Source: Tragulus kanchil (lineage: Eukaryota > Chordata > Mammalia > Artiodactyla > Tragulidae). Taken from it: a stretch of DNA of 64,000 nucleotides. A program made the translations under genes and the position numbers. The DNA lies in the NCBI GenBank assembly GCA_022376925.1, contig JAIOJX010000030.1:166853084-166917083 (forward strand), read 5' to 3'. The notes under the pieces were generated by a model. It ran no database searches. It saw nothing but the letters and a program-made list of their open reading frames with translations, and was not told the origin of the DNA. Shown one piece after another: positions 1 to 64,000 of this stretch (its first letter is position 1; every line of letters begins with the position of its first letter).

Positions 1-609
1 GCAAACTTTGCACTGATGTTCAGGAGCCCGGTTGTGCCTTGCTGGTCTTCAGTCTGCAGGCTCCACGGGCTCCCAGCCACCACACCTGGAGTACCGCAGA
101 GTTCACTTCTTTATCCTTTCTGTATCTACACACAGTCTCTTCGTGATCCCATTCAGTCTAAACAGCCATGTGCTAACAGGAAGCCCAAAATATATTCAGC
201 CCGTGTCTTTCCCAGGACCGCAGGCTGCAGCCACCTGTTTCATTTCTCTGCTTCGGTGTGTCCAGTTTGTACAAGACCCCAACTCCTAACCCCCCTCAAC
301 TCTTGACCCTCCTAATGCTCCCCATCTCATAAAAGACAGCCCTGAACCTTCATTTGTTCTGCATGAATCAAATGTTAGCACTCTGATCCCAGCTGATCCG
401 TCAGCACGTCCTCTTCATCGTTGGCCTGTTGACGCCTCATTGTCTGCCCGCCTACCTTTCTCTCCGGGGCCCCACCGTCCCTTCCCCAGTTAACTGCAAA
501 GGGCCTCTCTGTCAGAGTTTCACCAATTTTGCCCTGGCTTCTCCCTTCTCTGTTCTCCATTCAGCATTGCGAGTGATCCCATGTCATCTTTTGAAAGGTA
601 TTTCATTTC
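1..609. other. Unrecognised single-copy sequence
   Basis: No repeat family, exon pair or RNA gene is recognised. Open frames of 60-96 codons occur on both strands, overlap each other and resemble nothing I know, as expected by chance in mixed-composition mammalian DNA. Confidence 0.5.
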
Positions 610-1259
610 CAAACATTTGAGGAGTTTCCATATAAGTTTCTGTTAACTCATTTCTAGTTTAATTCTGTTTTAATCGGCAGTCATGCTTTGTGTGATTTAA
701 ATTTTTTGAAACTTACTGAAATTGTTCCATGGCCCAGCTCATGGCCTCTCTCGGCGCGTGTTTATGTGAGTGCTTGAGAAGTGCTGCTGTTGATAAGAGG
801 GCTCTGCGTGTTCTGTGCGATTCAGTAGTTAGGTTGGTTGATGGTGGATTCAGGCCTTCTATGTCCTTCCTGATTTTCTGTCTCATATAAAGCACTGAGA
901 CAGGAGTGTTGACCCCCAGCCGTAGTTGTGGATTTGCCCATTTCTCCTTTTGGTTCTGTCAGTTTCAGTTGACGAAATGCGATGCTCTGTTGTTAGCTTT
1001 AAGGTTGTGAAGTCTTCCTGGTGGATTGATCCCTTTCATCGTTAGGAAGTGTTCCTCTTGATCCCTAGTAAAGTATTCTTTGTCCTGAAATCTGCTTTGT
1101 GTGATGCTCATCCACCATTCTGACATTTTTTTTTTGGACTTGTGGGGATATAGTTTACTTTAGCCCCATTTAAAATAGGAGTGTTTGGGGGGTCTTTTCA
1201 TAGACAGCATGTAGTTGGATCTTGCTTTTTAGTCCAGTGTGCAAGTCTTTTACTTAAAG

Positions 1260-1605
1260 CAAGGCTCCCCGGCCCCGGGGCCACAGACTGGCAACGGCCC
1301 ATTAGGAACAGGACGGCACGGCAGCAGGTGAGCGGTGGGCCGGCCCGTGTGTTGCCCGTGTCTACAGCCGCTTCCCGTCGCTCGCAGTGCCTCCTGAGCT
1401 CTGCCTCCTGCCAGGACAGTGGTGGCCTTAGATTCTCTTACACGCCCAAGCTCTACTGTGGACCGGATGCTCAGGGGAGTATACTGGGGGGCACGCGCCT
1501 TAGGAGACGCATCCTGAACTCCCCCAACCCCCTCGCCAATCCGTGGAGAATAATATTAGCTTCCACGAAACTAGTCCCTGGCGCTGAAAGGGTTGGCGAC
1601 CGATG
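1260..1605. mobile_element. hAT-type non-autonomous DNA transposon (same family as 53522-53960)
   Basis: Both ends resemble the inverted terminal repeat of an ancient mammalian hAT family: the left end has the form of a CCCC-rich 'ggtccccaac'-like end followed by a GC-rich block about a 'gccacagac' core, and the right end has the matching 'ggttggcgaccg' form. The interior includes the CG-rich segment 'cctcctg' and a 'gattctcttacac' core typical of the same family. I do not assign a family name. It splits the antisense L1, so it inserted after it. Confidence 0.6.
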
Positions 1606-1824
1606 ACTTATTCAGACCAGCTGAATGTAGTGTAATCACCAACAGGGCTGAGTGTCAGTTTCCCTTCTTTCTAATCGTTTTCTACTTGTGTCATCTATGC
1701 TTCATTTCTTTTTGCCTCTTACGTCTTTTTGGTTTAAGCACTTTTTATTGACTACTGGACTGTATGCCTCTTATTTTTTAGTGATTACTATAGGAGTCTC
1801 TCTCTATATATATAATTGTATATC

Positions 1825-2025
1825 CCTTGTGGATCAGATGGGAAAGAATCTGCTTGCGGTGCAGGAGACCTGGGTTCAATCCCTGGGTCAGGAAGATCCT
1901 CTGGAGAAGGGAATGGCAACCCACTCCAGTGTTCTTGCCTGGAGAATTTCCCGGACAGAGCCTGGAGGGCGACAGTCGATGGGGTCCCAAAGAGTCGGAC
2001 ACAAGTGAGCAACTTTCACTTTTAT
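1825..2025 (+). mobile_element. Bov-tA SINE
   Basis: The left 70 bases are a tRNA-Glu-derived head with recognisable B-box (ggttcaatccc), followed by the BovB-derived body: 'ggagaagggaatggcaaccc', 'actccagtgttcttgcctgg', and the 3' end 'aaagagtcggacacaag'. This head-body fusion is found only in ruminants. The family is transcribed by RNA polymerase III and mobilised by BovB reverse transcriptase (family knowledge). The copy is diverged (for example a deletion in the 'ggaggagcctgg' block). Confidence 0.9.
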
Positions 2026-2184
2026 GTATTTATTTTAGGTATACTGTGATTTTATACAAATGCCATCTATCTTAAAATAATCCTCTTTCTTATTGGATGT
2101 AATGTTACAACTACACACTTCATTTTCTTCTCCTGTGGTCAATCATTTTCTGTTTTTTATTTTTTAAATTTTGGCCTCTTTTAT

Positions 2185-2405
2185 TGGTATTTTATTCATT
2201 TATTTTCATCCATGTTTATTCTTTGGCCCGTGTGGGCCTCGCATCACAGTGGCCTCTCTCGTTGCAGAGCACCGGCTCTGGGCGCATGTGCTCCAGAGCG
2301 CTGGCTCGTAATAGGGCACACCGGTCCAGCCGCTCCGCAGCACGTGGGATCTTCCTGGGCCAGGGATCAAACTGGTGCCCCTTGCACTGCAAAGAGATCT
2401 CTACT
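2185..2405 (-). mobile_element. CHR-type tRNA-Glu SINE, antisense, first part
   Basis: The minus strand reads from a tRNA-like head with 'gatccctggccc' B-box, through 'aagatcccacgtgct', to 'gccaaagaataaac' and an A-rich tail represented on the plus strand by the T-rich 2160-2205. It is split from its 5' portion by a Bov-tA remnant at 2420-2515. Confidence 0.75.
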
Positions 2406-2419
2406 CAACCCACCAGTTG

Positions 2420-2515
2420 GGGTGAATCCCATGGACAGAGGAGCGGGGGTCGGGGGGTGGGGGGTACAGTTCATGGGGTCAAAAAAGAATTGGACACAAC
2501 TTAGTAAACAGTAAC
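2420..2515 (+). mobile_element. Bov-tA 3' remnant
   Basis: Contains the Bov-tA/BovB 3' body: 'gaatcccatggacagagg', a G-rich low-complexity run in place of the usual 'agcctggcaggcta', then 'acagttcatggggtc' and 'gaattggacacaactta'. Only the 3' half is present, consistent with a truncated insertion into the CHR element. This copy lies at the left edge of duplication 1; the second copy (3546-3650) has shorter G runs. Confidence 0.75.
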
Positions 2516-2524
2516 CCCGGGGTT

Positions 2525-2641
2525 GTCTGTACCTGGTCCAGTCACTCCACAGCACGTGGGATCTTCCAAGGCTAGGGATCAAACCAGTGCCCCCTGCACT
2601 GCAAGACAGACTCCTTACCCACTGGACCACCAGGGAAGCCC
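2525..2641 (-). mobile_element. CHR-type SINE, antisense, second part (tRNA head)
   Basis: The reverse complement starts with 'ggggcttccctggtggtcca' and continues 'gtgggtaaggagtctgtctt', the canonical head of CHR SINEs, then 'tgatccctagccttgg'. It overlaps in content with 2300-2400, so either two CHR copies or one copy disturbed by the Bov-tA insertion are present. Confidence 0.8.
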
Positions 2642-3540
2642 CAGTCGTTGTACTTTTACGTTTGCATGCGTGTGCTTGTTTTAGGTAGTTTCCTTTTTAA
2701 GAGATGAAACAGGCAAAAAGCCTTATCTTACCAAAGTCTCCTATCATTTCCATCACTCTTCATTTCCTTGTTTGGATCTCCATTTTGGTATTTTCCTTCT
2801 ACCCATGGAACTTTTAAATTCTCAATACTGCACGTCTGCTGTCAGTATAATCTGGCAGCTTTTGCTTGTCTGAAAAAGGATTTCTGTTTCATGTGGGAAG
2901 GACGTTTTCACTGCGTATAGAATTCTGGCTTTTTTATGCTGTGCTAGCGCTGTGACTTTCACTCTGTCGAATGTGGATATTGTAAGCATGTAAAGAGTAC
3001 TGGGTTTTGTGTGGGCGTGAGGTTCCTTGGAGTCCGGCAGGTTTGGGTGGTGAGTTTGAAGCGTCAGGGCAGATCCAGAGCGGCCTTCTAGGCTGACAGG
3101 CCCACGGCGGCGGCAGCACCCTTCTCAGCACTCCACTGACGTCTTTCCCCTCTGGCCGGGGGAGCAGGAACTCTTCCCAGCTCTGGAAGTTCTCAGGGTT
3201 GGTTAGTCTGCTGCTTTCCTGGGGCTTCTTTCTCCAGTCACAGGTGGCTTTCTACCTGAAGACTGATCAGCACAGACAGCAGGTTCTCAGGCTCGCTTGC
3301 TCCGTGTGCAGCAGGATGCCCCAGACTACAGACCCCGCCTTCGCCCCACAGTTCAGCTGGGATTGGGGTCCTCAGACTTGTGAACCGGGCGAGGGATGGT
3401 TGAGAAGGGGACATGGTCAGCAGTCTAGCCTTTCCTGAGCTACTGGAAGCCAAGAGCATTGTGACCGCTAGAGTCACTTATATTTCTGAGGGTTTAACTA
3501 ATCTCGCCCAGCAAAGTGTTACAGGATGGAAAATCTCATA

Positions 3541-4671
3541 CCCACCAGTTGGGGTGAATCCCATGGACAGAGGAGCGGGGTCGGGGTGGGGGTACAGTTC
3601 ATGGGGTCAAAAAAGAATTGGACACAACTTAGTAAACAGTAACCCCGGGGTTGTCTGTACCTGGTCCAGTCACTCCACAGCACGTGGGATCTTCCAAGGC
3701 TAGGGATCAAACCAGTGCCCCCTGCACTGCAAGACAGACTCCTTACCCACTGGACCACCAGGGAAGCCCCAGTCGTTGTACTTTTACGTTTGCATGCGTG
3801 TGCTTGTTTTAGGTAGTTTCCTTTTTAAGAGATGAAACAGGCAAAAAGCCTTATCTTACCAAAGTCTCCTATCATTTCCATCACTCTTCATTTCCTTGTT
3901 TGGATCTCCATTTTGGTATTTTCCTTCTACCCATGGAACTTTTAAATTCTCAATACTGCACGTCTGCTGTCAGTATAATCTGGCAGCTTTTGCTTGTCTG
4001 AAAAAGGATTTCTGTTTCATGTGGGAAGGACGTTTTCACTGCGTATAGAATTCTGGCCTTTTTATGCTGTGCTAGCGCTGTGACTTTCACTCTGTCGAAT
4101 GTGGATATTGTAAGCATGTAAAGAGTACTGGGTTTTGTGTGGGCGTGAGGTTCCTTGGAGTCCGGCAGGTTTGGGTGGTGAGTTTGAAGCGTCAGGGCAG
4201 ATCCAGAGCGGCCTTCTAGGCTGACAGGCCCACGGCGGCGGCAGCACCCTTCTCAGCACTCCACTGACGTCTTTCCCCTCTGGCCGGGGGAGCAGGAACT
4301 CTTCCCAGCTCTGGAAGTTCTCAGGGTTGGTTAGTCTGCTGCTTTCCTGGGGCTTCTTTCTCCAGTCACAGGTGGCTTTCTACCTGAAGACTGATCAGCA
4401 CAGACAGCAGGTTCTCAGGCTCGCTTGCTCCGTGTGCAGCAGGATGCCCCAGACTACAGACCCCGCCTTCGCCCCACAGTTCAGCTGGGATTGGGGTCCT
4501 CAGACTTGTGAACCGGGCGAGGGATGGTTGAGAAGGGGACATGGTCAGCAGTCTAGCCTTTCCTGAGCTACTGGAAGCCAAGAGCATTGTGACCGCTAGG
4601 GAGTCACTTATATTTCTGAGGGTTTAACTGCCAACACCTCTCGCCCAGCAAAGTGTTACAGGATGGAAAAT
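3541..4671. repeat. Duplication 1, copy 2
   Basis: Near-identical to 2409-3534, carrying its own copies of the Bov-tA remnant (3546-3650), CHR head (3657-3773) and antisense L1 tail (3777-4097). Sequence beyond 4671 diverges from whatever follows copy 1, so this copy is the one continuous with downstream DNA. Confidence 0.93.
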
Positions 4672-6699
4672 AAGAGGGAAAAACCAGAATCTCGGTCCTT
4701 GTGAGTTCATGATGCCCTTGAGGAAGAAACAGGGATTTTAGTTAACACTAGAATCCCGACTGAGATGGTGACGGGTCTCAGGGCTTTGCTGTGAGGGCCG
4801 GGAGAGCTCCAGGAGGGGCGATACAGCGCAGCGAGTGGGGAAGACGGGTGCAGGAGACGGGAGGGAGGGAGGGAGGGAGGGAAGGCGTGCAGGAGGCCGA
4901 GAGTTGAGCTAGGGAGGATTCAGGTGCTTGGTCCCTGAGTGAGCTAAGGGAGAGACGAACCAACCCATTGTTCTTGAGAGCTTTATCCTTCACAGGACTC
5001 CAGGATTTGTGGCTTCACGACTGGAAGAATTGGAGGCCTGGGGGGCGTGGCTAGAAAAGAGTGTCGCTGGGTGAAACACCACCGTTCGGGCGGAAGGAAG
5101 CAGAGTCAGCATCTCCCTGTGTAGAGGGCCCTCTGTTGCCTTAATGCTCTGCGCTTGGTTTGTTGCCTTGAAAGTTTTTAAAAGGCAGGCCGTGGTGTTC
5201 GTTTTGCACTGGACTCTCCAGGTTCTGCACCCGGCTGAGCGGTTAGGTGTGTGTTCTGCAGGTTTATGGAGGAAGTGATGTCACCTGTGAGGAGGGGAGG
5301 CTTTGACAAGAGCGGAGGCCGAAGCCCAGGGGCTGCCTCCAGTGTGGGGCAAAGAGGAAGCATGGAAGACAGAGGAGTGGAGGCCAGAGCCAGAGAGCGG
5401 CCAGTGAGCCTTGGGGTGGAGGCCGGGCGTTGACGCGAGGCGGGACTGCCCCTGGGAGGGGAGAGCCAGCTTTGAGCAGGGCCCGTGAGGCCTCCCTGAG
5501 ACGTGTCCGCGGGAGGCAGGAGTGGAGGCCAGAGCCTGGGCCTTCCTCTGAGCGCCCCCAGAAGGGGACCGGCAGGCAGCCTGGGGGTCATGAGGCTCAA
5601 GAAGGCCCGGGGCTTGCGCGCGGCACAGCGCCAATGTGATCGGAGCCCGCCCCTGGGGTGCCCCTTGCCTGGGGAGAGGTGACCCAGTGGTTGGCCTCTG
5701 ACCTAACAGAGGGCTGGGCAAAGCACCGTTACACCTCTGGGCTCTGGGGTCCACTGTCAGCCACCGAAACAGTCTGTGCATCTTGTTCCCTTTCTCATCC
5801 CGCATCTCTGCATTTAGTGACACCTCTGGTTCTGAGGGGTGTGCACGTGTGAGTGCGACCGGGCAGGGCAGTGCGTGAGCCCTCATGAGGAGAAGCATAG
5901 ATGCAAGGGGAGACCGGGTCCTACATGTCCTGGGATTCCAACGGCCGAGGGGCCCTGGGAGCAGACAGACAGAGCAGGAGTGCCTGGGCTTTGGGGGGCC
6001 TGTGGTCTGTTAAGGAATCGGCACCGTCTCCTGGCCTCGTGTTCTGGGGTCAGAAGGAAGCGGTCTCTGTTACGTGGCTCTTCAGTCTGCCGTAGGCTGG
6101 AGGCAGATGTGCTTTCTGTGTTTTGAGCCAGGCAGCTGCGTGGAGGGCAGCGTGGATCTGTGCCTGCACTATGGTTTTCCCTGTCCTGAGCAGGCTTCAT
6201 ACCTGGCCTGGCCCGTGGACACATGCAGAGCCGGGCTCAGCGGCCCTGGACGGGATCCCCGCTCTGCTCCCTGCTCTCTCTGGCCCGGGCCGAGTGCCGT
6301 CCGCCGTGAACTGGAGGCAACGGGCGGCGGCAGGAGCCGTGTGATCCTGACGCTTCTTGGCGCCATGTCTCCCTGTCCCCCAGGGAGTTCTCCGGCCCAC
6401 AGAAAGGTCCAGAGAGGAGGCCATGTGTGGCTCCACGTGATCCGTGGCCACGAGCTCGAGGGAGAACGCCGCCGTCCCTCTTCTGTGTTAGTTGATGGTG
6501 TGAGGCTCACAGATCGGCGAGCAGGAAGCCCAGCGCCCCCCTCCTGCAGGAGGCGCTCTGCCTCTGACCTGCCAGGGGCGCCCGGGGGTGTGGGGGTTGC
6601 TGGTCACCTAGGCACCGAGCAAACTGGAAGGTCTCTGTGGTCCTAGAGTCCCAGGCTAGCCTGCCTGGGTGGGGGCACCGAGCACCTGAGTAGGGTGCA
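4672..6699. other. Unrecognised GC-rich single-copy sequence
   Basis: No interspersed repeat is recognised. Long overlapping open frames on both strands (up to 205 codons at 5281-5898 minus) match nothing I know and are best explained by GC-rich composition, which depletes stop codons. No convincing splice-site pairs flank a conserved frame. Confidence 0.5.
4858..4884 (+). repeat. (GGGA)n simple repeat
   Basis: About six tandem GGGA units in a purine-rich tract. Likely polymorphic; no function inferred. Confidence 0.9.
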
Positions 6700-8700
6700 G
6701 TCCTCTCAGGTCGGTGCTTGTGCGGCTGCTGGTGCCGGTCACACTGGACCCCCACCCCAGGCCGGCCTTGACGGGGCCCCCGACTGGACTCTTAGGTGAG
6801 CAGCGTCCTGGCCACAGATGGGCCTCTTGTCAGGGCCAAGTCGGGCAGGGGCGGCCCTTGTGGTAGTGGCGCCCCCAAGCTGAGAGAGTCCTGAGGACAC
6901 CACCCCCCAGGAGGGCCACGTCTTCCCCCAGGCCCTGGCGGCCCCGACTCCGTCAGGTCCCCTCTCCAGGCCACCCTCGGGTGGGGCACGGGGATGCAGG
7001 CGGCCTGCGGACGTGGCTGAGCGGCGACAGGCTCGCCATTGCCGGCCGCTAGCCCGTGCCTGGGGCTGGGCTGGGAGGGCTGAGTTGAACAGTGCCAGGA
7101 GGGCGCACCCCAGCTGCAGTCCCGGGGGTGTCGGGGAGAGCTGGCAAATGCGGGGGCCGACCGGTGGGTCACCATGGCGGCCGGAAGCCGCAGAGCTGAG
7201 TGGGGGCACGAGGGCCCGGGGCTGGCGGGCAGGGCGTGGCGCTGAGGCGGGATGAGGCCGGATGGGAGGAGAGCTGTGAGTCGGGAGTGGGGGTGCAGGG
7301 AGCAGCCGGGAGCAGTGACCCCGGGGGCCTCGGGGCCGCAGCTTCACACACGTGAGCCGCGTGAGGTGGGACAGCGTCACCCGGTCGCACTCAGGTCAGG
7401 TGGTGCAGCCGCGAAGGCCGCTCCTCCCAGCCCTGCGCCGGGCGCCTGACCGCGGGCGCCAGGACAGACGAGCCGGGAGGGCGCGGGGGGCCGCGCGGCG
7501 TCCGTTCCTGCCAGCTCCCCACGGACGCCAGCTGCCCGGCTCCCGCGCCGTCCCTCCCCGCATCCAGGAAGGCACCCCAGTGCAGGAGGTTCTGCGCGTC
7601 CAGCTGCCCCTGAGGTCCCCCTCCCCCCGAGCAGGAGGCTGCGTCCTGTTTTCTGCCGGGTGGAGGAAGGCGGCCTCCGGGGAGGGCTGTCACGGGGACC
7701 CCGGGTGGGGCGGGCCGCCTGGAGAGCGGCTGAGGGGTGGCGGGGAGGGGAGCCCGAGGTGCACTCCGGAACCCCCCGCCCCCCCCCCCCCCGCCAGCTG
7801 TGCTCGTGTGACTGTCCCCAAAGGCCACCCTGGGGGACCGAGCTGGCATCAAGGACCCACCTGGTCTTCCCCTTCCCAGCAGCTGCGCACACCCTGGCTG
7901 GGCCTGGCAGGCGGCTCCTGGGGGCTCCGGACTGGAGCGGCACGGGAGCCAGGGCGCCTCAGGCCAGGGTGGGCGGGCGAGGCCGGCCCCAGGAGTCCAC
8001 GCGGACGGGAGAGGCGGCTTCCAAGCCCTGGGGAGCGGGCCTGCTGCAGCCCCTCCACCTTGACGTGAGGAGGGGTTCACGGGGCTGCGCCCCGCAGCAA
8101 GGAAAGCTGCTCTCTGCCTGCCTGCCCTCCTCGTCTCCCCCAGACAGGCTGCAGCACCCACAGATTTCTGCCTGGAGGGACCCGTGGGCCGGGAGCTCCT
8201 GGGGCAGTGGGCGCGCAGCTGCTGGGAGCCGAGGCCAGTTCCCCGGGGGGCGGGGCTGCCGGGGCAGGTGCCTCCTGAGCACCCCCAGGTCTTCCGCAGG
8301 CCCTGAGAGGGGCCCAGCCTCCAGGCGATCCTGGGCTCCCCTCACGCCCGCCCCCCAAACACGGCTCGGAGCGGAGGGGCCGCTCTGTCCACACACAGAA
8401 GGAGACGCCAGACGTGCATGCGGCCTTTAATAGCTTGTGGTCACTGTCGCCGTGGATGAGGGTCTGTGAACTTATCGCAGGACAGAGGCTGGAGTGTGGC
8501 AAGGCCGTCTCTCTGGATGCCCGGCACACTCGGCGGGGCTTGGCCGGTGCCCCTCACTGGCCGACGGTCACCATGAGGGCGGCGGGGAGCTGCTGGTCCG
8601 TCTGTGTGCGAGGCTGGTGGCCGCGGCTCCAGGGCAAGCTCGGGCGCGGGCCTCAGGCAGGAGCCTGGAAGCGGGTCCTCCCGCCCTCAGGGTGCCGGCT
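6700..8700. promoter_or_regulatory. CpG-dense, very GC-rich segment (candidate CpG island)
   Basis: CpG dinucleotides are frequent by eye, especially 7000-7560 and 7940-8380 (for example the 7425-7510 stretch with repeated GCGC/CGCG). This contrasts with CpG-poor flanks. Such islands often mark promoters, but no TATA box, no recognisable first exon and no conserved frame was found. Open frames of 213-256 codons exist here on both strands and are attributed to composition. It could equally be a GC-rich isochore patch. A run of 14 C at 7779-7792 is probably length-variable. Confidence 0.5.
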
Positions 8701-10374
8701 CCTTCCCGCCTTCCCTCCATTCCTCCCTCAGGCTCTCGGCTGCGAGCTTCATTTGCTGTTGAGAGAATACAGGACGTGGTGAGCCCGCGAGCCTGGTGAC
8801 GGCCCCTCAGGGGTGACCTCGCCCACCGCACTTGGCGGGGCCCACCTCCCTTTGCTCCCGGGAAGCACACTTTGAACCCTGAGGAGCTGCGACCCCTGAT
8901 GCTGCCCAGGGCTTTGCGGGAGTCCAGAGCCCGGGGGGCTTCTGACCCGGAGGAGCCGGAAGCGGTAGGTGTGGGTGGAATGCGTGTGCCCAGCGCCGCG
9001 GGGTTTTACAGACGCTGAAGTGAGAAGCGGCGGGCGTCTCTTCCTCCCTGGACCTGAGGGAGAAGGGGGAGCCCCGGCGCTGGGGGCTGGAGCCTGAGAT
9101 GGGGCCAAGTCCCTGCTCTGCTCCTGCCCACCGAGTGACACCTCAGGGTCCCATCTGCTCCGTGGGTGCGGGGTGCACACCTGCAGCGTGCCGCTGGGGC
9201 CCTGCACGTGGAGCCCCCCGCCCAGAGCAGAAGCTCCGAGAGAGCAGACCTTTCACCAGCCCTTTGTCCCAACAGCTGCATCCAGGGCATCGGGGACATC
9301 CCGTGAAGCCTCCGAGGGACGTGTCCAGGGACGGCGCCGCACCCAGGAGCAGCCTGTGAGGAGGGAGCCCTCCTGCGGTGCTGGGAAACGTACGCACAGC
9401 TCTGCCGTGCTTACTGAGTCAGTGAATGTGGCTTAGAACACACACACGCAGGGAGCTCTTTGAAAACAGCTCTTTACTTACGGAGAAGCAACACTCTGAG
9501 CACACATGGCTGGGCCCGGGGACCTGGCTGCCCCCTTGGGAGCCCCGAGTCCACACAACCAGAAACGGTGCCCACTCCCCCCAACTTCAGGGGAAGAGAC
9601 GCCCCTTCACTGACTTGAAGTCCAAGCCTCTGGCTCCCACTCTACCTGCTTTCTCAGCTCTGCAGGCTCCTCCGAGATCTCTAGGATGCCAGGAGCCCCT
9701 CCCCTCCAGCCAGTGCTCACTCTCCGGCCTGGTCTGCCTTCCACAGGGCGCAGAGCTGGGTGCCCAGAGGCTGCCCCCCTCCATCAGGAGTAGGGGATGC
9801 GGATGGGGCAGGGTACCAGTGGGGGCTCCTGCTCCAGGGACGCGGCGTTAGAGGAGGCCTAGCGCAGGCGGTGGGCCCAGGAGCGGACGCTGGCCTAAGG
9901 CCACACCTGCCCAAATGGCCCTCGGCTGTAATCATGGAGCCTTCTGTACCTGGCAGGGCGATGCAGGCGGGGTGACTTAGTTCCCGAACCCGGAGAAGCA
10001 GGAGAGCCAAGCGTGACTCTACCCCGGAGTTAGCTTCTGCTACCCTTTCCCTCACCGAGGCTGGCTGTTAACCACCGATGTCAAATGCAGCGGTGGGTTT
10101 ATGGAGAGATGTACACACTGTGTACACAACACAGACCCACCGCACGCTCTTCCAGCTCGTGTCGCTTAAACTGTCTTTTTTTACGAGAGGAAAAGGGTGG
10201 GGGCAGAATATGAGTATTTTCTGATTTGACAAGTAGCCATCAGAAATGTAAAGCTAGACTAGCGTCATAATGAGGACAGAATGCACCCTTGTTTGCCACA
10301 AGAGTCGTCTGGCAACAGGGCCTCCTCCGCATGGAGAGGAACATCATCATAGGCATCTTTTTAAAATTTTTGAT
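8701..10374. other. Unrecognised, moderately GC-rich sequence
   Basis: No repeat, RNA or exon recognised. Composition falls from GC-rich to mixed toward 10.1 kb. Confidence 0.45.
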
Positions 10375-10540
10375 GTAGACCATTTTTAAAATCTTTATTG
10401 AGCCTGTTACAATATTGCTTCTGTTTTCACATTTTGGATTTTTGGACACAAGGTATGTGGGATCTTAGCTTCCTGACCAGGGACTGAACCTGCACGATGT
10501 GCTCTGGAAGGTGAAGTCCTAACCACTGGGGAAGTTCCCA
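10375..10540 (-). mobile_element. tRNA-Glu-derived SINE (CHR-2-like), antisense
   Basis: The minus strand begins with a 'gggaacttccccagtggtta' head and contains a degenerate B-box, then 'aagctaagatcccacatacc' and a tail ending 'caataaagattttaaaa', which is the 3' end typical of this older artiodactyl SINE group. Confidence 0.7.
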
Positions 10541-10622
10541 TACTGGGTTTTGATCAAGTGAGTTTTGACTGAAGGGGTCCTCTGAGCTCCTCTCCAGGTG
10601 CACACGGCCCCCTCTGTGGGTG

Positions 10623-11737
10623 GAGGGCCCTCTCCCCTGTGATCCCACCCAAGTGAGCCGAGCCTGCCGAGGCCTCCTCTTTCAGGTCCAAGGCCTGGGA
10701 AGAGACTCAACCCACTGGGCCGGACGACTCCCCGCTGCGGTGCCTGTCCTGCTGAAGGCAGTGTTCCTGGACTTGACGGGCTTGTCCACACTGGACTGCA
10801 CAGCTAGACTCAAAAGTCGGGGCCACAGCCGGGACCACCGTCCCCTTAGGCTGTCTGCCTGGGCACATCTGGTTCCACGCAGGGTCTCTGCTTACCTGTC
10901 CTGGAGCGAGGCTGCTTCTGAAGCCAGTAAGCGACAGGGCCCCCAGCCTCTGGGTTGGGCTGCCTCTCCCCCTGACACACCCCGACACACCCGAGCTCTG
11001 TTCGGGCTCCCTCTGCCTCATGGAGCTGGGTGATCCCAGCCTCTCTGTGTCTTCCTCACCCTGCAGCTAGATATGCTGCTCAGACAGCAGGAGCAGACCT
11101 GAAGACCGTGAAGACAAACCTAAGAGGAAACACACCGCGCCAGCCTGCCGCCCGAGGTGAAGACTTACGCTGGCTGCGCGGTCAGTGTCGCCGCACCACC
11201 CTTCCCTGTACAAACAGGGCAGCGCGCCACGGCTCCTGGGGGTCAGAGGCCATCTAGCCCAGAGTCGGCTCCTGGGGGTCAGCCAGCCTCTCGCCACTGC
11301 TCAGGGGTCTGCACGCCCTCAGTGTGCGGTCCTGTAACTTGCAATGAAACCGCCCCCCACCCCAGCGAAGCTTCCCACAGCCTCACCCCCAGGGAAGTGG
11401 CGGGCATTGGCAGAACCAACACAGCAGACTCAGCAGGCGAGCAGGCTCTGATCTGAGGCGGCCGGGAGGACTGGGTGGTAGTGGGATGCTTGACTCTTGG
11501 TCTGAGGTGCCAAGGTGTCGTCTGGCTTGTTTTGGGGGGGAGCCAGGACTCTCTGACCTTTGACCCAGCCCTCCAAGTTCCTCCATGGACAACCCCAGAC
11601 TTGGGGGGTCTGATTTTGAGGTGAAGGGTGCCAGGGGGTGCCCCACAGGGCCCAGGCTGCCTCCTGCAGCTCAGCTCTCTAGCCGTCTTGGGGGGGATGG
11701 GAAGGAGCAACCTTATCCCCTTAAAAATAGCCAGCTT
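10623..11737. repeat. Duplication 2, copy 1
   Basis: Repeated at 11743-12856 (offset about 1120) with a five-base spacer. Differences include a TC indel at 11289 against 12410 and one A in the run at 11723 against 12840. No repeat family or gene is recognised inside; the open frames, including the ones present in both copies, are unremarkable. Confidence 0.93.
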
Positions 11738-11742
11738 GTGGT

Positions 11743-12856
11743 GAGGGCCCTCTCCCCTGTGATCCCACCCAAGTGAGCCGAGCCTGCCGAGGCCTCCTCT
11801 TTCAGGTCCAAGGCCTGGGAAGAGACTCAACCCACTGGGCCGGACGACTCCCCGCTGCGGTGCCTGTCCTGCTGAAGGCAGTGTTCCTGGACTTGACGGG
11901 CTTGTCCACACTGGACTGCACAGCTAGACTCAAAAGTCGGGGCCACAGCCGGGACCACCGTCCCCTTAGGCTGTCTGCCTGGGCACATCTGGTTCCACGC
12001 AGGGTCTCTGCTTACCTGTCCTGGAGCGAGGCTGCTTCTGAAGCCAGTAAGCGACAGGGCCCCCAGCCTCTGGGTTGGGCTGCCTCTCCCCCTGACACAC
12101 CCCGACACACCCGAGCTCTGTTCGGGCTCCCTCTGCCTCATGGAGCTGGGTGATCCCAGCCTCTCTGTGTCTTCCTCACCCTGCAGCTAGATATGCTGCT
12201 CAGACAGCAGGAGCAGACCTGAAGACCGTGAAGACAAACCTAAGAGGAAACACACCGCGCCAGCCTGCCGCCCGAGGTGAAGACTTACGCTGGCTGCGCG
12301 GTCAGTGTCGCCGCACCACCCTTCCCTGTACAAACAGGGCAGCGCGCCACGGCTCCTGGGGGTCAGAGGCCATCTAGCCCAGAGTCGGCTCCTGGGGGTC
12401 AGCCAGCCTCGCCACTGCTCAGGGGTCTGCACGCCCTCAGTGTGCGGTCCTGTAACTTGCAATGAAACCGCCCCCCACCCCAGCGAAGCTTCCCACAGCC
12501 TCACCCCCAGGGAAGTGGCGGGCATTGGCAGAACCAACACAGCAGACTCAGCAGGCGAGCAGGCTCTGATCTGAGGCGGCCGGGAGGACTGGGTGGTAGT
12601 GGGATGCTTGACTCTTGGTCTGAGGTGCCAAGGTGTCGTCTGGCTTGTTTTGGGGGGGAGCCAGGACTCTCTGACCTTTGACCCAGCCCTCCAAGTTCCT
12701 CCATGGACAACCCCAGACTTGGGGGGTCTGATTTTGAGGTGAAGGGTGCCAGGGGGTGCCCCACAGGGCCCAGGCTGCCTCCTGCAGCTCAGCTCTCTAG
12801 CCGTCTTGGGGGGGATGGGAAGGAGCAACCTTATCCCCTTAAAAAATAGCCAGCTT
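11743..12856. repeat. Duplication 2, copy 2
   Basis: Near-identical to 10623-11737; continuous with the unique downstream DNA at 12857. A 210-213 codon minus-strand frame spanning copy 1/copy 2 is created by the junction and should not be called a gene. Confidence 0.93.
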
Positions 12857-13084
12857 CTTGGGGGATTTTAGAATTACAACCTTCTTAAAAATATAAGCAG
12901 GATAATAATGCTTACTACTTACCCCTAAGAAGCATCTGAATGAAGAGCAAATGAAACTTTCCTCAGCTCAAGAGTGATTAAAACATTCACTTTACAAATT
13001 ACTCTTGAAAAGGCACAGGCTGGGTCTTGGCATCACTATCAGCACTGCATGTCCAGGCCCAGCTGAGTTTACTGCGCTTCACAG
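12857..13084. other. Unrecognised AT-richer sequence
   Basis: Nothing recognised between duplication 2 and the Tigger1 end. Confidence 0.4.
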
Positions 13085-13331
13085 GTGCGTATTTTATCTT
13101 TTCAACAAACTTGGCTTGTGGGCATTCCTGAGTTGAGCAATGGTGCCACTGCTCAAACAGCATTGTTTAAGGTATGTACATTGTTTTTTTAAAAGACATA
13201 GTAGTATTACGCACTTAAACTACAGTGTAAACATTACTTGTACGTAGAGTAGAAAACCGGACAGTCACATGGCTTGCTTTACTGCAGAGGTCTGGAACCA
13301 AACCCACAGTATCTCAGAGGTCTGCCTGTAA
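13085..13331 (-). mobile_element. Tigger1-type DNA transposon terminal fragment
   Basis: The right end reads 'atctcagaggtctgcctgta', the Tigger terminal inverted repeat (outward end, followed by TA-type target). Inside it are the Tigger1 blocks 'aaggtatgtacattgttttt', 'gcacttaaactacagtgtaa' and 'ggtctggaaccaaacccaca'. The family is a Tc1/mariner-type cut-and-paste transposon, long inactive in mammals. Only one end is present and the left limit is approximate. Confidence 0.8.
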
Positions 13332-14687
13332 CAGGAGCCGAAGCACTAAACGTGTTCGCCAGACGTGCAGCTTAACTTGGGCAAGGGTGAGGAGCCCACC
13401 CCTCTGCCTGCCGAGAAGCACGCAAGAGCTGTCCTCAGCCACGGCCTCGCCCTCCCGGACTTGCAGCCGCTGCGACTCCCTGGCTGAGCACACAGTCACG
13501 TTCAGGGTCCTGCTCCTCACCTGCCTCAGGAAGGCAGCCGGTGACATTCCTGCCCAGGTTTCATTCTGGCAGGAGCTGCTCCTTCCCCGAGAGCGACACC
13601 ACGCACGTAAGGAGTCCGCTAGGCCGGTCCTGGTGATAGAGCACCCCCCTCTCGCCTCCATTCTGACTTAACGAGGGGCGAGGGGGGGCGAGGAGCAGGA
13701 CCAGGGGGCTGGGCCCTCACTCCCTGGCAGCCATGCACCCGTCTCCTGGGGCTGTGTCCCTAGAGTCAGAACCAAATTAAGCAAGGGCCGTTCAGCTGAA
13801 ATAGAGTAGAGAGCAGGCCTTTTGACATACTGCCGTTTTCACAAAGGTCAGTTTTGTCTGTGAGGTTGAGAGGAAAGTCCCTCAAACGAGTGGTATGCTG
13901 AACACCTCCCTCTCCAGCTTTTCTCCCAGTCTCTCAATCTCAGCGACCGCCACCACTCAGCCCCCCATTAGATGGCACCATGGATGGCACCAAGCACCCA
14001 CCTCCTACCGTTTCCTTTCTTGGGGTGTTGCCCCTCCTACCCTGAACCCCATGCTTCTCCAAAAGCAGCCCAAGCCATGCTGTAAAACAGGACCAGACAC
14101 ATGCCACTCGAGGGGTTGCCCCCCTTTCACACCCCTGCAGCCTTGGTTCTGCTCCTCAAGCACCAGCTCCTGAGCCCGGCTCCTCCCGGATCACTCAGCC
14201 CAGCCCGCGTGTCACCAGCAGGCCCCCTCCTCTCATTCCTGGGCTGAACTCGTACCAGGGGCTTCCACTGTCTCCAGAACCTCTAGTCTCCCCTCTCCTG
14301 ACTCCGCCCCCAGGGCCTCTGGAGGCTGCACACCCAGCTGATGCTCCGGAAATGCCCATGCAGAGCCAACCACAGAGAGATGACAGCCCGGCCTCAGCAA
14401 GAACAACAAGGTCAAGCCTCCCTCCTCCTGGGCGGGTGAGTGAGAGCACCCCTTTTCTTGAAGTCAGCATCACTTTTTGAACCATAAGTGTGCCCGTCAC
14501 ATGCCTGGGGTTACAGAGAGCACACCACGACACAAACCGTATGTCAGGTGCCAGGATGTCAGGGTTCAGATGGTGACCTGCCCTGCTCCCAGTGCAGACC
14601 TGGGTGCAGCCCCTGAGCTCCTCGCCCAGTGGGGACAGAAGTGTCAGCCCCCAACCCTTCAGGGCTGGCTCTGGGGAAGGGGGTCTG
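13332..14687. other. Unrecognised single-copy sequence
   Basis: No family recognised. Open frames of 60-115 codons on both strands do not resemble known proteins. Confidence 0.45.
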
Positions 14688-15778
14688 CAGGTGGAGCTGG
14701 GGGAAAGAGGCTGGCTGATCAGCGTGGTCCCAGCTAGAACTCAAGACGGAGCACAGCTGGTGAGATGCTGGTGTCCACAAGTAAGTTCACTAGCGGCATG
14801 AGCTGAACCTGGGAACTGTGTCAGTTTGACTGAAGAAGTAGACATTAATTTTGTTCTCTTTTGGGAGGAGGAGATCAAGGTGGTGAGGCAGAGGGACGCA
14901 GAGCTCACTTCCCCCACAAACACATCAAAACTACGCCGCCTGGTGGAGCAGTTCTCACAGAACACCAGTGTGAGCAGGCCCATCTCAGCTACCTGGAGCT
15001 GCAGGCAGAACCCCCACGTAACCTGGTAAGAGCACAGGAAGAAACTGGGGCGAGGCAGGGCCAGGGCCCGAGGGAGGGACCGTGAGAGAGGCACCTCCTG
15101 TGCTGCCCGGAGGTCAGCCAGGGCCGAGCGGACGACGCTGACCACTCACGCAGCCGCCTCTCCACGCTTCCCCGCCCACGCCCGCCGCTGCGTACCTGCC
15201 TGCTGCTGCTGCTCGGGCGTCGGGAGAGCCCCGAGGAGGGGACTGGCTATCGGGGTGTGGTTCAGGCTGCAGTGGGGTTTGCTCTGGAAGCCTTGTTCTC
15301 AAGAGTGCTCGCAGCTTCCTTGGGCTTCAGTAGCTCACACTTGGTGAGCGTGCGCGTGCCCAAGGAAGGCGTGCAGGCCCATTCTGTGGCTGAGATACCG
15401 GGTGGCCGGCAGCGTGACAGAGTTGCCTGTCCCGGGAAGGGCGGGTGCTTCAGCCCCTCCATCCTCCCACTGCAGCTCAGAACCCTGTCTGGGGGCTCCT
15501 CCTCCAACTGGGGAGCAAACCCTAACCCCCAACAGGGTAGTGACCATCATCAGAGCACCAGACACAGCCCTCCCACCAAAAAAGCTGCCTGAGCTCTAGT
15601 CTACAGAGGGATGTTCCCACATAAAGTTTTCTAAGGCCACAGTGCATAACTTTCTCCTAAGTTTATAGAGTAAAAGAAGAAATGTAAAATGAATAAATAT
15701 AAATAATGAATCGATGAATTAAATAATGAAATGTAAAATGAATAGAGTGAAATTAAAAGTAGAGGAACTACTCCTGCT
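14688..15778. repeat. Duplication 3, copy 1
   Basis: Repeated at 15793-16882 (offset about 1105). Homopolymer differences sit near the junction: the start of copy 2 lacks a G (run at 14699-14703) and a T of 'ggtccc', and copy 1 lacks an A near 15759 relative to 16857-16862. The tail at 15660-15760 is AT-rich with an imperfect internal repeat of 'gaaatgtaaaatgaata'. Confidence 0.93.
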
Positions 15779-15792
15779 GAATCCCTAAGAAT

Positions 15793-16882
15793 CAGGTGGA
15801 GCTGGGGAAAGAGGCTGGCTGATCAGCGTGGCCCAGCTAGAACTCAAGACGGAGCACAGCTGGTGAGATGCTGGTGTCCACAAGTAAGTTCACTAGCGGC
15901 ATGAGCTGAACCTGGGAACTGTGTCAGTTTGACTGAAGAAGTAGACATTAATTTTGTTCTCTTTTGGGAGGAGGAGATCAAGGTGGTGAGGCAGAGGGAC
16001 GCAGAGCTCACTTCCCCCACAAACACATCAAAACTACGCCGCCTGGTGGAGCAGTTCTCACAGAACACCAGTGTGAGCAGGCCCATCTCAGCTACCTGGA
16101 GCTGCAGGCAGAACCCCCACGTAACCTGGTAAGAGCACAGGAAGAAACTGGGGCGAGGCAGGGCCAGGGCCCGAGGGAGGGACCGTGAGAGAGGCACCTC
16201 CTGTGCTGCCCGGAGGTCAGCCAGGGCCGAGCGGACGACGCTGACCACTCACGCAGCCGCCTCTCCACGCTTCCCCGCCCACGCCCGCCGCTGCGTACCT
16301 GCCTGCTGCTGCTGCTCGGGCGTCGGGAGAGCCCCGAGGAGGGGACTGGCTATCGGGGTGTGGTTCAGGCTGCAGTGGGGTTTGCTCTGGAAGCCTTGTT
16401 CTCAAGAGTGCTCGCAGCTTCCTTGGGCTTCAGTAGCTCACACTTGGTGAGCGTGCGCGTGCCCAAGGAAGGCGTGCAGGCCCATTCTGTGGCTGAGATA
16501 CCGGGTGGCCGGCAGCGTGACAGAGTTGCCTGTCCCGGGAAGGGCGGGTGCTTCAGCCCCTCCATCCTCCCACTGCAGCTCAGAACCCTGTCTGGGGGCT
16601 CCTCCTCCAACTGGGGAGCAAACCCTAACCCCCAACAGGGTAGTGACCATCATCAGAGCACCAGACACAGCCCTCCCACCAAAAAAGCTGCCTGAGCTCT
16701 AGTCTACAGAGGGATGTTCCCACATAAAGTTTTCTAAGGCCACAGTGCATAACTTTCTCCTAAGTTTATAGAGTAAAAGAAGAAATGTAAAATGAATAAA
16801 TATAAATAATGAATCGATGAATTAAATAATGAAATGTAAAATGAATAGAGTGAAATTAAAAAGTAGAGGAACTACTCCTGCT
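15793..16882. repeat. Duplication 3, copy 2
   Basis: Near-identical to 14688-15778. The 14-base spacer 15779-15792 matches neither flank cleanly. Confidence 0.93.
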
Positions 16883-16889
16883 TAAGAGA

Positions 16890-18130
16890 AATCCCCTGGA
16901 AGAATAGACCAACCCCTGACCCCCAAGTCCAAAAAGGAGGTAATAAAAATGCTGAAGTAATTAAGAAAGCCTAGTAAGTAATTAAGGATTAAGAAGGATC
17001 CTTGTAACGAGGAGCTAGAAACCATAAGAAAGAGCCAATCAAAATTAGAACTCAGCTGCCAAGGTAAAAACCAGCAGACTAAGTAATTGAGAACAAATAA
17101 GTGACCTGAAAGACAAAATAGCAGAAATCACCCAATCAGAACAGATAAATTGAAAGCACCATATGAAGTATATAGGATACCCTAGCATTGCAGGAGGAGG
17201 GGAAAGTGGATCAAAAATATATTTGAAGAAACTATGGTTGAAAACTTCCCAAACCAATCTTCCTGATCCAGGGATTGAGCCTGGACTCCCCTCACTGCAG
17301 GCAGATTGTTTACGGTCTGAGTCACTGGATTCTAAAGGCAGCAAGAGAAAAAGTCAGTTATAAGAGAACCCCCATAGGGCTCTCAGCTGATTTCTCTACA
17401 AAAACACTGGATGTCTTTTAGCCACTCCCTTCTGTCCTGCAAAGTTCTGAAAGGGAAAAATGTGCAACCTAGGACACACCACCCAGAAAGATGATCGTTT
17501 AGAATAGAGGGAGAGGATTTCTCAGACAAGCATAACCTGAAAGAATACAGCAGGACTAATCCCTTCAAAGGAAATAATGAAAGGTGTTCTCTAAACAGAC
17601 GAAGCAGGAAGAACATTAGGAAAGGCAAATATATTAAAGGACTGAAGATTAAATAGCATAAAGATTTTGTTTGGGTGTGAAAATGATTATCAACCATAAG
17701 CAACAGCAAATAGATAAACATGATGATGTAAAATAGGACATCAGAGTCACAGAATGTGAAGGAGGAAAATGTGCATCTGTTAGAATGTGGAGCACATGGG
17801 ACTATCTAAGTAGATACAATTATGGGCTAATAAATACTTGAAAACTAGGGTTACCTGGAGGTCTTTCTTGCATAATACAAAATAAAATTGTCAAACCACA
17901 AAAGGAAGAAAAAGAACAAAGAAGAAATACTAAACTGGAAAACGAGGTTTAAAAATGGCAATTTAAATACAGACCCATCAATAAACACTCTTATTAAGTC
18001 AATGGACTAAATGCTTTGACCAGAGACAAAGAGTGACAGACTGAATAATCAAACAAGAATCTGCAGCACCATGCTGCTTACAAGAGACCTACTATAGGAT
18101 GAAAGCACAGATGGATTAAAAGCAAGGGCG
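16890..18130 (+). mobile_element. L1 LINE fragment spanning the ORF1 end / ORF2 start
   Basis: From about 17337 the text follows artiodactyl L1: 'gcaagagaaaaagtcagtta', 'ctgatttctctacaaaaaca', 'gaaagggaaaaatgtgcaac', 'ttagaatagagggagagg', 'atttctcagacaagcata', then near 18000 'gtcaatggactaaatgcttt' and 'catgctgcttacaagagacc', which in L1 is the ORF1/ORF2 boundary and endonuclease start. Frames are broken by stops and indels; no intact ORF. The start is approximate. An antisense SINE head interrupts it at 17257-17330. Confidence 0.7.
17257..17330 (-). mobile_element. Bov-tA/tRNA-Glu SINE head fragment, antisense
   Basis: The plus strand reads 'ccagggattgagcctgga' and 'gcaggcagattgtttacggt', the reverse complement of the SINE B-box and A-box region. 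Only the tRNA-derived head is left. It breaks the L1. Confidence 0.75.
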
Positions 18131-18240
18131 TCTTTGGAGAAATGTCCATTTAGGCCCATTTTTTGATTGGAATACTGAGCTGCATGAGCTGTTTGTATGT
18201 TTCAGACATTAGTCCCTTGTTGGTTGCTTCATTTACAAAT
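18131..18240 (-). mobile_element. Inverted L1 segment (twin-priming-type inversion)
   Basis: The plus strand is the antisense of an L1 ORF2 3' block ('cccattttttgattgg', 'gagctgcatgagctgtttgt', 'agtcccttgttggttgcttc'), and at about 18240 it switches to the sense of the adjoining block. The 13-mer at 18131 and its reverse complement at about 18240-18252 flank the inverted piece. This is the geometry produced when L1 target-primed reverse transcription primes twice. Confidence 0.75.
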
Positions 18241-19224
18241 ATTTCTCCAAAGAAGACATACCGATGGCCAATAAACACAGGGAAAGATGCTCAACATCAG
18301 TAATTATTAGAGGAATGCAATCAGAATGGACATCATCAAAAGAAATCTGCAAAAAATAAATGCTGGAGAAGGTGTGGAGAAAAGGGAACCCTCCTACACT
18401 GTTAGTAGGAATGGAGATTGGTGTAGCTGCTATGGAGCACAGAGTGGAAGAAGTGCCTGAAAAAAGTAAGAACAGAGCTACCGTATGACCCAGCAGTCCT
18501 ACTCCTGGGCACATACCTGGATACACCCCAGTGTTCACTGCAGCACTTCTTAAACTAGCCAGGATATGGAAGCAACCTCAATGTCCATCAACAGGAATGG
18601 ATAAAGAAGATGGTACATACTGGAATATTAAGTCATAAAAAAGAACAAAATAATGCCGTCTGTAGACACAGATATACCCAGAGACTATCAAACAGAATGA
18701 AGTCAGAAATAGAAAAATCATAGTACTGATTATGTGGAATCTAGAAGAATTGTACATATGAACCTATCTGCAAAGCGGAAACAGATACAGATGTAGGGAA
18801 CACACAGTTACCAAGAGGGTGGAGTGGGCCGGATGAACTGGGAGACTGGGATTCACACATGCACACTACTCTGTATAAACAGACAGTTACTGAGAATTTA
18901 CTGCATAGCACAGGGAATTATATTCATTAATATCCTGTGATAAACCATAAAGGAAAAGAACACGAAAAAGAATTATATATATATATATACACATGCACCT
19001 GAGTCACTGCTGTACACCAGGAACACAATATAGTACATCAACTGTACCTCAGGAAAATAAAAAAAGGTTTCCAAAGTGGGTGGGAGGGATAAATTAGGAA
19101 TATGGGATGAGCAGATACACATCACTATATATAAGAAAGACAACAAGAATTGTACGAATCTGTAGCTGTACACCTGAAGCTAACACAATATTGTAAATCA
19201 ACTACACTTTAATAAAAGTTTTAA
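18241..19224 (+). mobile_element. L1 LINE 3' end (ORF2 end and 3' UTR)
   Basis: Follows the artiodactyl L1 3' end in order: 'gctcaacatcagtaattatt', 'ggagaaggtgtggagaaaag', 'tactcctgggcacatacctg', 'agcaacctcaatgtccatca', 'ggataaagaagatggtacat', a (TA)n run at 18974-18988, 'cacctgaagctaacacaata' and a final 'ttaataaaagttttaaaaa' polyadenylation-type end. Stops interrupt all frames. A second, partly repeated 3' UTR block (18990-19080 and 19090-19224) suggests variation within the 3' UTR or two stacked tails. Confidence 0.85.
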
Positions 19225-20044
19225 AAAGTGATCTTTTTGGCTGTGTTCTCTGCATATTTGAGTTTCAGAGCAAAATTTCTGGAAGTTAAAGGCATTCCAA
19301 AAGAAAACCTCACAGATCTTCCAGTTGAGAGCAAGGGGCCCACGGAAGCCCGAGGCCTGCTTCTCAGGGCCCGCCCCCTCAGGCGTCCTCCTCTGCTAAA
19401 GCAGCTGAACGGAAGCCACACGCATCTGACCAGCCACAGCCCATCAGGGCTGTCAAGTCCCTCTAGACCTGCCAGGGCTAAAGGCTCCAGAGTGCCACAA
19501 GTGACTGCAAGGCACCAGATGCCAGCAGAAGATGGCAAAGCACAACCAAGGAGAGGCTGCCTGCCTCCCTGGGCCTAGGCAACATGAACAAAGAGCCTCA
19601 TCACAGCTGCTCTCTGCCACTGTCCTTTCACACTCCGCCAGGGGTGCTGATGTTCTCTCCACATTACGTGATCCTCACCACTTCTGCAAAATCCACACAA
19701 AATCACTTGGCAGTAACTGCTAACAGACTCCTCTGTGGGCACCCCAGGCTTCAGCGCAGGCTGGACACACGCTGTGTGGAGGCTTTCCCGCGGGCAGTGG
19801 GGCTCAGGCCGTGTTCCTGAGTCCCTGTGCTTCACTCCTGCTTCTCTGTGCCAGCGTCCCAGGCATCTCAGCTACTGACCGCCCCCTCCCCATTTCCTAA
19901 CATGTCAAAACCTTTTCCCAAAAAAACCCCCCCAAAACCCACCTTTTTTCCTCCTGCTTTCTTGACAGCTCTTAATATCTGTTACATGCTTTCACCCACT
20001 CATAGCTTAATGAACGGTGACCAGCACTGCTCACCTGATGTGAA
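19225..20044. other. Unrecognised single-copy sequence
   Basis: No repeat or gene recognised; overlapping short open frames on both strands are not convincing. Confidence 0.45.
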
Positions 20045-20232
20045 GAGCTGACTCGCTGCAAAAGACCTTGATACTGGGAAAAGACTGAGGGCAGGAGGAG
20101 GCATCGCTGGCTCAGTGGACATGAGTCTGAGCAACCTCAGAGACAGTGAAGGACAGGGAAGCCTTGAGGTGCTGCCGTCCACAGGGTGGCAAACAGTCAC
20201 ACACAACAACAACAGCAGCAACAAACACATTA
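20045..20232 (+). mobile_element. Bov-A2 / BovB 3'-end fragment
   Basis: Contains 'gaccttgatactgggaaaag', 'actgagggcaggaggagg', 'gctcagtggacatgagtctg', 'gacagggaagccttgaggtg' and 'ggtggcaaacagtcacacac', the ordered blocks of the BovB 3' end shared with Bov-A2. Diverged, with an ACA-rich tail. The part from 20118 is repeated at 21217-21330. Confidence 0.8.
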
Positions 20233-20402
20233 CCTACCAGGCGATCTTTTAAACTGTATATATACTACCTGTTCCTCATAACTGCCCTATGAGAGAACCA
20301 CCGTTATCAACATTTTAAACATGAGACAGGGAGGTTGAGAATCCTGCCCGAGGCTACACAGTTCCAGAGGAGGTGCGTGCCCAGGCCTTTTGGCTCCAGC
20401 TG
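20230..20402 (-). mobile_element. MIR-type SINE, antisense
   Basis: Blocks 'cctcataactgccctatgag', 'ttatcaacattttaaacatg', 'gagacagggaggttgaga' and 'gaggctacacagttccagag' match the antisense of the ancient MIR consensus in order. Repeated at about 21329-21501. Confidence 0.65.
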
Positions 20403-20527
20403 GGCTTGCTAGCCTGCAGCTACCCGGCTCCTGCCTGTTGGTGCTTCCAGCTCTGGGCTGGTTTGGACCTCCTAAAACATCACCCCGCTACCCACTGGGC
20501 TCACCCATCGTGATCCACCCCGTGAAG

Positions 20528-20767
20528 TTTTTTTTTTTTTTTCTTTTTTTCGGCCACTTCTATTGATCTTTTATTTATTTATCTTTGTTCTTTGGCCTGT
20601 GGGGGCCTCCCATTGCAGTGGCCTCTTGCTGCAGAGCTCCAGCTTGGTAATTGGACACATTGGTCCGGCCGCTCCACAGCACGTGGGATCCTCCCAGGCC
20701 AGGTCGAACCGGCGCCCCTTGCACTGCAAGGCGGTGTCCTTACCCACTGGACCACCAGGGAAGCCCC
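20528..20767 (-). mobile_element. CHR-type SINE, antisense, with long tail
   Basis: The right end reads 'actggaccaccagggaagcc' (reverse complement of the SINE start) and the left end is the poly(A)-type tail seen as a T-run at 20528-20550. Between lie 'cgaaccggcgccccttgc' and 'gcacgtgggatcctccca'. Repeated at 21627-21867, where the T-run is two bases longer. Confidence 0.85.
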
Positions 20768-21216
20768 ACCCTGTGAAGGTTTTGCATGTATTTTTGAAAT
20801 TCTAGAGGAGGCTAGAACTCTGTCCTGTCCCACCTGGCTCAGAATTTTTTTTCTGCTTTGGCTGAATCTCTCTGGACCAAGGGAGTCCAGCTCTAAACAC
20901 ACCATGTTTACCCCATCCTGACCTTTAAGCACAAATTGAAACAAGATGCTAAAAGTTGCTTAACATTCTGGAAAGAAAGCTTCGTAGTTAATAAAAGAAA
21001 AAAAGAAATTTGAGTATGATTTAAAGGAAGGCTTCTAGAGGACATAACAAGAAGAGAGTGTGGGAAATGTAGTGGGGACGGTAACTGGCTAAACCACAAG
21101 CACAGGAACCACTATAACCTGGAAAAGAAAATCAGTGGATGGCTTGGGGAGCATCTTCAGTGCCCCTAAGAGGACACCTAAGCCTGCCAACAAAGTGCCC
21201 TTGACCATGGACAAGT

Positions 21217-22305
21217 GACATGAGTCTGAGCAACCTCAGAGACAGTGAAGGACAGGGAAGCCTTGAGGTGCTGCCGTCCACAGGGTGGCAAACAGTCACA
21301 CACAACAACAACAGCAGCAACAAACACATTACCTACCAGGCGATCTTTTAAACTGTATATATACTACCTGTTCCTCATAACTGCCCTATGAGAGAACCAC
21401 CGTTATCAACATTTTAAACATGAGACAGGGAGGTTGAGAATCCTGCCCGAGGCTACACAGTTCCAGAGGAGGTGCGTGCCCAGGCCTTTTGGCTCCAGCT
21501 GGGCTTGCTAGCCTGCAGCTACCCGGCTCCTGCCTGTTGGTGCTTCCAGCTCTGGGCTGGTTTGGACCTCCTAAAACATCACCCCGCTACCCACTGGGCT
21601 CACCCATCGTGATCCACCCCGTGAAGTTTTTTTTTTTTTTTTCTTTTTTTCGGCCACTTCTATTGATCTTTTATTTATTTATCTTTGTTCTTTGGCCTGT
21701 GGGGGCCTCCCATTGCAGTGGCCTCTTGCTGCAGAGCTCCAGCTTGGTAATTGGACACATTGGTCCGGCCGCTCCACAGCACGTGGGATCCTCCCAGGCC
21801 AGGTCGAACCGGCGCCCCTTGCACTGCAAGGCGGTGTCCTTACCCACTGGACCACCAGGGAAGCCCCACCCTGTGAAGGTTTTGCATGTATTTTTGAAAT
21901 TCTAGAGGAGGCTAGAACTCTGTCCTGTCCCACCTGGCTCAGAATTTTTTTTCTGCTTTGGCTGAATCTCTCTGGACCAAGGGAGTCCAGCTCTAAACAC
22001 ACCATGTTTACCCCATCCTGACCTTTAAGCACAAATTGAAACAAGATGCTAAAAGTTGCTTAACATTCTGGAAAGAAAGCTTCGTAGTTAATAAAAGAAA
22101 AAAGAAATTTGAGTATGATTTAAAGGAAGGCTTCTAGAGGACATAACAAGAAGAGAGTGTGGGAAATGTAGTGGGGACGGTAACTGGCTAAACCACAAGC
22201 ACAGGAACCACTATAACCTGGAAAAGAAAATCAGTGGATGGCTTGGGGGAGCATCTTCAGTGCCCCTAAGAGGACACCTAAGCCTGCCAACAAAGTGCCC
22301 TTGAC
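21217..22305. repeat. Duplication 4, copy 2
   Basis: Near-identical to copy 1, containing second copies of the Bov-A2 remnant, MIR and CHR SINE (21627-21867). Confidence 0.93.
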
Positions 22306-25300
22306 TCAGCACCTGGAGAAGGGGAGTCGAAGAGATGGTGAGTCATCAGGGACAGGAGCAGGTCAGAGAAGCCACGTGCCCTGTGCTGGACGACGAGAAA
22401 GGCGGCAACAGACGCTGCTTCAAAGGCTGCTGGGCTGAACAGATGTGCTGTGGAAACATCCAGACCTGAGAGTGGACAGGAAGAGCACTGGGTCCTGGAG
22501 GGCTCGGGACACCCACCACGGCGGACAGCAGAGCTGTGGCCCGAGGCTGGCTTAGGTAGGCGGGGCCTCAACCCTGGCCACCCAGGCCCAGCTGGCCGCA
22601 CGGTGTAGGACCAGGTCAGAATGCAGAGGTAAAAGAGGCGTGTATCTGGAAATGAACTGGTGTCCATAAGATCAAAAACAAGCGATGACTAATCAAAAGG
22701 AGATACCATATATATATACAAACCGTGATTAATACTTCTGGAACATCACATTAATCATATCACGTAATGTGCATCGTGACCGTGTCAGAGTCAAGAGTGA
22801 CCTGGCAGGGATGGCCCGAAGGGGCAGCACAGAAAAGACAACGTGACACCAATTCTCAGTGAGAAAGGGAAAAGGGTATTTCGTGATGATGGAAAGCTAG
22901 TGATCAGCTCACCCCCAAATCAGAAGACTAATAACCAAGTTTCTTTTAAAAACTGAGTTACTTTTTTTTATAAAGACAACACTCACTAGGTCTCTGAAGC
23001 AGGGGAGGAAATCATTCAGGTTCTGCTACAGTGTGGTCCTGGGCTGTTCATCCAGAGTGACAGGTGGACAGTCTGATCTGTCTCCATCCGCCCACGGTAC
23101 TGACACACCCACGGCGCTCCCAGGACACAGACCCGGTTGTTGAGATCCTCCAGGTGACCAACAGCACCTGGTCTGCAGGAGGCACCTCCTGGTAAGACGG
23201 GCAGGCCTGGGAGGAAGGGTGAGCCCGCACGACCGCCGCCCTCCTTGTCGGCAAGCCTGGGAGCCGAGGGTGGGGGCGGGGCTCTCCGCCTGCAGCCGGA
23301 GTTTGTTCGGGTCGGAGCCCTCCTGCGGAGCACACAGCTCCCTCAGGTTCCTTGGGACTAGAGACCCAAGGGGTCTGGAGCCAGCCGAGGCTGTGACGTG
23401 GTCTCTCAGTCCTCATCTTCAGTGTGGTCCTGAGTCGATGGATGGGGACACCCCTGGCTCAGGGCTCAGGCTGGGGGCAAGATGTGGACGAGCAAGGACG
23501 CAGAGCAGATAACAGGCTCCAGCCCACACGGGGCCACTCCAAACCTCCCCAGGCTCCTCCTGTGAGCCCCGAGCCTCAGAGGGTGAGGGGATGTGATTTC
23601 ACCGTGGCAGGAAGGATAAACCAGAGTTCAGAACACAAGGCTGAGGTAAGCAGTCCACTAAACGCAATGCAGGAGACCACCCACTGCCCACACCGGGGTG
23701 TCAACCAAACATTTTTAAAAAATCTAAAATAAAGATTTTTCTTAAATATCAAGGGGGAGGGGTGTTTCAGAAAGCACTGATGGTCACCAGCAGGAGAGTG
23801 AGAGGCCGCATCTGTGCCCACTTTGGGGGCACTGCCTGTGCTGGGTCTCATGCCCTGCTCCCCGACTTCAGAGCCCCCTCTCTGTCACAGACATGACTTC
23901 AGGCCACAGAGGAAGCACCGGAGCTCCCATCACCCCTGTCGTCATCCCTGGCAGCGCTGGGCTTTCTCTCACCTAAACGAGGCGTGGCCCTTTAATAAAT
24001 ACACATCTATCCTACACCCTCCACTCATGTCACCTTAATACCTCAAAGCCAGCACTCTGACTAAAACCAACGCAGTAACCACAGTGTTGACTGTGATTTT
24101 ATCGCCTTCACCCATTCAGTTCTTCCTCTACCATCGACGCTGTTTTCTTGTGTGAAGCCAAGAAGAGCAGCGAGCGTGAGAGAGAACCCATGTGCTAACA
24201 GAGAATCTCCTGGTAGAAGTCTTAAAATACAGGTTTCTGCCTGTTAACCCTGAACGACCTGCAAGTTATTTTGTTAAGAGAAGGCAGGAGAAATGTTTTA
24301 GGAGCACTCGGCCAGGTCTGGGTGGAGTGATCCTGTGTCACCCAGCAAAGCCCGTGGCGGGCTCACAGATCAGTCACACGGCTGTCGAAGGGGTGTGCAA
24401 ACCAGTGTTTCCATAAGTTGCTTTGGATAGTCAAGCAAACCAGCCTGCACCAAATAAACAAACATGCAGTTGTTCGAGTTGTGGGCATGTGTGTTTTTAA
24501 CCTTTTGAACCAAGCATTCCAGGTAAGTACGTGGTAACCCACACAGATTAATGCTCTTACTCATAGGGGCTTAATTAAATGGACATGAAATCACTGGAAG
24601 AGAAGTGTGTTTGACATCCATCATGACTAATAAAATAAGCTTGGGGACAAAGCATTCCTGTTTTCAAAAAGGAGCTGGCACCAGTATGAAGGCTTCCCCT
24701 GGTGGGCAAGATTAGCCAGTGACTCCCTGGGCACGCCCAGCGTGGCGGCCACTGTCCCGAGCTCGGAGGAAGTGGTGGTGACCGCAAGAGGCAAGCATGT
24801 GCTGGCCGGAAACGGAACAAAACAAACCAACTGGCGAGTCAGGGCCCAGAGGCCTCAACACAGGAGACAACAAGGCTCTTTCCAAATAATGCTGCGCACT
24901 CAAGCTCGGGCGCTGGAACCCGCCCTCCTGGGACTGCTCCTCGCCCTCCAGGAAGCAGAGTCCGGCTGACCCCACTGATGGTTCCAGCCTGGCTTGGCAT
25001 GCTCTGAGCTGGGAGGCACCGGCGGCCCCTGGGAGAAGGCAGGGGATGCCTGGGCTTCCTTCCGGCCACACTGACACACTGGACTGACTCTTGAACCCAC
25101 CTCCCGGGTCACTCCTCGGGTCCTCTAGTCCCCTCCCTGCTGTCTCCCTCCCCACTGCCCTCAGGGCCTAGAGAGGGTGGCGCTCAGCTCCAGGACCAGC
25201 ATGGGGACCAGGCGGCAGGTGGCCAGTCTACAGATCCCCCCGCTTTATAGGAACCTGTGACTTCCTGCTGCTCTGCAAAGACACGCATGTCACACCTTCC

Positions 25301-25829
25301 ACAAAGCCCCCTGGCTGCACAGGAAGGTGCCAGCCTCCACCCTGCGCCCCAGCTAGGCCATGCCTGGGTGCAGAGGCTCCTACTGTGGGAGCTGGAATGA
25401 CAGGGCAGGGGGCCCCTCTATGGGGGTGATCAAGGTGTGGCCAGAACTGTGGGTAAGGCCAAGGGGCAGACAGGGGTGGATGCACAGTTCTGCGCTGGGA
25501 CCAATGGCGCCTGCCCTTCACGGAGACCCCTTTCTTCCCGAGGCTTGAGCATCAGCGGCCCTGTTCCCTCAGGGAGCCGTCCTGTGGCTGGAGGGGAGCT
25601 GGGTGCAGCCAGGGGGTGAACAGCCCGGGCACGGCCTCCTCTGCCAGAGAAGCCGAAGCCCGTGTGCAGCTGCCGAGGCTCGCCACCGGCTTTAGCACAA
25701 AGCGAGCAGGGCTCTTGGGCAGCGAGAGCCAAACCTCGAAGCCTGTACCTACCGGAGGATCCTTCATAAAATGAGCTCCCACTCACGGGGTTCATTTAGC
25801 AAGTCTGGGGAGGGGCCTGAGAAGTTTGT
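22306..25829. other. Unrecognised single-copy sequence
   Basis: About 3.5 kb without a repeat I can name. Open frames up to 147 codons (24712-25155 minus) resemble nothing known. GC content rises around 23.0-23.6 and 24.7-25.7 kb. Exons of an unknown gene cannot be excluded by eye. Confidence 0.4.
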
Positions 25830-26090
25830 TTCAAACTTTCAAATCTGCTGTTATTTCAAACGGATAGAAAAATCACAAGCCGAGTACAGGGATCTTAAAT
25901 AAAACACCCTAACTCAGATACAGCAACTGCTTCCACTTTGCCCTGTTTGCTTTATCATTCTCTTTATATCCTCATTTTCTTAATCCCTTGAGAGTACTGT
26001 GCAGCCGATACAACCCATGCCCCTTAGCCACATCTATACATGTTTCCTAAAAACACAGCCTTTTTCTTACAGCGTACAGGAGAATGTCCC
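25830..26090 (+). mobile_element. Possible old LINE 3'-UTR-type fragment
   Basis: The run 'tttgctttatcattctcttt', followed by 'ttgagagtactgtgcagccg' and 'ttcctaaaaacacagc' resembles a common mammalian L1M 3' UTR block. The match is by memory and diverged; family unassigned. Confidence 0.4.
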
Positions 26091-26477
26091 CTAATGATTT
26101 TGAAGGTTGAGGTGATGGTCATTTCCTGTTTTACCACATGTTTCAGATATTATTAAGTCAACAGAATTCAGAAAGTACAGACAGCTGGGGGTGCCTACAG
26201 CATTCCTGCAGGATGATCACCTGGCAGCTGGCTCTCCTGAGGAGAAGCAGGCCGTGGTGAACATGCACTTCCCTTGCGTTCACAACAGACGTGATGTTGA
26301 TCTGGGTTAGAACTAGAACGGGACCGTATCAGCAAGTGTTCCACTGAGCCTAACGGGGATGGGTGGTGGGCAGCCTGTGAGAAGGGCTCTGAAAAGGCTC
26401 CTCCCTGTGGAAACCCCTCTTGTGAAGTGTGGACCAGACCCAGGGACTCACTTGGAGACAACCGAGCACGGCACGGG

Positions 26478-27520
26478 GGAGGGACATCACTTCAGAGACA
26501 GGGCACAAAGAGGATGAGCTACTGTCCTGGGGGCCCCCCTCTCACTTGCTGGCTCTGAGCGGGGGTCAGCTGCCTGGTGTGAGCAGCCCTGAGGAGGCAC
26601 CTACAATGAAGAGCTGCTGAATGCCGTCCCTGCCCTAAGGCCGTGAGCCTGGGCGGGACCCCTCCCCAGTCAGCTCTGAGATGCCCACAGGCCTGGCTGA
26701 CCCCTGATCAGCCTTGAGGGCACCCTGGTGAGCCGCTGCAGATCCATGGAGGCTGAGAGAGAGAGCCTGTGTATTTTGGGGTCATTTGTCATCCAGCAAT
26801 AGGGGATGGTCAAGATGGGATATCAGCAGATCTCATCTGAAGTAAAAACGTGCTCGGTTTCATGGAAGCTCTGGTCAGTGGCGTCATCAAGGGTCTCGGG
26901 GTCCTGGCCAGAGAGGTGAGGGGTGGGAAGTGATCTCTCTCCTGGTGACTCAACCTCTCTCAAACAAATCCTTTTGAATGACTTAACAATTTTTTTTTAA
27001 AAAAATACAAAAATAGATAAGATCCTGCTGTAGATCACAGGGAACTCTGCTCAACACCCAGTAATGACCTATATGGGAAAATAATCTAAAAAAACAGAGT
27101 GGATACATGTCTATGTGTAACTGATTCAGTTTGCTGTACAACAAAACCAACACAACGTTGTTAATCAACTAAAAGAAAAAAACACAGAATAAAAGGGGCA
27201 GTAGTAGGGGTAGGATGATTTGCTTGTTTTGGTAACATTTCTAAATGCACAAGTGTTAGTAGTGATTTATGTTTTCTCTGTATCTTGCAAAGTAATAAAA
27301 AAAATATGCTGGCATGAATAACCATAAAAAAACATGTACATAGTTTAAAAGACTCAAGCAGAGGCAATTTCTTATTAATTATCAATTTCATGATCATTCT
27401 TTCAGAAGTTATTTCCTCCTAAATGTCAGCACATGATATTTTTCAAAATATCTACCTTCTTGTTTTTAAGACGAAACACAGTATAGGGCTTCCCTGGTGG
27501 TCCAGTGGGTAAGGACACTG
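26478..27520. repeat. Duplication 5, copy 1
   Basis: Repeated at 27537-28574 (offset about 1055-1059). Copy 1 ends inside the head of a SINE (27486-27520), which is therefore truncated here and complete in copy 2. Differences: G and C runs near 26530-26565 are each shorter in copy 2 (27590-27618), T-run 26991/28047. Confidence 0.93.
26990..27180 (+). mobile_element. L1 3' UTR fragment
   Basis: Ordered L1 3' end blocks: 'tagatcacagggaactctgc', 'taatgacctatatgggaaaa', 'ctgattcagtttgctgtaca' and 'cacaacgttgttaatcaact', then an A-rich tail. Repeated at about 28046-28234. Confidence 0.8.
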
Positions 27521-27536
27521 GCTTGGAGCAGCCTGA

Positions 27537-28574
27537 GGAGGGACATCACTTCAGAGACAGGGCACAAAGAGGATGAGCTACTGTCCTGGGGCCCCTCTCA
27601 CTTGCTGGCTTTGAGCGGGGTCAGCTGCCTGGTGTGAGCAGCCCTGAGGAGGCACCTACAATGAAGAGCTGCTGAATGCCGTCCCTGCCCTAAGGCCGTG
27701 AGCCTGGGCGGGACCCCTCCCCAGTCAGCTCTGAGATGCCCACAGGCCTGGCTGACCCCTGATCAGCCTTGAGGGCACCCTGGTGAGCCGCTGCAGATCC
27801 ATGGAGGCTGAGAGAGAGAGCCTGTGTATTTTGGGGTCATTTGTCATCCAGCAATAGGGGATGGTCAAGATGGGATATCAGCAGATCTCATCTGAAGTAA
27901 AAATGTGCTCGGTTTCATGGAAGCTCTGGTCAGTGGCGTCATCAAGGGTCTCGGGGTCCTGGCCAGAGAGGTGAGGGGTGGGAAGTGATCTCTCTCCTGG
28001 TGACTCAACCTCTCTCAAACAAATCCTTTTGAATGACTTAACAATTTTTTTAAAAAAAATACAAAAATAGATAAGATCCTGCTGTAGATCACAGGGAACT
28101 CTGCTCAACACCCAGTAATGACCTATATGGGAAAATAATCTAAAAAAACAGAGTGGATACATGTCTATGTGTAACTGATTCAGTTTGCTGTACAACAAAA
28201 CCAACACAACGTTGTTAATCAACTAAAAGAAAAAAACACAGAATAAAAGGGGCAGTAGTAGGGGTAGGATGATTTGCTTGTTTTGGTAACATTTCTAAAT
28301 GCACAAGTGTTAGTAGTGATTTATGTTTTCTCTGTATCTTGCAAAGTAATAAAAAAAATATGCTGGCATGAATAACCATAAAAAAACATGTACATAGTTT
28401 AAAAGACTCAAGCAGAGGCAATTTCTTATTAATTATCAATTTCATGATCATTCTTTCAGAAGTTATTTCCTCCTAAATGTCAGCACATGATATTTTTCAA
28501 AATATCTACCTTCTTGTTTTTAAGACGAAACACAGTATAGGGCTTCCCTGGTGGTCCAGTGGGTAAGGACACTG
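27537..28574. repeat. Duplication 5, copy 2
   Basis: Near-identical to 26478-27520. Continuous with unique DNA beyond 28574. The junction spacer 27521-27536 reads like a noisy continuation of the SINE. Confidence 0.93.
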
Positions 28575-28765
28575 CCTTGCAGTGCAAGGGGCGTCAGTTC
28601 AATCCCTGGCCTGGGAAGATCCCACGTGCTGCGGAGTGGCTGGACCGATGTGTTCAACTACTGAGCCAGAGCTCTGGAGCAAGCGAGGCCACTGCAATGG
28701 GAGGCCCACATAGGCCAAAGAACAAAAGATGGATGAAAATAAATAAATGAAAGACCAATAGAAGT
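28541..28765 (+). mobile_element. CHR-type SINE
   Basis: Starts 'gggcttccctggtggtccag', has B-box 'gttcaatccctgg', then 'gaagatcccacgtgctgcgg', 'gccactgcaatgggaggccc' and a tail 'gatgaaaataaataaatgaa'. A 35-base head of the same element ends copy 1 at 27486-27520. Confidence 0.85.
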
Positions 28766-29409
28766 GGTCAAAAAAACACACAACATAATATAATATATCC
28801 TATTTTGCATTTTGCAAAATGTATCTTAGGATGGTCCTATACTAGGAGTTGCAGGAGGTTTTTATTCTTTTGACTGACTGTAAGAATGCTACTGGATAGG
28901 CAGGACAGTTCACTTGACCAGCCTCCCCAAACCTGGATATGTAGGTTACAGTGTGTGGGTGTCCTTATGATCGTGGGAGTGTATCTGGGCCCTGGATCTG
29001 TGGAACTCTTCACAGGCTACTGAACAACCCTGGTTTCTCTCCCTGAACACAGAGAGCTCCCCTTTACTTCTCACTCAGAGGCTGCCACTGCAGTGTGTGC
29101 CCCACTTTCCTGCCGCACTTGGTGATGGAGTCTCTATCCTGTTGTTTTCTCACCTCTGGCTTCCCAGCCACTCCAGGGAGCTCCCAGTCCCATGAGCCGA
29201 CAGCAGTGGCTCTGCAGAGGTTGCCCCGCGTGCCATTCCGTTCAGTCCCCGGGGTGCGCCCGGGTCGTCACCTGATGCTCTCACAGCTGCACTTGACATG
29301 CTGCAGCTACGCCCTTCCTGACGCTTCTGCCCTTGACTCGGTGCCGCGACAGCTCACCCAGCCTTCCTCCCCTCCTACCTCTCTATCTGGTTGTCTTCTG
29401 GCCTGCCCT
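28766..29409. other. Unrecognised single-copy sequence
   Basis: No repeat or gene recognised. Confidence 0.4.
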
Positions 29410-30475
29410 CCACAGCTGGCATTCCTCAAAGATCAATTCTAGGTCCTCCCTTCACTTTAGACCAGCACTATCCAACAGAGCTCTCGGTGAGCTCTCGGTG
29501 AATGTTTTATTAAGCACTCAGATGTGGTCATGCAACAGAAGGCCTCAATTTTTAATCTGATTGAATTTGAACCAGTTTACATGTCAGCAGCCCCCGCTGG
29601 CTAACGGCCACCATGGACAGCGCTGCTCGACATGCTCTCCCTAGGAGATCGGGAACACCACGGTCTCGGCCCCCTGGCTGTGGGCAGAGCACAAGCAGCT
29701 CTACTTCCAGCCTGATGTTCCCCTAAACTCGTGTTACACTCACACTACCTGTGCCTGCCTGACAGCTTCCCCTGGATGCTACTAAACTGACTGAATTCAA
29801 GATCGTCTTCTGCAGCTAGCTTACCTTCCCAATTAGTGAAAAGCACAGATAAGAAGCCTCATAAAGTGGAGCTTGGTTGACTCCATCTCCTCATCACTCC
29901 TCAGCTTTGTCTGCCTCTCCACACTTAACTCCCCTCCCATGAACCCATCACGGAAACCAATGGAACATGCCCCTTACTGGCCCTTGGTGTGCTCTCGGGC
30001 TCCACCTTCCCATCTGCCCTCCATGACATCACCTCATGTAAATGTGAAGATGCTCAGGCCCCTTCAGTGGCTTCCTGTGCTCCGGGGATAAGTGCACAGT
30101 CTGGTGTGCAAGGTTCAGTCTTGTCCACCACCAGCCAGCTCCTCGTGGCCCTCCCCGCTTCCCGGCTGCCACCCTGGGCTTCTGTCTCCCGCAGTTACTC
30201 TAAAGGGAAGCTATCATTTCTTTTGGCCCCTTTTCCTAGTTTTCAGCATCACGTTCTTTAACTCTGGGAAGCAAACAAACAAAACCCATCCATTAGTCAT
30301 ATCCTGAGGACTGCTGAAGAGCCGGCTGAGTGATGGACACCATGGAAGAAAAGTGCTGCCTGTCTGTTCTTCCCTCATGTGTCTCCACAAACCCAGGTCC
30401 CTTCTACACCAAGGCACCATGGGCAGGGACTGCGCTGGTCGGCTCTTCACCAGTTGAGCGACAAAGTGCTGCTTA
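29410..30475. repeat. Duplication 6, copy 1
   Basis: Repeated at 30508-31573 (offset about 1098). The spacer 30476-30507 contains a 15-mer that also occurs at 31625-31639, just past the end of copy 2, i.e. a compressed version of the true downstream sequence. Confidence 0.93.
29458..29640. mobile_element. Ancient hAT-type MITE
   Basis: The two ends 'gaccagcactatccaacaga' and 'gctaacggccaccatggaca' with 'gcgctgctcgacatg' resemble the terminal repeats of a widespread mammalian hAT-Charlie-type MITE; the middle includes 'attaagcactcagatgtggt'. Family name not assigned. Repeated at about 30556-30738. Confidence 0.5.
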
Positions 30476-30507
30476 AAACACCCCCGTTTGCTCAAGGTGA
30501 GGATCCC

Positions 30508-31573
30508 CCACAGCTGGCATTCCTCAAAGATCAATTCTAGGTCCTCCCTTCACTTTAGACCAGCACTATCCAACAGAGCTCTCGGTGAGCTCTCGGTGAA
30601 TGTTTTATTAAGCACTCAGATGTGGTCATGCAACAGAAGGCCTCAATTTTTAATCTGATTGAATTTGAACCAGTTTACATGTCAGCAGCCCCCGCTGGCT
30701 AACGGCCACCATGGACAGCGCTGCTCGACATGCTCTCCCTAGGAGATCGGGAACACCACGGTCTCGGCCCCCTGGCTGTGGGCAGAGCACAAGCAGCTCT
30801 ACTTCCAGCCTGATGTTCCCCTAAACTCGTGTTACACTCACACTACCTGTGCCTGCCTGACAGCTTCCCCTGGATGCTACTAAACTGACTGAATTCAAGA
30901 TCGTCTTCTGCAGCTAGCTTACCTTCCCAATTAGTGAAAAGCACAGATAAGAAGCCTCATAAAGTGGAGCTTGGTTGACTCCATCTCCTCATCACTCCTC
31001 AGCTTTGTCTGCCTCTCCACACTTAACTCCCCTCCCATGAACCCATCACGGAAACCAATGGAACATGCCCCTTACTGGCCCGCGGGTGTGCTCTCGGGCT
31101 CCACCTTCCCATCTGCCCTCCATGACATCACCTCATGTAAATGTGAAGATGCTCAGGCCCCTTCAGTGGCTTCCTGTGCTCCGGGGATAAGTGCACAGTC
31201 TGGTGTGCAAGGTTCAGTCTTGTCCACCACCAGCCAGCTCCTCGTGGCCCTCCCCGCTTCCCGGCTGCCACCCTGGGCTTCTGTCTCCCGCAGTTACTCT
31301 AAAGGGAAGCTATCATTTCTTTTGGCCCCTTTTCCTAGTTTTCAGCATCACGTTCTTTAACTCTGGGAAGCAAACAAACAAAACCCATCCATTAGTCATA
31401 TCCTGAGGACTGCTGAAGAGCCGGCTGAGTGATGGACACCATGGAAGAAAAGTGCTGCCTGTCTGTTCTTCCCTCATGTGTCTCCACAAACCCAGGTCCC
31501 TTCTACACCAAGGCACCATGGGCAGGGACTGCGCTGGTCGGCTCTTCACCAGTTGAGCGACAAAGTCTGCTTA
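30508..31573. repeat. Duplication 6, copy 2
   Basis: Near-identical to copy 1; a small difference at about 31080 ('cccgcgggtg' against 'cccttggtg' at 29982). Runs directly into duplication 7. Confidence 0.93.
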
Positions 31574-31585
31574 GACACGTCCAGT

Positions 31586-32672
31586 CAGAGGGAGAGTGCA
31601 GACCCTCCCCCTGCTGCGGTTCTAGCTCAAGGTGAGGATGACAGAGGTCGTCTGTATATTTTGCCACATGTACTCCACTGTTGCTACTGGCCCCCAGGCC
31701 TGTTGGAGTCGTAACAGAAATGCCGACAGTAAGAGTGGCTACCATGGACCATGTGCCTCCACTGCAGCCTCCCAGCCACTCCACGAGCCGGGTACTGTCA
31801 CTGCTGCTAGCTGCCTACACAGGAACCCAGAATGCAGAGCGAGCCAGCAACCTTCCCCCAGTCTCAGAGCACTCTGGTTCCTGAACTCTCCATGTTGTTC
31901 CTGAAATGCTGGGCCTAGAATGTAATGATACTCTGGTCTCTGCCATGTGTAGCCCCAGGGGCAGCAGCTTCACCTGGGAGCCTGTCCTCCTAGCCAAGGA
32001 CTAACCAGGCTGGACCCTGCTTAGCTTCCGAGATCAGATGAAACCAAGCGCATTCAGGGTGGTAGGGCCGTAAACTGGGAGCCCGTCCTGAGGCAGAATC
32101 TGGGGCTCCATCCCAGACCAGCTTGATCAGAGTCTGCATTTTAACAAGATCCCACAGGCACGCTGAGAGACACGTTGAGCCTGAGAGACACTAGTCATAG
32201 TGTGCCCCCACCTCCCACTGGAACAGTCACTCATTAATTCTCTAGACCAATGACCAGTCACAAACACCCACTATCCATGCCCAGCACTATGCAGGCACCA
32301 GGACCCTCGGAACCTCTCACAGCTGAGCTTGTGTCCAGCAGAGACAGGTAGGGCTGAGGAGCCGGTAAGCACTAGGCAGGAGTGTGGTGGGGCGACACGG
32401 CGTCAGTGGGCCTGGGGCCACGGGTCAAGAAGGACTGGAGGAGCCTACACAGACCAAGCACTGCTTGAGGGACGGAATGTGCCGGGCTGTTATTGAGATG
32501 GGCTTTCTGAGCAGTGAGGGTGAAAGCAAAGACTAAAGGTGGCAGAGAAATCCAGGGAAAAAAGACTGGGCAGGAGACAGGGCTGGGCCCAGGAGGCCTT
32601 GGGGGTCATACCTCCTTGTGCTGGAAATGATTCTCTTCCCACAGCCTCTGGTTATATAATCTCCTCTGGCAG
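31586..32672. repeat. Duplication 7, copy 1
   Basis: Repeated at 32670-33756 (offset about 1084) with no spacer. The only early difference is a G/T at 31618/32702. Contains a 5S rRNA-like fragment. Confidence 0.93.
31991..32075 (-). pseudogene. 5S rRNA pseudogene fragment
   Basis: The minus strand matches 5S rRNA from its 5' end for about 85 bases: the plus strand shows 'gactaaccaggctggaccct', 'gcttagcttccgagatcaga' and 'cattcagggtggtagggccg'. Substitutions and a missing 3' part, including damage in the internal control region, make it non-functional. 5S-derived retrosequences are common in mammalian genomes. Duplicated at 33075-33159. Confidence 0.85.
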
Positions 32673-33756
32673 AGGGAGAGTGCAGACCCTCCCCCTGCTG
32701 CTGTTCTAGCTCAAGGTGAGGATGACAGAGGTCGTCTGTATATTTTGCCACATGTACTCCACTGTTGCTACTGGCCCCCAGGCCTGTTGGAGTCGTAACA
32801 GAAATGCCGACAGTAAGAGTGGCTACCATGGACCATGTGCCTCCACTGCAGCCTCCCAGCCACTCCACGAGCCGGGTACTGTCACTGCTGCTAGCTGCCT
32901 ACACAGGAACCCAGAATGCAGAGCGAGCCAGCAACCTTCCCCCAGTCTCAGAGCACTCTGGTTCCTGAACTCTCCATGTTGTTCCTGAAATGCTGGGCCT
33001 AGAATGTAATGATACTCTGGTCTCTGCCATGTGTAGCCCCAGGGGCAGCAGCTTCACCTGGGAGCCTGTCCTCCTAGCCAAGGACTAACCAGGCTGGACC
33101 CTGCTTAGCTTCCGAGATCAGATGAAACCAAGCGCATTCAGGGTGGTAGGGCCGTAAACTGGGAGCCCGTCCTGAGGCAGAATCTGGGGCTCCATCCCAG
33201 ACCAGCTTGATCAGAGTCTGCATTTTAACAAGATCCCACAGGCACGCTGAGAGACACGTTGAGCCTGAGAGACACTAGTCATAGTGTGCCCCCACCTCCC
33301 ACTGGAACAGTCACTCATTAATTCTCTAGACCAATGACCAGTCACAAACACCCACTATCCATGCCCAGCACTATGCAGGCACCAGGACCCTCGGAACCTC
33401 TCACAGCTGAGCTTGTGTCCAGCAGAGACAGGTAGGGCTGAGGAGCCGGTAAGCACTAGGCAGGAGTGTGGTGGGGCGACACGGCGTCAGTGGGCCTGGG
33501 GCCACGGGTCAAGAAGGACTGGAGGAGCCTACACAGACCAAGCACTGCTTGAGGGACGGAATGTGCCGGGCTGTTATTGAGATGGGCTTTCTGAGCAGTG
33601 AGGGTGAAAGCAAAGACTAAAGGTGGCAGAGAAATCCAGGGAAAAAAGACTGGGCAGGAGACAGGGCTGGGCCCAGGAGGCCTTGGGGGTCATACCTCCT
33701 TGTGCTGGAAATGATTCTCTTCCCACAGCCTCTGGTTATATAATCTCCTCTGGCAG
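32670..33756. repeat. Duplication 7, copy 2
   Basis: Near-identical to 31586-32672. Its last 125 bases are also the first part of duplication 8, so that stretch is present three times (32549-32672, 33631-33756, 34799-34924). Confidence 0.93.
33075..33159 (-). pseudogene. 5S rRNA pseudogene fragment (duplicate of 31991-32075)
   Basis: Same truncated, substituted 5S sequence as 31991-32075, present because of duplication 7. Confidence 0.85.
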
Positions 33757-34792
33757 CCTCACCTCTAGCTCATTTGAACTTGCAGCTAAAGAGGCAGGCC
33801 TGCTTTTTTTACGGGTACTTGATCTGGTCAGACGTTTTTTTCTGCCTGTACTTTTGTGATTGATGTTTTTTTTTAAAGCAAGACCTTCAGTTGATCCTGA
33901 TTAAATTTTAACTTGTCCTTTTGGACCGTCAGCGCTGAAGCCTGCTAGGATCTTTTTAAGTGCCTTCATCCAGCACATCCCCCCAACTTTCCCATCTTTC
34001 TTTTTCACCTTCATTTCACGCAGCTCCCTTTGGCGGTGCATTTTCCTGACACTCAGCGCTTCTGGCACACTTTAATCTATCAGAGGAAATTACAGGCCAG
34101 TATCACTGATGAACATAGAGGCAAATACCCTGGATAAAATACTAGAAAACCTGAACCCAACAACACACTAAAAGGATTCTTCAACATATGGAGCTCAATC
34201 AACGTGATACAACATATTAACAAACTGAAGAATAAATGCCATACGATTATCTCAAAAGAGAAAGAAAAAGCTTTGGACAAAATCCAACACCAATTTACAA
34301 TAAAATCTCTCTAGAAAGTGGGCACAGAGGGAACCTACCTCAACATAATAGAGGCCACTTATGACAAACCCACAGCTAACAAACATCATTCTCACCAGAG
34401 GAAAGTTGACGACATTTCCTCTAACACCAGTTATAAGACAAAGACGGCCACTCTTATCACCATTATTCAGCATAGTTTTGGAAGACCTAGTCATAGCAAT
34501 CAAAGAAGAAAAAGAAATAAGAGGAATTCAAATTGGAAAACAAGAAGTAAAATGGTCACTGTTAGCAGATGACATGGTTTCATATGTAGAAAACACTAAA
34601 GGTACTGCTGGAATACTGCTAGAGCACATCAATGAATTCAGTAAAATTGCAGGATACAAAATCAATACACAAAAATTTCCTGCATTTCTATACACTAACA
34701 ACACAAGACCAGAAAGAGAAATTAAGGAAACAATTCCATTTACCATCACATCAAAAATGAAAGAAAATACCTCAGAATAAAACCTTCCTAAA
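33631..34792. repeat. Duplication 8, copy 1
   Basis: Repeated at 34799-35960 (offset 1168). Differences include substitutions (A/G at 33789/34957 and C/T at 34019/35187) besides indels, which could be allelic or read errors. The six-base spacer is 34793-34798. Confidence 0.93.
34081..34792 (+). pseudogene. L1 ORF2 fragment with degraded reverse-transcriptase domain
   Basis: The plus strand encodes recognisable L1 ORF2 pieces in at least two frames. The best is 34361-34780 (139 codons): around residue 69 it has the RT catalytic signature in the form 'LADDM' (usual form F/YADD), then 'EFSKIAGYKINTQK' and 'AFLYTNN', all diagnostic of L1 RT. Upstream, 34081-34360 carries the block that precedes it, in another frame and with stops. 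The protein would nick and reverse-transcribe at insertion sites in an active L1; this copy is frameshifted and inactive. The same sequence is at 35249-35948, and the 3' continuation follows at 35961. Confidence 0.85.
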
Positions 34793-34798
34793 GGGCAG

Positions 34799-35960
34799 GA
34801 AATCCAGGGAAAAAAGACTGGGCAGGAGACAGGGCTGGGCCCAGGAGGCCTTGGGGGTCATACCTCCTTGTGCTGGAAATGATTCTCTTCCCACAGCCTC
34901 TGGTTATATAATCTCCTCTGGCAGCCTCACCTCTAGCTCATTTGAACTTGCAGCTAAGGAGGCAGGCCTGCTTTTTTTACGGGTACTTGATCTGGTCAGA
35001 CGTTTTTTTCTGCCTGTACTTTTGTGATTGATGTTTTTTTTTAAAGCAAGACCTTCAGTTGATCCTGATTAAATTTTAACTTGTCCTTTTGGACCGTCAG
35101 CGCTGAAGCCTGCTAGGATCTTTTTAAGTGCCTTCATCCAGCACATCCCCCCAACTTTCCCATCTTTCTTTTTCACCTTCATTTCATGCAGCTCCCTTTG
35201 GCGGTGCATTTTCCTGACACTCAGCGCTTCTGGCACACTTTAATCTATCAGAGGAAATTACAGGCCAGTATCACTGATGAACATAGAGGCAAATACCCTG
35301 GATAAAATACTAGAAAACCTGAACCCAACAACACACTAAAAGGATTCTTCAACATATGGAGCTCAATCAACGTGATACAACATATTAACAAACTGAAGAA
35401 TAAATGCCATACGATTATCTCAAAAGAGAAAGAAAAAGCTTTGGACAAAATCCAACACCAATTTACAATAAAATCTCTCTAGAAAGTGGGCACAGAGGGA
35501 ACCTACCTCAACATAATAGAGGCCACTTATGACAAACCCACAGCTAACAAACATCATTCTCACCAGAGGAAAGTTGACGACATTTCCTCTAACACCAGTT
35601 ATAAGACAAAGACGGCCACTCTTATCACCATTATTCAGCATAGTTTTGGAAGACCTAGTCATAGCAATCAAAGAAGAAAAAGAAATAAGAGGAATTCAAA
35701 TTGGAAAACAAGAAGTAAAATGGTCACTGTTAGCAGATGACATGGTTTCATATGTAGAAAACACTAAAGGTACTGCTGGAATACTGCTAGAGCACATCAA
35801 TGAATTCAGTAAAATTGCAGGATACAAAATCAATACACAAAAATTTCCTGCATTTCTATACACTAACAACACAAGACCAGAAAGAGAAATTAAGGAAACA
35901 ATTCCATTTACCATCACATCAAAAATGAAAGAAAATACCTCAGAATAAAAACCTTCCTAA
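34799..35960. repeat. Duplication 8, copy 2
   Basis: Near-identical to 33631-34792, carrying a second copy of the L1 RT fragment (35249-35960). Downstream the L1 continues without a break, so this is the copy in true context. Confidence 0.93.
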
Positions 35961-36999
35961 GGAGGCAAAAGACCTGTAGTTGGAAAACTATAAGGCACTG
36001 ATGAAAAACTAAACACAATACAAACAGATGGAAAGATATACCATGCTCTTGGATTGGGAAAATCAGTATTCTCAAAATGAGTATTTTCCCCAAGGCAATC
36101 TACAGATGCAGTGTAATCCCTATCAAATTACCAATGCCATTTTTTCACAGACCTAGAACAAAAGAGTGTACAATCTATATGGAAATAAACAAACAAACAA
36201 ACAGAAACCCCTGACTAGCCAAACCAATCTTGAGAAAGAAACATGAAGCTGGAGGAATCAGGCTCCCTGACTTCTGATTATACTACAAAAATGACAATGA
36301 TTAAACAGTATGCTACTGACACAAAAACAGAAATATAGATCAATGGAACAGGACAGAAAGCTCAAAAAAACAAAAACACATGCCACCTATGGTCAATTAT
36401 CTATGACAAGGAGGCAAGAATATACAATGGAGAAAAGACAATCTCTTCAATAAGCAGTGCTGGGAAAATTGGACAGCTACATGTAAAAGAATGCAATTAG
36501 AGCATTCTTCAACACCATACACAAAAATTAACTCAAAATGGATTAAAGACCTGAATATAAGGCCAGATACTATAAAACTCTTAGAGGAAAACATAGTCAA
36601 AACACTCTGAAAGAAATTGCAGCAACATCTTTTTGGATCCATCTTCTAGAGTAATATAAATAAAAACAAAAGTAAACAAACGGAACCTAATTAAACTTAA
36701 AAGTTTTTGCACAACAAAAAAAACCATGAACAAAGCAAAAGACCACCCAAAGAATGGAAAGACCACACCCCAGAGCCCATTTTTTTGCGAACGATGTGAC
36801 CAAGGGATTAATCTCCAAAATATACAAACAGCTCATTCAGCTTGATATCAAAAGTACAAACAACCCAATTAAAAAATGGGCCAAAAGTCTAAATAGATAT
36901 TTCTCCAAAAAAGACATAGATGCACATGTCTTTTTTGCACATGATAAGGTGCTCAACATCACTAATCATTAGAGAAATGAAAATCAAAACTATAATGAG
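35961..36999 (+). mobile_element. L1 LINE, ORF2 3' part continuing from 35249
   Basis: Follows L1 ORF2 in order: 'gcaaaagacctgtagttgga', 'atgctcttggattgggaaaa', 'gtaatccctatcaaattacc', 'caatggaacaggacagaaag', 'atacaatggagaaaagacaa', 'ggattaaagacctgaatata', 'taaacttaaaagtttttgca', 'cagctcattcagcttgatat', ending at a SINE insertion at 37000. All frames contain stops. Most of it (from 35996) is repeated at 37088-38089. Confidence 0.88.
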
Positions 37000-37090
37000 G
37001 GCTTCCCTGGTAGCTTAGTGGTGAAGAGCTAACCTGCCAATGCCAGAGACACGGGTTCAGTCCCTGATCTGGGAAGATCCCTCATGCCAC
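35996..37090. repeat. Duplication 9, copy 1
   Basis: Repeated at 37088-38180 (offset 1092, then 1091 and 1090 after one-base indels in A and T runs at 36003/37095 and 36139/37230). No spacer. Copy 1 ends 90 bases into a SINE. Confidence 0.93.
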
Positions 37091-38180
37091 TGATGAAAAC
37101 TAAACACAATACAAACAGATGGAAAGATATACCATGCTCTTGGATTGGGAAAATCAGTATTCTCAAAATGAGTATTTTCCCCAAGGCAATCTACAGATGC
37201 AGTGTAATCCCTATCAAATTACCAATGCCATTTTTCACAGACCTAGAACAAAAGAGTGTACAATCTATATGGAAATAAACAAACAAACAAACAGAAACCC
37301 CTGACTAGCCAAACCAATCTTGAGAAAGAAACATGAAGCTGGAGGAATCAGGCTCCCTGACTTCTGATTATACTACAAAAATGACAATGATTAAACAGTA
37401 TGCTACTGACACAAAAACAGAAATATAGATCAATGGAACAGGACAGAAAGCTCAAAAAAACAAAAACACATGCCACCTATGGTCAATTATCTATGACAAG
37501 GAGGCAAGAATATACAATGGAGAAAAGACAATCTCTTCAATAAGCAGTGCTGGGAAAATTGGACAGCTACATGTAAAAGAATGCAATTAGAGCATTCTTC
37601 AACACCATACACAAAAATTAACTCAAAATGGATTAAAGACCTGAATATAAGGCCAGATACTATAAAACTCTTAGAGGAAAACATAGTCAAAACACTCTGA
37701 AAGAAATTGCAGCAACATCTTTTTGGATCCATCTTCTAGAGTAATATAAATAAAAACAAAAGTAAACAAACGGAACCTAATTAAACTTAAAAGTTTTTGC
37801 ACAACAAAAAAAACCATGAACAAAGCAAAAGACCACCCAAAGAATGGAAAGACCACACCCCAGAGCCCATTTTTTTGCGAACGATGTGACCAAGGGATTA
37901 ATCTCCAAAATATACAAACAGCTCATTCAGCTTGATATCAAAAGTACAAACAACCCAATTAAAAAATGGGCCAAAAGTCTAAATAGATATTTCTCCAAAA
38001 AAGACATAGATGCACATGTCTTTTTTGCACATGATAAGGTGCTCAACATCACTAATCATTAGAGAAATGAAAATCAAAACTATAATGAGGGCTTCCCTGG
38101 TAGCTTAGTGGTGAAGAGCTAACCTGCCAATGCCAGAGACACGGGTTCAGTCCCTGATCTGGGAAGATCCCTCATGCCAC
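37088..38180. repeat. Duplication 9, copy 2
   Basis: Near-identical to 35996-37090; here the SINE continues to full length, showing this copy is the one joined to true downstream DNA. Confidence 0.93.
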
Positions 38181-38444
38181 AGAGCAACTAAGCCCATGAG
38201 CCACAGCTATGGAGCCTATTCTCTAGAGCCTCGGAACCGCAACTACTGAGCCCATGTGCCACAACTATTGAAGCCCTTGAGCCCTAGAGCCCGAGTTCCA
38301 CAACAAGAGAAGTCACCACAATAAGAAGCCTGCTCACCTCAACTAGAGAGTAGCCCCCACTCCCTGCAACTAGAGAAGAGCCTGGGGCAACAATGAAAAC
38401 CCAGACTAGCCAAAAATAAATAAATAAATAAACTTAAAAAAAAG
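38090..38444 (+). mobile_element. CHR-1-like full-length SINE inserted in L1
   Basis: Head 'gggcttccctggtagcttag', B-box 'gggttcagtccctgatctgg', long body with repeated 'ctactgagcccat' and 'caacaagagaag' motifs, and tail 'ccaaaaataaataaataaat'. A ten-base target-site duplication, ctataatgag, lies at 38080-38089 and 38445-38454, splitting the L1 sequence. A 91-base truncated head of the same element is at 37000-37090 because of duplication 9. Confidence 0.9.
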
Positions 38445-38454
38445 CTATAATGAG

Positions 38455-39032
38455 GTATCAGTTCACACTAGTCAGACTAGCTATCATCAAGAAATCTACA
38501 ATGAATTCTGGAGATGGTGTAGAGAAAAGGAACCTCCCCTACAATTCTACAAACAATGAAGAGCTGGTGGGAATGTAAACTGGTAATAGGCACTGCAGAG
38601 AACAGTATGGAAATTCCTTAAAAAACAACTCAAAATACAGCTACCATATGATCTGGCAATCCCACTCCTGGGCCCATATCCAGAGAAAAACTCCGAAAAA
38701 TACATGTGCTCCAGGGTTCACCGCAGCACTATTAATAGCCAGGACACAGTTGCAACCTTTAACCATTAACTGAGGAGTGGATAAAGAAGACATTGTACAC
38801 ACACACACAGGAATATTACTCAGCCATAAGAAAGAATGTAATAATGCCATTTGCAGTAACTCACATGGATCCAGAAAACTCTCATATTAAGTGAAGTAAG
38901 TCAGACAAAGTGAAGTAAGTCAAAGACAAATGTCACACGATGTCACTTACATGTGGATTTTTTTTTATAATGATACAAATGAACTTATTTACAAAACAGA
39001 AACAGACTCATGGACTTCAAAAAAAAACTTAT
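38455..39032 (+). mobile_element. L1 LINE continuation (ORF2 end / 3' UTR)
   Basis: Resumes L1 exactly where the SINE split it ('aatgaggtatcagttcacac'), with 'ccaatcccactcctggg'-like block at 38655, 'ggataaagaagacattgtac', 'tactcagccataagaaagaa' and 'aaatgaacttatttacaaaa'. Confidence 0.88.
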
Positions 39033-39335
39033 GTTGAGTTCCCTGGTTGTCCAGTGGTTAAGAACCTGCCTGCCAATGTAGGGGACATGGGTTCGAACTA
39101 AGGTCCCACATACCACAGGGCAGCTAAGCCTGTGTCCCACAACTACTGAGCCCATGCACCCTGAATACTGTGGCCTGCACGCCCCAGAGCCCATGCTCTG
39201 CAACAAGAGAAGCGGTCACCATGAGAAGCCCGCACATACAACTAGAGAGTAACTCCTGCTCGCTGCCACTAAGAGAAAAGCCTGTATGCAGCAATGAAGA
39301 CCCAGTGCAGCCAAAAATAAATAAAATAAACAAAT
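39033..39335 (+). mobile_element. CHR-1-like SINE inserted in L1 3' UTR
   Basis: Head 'ttccctggttgtccagtggt', B-box 'gggttcgaactaaggtccca', body 'acaactactgagcccatgca', 'gcaacaagagaagcggtcac', tail 'agccaaaaataaataaaata'. The L1 3' UTR resumes after it with 'ctatggttaccaaaggag'. Confidence 0.88.
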
Positions 39336-39359
39336 CTATGGTTACCAAAGGAGAAAGGG

Positions 39360-39585
39360 GACTTCCCAGGTGGTGCGAGAGGTAAAGAACCTGCTTGCCA
39401 ATGCAGGAGATGTTAAGAGATGCGGGTTCAATCCCTGGGTCAGGAAGATCCCCTGGAGAAGGGCATGGCGACCCACTCCAGTGTTCCTGCCTGGAGAATT
39501 TCACGGACAGAGGAATCTGGCAGGCTGCCGTCCGTGGGGTCACAAAGAGTTGGACACAACTGAAGCAACTTAGCATGCACGTACA
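39360..39585 (+). mobile_element. Bov-tA SINE inserted in L1 3' UTR
   Basis: Head 'gacttcccaggtggtgcgag', B-box 'gggttcaatccctgggtcag', body 'ctggagaagggcatggcgac', 'cactccagtgttcctgcctg', 3' end 'cacaaagagttggacacaac'. Approximate flanking repeats of 'acaaagg(g)gaga' suggest a target-site duplication. Confidence 0.9.
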
Positions 39586-39825
39586 CAAAGGGGAGAAGTG
39601 GGAGAGAGGGATAAAAGACGAGTTTGAGGTGGACAAGTACACGCGACTATATGTCATCAACCGTCCAGCTCAGGGAACTCTACTCATTATCCCCTAATAA
39701 CCTGGATGGGAAAAGAATCTGGAAAACAGTGGGTGTGTGTACAGGTATAACTGATTCACTCTGTGGTATGCCTGAAACTAACAAAGCCTTATAAATCAAC
39801 TATACTCTAAAATAAAATAAACCTT
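39586..39825 (+). mobile_element. L1 3' UTR terminal segment
   Basis: Completes the L1 begun at 34081/35249: 'gagagagggataaaagacga', 'ctcagggaactctactcatt', 'gggaaaagaatctggaaaac', 'cctgaaactaacaaagcctt', 'taaatcaactatactctaaa' and an A-rich end. Confidence 0.85.
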
Positions 39826-40245
39826 TCATCTATCGGGACACGGTGTCTTTTCTATGGCTACTCAGCGCCTCCCGTTCCCAGCCAGCCTCTACTTCCTCCT
39901 TCCTACCAGAGCCCGTCTTTACCTCTAAAGGCCAAAGATGCCAGCGCTTCCAGTCTCCACACAGGTCAGGCCATGAACCAGGGACAAAAACCTGGCCAGT
40001 GGGGCTCGAGGGAAGTCCGCTGGGGGATTGTGGGTAATGCTTTCTTCCTCAATGTAAAGAGGCTCTGAAGAGCAGCACTGTGTCCCGCCTTGCCTTGGAC
40101 GTGGATATACAGCCCCGGTGCCGGCAGCTGCGGCAGCCACCCTGCGACCGTGACAGAAGCCAACGCACTCAGGGCGGCTGGTCGAGAGGACGGAAAAGGC
40201 CTTCCCAGCTCTTGAATGACGTCACTGGCTGTTCCCGAAACCTTG
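39826..40245. other. Unrecognised sequence
   Basis: No repeat recognised. A perfect CRE-like octamer, tgacgtca, lies at 40217-40224 but has no other promoter context. Confidence 0.4.
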
Positions 40246-41268
40246 GGCCAGGCCCACTGAAGGATTTACTGTGGTACTATGCTTTGAGTTCATTTAATAA
40301 CATTTATTCTTTATATGGGGACAAACCAGAAATACTCCAGGCTGTGAAAGTTCTCCTGCAAATTACTGGGCACCTGCCCAAGTAAATGTGTCATCTCGAC
40401 TGTTGATCATTCCACCTCATCTGACGGCTCTATCTGGGCACATTTTTCTCCCTGCAACTACGATATAAAGTTTTCTTAATTGCTCTGGCCAATTTCCTGA
40501 TGAGTTCATTCTTCTGAGGTACTGTGAGGTACTGTCTATGGTTCTTAGTTATGCTATTTCGTGTATTTCATACAGTGAGATTCTCAGGTTTGTTCAGAAT
40601 TCCAAATCATGTTCCTTGCCATTCCAAGCAGCTACCTATTTCCCTTTCTTTGTGGTTACAAACTCCTTGACCTCTCTCTGCACAGGGAAGCTGCTCCTGG
40701 CCTCTCACTGCACACAGGGCTCCAACACAGCCCAGAAGCAACTTGAGGCTGCTCCTGTGTGCGGACCCCTGCCCGTCTCAGCTCCATAAGACAGCCTGCC
40801 TCAGGCGCCTGTCTCCTTCTCCCGCCCCCTGGCTCAGCGCGCCCCGGCTCTGGTCTCTGCTCCCTCCTCCATCTCCCGATCTCTTCCTTCCCCATCTGCC
40901 CTCATCTGCAGAGCAACCCCGCCGCCGCCACCGCCGTCCTCTCTCCACCCCACTGTTCTGCTGTGGACAGGTATGCCGACTGTTTTCTGATCACACTTCA
41001 TTTTCACAAGCACTGGGGAAGTTCAGGGTGATCGGCAGGGTGAGAGGTGTTGGCAGATGTGCTTTCGCATCTTGGAAACACAGGGCAAAGGGAACGCATC
41101 CTTCCCCCTTGGCAGTGAGGGCCTTACACTCGTGTCCCGTGGTCCCACCCGGGCCAGTGGCCTGTGTGCTCAGCAGCAGGTGTCCCTTTGACTAGGCTGC
41201 TGCTGCTTCTTATTCCTGGGCCTAGTGTGCAGCTGCCTCTCAGGCCGGCCAGAGTCTCGCTATGGGAA
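40246..41268. repeat. Duplication 10, copy 1
   Basis: Repeated at 41343-42371 (offset 1097). Near its end copy 1 is missing one 'ggcc' unit and 'cc' relative to copy 2 (42340-42360). Contains unrecognised single-copy DNA with a GCC-rich stretch at 40918-40940. Confidence 0.93.
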
Positions 41269-41342
41269 GCACGGCCCCCGAGTCGCATTCTTTCCTCGTG
41301 TCAAATCGGGCCTTACACCAGCTCTTGAATACTCATCTGAAC
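41269..41342. other. Garbled junction spacer
   Basis: The left half (41285-41306) is a noisy version of 42406-42432, which lies just past copy 2. The right half (41307-41342) is a noisy version of 40197-40245, which lies just before copy 1. This is what two low-quality contig ends placed end to end would look like. Confidence 0.85.
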
Positions 41343-42371
41343 GGCCAGGCCCACTGAAGGATTTACTGTGGTACTATGCTTTGAGTTCATTTAATAACAT
41401 TTATTCTTTATATGGGGACAAACCAGAAATACTCCAGGCTGTGAAAGTTCTCCTGCAAATTACTGGGCACCTGCCCAAGTAAATGTGTCATCTCGACTGT
41501 TGATCATTCCACCTCATCTGACGGCTCTATCTGGGCACATTTTTCTCCCTGCAACTACGATATAAAGTTTTCTTAATTGCTCTGGCCAATTTCCTGATGA
41601 GTTCATTCTTCTGAGGTACTGTGAGGTACTGTCTATGGTTCTTAGTTATGCTATTTCGTGTATTTCATACAGTGAGATTCTCAGGTTTGTTCAGAATTCC
41701 AAATCATGTTCCTTGCCATTCCAAGCAGCTACCTATTTCCCTTTCTTTGTGGTTACAAACTCCTTGACCTCTCTCTGCACAGGGAAGCTGCTCCTGGCCT
41801 CTCACTGCACACAGGGCTCCAACACAGCCCAGAAGCAACTTGAGGCTGCTCCTGTGTGCGGACCCCTGCCCGTCTCAGCTCCATAAGACAGCCTGCCTCA
41901 GGCGCCTGTCTCCTTCTCCCGCCCCCTGGCTCAGCGCGCCCCGGCTCTGGTCTCTGCTCCCTCCTCCATCTCCCGATCTCTTCCTTCCCCATCTGCCCTC
42001 ATCTGCAGAGCAACCCCGCCGCCGCCACCGCCGTCCTCTCTCCACCCCACTGTTCTGCTGTGGACAGGTATGCCGACTGTTTTCTGATCACACTTCATTT
42101 TCACAAGCACTGGGGAAGTTCAGGGTGATCGGCAGGGTGAGAGGTGTTGGCAGATGTGCTTTCGCATCTTGGAAACACAGGGCAAAGGGAACGCATCCTT
42201 CCCCCTTGGCAGTGAGGGCCTTACACTCGTGTCCCGTGGTCCCACCCGGGCCAGTGGCCTGTGTGCTCAGCAGCAGGTGTCCCTTTGACTAGGCTGCTGC
42301 TGCTTCTTATTCCTGGGCCTAGTGTGCAGCTGCCTCTCAGGCCGGCCGGCCAGAGTCCCTCGCTATGGGAA
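41343..42371. repeat. Duplication 10, copy 2
   Basis: Near-identical to 40246-41268 and continuous with downstream unique DNA. Confidence 0.93.
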
Positions 42372-43136
42372 CAGCATCTGTCGTAAACACTCCACCAGTA
42401 GCTCTGCATTTTTCCTTTCCCTCGTGTCAAATTCTTCCGCCCTCACCTCTTGACTCGAAACCTCCTTGGGATTCTTGTTTTCCTGGCTTCCTTCTTGAAT
42501 TTTTCCATCCTGCCCAGGAATGTTTAATCCCTTCTGAAATGTTAGGGCCCAGACCCCAGGAGGTCAGTGAGAATTTACAGGAAGCACAGCCAATCACCTT
42601 ACACTTGCGGGCACTTTCCCCATGTGACGGGACTGGCTCCCAGGCTGGCCACGAGACCCGGGGCGTCCCCGTCACTCAGCACCCCTGAGTGAAGGGGGCT
42701 TGCTGCAGGTCTGCAGGGCTGGTGTGCGGCCACGTGGCCTCCCCACCTCTAAGTCTCACCAGGCTTCCCGCTTCACAGATGTGGTAGCTGAGGCCACAGG
42801 CCTGCAGCTCATGAGGGCAGCAGGCTGTAGAAGCAGGACTGCCTGGCACCAAACCACTGCTTCCCCAGTCCCCTCCATCTCCATATGTTCTGGCGCTCAG
42901 GGCAAGTCTACACTCCTCTGTGATTTTTCCTAAGAACAGCTGCTTTGATTTCAGGAAGCTGTGGCTTTTCTGCACTTGTCTGCCACCCCGTTTCTGCTCC
43001 TACCCTGTGGAGCAGCGTGGAGGCTGTGCGCCTCAACTCTGACGCAGCACGTCTCCCGCTCAGAGTAACCATCAATGTTCTGCCCCACCTCAGGGCTTTT
43101 TTCCAGAAGATTCTCCTGCTTTTCTTTTAGTATTCT
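42372..43136. other. Unrecognised sequence with a possible MIR
   Basis: Mostly unrecognised. At 42770-42850 the order 'cttcacagatgtggtagctg', 'aggccacaggcctgcagctc', 'tgtagaagcaggactgcc' resembles the antisense of MIR, weakly. Confidence 0.4.
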
Positions 43137-43153
43137 CACTGCACAAATGATAG

Positions 43154-43380
43154 GATTTCCCTGGTGGCTCAGATAGTAAAGAATTTGCCTGCGAGTGCAG
43201 GAGACATGGGAGACATGGGTTTGGTCCCTGGGTTGCACCAGAAGATCCCCTGGAGAAGGAAATGGCAACCCACTCCAGTGTTCCTGCCTGGGAAATCCCA
43301 CGGACGGAGGAGCCTGGCAGACTACAGTCCATGGGGTTGCAAAGAGTCGGACACAACTGAGTGACTAACACTTCCATTTC
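43154..43380 (+). mobile_element. Bov-tA SINE with perfect target-site duplication
   Basis: Full-length: head 'gatttccctggtggctcaga', a short internal repeat of 'ggagacatg', B-box region 'gggtttggtccctgggttgc', body 'ctggagaaggaaatggcaac', 'ccactccagtgttcctgcct', 'cacggacggaggagcctgg', 3' end 'gcaaagagtcggacacaact'. It is bounded by an exact 17-base direct repeat, cactgcacaaatgatag, at 43137-43153 and 43381-43397. This marks a fairly young insertion. Confidence 0.96.
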
Positions 43381-43403
43381 CACTGCACAAATGATAGATT
43401 TGG

Positions 43404-44541
43404 AGAAGCATATTTTCAATTACGATGATGAACCCTTTATTGATTTGTCCTTTTACAAATCTTAGGATCATAAGAAATCTTAGTGCCTGATGCAAGGTCA
43501 CAAAGATTCTGTTCTATTTTCCCCCCAGATTTACAGTCTGGGGTTCTATACTTAGGCCTGTGGGCCATGGTGATGTGAAGTGTGGCTCCATGTTCATTGG
43601 TTGCATATGGAAGCCCAATTACTCCAGCACCATTTGTTGAAAAGATACGCTTTTTCTCCTGCACTGTCTTTGCACATTGGTCAAAAATCAGCGGTACAGC
43701 CTGCTATCCGTCTCATACTATTGGTTTTCCTCAAATTTCTGTTGTTCCTTGGTGGTTCCTTTGCATTTCCGAAAGAAGGCACTTTCTTTGATGACCTACT
43801 CACATCTGAGGAAGAACCACAAGGTGACAAGACCAGGGAACCTTCAGGGGCTTCCTCTCTCCTGGTCCCACCTGTCTCCACCTCGTTCTCCCCTCTGGAT
43901 GGGGAGGGCTTTGGACTCTGCGGAAGCAGACGACATCCCCCTGCCTTCTCCCCAGCCTCTTTCTCTTTTGGGTGTGTGTGCAGGCGGCAGGAGGTGTCCT
44001 GAAGCCTGTGAGGAGTGCAGGTTTAGCATCTTCCAGCCCTGGGCTCATGGCCTTTCCTGTGGCCCCCCACTGTGGGTCATGGAAGTCCAGAGGGACCTGG
44101 AGATCCCTCACAGTTCCAAAGCTCCTTGCCTATCTCACTCGCACCCTGATTTTTCCCCCTTTGGGGAAGGGGAGCTCTCGTCATGATGCTGGCCTGCTCC
44201 AGAGCCCCTGGGAGGCCACCCTCAGCTCCCAGAAGTCAACTGCAGCCATGTCTGCTCCAGTTCTCTGTCAGCCTTTCACAGTCTGCTTTCTGTTCTACAG
44301 AAAACTCTCAGTCTTTTTTGGTGAGCTGAGAGTGATTTGTCTTATTTTCCCACATTTTTAATGCATTAGGCTTTTTTCCTTTCATTTGAAATGGTCTTTG
44401 GAGGAGGCAGAAGAATGAGGGTTATTTTGAGCTTGGAAGTCCTACTGACGGTCATAAGGGTAGGGGACACGTGAACTCACTTTCCCACAGAACGCCATTA
44501 AGTCATCCCCAGAGACAGACAGCAGGCTGGACAGATCGCCA
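43404..44541. repeat. Duplication 11, copy 1
   Basis: Repeated at 44541-45681 (offset 1137-1140) with no spacer. Copy 1 lacks single G residues present in copy 2 at about 43903/45041, 44450/45586 and 44493/45633; the last two are close to the junction. Confidence 0.93.
43440..43735 (-). mobile_element. L1 LINE ORF2 fragment, antisense
   Basis: The plus strand carries the antisense L1 phrases 'gcatatggaagcccaattac', 'tccagcaccatttgttgaaa', 'tttgcacattggtcaaaaat' and upstream 'cctgatgcaaggtcacaaag', in L1 order. Duplicated at about 44577-44872. Open frames across it (including 260 codons at 44717-45499) are therefore not genes. Confidence 0.75.
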
Positions 44542-45681
44542 GAAGCATATTTTCAATTACGATGATGAACCCTTTATTGATTTGTCCTTTTACAAATCTT
44601 AGGATCATAAGAAATCTTAGTGCCTGATGCAAGGTCACAAAGATTCTGTTCTATTTTCCCCCCAGATTTACAGTCTGGGGTTCTATACTTAGGCCTGTGG
44701 GCCATGGTGATGTGAAGTGTGGCTCCATGTTCATTGGTTGCATATGGAAGCCCAATTACTCCAGCACCATTTGTTGAAAAGATACGCTTTTTCTCCTGCA
44801 CTGTCTTTGCACATTGGTCAAAAATCAGCGGTACAGCCTGCTATCCGTCTCATACTATTGGTTTTCCTCAAATTTCTGTTGTTCCTTGGTGGTTCCTTTG
44901 CATTTCCGAAAGAAGGCACTTTCTTTGATGACCTACTCACATCTGAGGAAGAACCACAAGGTGACAAGACCAGGGAACCTTCAGGGGCTTCCTCTCTCCT
45001 GGTCCCACCTGTCTCCACCTCGTTCTCCCCTCTGGATGGGGGAGGGCTTTGGACTCTGCGGAAGCAGACGACATCCCCCTGCCTTCTCCCCAGCCTCTTT
45101 CTCTTTTGGGTGTGTGTGCAGGCGGCAGGAGGTGTCCTGAAGCCTGTGAGGAGTGCAGGTTTAGCATCTTCCAGCCCTGGGCTCATGGCCTTTCCTGTGG
45201 CCCCCCACTGTGGGTCATGGAAGTCCAGAGGGACCTGGAGATCCCTCACAGTTCCAAAGCTCCTTGCCTATCTCACTCGCACCCTGATTTTTCCCCCTTT
45301 GGGGAAGGGGAGCTCTCGTCATGATGCTGGCCTGCTCCAGAGCCCCTGGGAGGCCACCCTCAGCTCCCAGAAGTCAACTGCAGCCATGTCTGCTCCAGTT
45401 CTCTGTCAGCCTTTCACAGTCTGCTTTCTGTTCTACAGAAAACTCTCAGTCTTTTTTGGTGAGCTGAGAGTGATTTGTCTTATTTTCCCACATTTTTAAT
45501 GCATTAGGCTTTTTTCCTTTCATTTGAAATGGTCTTTGGAGGAGGCAGAAGAATGAGGGTTATTTTGAGCTTGGAAGTCCTACTGGACGGTCATAAGGGT
45601 AGGGGACACGTGAACTCACTTTCCCACAGAACGGCCATTAAGTCATCCCCAGAGACAGACAGCAGGCTGGACAGATCGCCA
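44541..45681. repeat. Duplication 11, copy 2
   Basis: Near-identical to 43404-44541, including the antisense L1 piece. Continuous with unique DNA beyond 45681. Confidence 0.93.
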
Positions 45682-46606
45682 CGCGGACTAAGCAACACGG
45701 CTTGTAGGAAAGCAGGCTGGCCGGGAAGCCTGGGATAGTCCAGAGCTTGTGCGGTCAGACTCTCCAACTGGAAAACACGGCATCTTTGTAAGAGCTCGTC
45801 TGGCCCTCGGGCTCTGTGGGAGGGACGCTGGAAACCACAAGTCACGTGGGACTGACTCGGGCACAAATCAAGCTCACGGTCTGCCAACAACTCTGTTTCT
45901 TTGTTTTTAATCATCTTTCACGATGGACTTGAGTCGGCCACTATTTTCTAGAAGAAAAGTACACATGTAAGTATTAGTTATATCGACCCAGTACTTAGCA
46001 GTACTGGGCTTTTAAAAACTATGTGGAGAGATTCTCTGTTGTCCTTAAAAGCATCAATACTGTTGGTCCCGCAGACTGTTTCCCTGCTATGTTCTTTTTC
46101 TGTGGTAAGACCAGCTAGTCACGGTACTTATCAAGGAACTGCAGGGTGAAGTATCAGGGACCAGAGTCATCAAACGTTCAATTTTCATCAGATTCATGAT
46201 CCAAAGGAGGTCACAGCTTCACTTCAAAAAAATTTTAAAATAATCTAAAACCTTTCAGGTTCCCATTGAGACTGAGGTTCTGTCATTAAATCACTCTGTG
46301 TACTTTAAATTTTTAAAAAGGGGGGAAAAGTGAACACAGAAACATTCCACAGATATCCTTCAGGACTCATTGCTTTTGTTAATGGGCTTCTGCTTCTGCT
46401 GTTCGGTTCTCTTGTTCATTCTGATCTGGCTGTTTATGCACATTTTTAATTCATTCAATGATTTCACAGGTGAGCAGTTTCTATTTGTTTCGGTCTAAAT
46501 GGACTGTTACAAAACATCCCAGGCTATTTTCAGGTTAGAAAAATAATAAATTGAAATTGGGGTGATTCTACAGGATTGCTTTTTTTGTTCTAAGTACAGA
46601 ATGGAG
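45682..46606. other. Unrecognised sequence
   Basis: No repeat or gene recognised; AT-rich from 45.95 kb. Confidence 0.45.
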
Positions 46607-46655
46607 TCCTTTCCATAAAAGTAAAAATGTTCAGTATTTGTATAATACATATAAT

Positions 46656-46862
46656 GTGCTCAGTCATGTCTGACTCTTTGTGACCCTTTGGAATGCAGCC
46701 CACCAAGCTCCTCTGTTCATGGAATTTTCCCAGCAAGAATACTGGAGCAGGTTGCCATTTCCTCCTCCAGGGGATCTTCCCCACCCAGGGACTGAACCTG
46801 TGCCTCCTGTGGCTCCTGCGTTGGCAGGCAGCGTCTTTGCCACTGAGCCATCTGGGAAGCCC
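46656..46862 (-). mobile_element. Bov-tA SINE, antisense
   Basis: The plus strand begins 'gtgctcagtcatgtctgact' and ends 'ccactgagccatctgggaag', with 'ttgccatttcctcctccagg' and 'cccagggactgaacctgtgc' between: a full-length antisense Bov-tA. Flanks 'ataatacatataat' and 'ataatacatgtaac' are a probable target-site duplication. Duplicated at 47738-47944. Confidence 0.93.
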
Positions 46863-46924
46863 ATAATACATGTAACAAACAAGATCAATACAAATATCCT
46901 CCTCTATTTCCTCACCTTTCCCTT

Positions 46925-47047
46925 GCACCTTTTGTTTTTGGCTATACCACATGACTTGTGGGCTCTTAGTTCTCCGACCAGGGATAGAATCTGCGACCCT
47001 TGCAGTGGAAGCCTGGAGTCATAACCACTGGACCACCATGGAAGTCC
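46925..47047 (-). mobile_element. CHR-2-like tRNA SINE, antisense
   Basis: Right end 'ccactggaccaccatggaag' is the reverse complement of the SINE head; interior 'ctccgaccagggatagaatc' holds the B-box; left end 'gtttttggctataccacatg' is its 3' body. Duplicated at about 48007-48129. Confidence 0.85.
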
Positions 47048-47544
47048 CTCCTTTGCATTCTTAGAAACATCCAAAAGTCATCAGGATCTTAGAGGTAGGT
47101 TTAACCAATGTTCACCCTGTGGGAAGGGCTAGGCATGGGCATTGCTATTTCTTCCTTATTTGCACGATGGCTCCAAGCACTTGGAACGACCACCCCATTC
47201 TCCTGAAGAGGAAGTTCAGCTCTGAGAGGGACATCACGTGCCCAGGGTGAGAGCAGTGTTCGGGATGCAGACTCCCCGAAACCCCACCTCCAGCTTTTCC
47301 CTCAGCTCTGTGGCCAAGGAACTCGGTAACCACAGATGGGACCTAATGTACCTGCTCCTTGGCTAGTTTTCCTTGAAGCAAGAATATAAACAGAACAACT
47401 TAATTCCCATAAACTTATGAAATGTTACTTTTCCTATTAAAATTATATAGTATTTCACAAAGACACGACACTGGAAAGAATGCATATAATCTCTGCACAC
47501 ACCCCACCCCCCTGCCCCATCTTCTTTAAGAAATGAACATTGCT

Positions 47545-47685
47545 AATCCAACTCATTGCAGCCCATCCAGTATTGCTGCCGAGAGAATGCCATGGGCAGA
47601 GCAGCCTGGCGGCTACACTCCATCGGGCTGCACAGAGTCAGACGACTGAAGCAACCGCACACAGATACAACTCATCCTGCCTGGG
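47545..47685 (+). mobile_element. Bov-tA/BovA body fragment
   Basis: 'ctcattgcagcccatccagt', 'attgctgccgagagaatgcc', 'atgggcagagcagcctggcg' and 'gcacagagtcagacg' follow the Bov-tA 3' body, without a tRNA head. The better copy is 48631-48775. Confidence 0.75.
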
Positions 47686-47688
47686 GTT

Positions 47689-48775
47689 TCCTTTCCATAA
47701 AAGTAAAAATGTTCAGTATTTGTATAATACATATAATGTGCTCAGTCATGTCTGACTCTTTGTGACCCTTTGGAATGCAGCCCACCAAGCTCCTCTGTTC
47801 ATGGAATTTTCCCAGCAAGAATACTGGAGCAGGTTGCCATTTCCTCCTCCAGGGGATCTTCCCCACCCAGGGACTGAACCTGTGCCTCCTGTGGCTCCTG
47901 CGTTGGCAGGCAGCGTCTTTGCCACTGAGCCATCTGGGAAGCCCATAATACATGTAACAAACAAGATCAATACAAATATCCTCCTCTATTTCCTCACCTT
48001 TCCCTTGCACCTTTTGTTTTTGGCTATACCACATGACTTGTGGGCTCTTAGTTCTCCGACCAGGGATAGAATCTGCGACCCTTGCAGTGGAAGCCTGGAG
48101 TCATAACCACTGGACCACCATGGAAGTCCCTCCTTTGCATTCTTAGAAGCATCCAAAAGTCATCAGGATCTTAGAGGTAGGTTTAACCAATGTTCACCCT
48201 GTGGGAAGGGCTAGGCATGGGCATTGCTATTTCTTCCTTATTTGCACGATGGCTCCAAGCACTTGGAACGACCACCCCATTCTCCTGAAGAGGAAGTTCA
48301 GCTCTGAGAGGGACATCACGTGCCCAGGGTGAGAGCAGTGTTCGGGATGCAGACTCCCCGAAACCCCACCTCCAGCTTTTCCCTCAGCTCTGTGGCCAAG
48401 GAACTCGGTAACCACAGATGGGACCTAATGTACCTGCTCCTTGGCTAGTTTTCCTTGAAGCAAGAATATAAACAGAACAACTTAATTCCCATAAACTTAT
48501 GAAATGTTACTTTTCCTATTAAAATTATATAGTATTTCACAAAGACACGACACTGGAAAGAATGCATATAATCTCTGCACACACCCCACCCCCCTGCCCC
48601 ATCTTCTTTAAGAAATGAACATTGCTAATCCAACTCATTGCAGCCCATCCAGTATTGCTGCCGAGAGAATGCCATGGGCAGAGCAGCCTGGCGGCTACAC
48701 TCCATCGGGCTGCACAGAGTCAGACGCGACTGAAGCAACTTCGCACACACGAGATACAACTCATCCTGCCCTGGG
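47689..48775. repeat. Duplication 12, copy 2
   Basis: Near-identical to 46607-47685, with second copies of the antisense Bov-tA (47738-47944), CHR-2-like SINE (48007-48129) and BovA fragment (48631-48775). Confidence 0.93.
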
Positions 48776-49789
48776 AGCCCCTCGGAGCCCATCCTCCACC
48801 TTCCACCCCCAGAGGGGCCCACTCTCCTGGATCTGCTCACATATTGACATATTTCCACAGGGTGGTTTTCCCCCAGATATACTGGCCCTAAATGATACAC
48901 AGAATCACTCTGTATGTTTCACAGCTTTATGTCAGCCTTAGAGTGGCCCACATGGGGCTCCAGGGTGAATGGCTACCAATGTGTCGATTCCTGCGCCCCC
49001 AGGAGAGCGGTCTCCTCTCCCAGAAGCCTTCACTCTGTGTGCAGCAGAGATGCCTTCACTGTGCTAGAGGCTGAGGGCGTCCTGGTCGTTTCCGCCCCAC
49101 ATCCCGGCTCTCTCGGCATAGCACGTGGCAGGCAGCATGCCAGGATCTCTTAATCAGCCCAAGGGTCAGAGCTGAGGTAGGGCAAGTGGCTAGAAGAAAT
49201 GAGCGACGACAACTCAGCAGATCACCAAGGCCTCATCCTCCATCCATCTACCTACCTACCTACCAAGGATGCCAGCTCTGCTCCAGGCAAAAAAGAAGGA
49301 CATGTTTCCAGGAAGCACCCTGCCGTGGCTGACACTTGTTTTGTCTTAAGGCAAATGGCCCCTTTCCACACAACCCAGGCTTAACCGTGCCTTCTCTGTC
49401 CTCCCCAGAGGGAGGGCCTGGGAAGCCGCTAATCCATCCCACACAGAATTCAAGTCCTTGGTTGACATATTCCCTCCTCTACTTGCCACCCAGCCCTCGA
49501 CACTTGACCTTGCAACAGTGAGCGCTCCGCAGAGGAGTGAGTGGGGGGCCCTCCAGGGGAGAGCCACAGCCCTTAGCTGTGCCCGGGGCCCCCAGAGCAC
49601 TGCACTCTCAGCAGTCCAACAAACACTTTAAGTTCTCCAGGGAAACAGGAACAGCCAGCATCAGCTGCTGAGAAGAGCCATGGACACCAGTCTGTCTTCA
49701 CCTGCTAAAGACCACATGGGGGAGGAGGAGGACTTGAGCGCGTCTCCTCTCACAGAAACACCAGATTCACAACCACCTGCTAAACAACC
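48776..49789. other. Unrecognised sequence
   Basis: No repeat or gene recognised apart from a short (CTAC)n at 49248-49264. Confidence 0.45.
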
Positions 49790-50065
49790 ACTGACAAAAC
49801 AGACCGGAACCTACCAAAGAGACAGTCTACATCCAAAGATAAAGAAGAAGCCACAGAGAGAAGGAGGCAGACACCAGAAGGAAGAGGAACAACAATCCTG
49901 CAGCCTGCGGAACAGAGACCACAAACCCAGGAAGGCAGAGAAATGAGACGGCAGAGGAGTATGTTCCAGACAAAGGAACAAAATAACCCCCCTCCCCACT
50001 GAGGAACAGCTAAGTAAAGTGAAGATGGACAATCTACCCAGTAAAAGAGGGTTCAGGCTCTTCAC
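49790..50065 (+). mobile_element. L1 LINE 5' region fragment
   Basis: 'ctacatccaaagataaagaa', 'gaagccacagagagaaggag', 'aaatgagacggcagaggagt' and 'atgttccagacaaaggaaca' are in the order of the artiodactyl L1 5' UTR/ORF1 start. Hence the 88-codon frame at 49680-49946 is L1-derived rather than a gene. Confidence 0.6.
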
Positions 50066-50074
50066 TGTCAAAGT

Positions 50075-50330
50075 TGAAGAAGTAGCTGCCAGGTTGTGTG
50101 AGGCTGATGGGGAGGGCTCCAGGGGAACGAGCTGTGGGGGCCGCCAGAAGATAAATTCTGTGCATCTCTGAAAACTTGAACCAAATCTCTCTCCACTTGA
50201 GCCTCTGATGAACCCCAAACCCTGACCACCTTCTTGCAGGGGACCCAGAAAAACCGTGAGATGATAAAGGCAGGGTGTTTTAAGCCACTAAGTTTGTGCT
50301 TATGGTTACAAAACAATAGAAAACACAGTA
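50075..50330 (+). mobile_element. MLT1-like (ERVL-MaLR) LTR fragment
   Basis: The 3' end reads 'aaaaaccgtgagatgataaa', then 'gttttaagccactaagtttg' and 'acaaaacaatagaaaacaca', the terminal form of MaLR LTRs. The 5' limit is approximate. Ancient, non-coding. Confidence 0.6.
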
Positions 50331-50651
50331 CCCAAAGCAGAAGCTATTTATGCTACATTCTTGATGCACTGAATACATGAAATACTCAAGCAGAAATTAT
50401 CTCCATCTTTATGATTTTAAATAAATAAAAATTGAGAAAATATCTCAAATATGGGCCTTAATTTTCATCTATAAATTGGCCTAACATCCTTTCAGTCTTA
50501 GGCAAAGTAACAAAACTTGTCTTAGCTCTGCAAGATTTTGGTAGCTCTAACTTTTTAGAAACTCTACCTTTTGGGTGACTTCTGATGAACACTATAGTTC
50601 TAAGCAATCCAATCTGGAGAAATCTGGGGGTGAACAGGATGCTGTATCTTT

Positions 50652-50768
50652 TTTAATATGGCTGTGCTTTGAGGCATGTGGGATCTTAGTTTCCTGACCA
50701 GGGATCAAATCTTTGGCCTCTGCATCGGAAACATGGAGTCTTAACCACGGGACTCCTAGGAAACTCCT
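50652..50768 (-). mobile_element. CHR-2-like SINE fragment, antisense
   Basis: 'gaggcatgtgggatcttagt', 'ttcctgaccagggatcaaat' and 'gagtcttaaccacgggactc' are the reverse complement of the SINE 3' body, B-box and head, diverged at the right end. Confidence 0.8.
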
Positions 50769-50840
50769 GGGAGGCTGTATCTTAGAGAAAGGACTCATGA
50801 ATTCCTGAAGCAGTTTACAGCGAGGAGGTAAATACAATGT

Positions 50841-51990
50841 GAGATCGGTCACCTTGACTCAGGAAGGCCCAATGACCTTCTATGAACTCACTGTGTTATG
50901 AGTTTATCAAAATTCAAAACTGTGTTAGTTTGTAAGGAACTGGCAAACTGTGTAATACTTTTTTAAACTGTAGTTTTTTCCTAAAGAACCTAAAATATTT
51001 ATTTGTGTGTATGTGTGTTAGTTGCTTAGTCACTTACTTAACCAACCCTTTGGGACCGCATGGATTGTAGCCTGCCAGGCTCCTAGGCTCATGGAATTCT
51101 CCAGGTAAGAACACTGGAGTGGGTAACCATGCCCTTCCCCAGAAAATATATACTGATCACTGCCTAATTTTTGGTAACTTTATCTTTATATTTAGCCTTA
51201 CATTTTCATCAGCTACTTTGTGAAAGGTAAATTCCTACTTCTGCCTGAAGAGAAAAATGATTTCCCTCTGATTTATATCAAGTGGCGCATCCATTAAGCT
51301 AAAATAAGGTTAACCATTCTTGGAAAAGTCCTGTGGGAAAGGACAAGGAAAAGAAATCATGACAGCGGAGCAGGGCCTTGTCAGCACAGGAGCAGGGTGA
51401 TCACATGCTGTTACTGGGAGAAACACACACCAATCACGGCCGGCGAGGCTTCGCTCTCGGGGCAGCAGGAGTGACCCCACGTGTCATGGCAACCACTCAG
51501 TGCTGCCTTCAGGCACCAGCTGAACAGGCTTCTAGCTGGAGACGGGCCTGGGCGCAGGCCAACGGGGCGCTCCTGCTCCCCTGGGGCCGTGTCCACCCCA
51601 TGGCGTGTGGGCTGCCTGTGGTTCATGCTGAGGCAGAGTCTACGTGACTCAGGAACGAGATGGAAACATCGAAGCCACGTGATGTGCAAATGTGCCCACT
51701 CGACACGCCACTCATTTACAAGTTGACAGGATAATTACTTAAAACTACAGAGACCACGTTTTTCGAGGCCAATCTTTCAATGATGCAATGCTGAAATCTG
51801 GGAGGTGCGAAAAAAGGGAGCCATCATCACCTGTGTATTGCAAAGTCTGAACAAAAGTAACAGCGCTGTGCTCATAGCGAACCAGTACGTGCAGAATCAT
51901 GTCCTGCACACATATCACAGGTGATGGTATTAAGGACACTGGAGGGCCACGTGACAAATTGCCAGCTAAAATGCAGAATGTACTCTGAAG
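50841..51990. repeat. Duplication 13, copy 1
   Basis: Repeated at 52007-53188 (offset 1166). From 51957 copy 1 degrades into a compressed version of copy 2 (missing about 30 bases relative to 53125-53165) before the junction. Confidence 0.93.
51012..51142 (-). mobile_element. Bov-tA/BovA fragment, antisense
   Basis: 'tgtgttagttgcttagtcac', 'tgggaccgcatggattgtag', 'cctgccaggctcctaggctc', 'gaacactggagtgggtaacc' and 'atgcccttcccca' are the reverse complement of the BovB-derived body; the tRNA head is absent. Duplicated at about 52178-52308. Confidence 0.85.
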
Positions 51991-52006
51991 AGTTACGGGG
52001 GTTTGG

Positions 52007-53188
52007 GAGATCGGTCACCTTGACTCAGGAAGGCCCAATGACCTTCTATGAACTCACTGTGTTATGAGTTTATCAAAATTCAAAACTGTGTTAGTTTGTA
52101 AGGAACTGGCAAACTGTGTAATACTTTTTTAAACTGTAGTTTTTTCCTAAAGAACCTAAAATATTTATTTGTGTGTATGTGTGTTAGTTGCTTAGTCACT
52201 TACTTAACCAACCCTTTGGGACCGCATGGATTGTAGCCTGCCAGGCTCCTAGGCTCATGGAATTCTCCAGGTAAGAACACTGGAGTGGGTAACCATGCCC
52301 TTCCCCAGAAAATATATACTGATCACTGCCTAATTTTTGGTAACTTTATCTTTATATTTAGCCTTACATTTTCATCAGCTACTTTGTGAAAGGTAAATTC
52401 CTACTTCTGCCTGAAGAGAAAAATGATTTCCCTCTGATTTATATCAAGTGGCGCATCCATTAAGCTAAAATAAGGTTAACCATTCTTGGAAAAGTCCTGT
52501 GGGAAAGGACAAGGAAAAGAAATCATGACAGCGGAGCAGGGCCTTGTCAGCACAGGAGCAGGGTGATCACATGCTGTTACTGGGAGAAACACACACCAAT
52601 CACGGCCGGCGAGGCTTCGCTCTCGGGGCAGCAGGAGTGACCCCACGTGTCATGGCAACCACTCAGTGCTGCCTTCAGGCACCAGCTGAACAGGCTTCTA
52701 GCTGGAGACGGGCCTGGGCGCAGGCCAACGGGGCGCTCCTGCTCCCCTGGGGCCGTGTCCACCCCATGGCGTGTGGGCTGCCTGTGGTTCATGCTGAGGC
52801 AGAGTCTACGTGACTCAGGAACGAGATGGAAACATCGAAGCCACGTGATGTGCAAATGTGCCCACTCGACACGCCACTCATTTACAAGTTGACAGGATAA
52901 TTACTTAAAACTACAGAGACCACGTTTTTCGAGGCCAATCTTTCAATGATGCAATGCTGAAATCTGGGAGGTGCGAAAAAAGGGAGCCATCATCACCTGT
53001 GTATTGCAAAGTCTGAACAAAAGTAACAGCGCTGTGCTCATAGCGAACCAGTACGTGCAGAATCATGTCCTGCACACATATCACAGGTGATGGTATTAAG
53101 GACACTGGAGGGCCACGTGACAAATCATGTGACACCCAACTCCTGGCAGCTAACATATGCAGAATGTACTCTGAAGACATGTATACAA
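52007..53188. repeat. Duplication 13, copy 2
   Basis: Near-identical to 50841-51990; its last 76 bases overlap the start of duplication 14. Confidence 0.93.
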
Positions 53189-53521
53189 CTCCACGTACAG
53201 CACCCCAGTTCCCTCCCCATCTCTGGGACCACAGGCAGTTCTGGACAACAGTGACTACTGTTTGAACCCCTAAGGGAGAAGGCTGGTGGGTCACCCCACC
53301 TGCAGCATGCAGGCAGTCTCCATGAGAGGAGATGCCCTGTGACATGAGGGGTGCCTGAGAGCTCACACAGTCCGGGCATCGGTTTAGGGACGGGAACACA
53401 GAACCCAAGGCCGGGAGACTCGCCCAAGCTTCCAGGGATTCTCCACCCAGAGCTCACACCAGAATCCAGGCTTCAGCATCATAAACTCCTAGAGGGCTGC
53501 TGGTTAAGGTCCCTTCACCCT

Positions 53522-53960
53522 GGGTCCCCAACCAGCCCCTGGGCCACAGACGGGTACTTGTCTGGTCTCCCATCTAAATACTAACCAGGCCTGACCCTGC
53601 TTAGCTTCCGAGATCCAATGAGATCAGGCGTGTGCAGGGTGGTATGGCTGTAGAGCGGGTCTGTAGTCTGTCAGGAACCAGGCCGCACAGCAGGAGGTGC
53701 GCAGTGGGCAAGTGAGTGAAGCTTCATCTATGTTTCCAGGTGCGCCCATTACCACCTGCGCTCCCACTGACTGTGCATTATAGGGGAAATTTTATAATTA
53801 TGTCACTATATGTCAAAATGTAATAATTATAGAAATAAAGTGCACGAGAAATGTAATGTGCTAGAATGATCTTGAAATAATCCCTCCTCCACCCTGGTTC
53901 CATGGAAAAGTGGTCTCCTGTGAAAACAGTTCCCGGTGCCAGAAAAGCTGGGGAGCGCAG
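53522..53960. mobile_element. hAT-type non-autonomous DNA transposon with nested 5S sequence
   Basis: Left end 'gggtccccaaccagcccctg' and right end 'gtgccagaaaagctggggag' are diverged terminal inverted repeats of the same family as 1260-1605. The interior has 'caggaaccaggccgcacagc' and an AT-rich middle (53790-53850). A 5S-derived piece interrupts it at 53563-53655. Duplicated at 54588-55024. Confidence 0.65.
53563..53655 (-). pseudogene. 5S rRNA pseudogene nested in hAT element
   Basis: The plus strand is the reverse complement of 5S rRNA: 'ggtctcccatctaaatacta', 'accaggcctgaccctgctta', 'gcttccgagatccaatgaga', 'gggtggtatggctgtagagc'. The 5' end of 5S is complete and the last about 30 bases are missing. 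With several substitutions and a truncated 3' end, it is a dead retrocopy or a fused 5S-containing SINE. Duplicated at 54629-54721. Confidence 0.9.
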
Positions 53961-54177
53961 CCTTAAACCAAGGCATGTGTCAATCTGAGTACAGGGGTTC
54001 TAACCCCCAATAAAATGTTTCCCCCCAACTCCACTCTCCTCTGCTCCCAGAGTCAGGGCCGGCCTCTGAGGATCCCTCCCTAGGAGGACAGCACGGCCCT
54101 CTCTGAGAAGAGACAGGCAACCACAGAGTCACCAGGTCAAGGGGAAGATGTTGCTCTTGAACACCCAACTCCTGGCA

Positions 54178-55226
54178 GCCACGTGACAAATCATGTGACA
54201 CCCAACTCCTGGCAGCTAACATATGCAGAATGTACTCTGAAGACATGTATACAACTCCACGTACAGCACCCCAGTTCCCTCCCCATCTCTGGGACCACAG
54301 GCAGTTCTGGACAACAGTGACTACTGTTTGAACCCCTAAGGGAGAAGGCTGGTGGGTCACCCCACCTGCAGCATGCAGGCAGTCTCCATGAGAGGAGATG
54401 CCCTGTGACATGAGGGGTGCCTGAGAGCTCACACAGTCCGGGCATCGGTTTAGGGACGGGAACACAGAACCCAAGGCCGGGAGACTCGCCCAAGCTTCCA
54501 GGGATTCTCCACCCAGAGCTCACACCAGAATCCAGGCTTCAGCATCATAAACTCCTAGAGGGCTGCTGGTTAAGGTCCCTTCACCCTGGGTCCCCAACCA
54601 GCCCCTGGGCCACAGACGGGTACTTGTCTGGTCTCCCATCTAAATACTAACCAGGCCTGACCCTGCTTAGCTTCCGAGATCCAATGAGATCAGGCGTGTG
54701 CAGGGTGGTATGGCTGTAGAGCGGGTCTGTAGTCTGTCAGGAACCAGGCCGCACAGCAGGAGGTGCGCAGTGGGCAAGTGAGTGAAGCTTCATCTATGTT
54801 TCCAGGTGCGCCCATTACCACCTGCGCTCCCACTGACTGTGCATTATAGGGAATTATATAATTATGTCACTATATGTCACAATGTAATAATTATAGAAAT
54901 AAAGTGCACGAGAAATGTAATGTGCTAGAATGATCTTGAAATAATCCCTCCTCCACCCTGGTTCCATGGAAAAGTGGTCTCCCGTGAAAACAGTTCCCGG
55001 TGCCAGAAAAGCTGGGGAGCGCAGCCTTAAACCAAGGCATGTGTCAATCTGAGTACAGGGGTTCTAACCCCCAATAAAATGTTTCCCCCCAACTCCACTC
55101 TCCTCTGCTCCCAGAGTCAGGGCCGGCCTCTGAGGATCCCTCCCTAGGAGGACAGCACGGCCCTCTCTGAGAAGAGACAGGCAACCACAGAGTCACCAGG
55201 TCAAGGGGGAAGATGTTGCTCTTGAA
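54178..55226. repeat. Duplication 14, copy 2
   Basis: Near-identical to 53112-54161, with second copies of the hAT element and 5S pseudogene. Confidence 0.93.
54629..54721 (-). pseudogene. 5S rRNA pseudogene (duplicate of 53563-53655)
   Basis: Same truncated 5S sequence, present because of duplication 14. Confidence 0.9.
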
Positions 55227-56201
55227 GGCAGGGCCGTGACAAGCACACAGAGGCGCCACTCTCTGGCTGAGGCTCACCCAGGGTCAGGGATGTGAAGCAG
55301 AGAAAACAGGGGGCAGGACCTGTGCCCACGAGGGCCAGCCTCCCTGGGGCCGTGACCATGAGTATTCAAAGAGGAGAGGCGCTGCCAGGAAAACGAGGGG
55401 ACATGGGGAGCCAGCAGAGGGATGAGAAGGTACAAAGGCAGTAGGCCAGAGGTGTCCTGGGCCCAGAGCGCAGTTCCGTGAAGCTGACCAGCGGGGTTTG
55501 AGCAGGGAGGAGAGGTGGAAACATGGGACAGAGAGGGGCCGGGTGCCTCCTGAGGAAGGGGGAGGGGCTGAAGGATTCTGAGCAGGAGCACGACGCAGAG
55601 TTATGCCCACATTTGGGAGAGCAGCTATGGCCACAAAGAGGGAGCTGGCCTGGAGAAGAGAGAGTGAAGCAGAGACCGGGGAGAAGCCAGGGGAGCCCCT
55701 AGGGTGAGGGTAGCCCAGCAACACATGCCTTGTCACAGTCCTGCAAAGGCCGCACACCACTTAAAGGCACAAGTCAGGGATGTGAGCTCCTAATCCCACT
55801 GAGGAAATCCCGAGACACTGCTTGTTACCACCATGAGCAGTTCCTGCTCAGAGAGAGCTCCCCAGTCAGGTAAACGAAGAATCTTAGTTCTTCTAAAAAC
55901 TGCTTTAATAAACATAGTTAATTTATTAAGTGCATCTTAGAGGACTGGGTTCTATTTTAGTCCTTAGAATGATGATTTCTGCACTTTGCAAGGCACCAAA
56001 TGAAAACAGAGACCATAATGGGTTTGATTTTCAACCTAAGTGCTTGCTCCTTTGAGGATTTCAAAGGTACAATGTAAGGGTCTGGCAAGTGAAGAATTTT
56101 AGCCAGTACTCAGAGATTTAGCGAATATGCCACGCCCCAATTGGCTCCTCTTGCTCTGCTCCGTGTTGAAGGCGCCTCAAAGGTGCACAGAGTGTCTGCT
56201 G
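55227..56201. other. Unrecognised sequence
   Basis: No repeat or gene recognised. A 158-codon minus-strand frame (55284-55760) overlaps a 105-codon one in another frame; neither resembles a known protein. Confidence 0.45.
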
Positions 56202-57278
56202 AGTGAGTCAAACTGCGGTATTCCTCGGCCTCACCCAAGTGGGACCCAGCCCCAGGGGCAGGACAGCATCACCCTCTTGCTGGCTCTTCACTTGTACCTT
56301 TCTGGCTGCAGATTCTAGATAAAGGTCACAAGTAAGAGCTCTGTACTCGAGGTATTTCCTAGCTGGTTACAGTATCTGTCCAGCAACCTCTTCTTGCTTT
56401 CAAGTCATCTGAGGTATGAAGCACGCAGCACTAGCTGGGGACGCTGCTTTAATCGCACACATCCCCACCACCACTGCCCTGCCAGCCAGCATCCACAGAG
56501 AGGACTAGACACCGAGGAGCTGGGGCGAGGCCATCAGCACAAAGAGGGAGCACTGTTCTTATTGCCTCTGGAGCTGAGCATCTGTTTCTTTCAGAATCCT
56601 GTTCCCCAGATATAAAATGTAGCTCATGTGACTTTTAATTAATGACTACAGGGAACGGGAATGAATTTTGCCAGCTGATTTTGATATACAATAAAATAAC
56701 AGTTAATAACAAACAAGAAAACCATTTAAGTACATATGCATATGACATTACTAACCTGTGAGTCAGAGCCAAACCAACTAAGCCATATAATTCATATTTC
56801 ACACTCAGGGTGAAAGTCATGTTAACTTAACTGAAAAAGCACTACCAAAGTTAAGTATCTTTAAGCAGGGGTTGACTTTTCACAACTTTTTGCCTTGCAC
56901 TTGATAATTGTTCTTTTTTCAGCATTTTTACTGCTGAAGACCCATCTTTTCAGAAGAAAATTGAAAGGAGAAGAAGGTGATTTGTGTCCTTGTGTTAAAT
57001 AAGAAGCTGGGCTATCACCACACTATTTGATTTGGAAAATGAACAATCAAATGTATTGCATTCTGTGAGATGATCCAACCTTTTCCTGTCTCACAAAACC
57101 TTCCATATGTACCATACGCTGAGGAAAAGAGGAAAAGGTAAGACAAAGGGGAATGAGAACACCACACAAGGTGTGTTTCTCAGCTGTATTTTACTAGAAA
57201 GTTATGGCAGATTTTCCTCTAAGTAATTTTAAATACAGCTTATTACTGTTATTTTAAAATGCATTTTAAAATACTAAT
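56202..57278. repeat. Duplication 15, copy 1
   Basis: Repeated at 57297-58373 (offset 1095). Differences: 'ggctgcagatt' at 56303 against 'ggctcagatt' at 57399, and one C in 'ttttccc' at 57213/58307. Content unrecognised, AT-rich from 56.6 kb. Confidence 0.93.
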
Positions 57279-57296
57279 TTTTATATTTGAGCATTT

Positions 57297-58373
57297 AGTG
57301 AGTCAAACTGCGGTATTCCTCGGCCTCACCCAAGTGGGACCCAGCCCCAGGGGCAGGACAGCATCACCCTCTTGCTGGCTCTTCACTTGTACCTTTCTGG
57401 CTCAGATTCTAGATAAAGGTCACAAGTAAGAGCTCTGTACTCGAGGTATTTCCTAGCTGGTTACAGTATCTGTCCAGCAACCTCTTCTTGCTTTCAAGTC
57501 ATCTGAGGTATGAAGCACGCAGCACTAGCTGGGGACGCTGCTTTAATCGCACACATCCCCACCACCACTGCCCTGCCAGCCAGCATCCACAGAGAGGACT
57601 AGACACCGAGGAGCTGGGGCGAGGCCATCAGCACAAAGAGGGAGCACTGTTCTTATTGCCTCTGGAGCTGAGCATCTGTTTCTTTCAGAATCCTGTTCCC
57701 CAGATATAAAATGTAGCTCATGTGACTTTTAATTAATGACTACAGGGAACGGGAATGAATTTTGCCAGCTGATTTTGATATACAATAAAATAACAGTTAA
57801 TAACAAACAAGAAAACCATTTAAGTACATATGCATATGACATTACTAACCTGTGAGTCAGAGCCAAACCAACTAAGCCATATAATTCATATTTCACACTC
57901 AGGGTGAAAGTCATGTTAACTTAACTGAAAAAGCACTACCAAAGTTAAGTATCTTTAAGCAGGGGTTGACTTTTCACAACTTTTTGCCTTGCACTTGATA
58001 ATTGTTCTTTTTTCAGCATTTTTACTGCTGAAGACCCATCTTTTCAGAAGAAAATTGAAAGGAGAAGAAGGTGATTTGTGTCCTTGTGTTAAATAAGAAG
58101 CTGGGCTATCACCACACTATTTGATTTGGAAAATGAACAATCAAATGTATTGCATTCTGTGAGATGATCCAACCTTTTCCTGTCTCACAAAACCTTCCAT
58201 ATGTACCATACGCTGAGGAAAAGAGGAAAAGGTAAGACAAAGGGGAATGAGAACACCACACAAGGTGTGTTTCTCAGCTGTATTTTACTAGAAAGTTATG
58301 GCAGATTTTCCCTCTAAGTAATTTTAAATACAGCTTATTACTGTTATTTTAAAATGCATTTTAAAATACTAAT
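57297..58373. repeat. Duplication 15, copy 2
   Basis: Near-identical to 56202-57278, continuous with unique DNA after 58373. The spacer 57279-57296 is AT-rich and matches neither flank cleanly. Confidence 0.93.
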
Positions 58374-59874
58374 ATCTTCTTGTTGGTCCCATACCTGATT
58401 TTGGAGGGAAATACTGCTTGAATTTCATTACCTAGATTGTAATGAAACATTCTGTGATGGCAATATTCTGAGTCCTTCTGCCTTTAAATTCTCTTCACAA
58501 AAATAAAAGACATTCTGAGCTTGCAGCACAGTAAACTATTTTTTGATGTGCTTTTGAAAACCATAAGGAAGCACAATGTACTTTTTATATGACTAGCAAG
58601 ACGGGAACATTCCCAAGCGCACTGCATCCTCTGAGCCTCACCCAACTCAACAGGCAGAGAATGCGGTGCTAGCCCATGGCACCAAGCTGCGTTAGAACAT
58701 CTACTCTTGAGTACAACAGTGCGATACCTGTGAAAAACAGGTTTTCTCTGACCGGTTCCTGATGGCGAATATGATTCCACGAGGTCCGAAGGATGGCTTT
58801 CCTTTGATAACTCTTGATAAATGACCTCAGTTCTAGGGAAGTTAACCCCTTCCTCCCTGGTTCACCTGTAGAAGACGTTCCATAACATCAGCATGATGAG
58901 GTTCTTCAGTCAGTTGCTGGCACGTGGACACTTTTATGGTGTGTGCACCAAAAACCAGTGATTAACTCAGCCATCAGGTCTACAGGCTTAGGCGGTGAGT
59001 GGTGTAATTCACTATTACACGTGAATGCAGTTACACTGGAAGGGAGCTGGCGCTGGAAAACCGGACAGGCACGAATGCTATCTGACTACGATGTTAATCC
59101 AGGGTTTACTGGGTGCTACGCTAGGATTAGAGGGCAGCCCAGCCCACTCTGGTGCCACACTGCATACTGCCTTTGTGTTTGGTGATTTTCCCACAAGAGA
59201 AACTTGCCTCCCCATTTGCATTCCTTCAAAAGCAGATAGATTGATTTTGGCCACTGTCTTTCAACTGAGGACTCATGACTGTGTGTGTCCGAATGCAAAC
59301 AGGTCTCCAACGAAGGAAGATGAAATGAGATTTAATCCTTGGGAGGCCCAGGGGTCTGGCAGAGGAGTGGAGCTCGGTTTTGAAAACACGTTATATTTTT
59401 CTTTGGTTCTTTGTCCTCTAATAAGATCAATGGAAACATACTTGAAGGGGTTCCCAGAGCAGACCGGTGGGAGCCTCCACAGGGCTCCTGCTTGTCCTGC
59501 CTCTCTCTGGAACGATGCCATCGTCACGGTGCTCAGAACAGTGGAAAATGTATACTTGGGCTGCCAACAAGCAGAAAGCTTCAAGCTTAGAGGAGACTCA
59601 ATGAAAGATGCCTCAGCCTGTATTGCAGGGTCAGGAACAAGAGTGTCCTGGAGTCATTGTTTCTCAGAAAATTTAGTTTCAAGGGGATTAACTATGGGCT
59701 AACCAACCATTTTCCCTAAGATGGCCACTGTATTAGAATGCAATTAACTCTCAAAAATTTTGGTGTTTTTTCTCTACAGTGAAGCTGTTTGGTTTTAGTG
59801 CACTGTGTCTGTCTACAGCATAGGCCCAGGTAATGAAGGGGGATGTGTGCATGTATTTTATTAATTTTCTTCTA
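58374..59874. other. Unrecognised sequence
   Basis: No repeat or gene recognised. A 225-codon plus-strand frame at 59025-59702 is the longest here outside GC-rich DNA; it shows no domain, signal peptide or known family, and a shorter minus-strand frame overlaps it. Confidence 0.4.
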
Positions 59875-59998
59875 CCAATCTTTTTTTTTTTTGGCCACAC
59901 TGCTGAGCTTGTAGTATCTTAGTTCCCCAAGTTGGGAATGAACCTGCATTCTTAGCAGTGAAAGAGCTGAGTCCTGACCACTGGACCACCAGGAAATG
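59875..59998 (-). mobile_element. CHR-2-like SINE, antisense
   Basis: T-run tail at 59880-59891, 'ggccacactgctgagcttgt', 'cttagttccccaagttggga' (B-box region, reverse) and 'ccactggaccaccaggaaat' (head, reverse). Bounded by a loose repeat of 'tgtgtgcatgtatttta' at 59845-59861 and 60010-60026, a probable target-site duplication. Confidence 0.82.
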
Positions 59999-60154
59999 AA
60001 TTGCCATCTGTGTGCATGTATTTTAAACTGACAAGTCCACATAACATGGATATCTGAGTGGTCACAAGCTGATGATGTAAATAAGATTCCTGAAGCCAGG
60101 GACAGAAAAACCATCCGGTCGCACAAGCAGATATGAATGGAAATCAAACCCGCT

Positions 60155-60730
60155 CTGCTTTCTGAGTTAGTGACAGTGAAACTGTTCTACCTCAGACCGG
60201 GACTTAAACCCAAAGCCCAGTTTGGGAGTCGAACCCACGTGGCTGGGGCTCGAATCCAGCCAAAACCCACCATACCTGGTTTCAGGACCTAACAAGAGTT
60301 TGGGTTCTTCATGTCTCTTTGCAGAAGAGAATTCAGTGAGAGACAAAGTGATAGCTAAGAAATGGATTTACTCAGATTCAGAGAAGAGCACACTCTAAAG
60401 ACAGAGTGTGGGCCATCGCAGAACAAATCCAGCAGCCCCCAAAACATGGTGTTCTTAGCTTTCATAGGCTGGGTAATTTCATATGCTAATGAGTGGGAGG
60501 ATTATTCCACCTTTTGCGGGGAAGGGGCAGAACTGCTATGGCATCTCTGGGTGTGCCATTTAGTTTGCTGACTGAGGATCAAGGTCTAGTCTGCCATCTT
60601 GGACCCATTCGATTCTAATGGGTTTATGTTGTATTTTGGGGGCTATGTCATTCTTTCAAAAAATTGAACCTTGCCCCTTTCCCTACTGTTAGAATACTAA
60701 CTAGTTACCACTTACTCACCCTCTTCACCC
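60155..60730. mobile_element. Possible ruminant endogenous-retrovirus LTR fragment
   Basis: The stretch 'aagagaattcagtgagagac', 'taagaaatggatttactcag', 'agacagagtgtgggccatcg', 'gctgggtaatttcatatgct' and 'aatgagtgggaggattattc' recalls a bovine ERV LTR family. It has no gag, pol or env coding sequence and its orientation and ends are not resolved. An old, non-coding remnant if correct. Confidence 0.5.
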
Positions 60731-62401
60731 TCTAACCAAGAATGCAGGGCTTGAATGGGAACCTGAGGGAGCCTGAGGAGTGGTGGGTAAAATGAGGCAA
60801 ATCAGAAATGCCACAACAGGAAGCTGGAAGAGAACATGGCAAGGAGGCCCTAAGAGCTGGCAGCCGTGACTCCTGGTGGCTCTGCCGTCCCCAGCGTGAC
60901 TGCTCACAGTGGCTGACAACAGTCAATGGCCGGGCACCGGCTCACTTGCCAGCCAGCCCTACGGAGCGCACAGTTCCCACGCGGGAGGGCCTCAGCCCTT
61001 CTCAATCAAACACTCATTTCTACAGTGAGGCCTTCTGGTTCCACTCCTCAGTCACAGTTAGACAGAGTATTCCCTTTTGATCAAATGAAAGTAACCATGC
61101 ACAGGCCAACAGTGGCCTTTGTTCCCTGCCTTGTTTGAACAATGAAAATTATGTGCACTGTGATCTCAAACAAAATGTTGCCTATGATCGAGCCATAAAG
61201 AAAGGCTGTCCTTGGGATTACAACAGTCCAGATATGTCTGGAGACAGCTTTTGTTAGAGCTCTCGAATGCTCCATGTTTTCTTTGCCATTCAGTCCTACT
61301 TTCTAATGTCTGTGCCGAAGTCTGACTATGAAAGAGGCCACAGGAGAGGACAGACAGAGTTTTCTCAACTCTAGGAAGTGTGAACTGTTTTGATTCCAGT
61401 TCAATTAAACAAAGGTTCCTTGTTTGCATCTAGTGGGGCAACACTTACAAGTGCATTAGTGTAGGATCCTCCACAGGGGCACAGCATTTTCTTCAGAGAA
61501 CAGTCAGCTCAGAGGGCTGCAGGGCTGTGTCCCTGAGGGCAGGGTCTCAGTCAGATCCATTTTCACCTCACTTGCTCTCACCAGGAAAGCTGCCTATGTG
61601 TCCCCCAGGGAATCCGCAGGGATCAGAGGTACCAGGAGGGCTTCACCAAGCCCGCTTGGCCACGTGTAGCTGTGAAGGGAGGGCTCTGAAGCCCCCAACC
61701 AAACAACCACCGCTGCCACCACGCAGGGAGGCCAGGTGCTGTGAGGGACCTGATCCTCAACACAGAGCATGCCCAGCAGGAAGGCTGGCAGGCAGCACAG
61801 ACCTCTGGGCCTGTGGGGATGCCAGAAGAGGGTGCGGAGACTAAGTGCTGGGAGACAGAACCAGCAGAGTAAGAGGGAGGCACAAGCACCTGGGAAGATA
61901 AACGGAAGGAAAAACAGGATAATTGGCTGACAGGTAATGAAGCCACAGGATGCAACTAGGACAAAGACAAAAGAATGAAGGTTAAAAGGGGGGCTTTTGG
62001 ACAATACTAGATGCAAACAGTGGGTCGCTCTGTCCTTTTTGTTTCTTGGAAAACTGAAAAAGAAAGAAGAGATAAAGGTGGGGAGCATGAGGAGGGGGCA
62101 AAAGGAAGGAAAACAGCAACTGATATGCAGGCAAATATTCTATAGAATTTTGTGCCTGGAGCTCAGCTCTATCATGTTGAACTAATATCATTATTCTTCT
62201 GAGAAACTCTAGGCTCTGACTCATTTCTTCTACTCAGGGAATTCTGCTACTGAATGAGCAAAGTCTCCTCCTTTCAAGTGTGAGCCCAAGAAGAAGCACC
62301 TGACAAGAGCCCTGCTGTGATTTCTGAAGGAAGGCTGCAGTCAGGTGACCGGACACTGCTCTTCACTTCCAGAATCCACTTGAAATCCAAATGAGTTTTG
62401 G
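60731..62401. other. Unrecognised sequence
   Basis: No repeat or gene recognised. Minus-strand frames of 110-164 codons around 61594-62088 overlap each other in different frames and are not convincing. Confidence 0.4.
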
Positions 62402-62644
62402 GCGGTTAGCCAAGAGAACTGGTTAGGCGTTAAAATACAGCCGGATAGCAACTATTCTTAAGGAATCCCAGGGCCTTGCAGGGATCCAAGGCTGCTCATT
62501 GCCAGAAAGCAGGGCCATCTCCAAAGCAAGCAGGTACTTCTCTTCTGTAAGATCTCCACGGAAGGACTACTAAAAAGAGGACTTCATTTCCTAGAGGCCA
62601 AAAGTTCCCTGTGGCACTCAACCGAGAAGAAGTTTGTTATTTAC

Positions 62645-63257
62645 CCTGAGAAAACTGTAATTCAAAATGACACATGCCTGCCCTCAATGTTCACTGCAGC
62701 ACTGTGGACAACAACCAAGTCATGGACACAATCCAGATGTTCATCGACAGAGGAATGAATAAAGAAGATACGGTACATACAGACAATGGAAGATTACTCA
62801 GCCATAAAAAATGAACAAAACAGAGTCATTTTTAGAGATATGGATGGACCTAGGGTCGGTCATACAGAGTGAAGTAAGTCAGAAAGAGGAAAAACAAGCA
62901 TCGTATATTAACACATGTGGAATCTAGAAAAATGGTACACGTGAACCTATTTGCAGGGCAGGAATAGAGCTGCAGACACACAGAATGGACTTGTGGACAC
63001 AGATGGGGAAGAGGAGGGTGGGATGAATTGGGAGACTAGATCTGACATATAACTGCTACCATGGATGAAATAGACAGCTAGTGTGAACCTTCTGGATAGC
63101 ACTTAGGGCTCTGTGGTGACCTAGAGGGGTGGGATGTGGGTGTGTGGGAAGGAGGCTCAGGAGGGAGGGTACACATGTATAAAGCTGATTCACACCGTTG
63201 CACAGTGGAAACCAACACAGCACTGTAAGGCAATTATACTCCAATAAAAAAAGAGGT
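62645..63257 (+). mobile_element. L1 LINE 3' end
   Basis: 'ttcaaaatgacacatgcctg', 'caatgttcactgcagcactg', 'tcatcgacagaggaatgaat', 'aaagaagatacggtacatac', 'ttactcagccataaaaaatg', 'gatatggatggacctagggt' and a final 'gcaattatactccaataaaa' follow the L1 3' end. 5'-truncated as most L1 copies are. Partly repeated at 63752-64000. Confidence 0.88.
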
Positions 63258-63265
63258 CTTTTATT

Positions 63266-63513
63266 GGGCTTCCCTGGTGGTCCAGTGGGTAAAGAGTCCG
63301 CCTTGCAGTGCAAGGGGCACAGGTTCGATCCCTGGCCCAGGAAGATCCCACATGCCGAGGAACAGCTGGACCAGTGTGTCCAATTGGGAGCCAGCACTCT
63401 GGAGCACATGCGCCCAGAGCCAATGCTCTGCAACGAGAGAGGCCACTGCAATGGGAGGTCCACACAGGCCAAAGAATATAGATGGATGAAAATAAATAAA
63501 TGAAAAACCAATG
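63266..63513 (+). mobile_element. CHR-type SINE
   Basis: Head 'gggcttccctggtggtccag', B-box 'ggttcgatccctggcccagg', body 'aagatcccacatgccgagga', 'caacgagagaggccactgca', tail 'gatgaaaataaataaatgaa'. It sits directly at the L1 poly(A) end. Confidence 0.88.
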
Positions 63514-63521
63514 GGTTAGCA

Positions 63522-64000
63522 AGAACTGGTTAGGCGTTAAAATACAGCCGGATAGCAACTATTCTTAAGGAATCCCAGGGCCTTGCAGGGATCCAAGGCT
63601 GCTCATTGCCAGAAAGCAGGGCCATCTCCAAAGCAAGCAGGTACTTCTCTTCTGTAAGATCTCCACGGAAGGACTACTAAAAAGAGGACTTCATTTCCTA
63701 GAGGCCAAAAGTTCCCTGTGGCACTCAACCGAGAAGAAGTTTGTTATTTACCCTGAGAAAACTGTAATTCAAAATGACACATGCCTGCCCTCAATGTTCA
63801 CTGCAGCACTGTGGACAACAACCAAGTCATGGACACAATCCAGATGTTCATCGACAGAGGAATGAATAAAGAAGATACGGTACATACAGACAATGGAAGA
63901 TTACTCAGCCATAAAAAATGAACAAAACAGAGTCATTTTTAGAGATATGGATGGACCTAGGGTCGGTCATACAGAGTGAAGTAAGTCAGAAAGAGGAAAA
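63522..64000. repeat. Duplication 16, copy 2 (cut by window end)
   Basis: Matches 62415-62893 with the same offset throughout; the remainder would lie beyond the window. Confidence 0.92.

Follow-up and report, generated by a model that had tools for sequence, protein, structure and literature searches.

Tandem pairs and other features of the window

The window, i.e., the whole stretch of 64,000 nucleotides analysed here, harbours 16 direct head-to-tail pairs, from 2404-4671 to 62404-64000 (Table 1), which were recovered by self-BLASTN of the 64-kb sequence (same strand, word size 16, E-value 1e-20, at least 150 bases and at least 90% identity). The two copies of a pair are 98.7% to 99.9% identical, and the repeat distance ranges from 1059 to 1171 bases over the 16 pairs (mean 1107, SD 32, CV 2.9%). 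The original prediction had described 16 direct duplications of near-identical sequence and had proposed a self-alignment as a check; this alignment returns 16 direct pairs, each at a distance within 3 bases of the offset previously listed. Among the 15 full pairs, the copies overlap by 1-10 bases in five, abut exactly in one, and are separated by spacers of 3-74 bases in nine. Pair 16 is truncated inside copy 2 by the end of the window, hence its 490 aligned columns only. N bases are absent from the whole window.

Table 1. Coordinates, identity and distance of the 16 tandem pairs in the window
Pair	Extent	Copy 1	Copy 2	Spacer	Identity (%)	Distance (bases)	Remarks
1	2404-4671	2404-3534	3535-4671		98.7	1131	
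2	10615-12856	10615-11737	11737-12856		99.6	1122	
3	14688-16882	14688-15778	15793-16882	14 bases	99.7	1105	
4	20114-22305	20114-21205	21214-22305		99.6	1100	
5	26478-28579	26478-27525	27537-28579		99.1	1059	
6	29406-31573	29406-30475	30505-31573		99.5	1099	
7	31586-33756	31586-32672	32670-33756		99.9	1084	
8	33617-35967	33617-34797	34788-35967		99.3	1171	L1 ORF2 reverse-transcriptase sequence
9	35996-38180	35996-37090	37088-38180		99.8	1092	
10	40246-42371	40246-41268	41343-42371	41269-41342	99.4	1097	
11	43404-45681	43404-44541	44541-45681		99.7	1137	
12	46607-48775	46607-47685	47689-48775		99.2	1082	
13	50838-53125	50838-51959	52004-53125	51960-52003	99.9	1166	
14	53112-55226	53112-54161	54178-55226		99.4	1066	5S-rRNA-like element in each copy
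15	56202-58373	56202-57278	57297-58373		99.8	1095	
16	62404-64000	62404-62893 (visible part)	63514-64000		99.4 (490 columns)	1110	Truncated by window end

When the self-search was loosened (both strands, E-value 1e-5), 44 same-strand and 31 opposite-strand pairs were obtained. The same-strand class of at least 97% identity comprises 17 matches, namely, the 16 tandem pairs and a by-product of 140 bases that pairs 7 and 8 generate together, and none of the 31 opposite-strand pairs in the whole window reaches 95% identity. Since the most similar class holds nothing but these pairs and their by-product, with no counterpart on the opposite strand, the tandem pairs are not due to chance. The remaining self-matches lie for the most part (53 out of 58) at 72.5-90% identity, a pattern that old dispersed repeats would give.

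With regard to sequence content, 19 frames drawn from the 188 open stretches of at least 90 residues were searched against Pfam, and a reverse-transcriptase match was the only one found, in two of the 19 frames. These are the two copies of pair 8, where RVT_1 scores 22 bits, below the Pfam cut-off of 29.6; the first copy matches LINE-1 ORF2p with an E-value of 3e-35. The repeat-like reading frames of the window presumably agree with the ruminant origin implied in the original prediction. The minus strand carries a 5S-rRNA-like element at 53541-53655 and again at 54607-54721 (57.3 bits against Rfam RF00001), its double occurrence being due to its location within pair 14; it might be a pseudogene or a SINE derived from 5S rRNA. 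Content differs from one pair to the next, as the original prediction had stated, pairs 8 and 14 being those to which a content was assigned. Copy length is independent of content, as all 16 pairs have nearly a single length though their sequences differ. The segment 6001-10000, which is free of tandem pairs, has a G+C content of 67-71% and a CpG observed/expected ratio of 0.52-0.58, the highest among the 2-kb bins. It may represent a CpG-island promoter; none of the three frames tested there has a Pfam match.

Differences between copies, spacers and unit sizes

All 16 pairs were aligned, and the 60 differences between copies were placed in three zones, namely, the first 120 columns, the middle, and the last 120 columns, the latter drawn from 15 pairs as pair 16 is truncated. 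The copy starts carry 21 differences in 1920 columns (10.9 per kb), the middle 18 in 13215 columns (1.4 per kb), and the copy ends 21 in 1800 columns (11.7 per kb). Hence, 42 of the 60 differences lie no more than 120 columns away from an end of the copy, at a rate approximately eight times that of the middle.

The differences are also directional. At the copy starts, where it is copy 2 that touches the junction, bases are missing from copy 2 in 17 out of 18 indels, while at the copy ends, where copy 1 touches the junction, they are missing from copy 1 in 18 out of 19. Junction-side losses thus account for 35 of the 37 end-zone indels (Fisher p = 2e-8, with events taken as independent). As indels within one pair are not independent, a count by pair was added. 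End-zone indels occur in 14 pairs, i.e., in all but pairs 7 and 13; of these 14, 13 lean towards junction-side loss, none leans against it, and one, pair 6, is tied (p = 0.0002). In other words, erosion affects the ends at which the two copies face each other, whereas the ends pointing outwards are intact.

The differences had previously been described as mainly homopolymer indels near the junctions. This description proved half right: out of 46 indels, 25 alter the length of a run of at least two equal bases, but only 16 are in runs of at least four, and 21 are of other kinds, so that homopolymers are frequent without accounting for everything. What stands out is rather where the differences lie and which side has lost bases. 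In the interior, nine substitutions occur in 13215 columns; interior differences are lacking altogether in six of the 16 pairs and number at most one in 11. In each of pairs 5, 8 and 14, the copies differ internally by two or three single-base substitutions, which may be heterozygous positions at which the two consensus units received different calls.

Eight spacers of at least eight bases (pairs 3, 4, 5, 6, 10, 13, 14 and 15) were compared with their flanks, the three-base spacer of pair 12 being left out. The first test scored the best local match to the flanks. The second was stricter, requiring the spacer to be accounted for by the flanks starting at its ends, and used 300 controls. One of these controls scored 70.5 for pair 10, probably because the spacer itself had been drawn, which prompted a third test applying the stricter model with 1000 controls kept away from the locus. 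The spacers of pairs 10 and 13 resemble their flanks in all three tests, with p values, uncorrected for the eight spacers, of 0.002, 0.013 and 0.001 for pair 10 and of 0.002, 0.007 and 0.002 for pair 13. The spacer of pair 3 shows a weak resemblance to the sequence after copy 2 (uncorrected p = 0.0005, 0.037 and 0.024). Upon correction for eight spacers in the third test, pairs 10 and 13 stand and pair 3 falls. For pair 14, the first test gave a p value of 0.034, but the second and third gave 0.76 and 0.78, and the spacers of pairs 4, 5, 6 and 15 displayed no flank resemblance in any of the three tests. Flank resemblance is therefore clear in two of the eight spacers, weak in a third, and not significant in five.

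The spacers of pairs 10 and 13, and weakly that of pair 3, resemble a base-poor version of the sequence following copy 2, so that a unit would there have continued, at low quality, beyond the part held in common. The pair 10 spacer also resembles the sequence preceding copy 1 and is probably a degraded overhang from the units on both sides; that of pair 13 is probably a degraded read-through of the left unit.

Cutting the window at its junctions yields 15 unit lengths, the 15th relying on an estimated end at 63513, which range from 2128 to 8203 bases. Four of the 15 units measure 2.1-2.3 kb, roughly the length of two adjoining overlaps, and this is the minimum; with the same number of random breaks, the probability that every step would reach at least 1021 bases is 0.002. 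Such a minimum would resemble that of edges between nodes of fixed length. In two of these four units, and thus in two of all 15, the neighbouring overlaps themselves overlap, by 140 and 14 bases. The first case concerns the start of pair 8 and the end of pair 7, whose common 140-base stretch occurs in three successive units, as it would for two slightly overlapping nodes.

Origin of the tandem pairs

Taken together, these features indicate that the 16 pairs are almost certainly unmerged overlaps, either of graph-edge units or of contigs, and very probably reflect the software rather than the animal. In each pair, copy 1 seems to close one consensus unit and copy 2 to open the next, the two units representing the same DNA there and both being poor at their free ends. 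Directional loss is what such an arrangement would produce, because the junction-side end of each unit would be a thinly supported consensus. The window may accordingly be pictured as a row of consensus units, 17 or more in number, derived from an assembly of noisy long reads, in which neighbouring units would share a single graph node of roughly 1 kb. In the normal course, the program would align two unit ends and merge them; here, this merge would have failed or been skipped and the units written consecutively, each shared node being printed twice, head to tail.

As to the nature of the units, they are likely assembly-graph edges sharing a node of about 1 kb, produced most plausibly by wtdbg or wtdbg2. 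Graph edges fit better than separate contigs because the units measure 2.1-8.2 kb, are joined without N, and share one overlap length of about 1 kb. A wtdbg2-type assembly appears to be the best candidate, with nodes that would span 1024 read bases and a separate consensus step that would build contigs from the edge sequences; a consensus of about 1.1 kb could arise from 1024 read bases if the raw reads are rich in deletions or the overhangs ragged. The joining step of wtdbg2 normally merges nodes, and slightly overlapping nodes are allowed. Against this explanation as a whole, the mean distance of 1107 exceeds the node length of 1024 by 8%, five of the eight spacers show no significant flank resemblance, pairs 7 and 13 lack end-zone indels, and pair 6 is tied. 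The sequence itself bears nothing that names the assembly program. Furthermore, in the accessible part of PMC10250393, a cattle ONT assembly made with wtdbg2 measures 2.70 Gb, a size similar to that tabulated there for ARS-UCD1.2; as wtdbg2 would thus not usually inflate genomes, a special failure or version would be needed.

The original prediction had invoked abutted, unmerged contig overlaps. Directional end decay, the flank-like spacers (clear in two of eight, weak in a third, without signal in five) and the 140-base stretch found in three units all argue for an unmerged overlap. The term contigs fares less well, since the pieces are probably consensus units of one contig, i.e., graph edges sharing a fixed-length node. 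The alternative closest to the former wording, which we regard as unlikely, is that the units are independent short contigs with overlapping ends, ordered and abutted by a scaffolder, a gap filler, a submission script or later record processing. The identical duplication and end-decay pattern would be expected from such contigs, but their overlaps should vary freely, in contrast with the CV of 2.9%, and a long-read assembly is unlikely to place contigs of 2-8 kb without any N.

A k-mer graph built on a single, very long k, of which MBG in verkko, working in homopolymer-compressed space, is an example, would leave unmerged node overlaps of fixed length k. It would explain both the near-constant overlap and units no shorter than about two overlaps. 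However, homopolymer compression (mean repeat length 788) brings no gain in constancy, with a CV of 3.4% versus 2.9% for the raw sequence, and copies that should match fully are decayed at their ends, being identical after compression in only three of the 16 pairs. This possibility, which we consider very improbable, is largely refuted by the decay at the copy ends and by distances that range over 1059-1171 bases.

Scarcely more credit, and in fact slightly less, can be given to a false heterotype duplication, in which the copies would be two alleles. The nine interior substitutions in 13215 columns would suit it, those of pairs 5, 8 and 14 maybe being heterozygous sites, but alleles do not account for a nearly single length in all pairs, for directional differences piled at the junction sides, or for the six pairs without interior difference and the 11 with at most one. 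Least probable of all, to the point of being negligible, are real tandem duplications, i.e., a cellular process copying about 1.1 kb at many sites in one recent episode: the sequence as given does read that way, but the process would have to delete bases where the two copies face each other, as in 35 of the 37 end-zone indels, and leave a degraded flank copy between them. The allelic and the real duplication were both rejected on the directional ends. We are not aware of any process that would place 16 copies of equally recent age and uniform length within 64 kb, nor of any duplication mechanism that erodes both facing ends.

Consequences and comparison with known systems

If the pairs are unmerged overlaps of consensus units, about 16.6 kb from the 15 full pairs and 0.5 kb from pair 16, i.e., about 17 kb or 27% of the window, would be false. 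Users of the record would then face an inflated sequence length, together with spurious segmental duplications and spurious copies of repeats and of the 5S-like element. The combination of a fixed length with directional end loss would constitute a signature that can be scanned for without reads.

Among the papers listed by a literature search (titles and abstract openings), no account of an unmerged-node failure of the wtdbg2 kind was found, and the artefact goes unmentioned in the available portions of PMC8228171, PMC11457506, PMC12005167 and PMC7247394. The general class of false duplications has been well documented, and those named homotype by the Vertebrate Genomes Project are, according to the accessible text of PMC9516828, the closest in kind: one stretch is represented twice as erroneous sequence failed to collapse, and gene or exon gains can be mimicked. 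The pairs described here differ from that account (PMC9516828, same portion) by their nearly fixed size of 1.1 kb, by copies that abut, or nearly so, without N, and by errors located at the unit ends.

Normal wtdbg2 output would be expected with its nodes merged, whereas in the window they would be doubled. The resemblance lies in the fuzzy Bruijn graph of wtdbg2, which, as far as the available sections describe it, takes 1024-bp read stretches as graph points (PMC7506008) and writes edge sequences from which contigs are made by a separate consensus step (PMC8434745).
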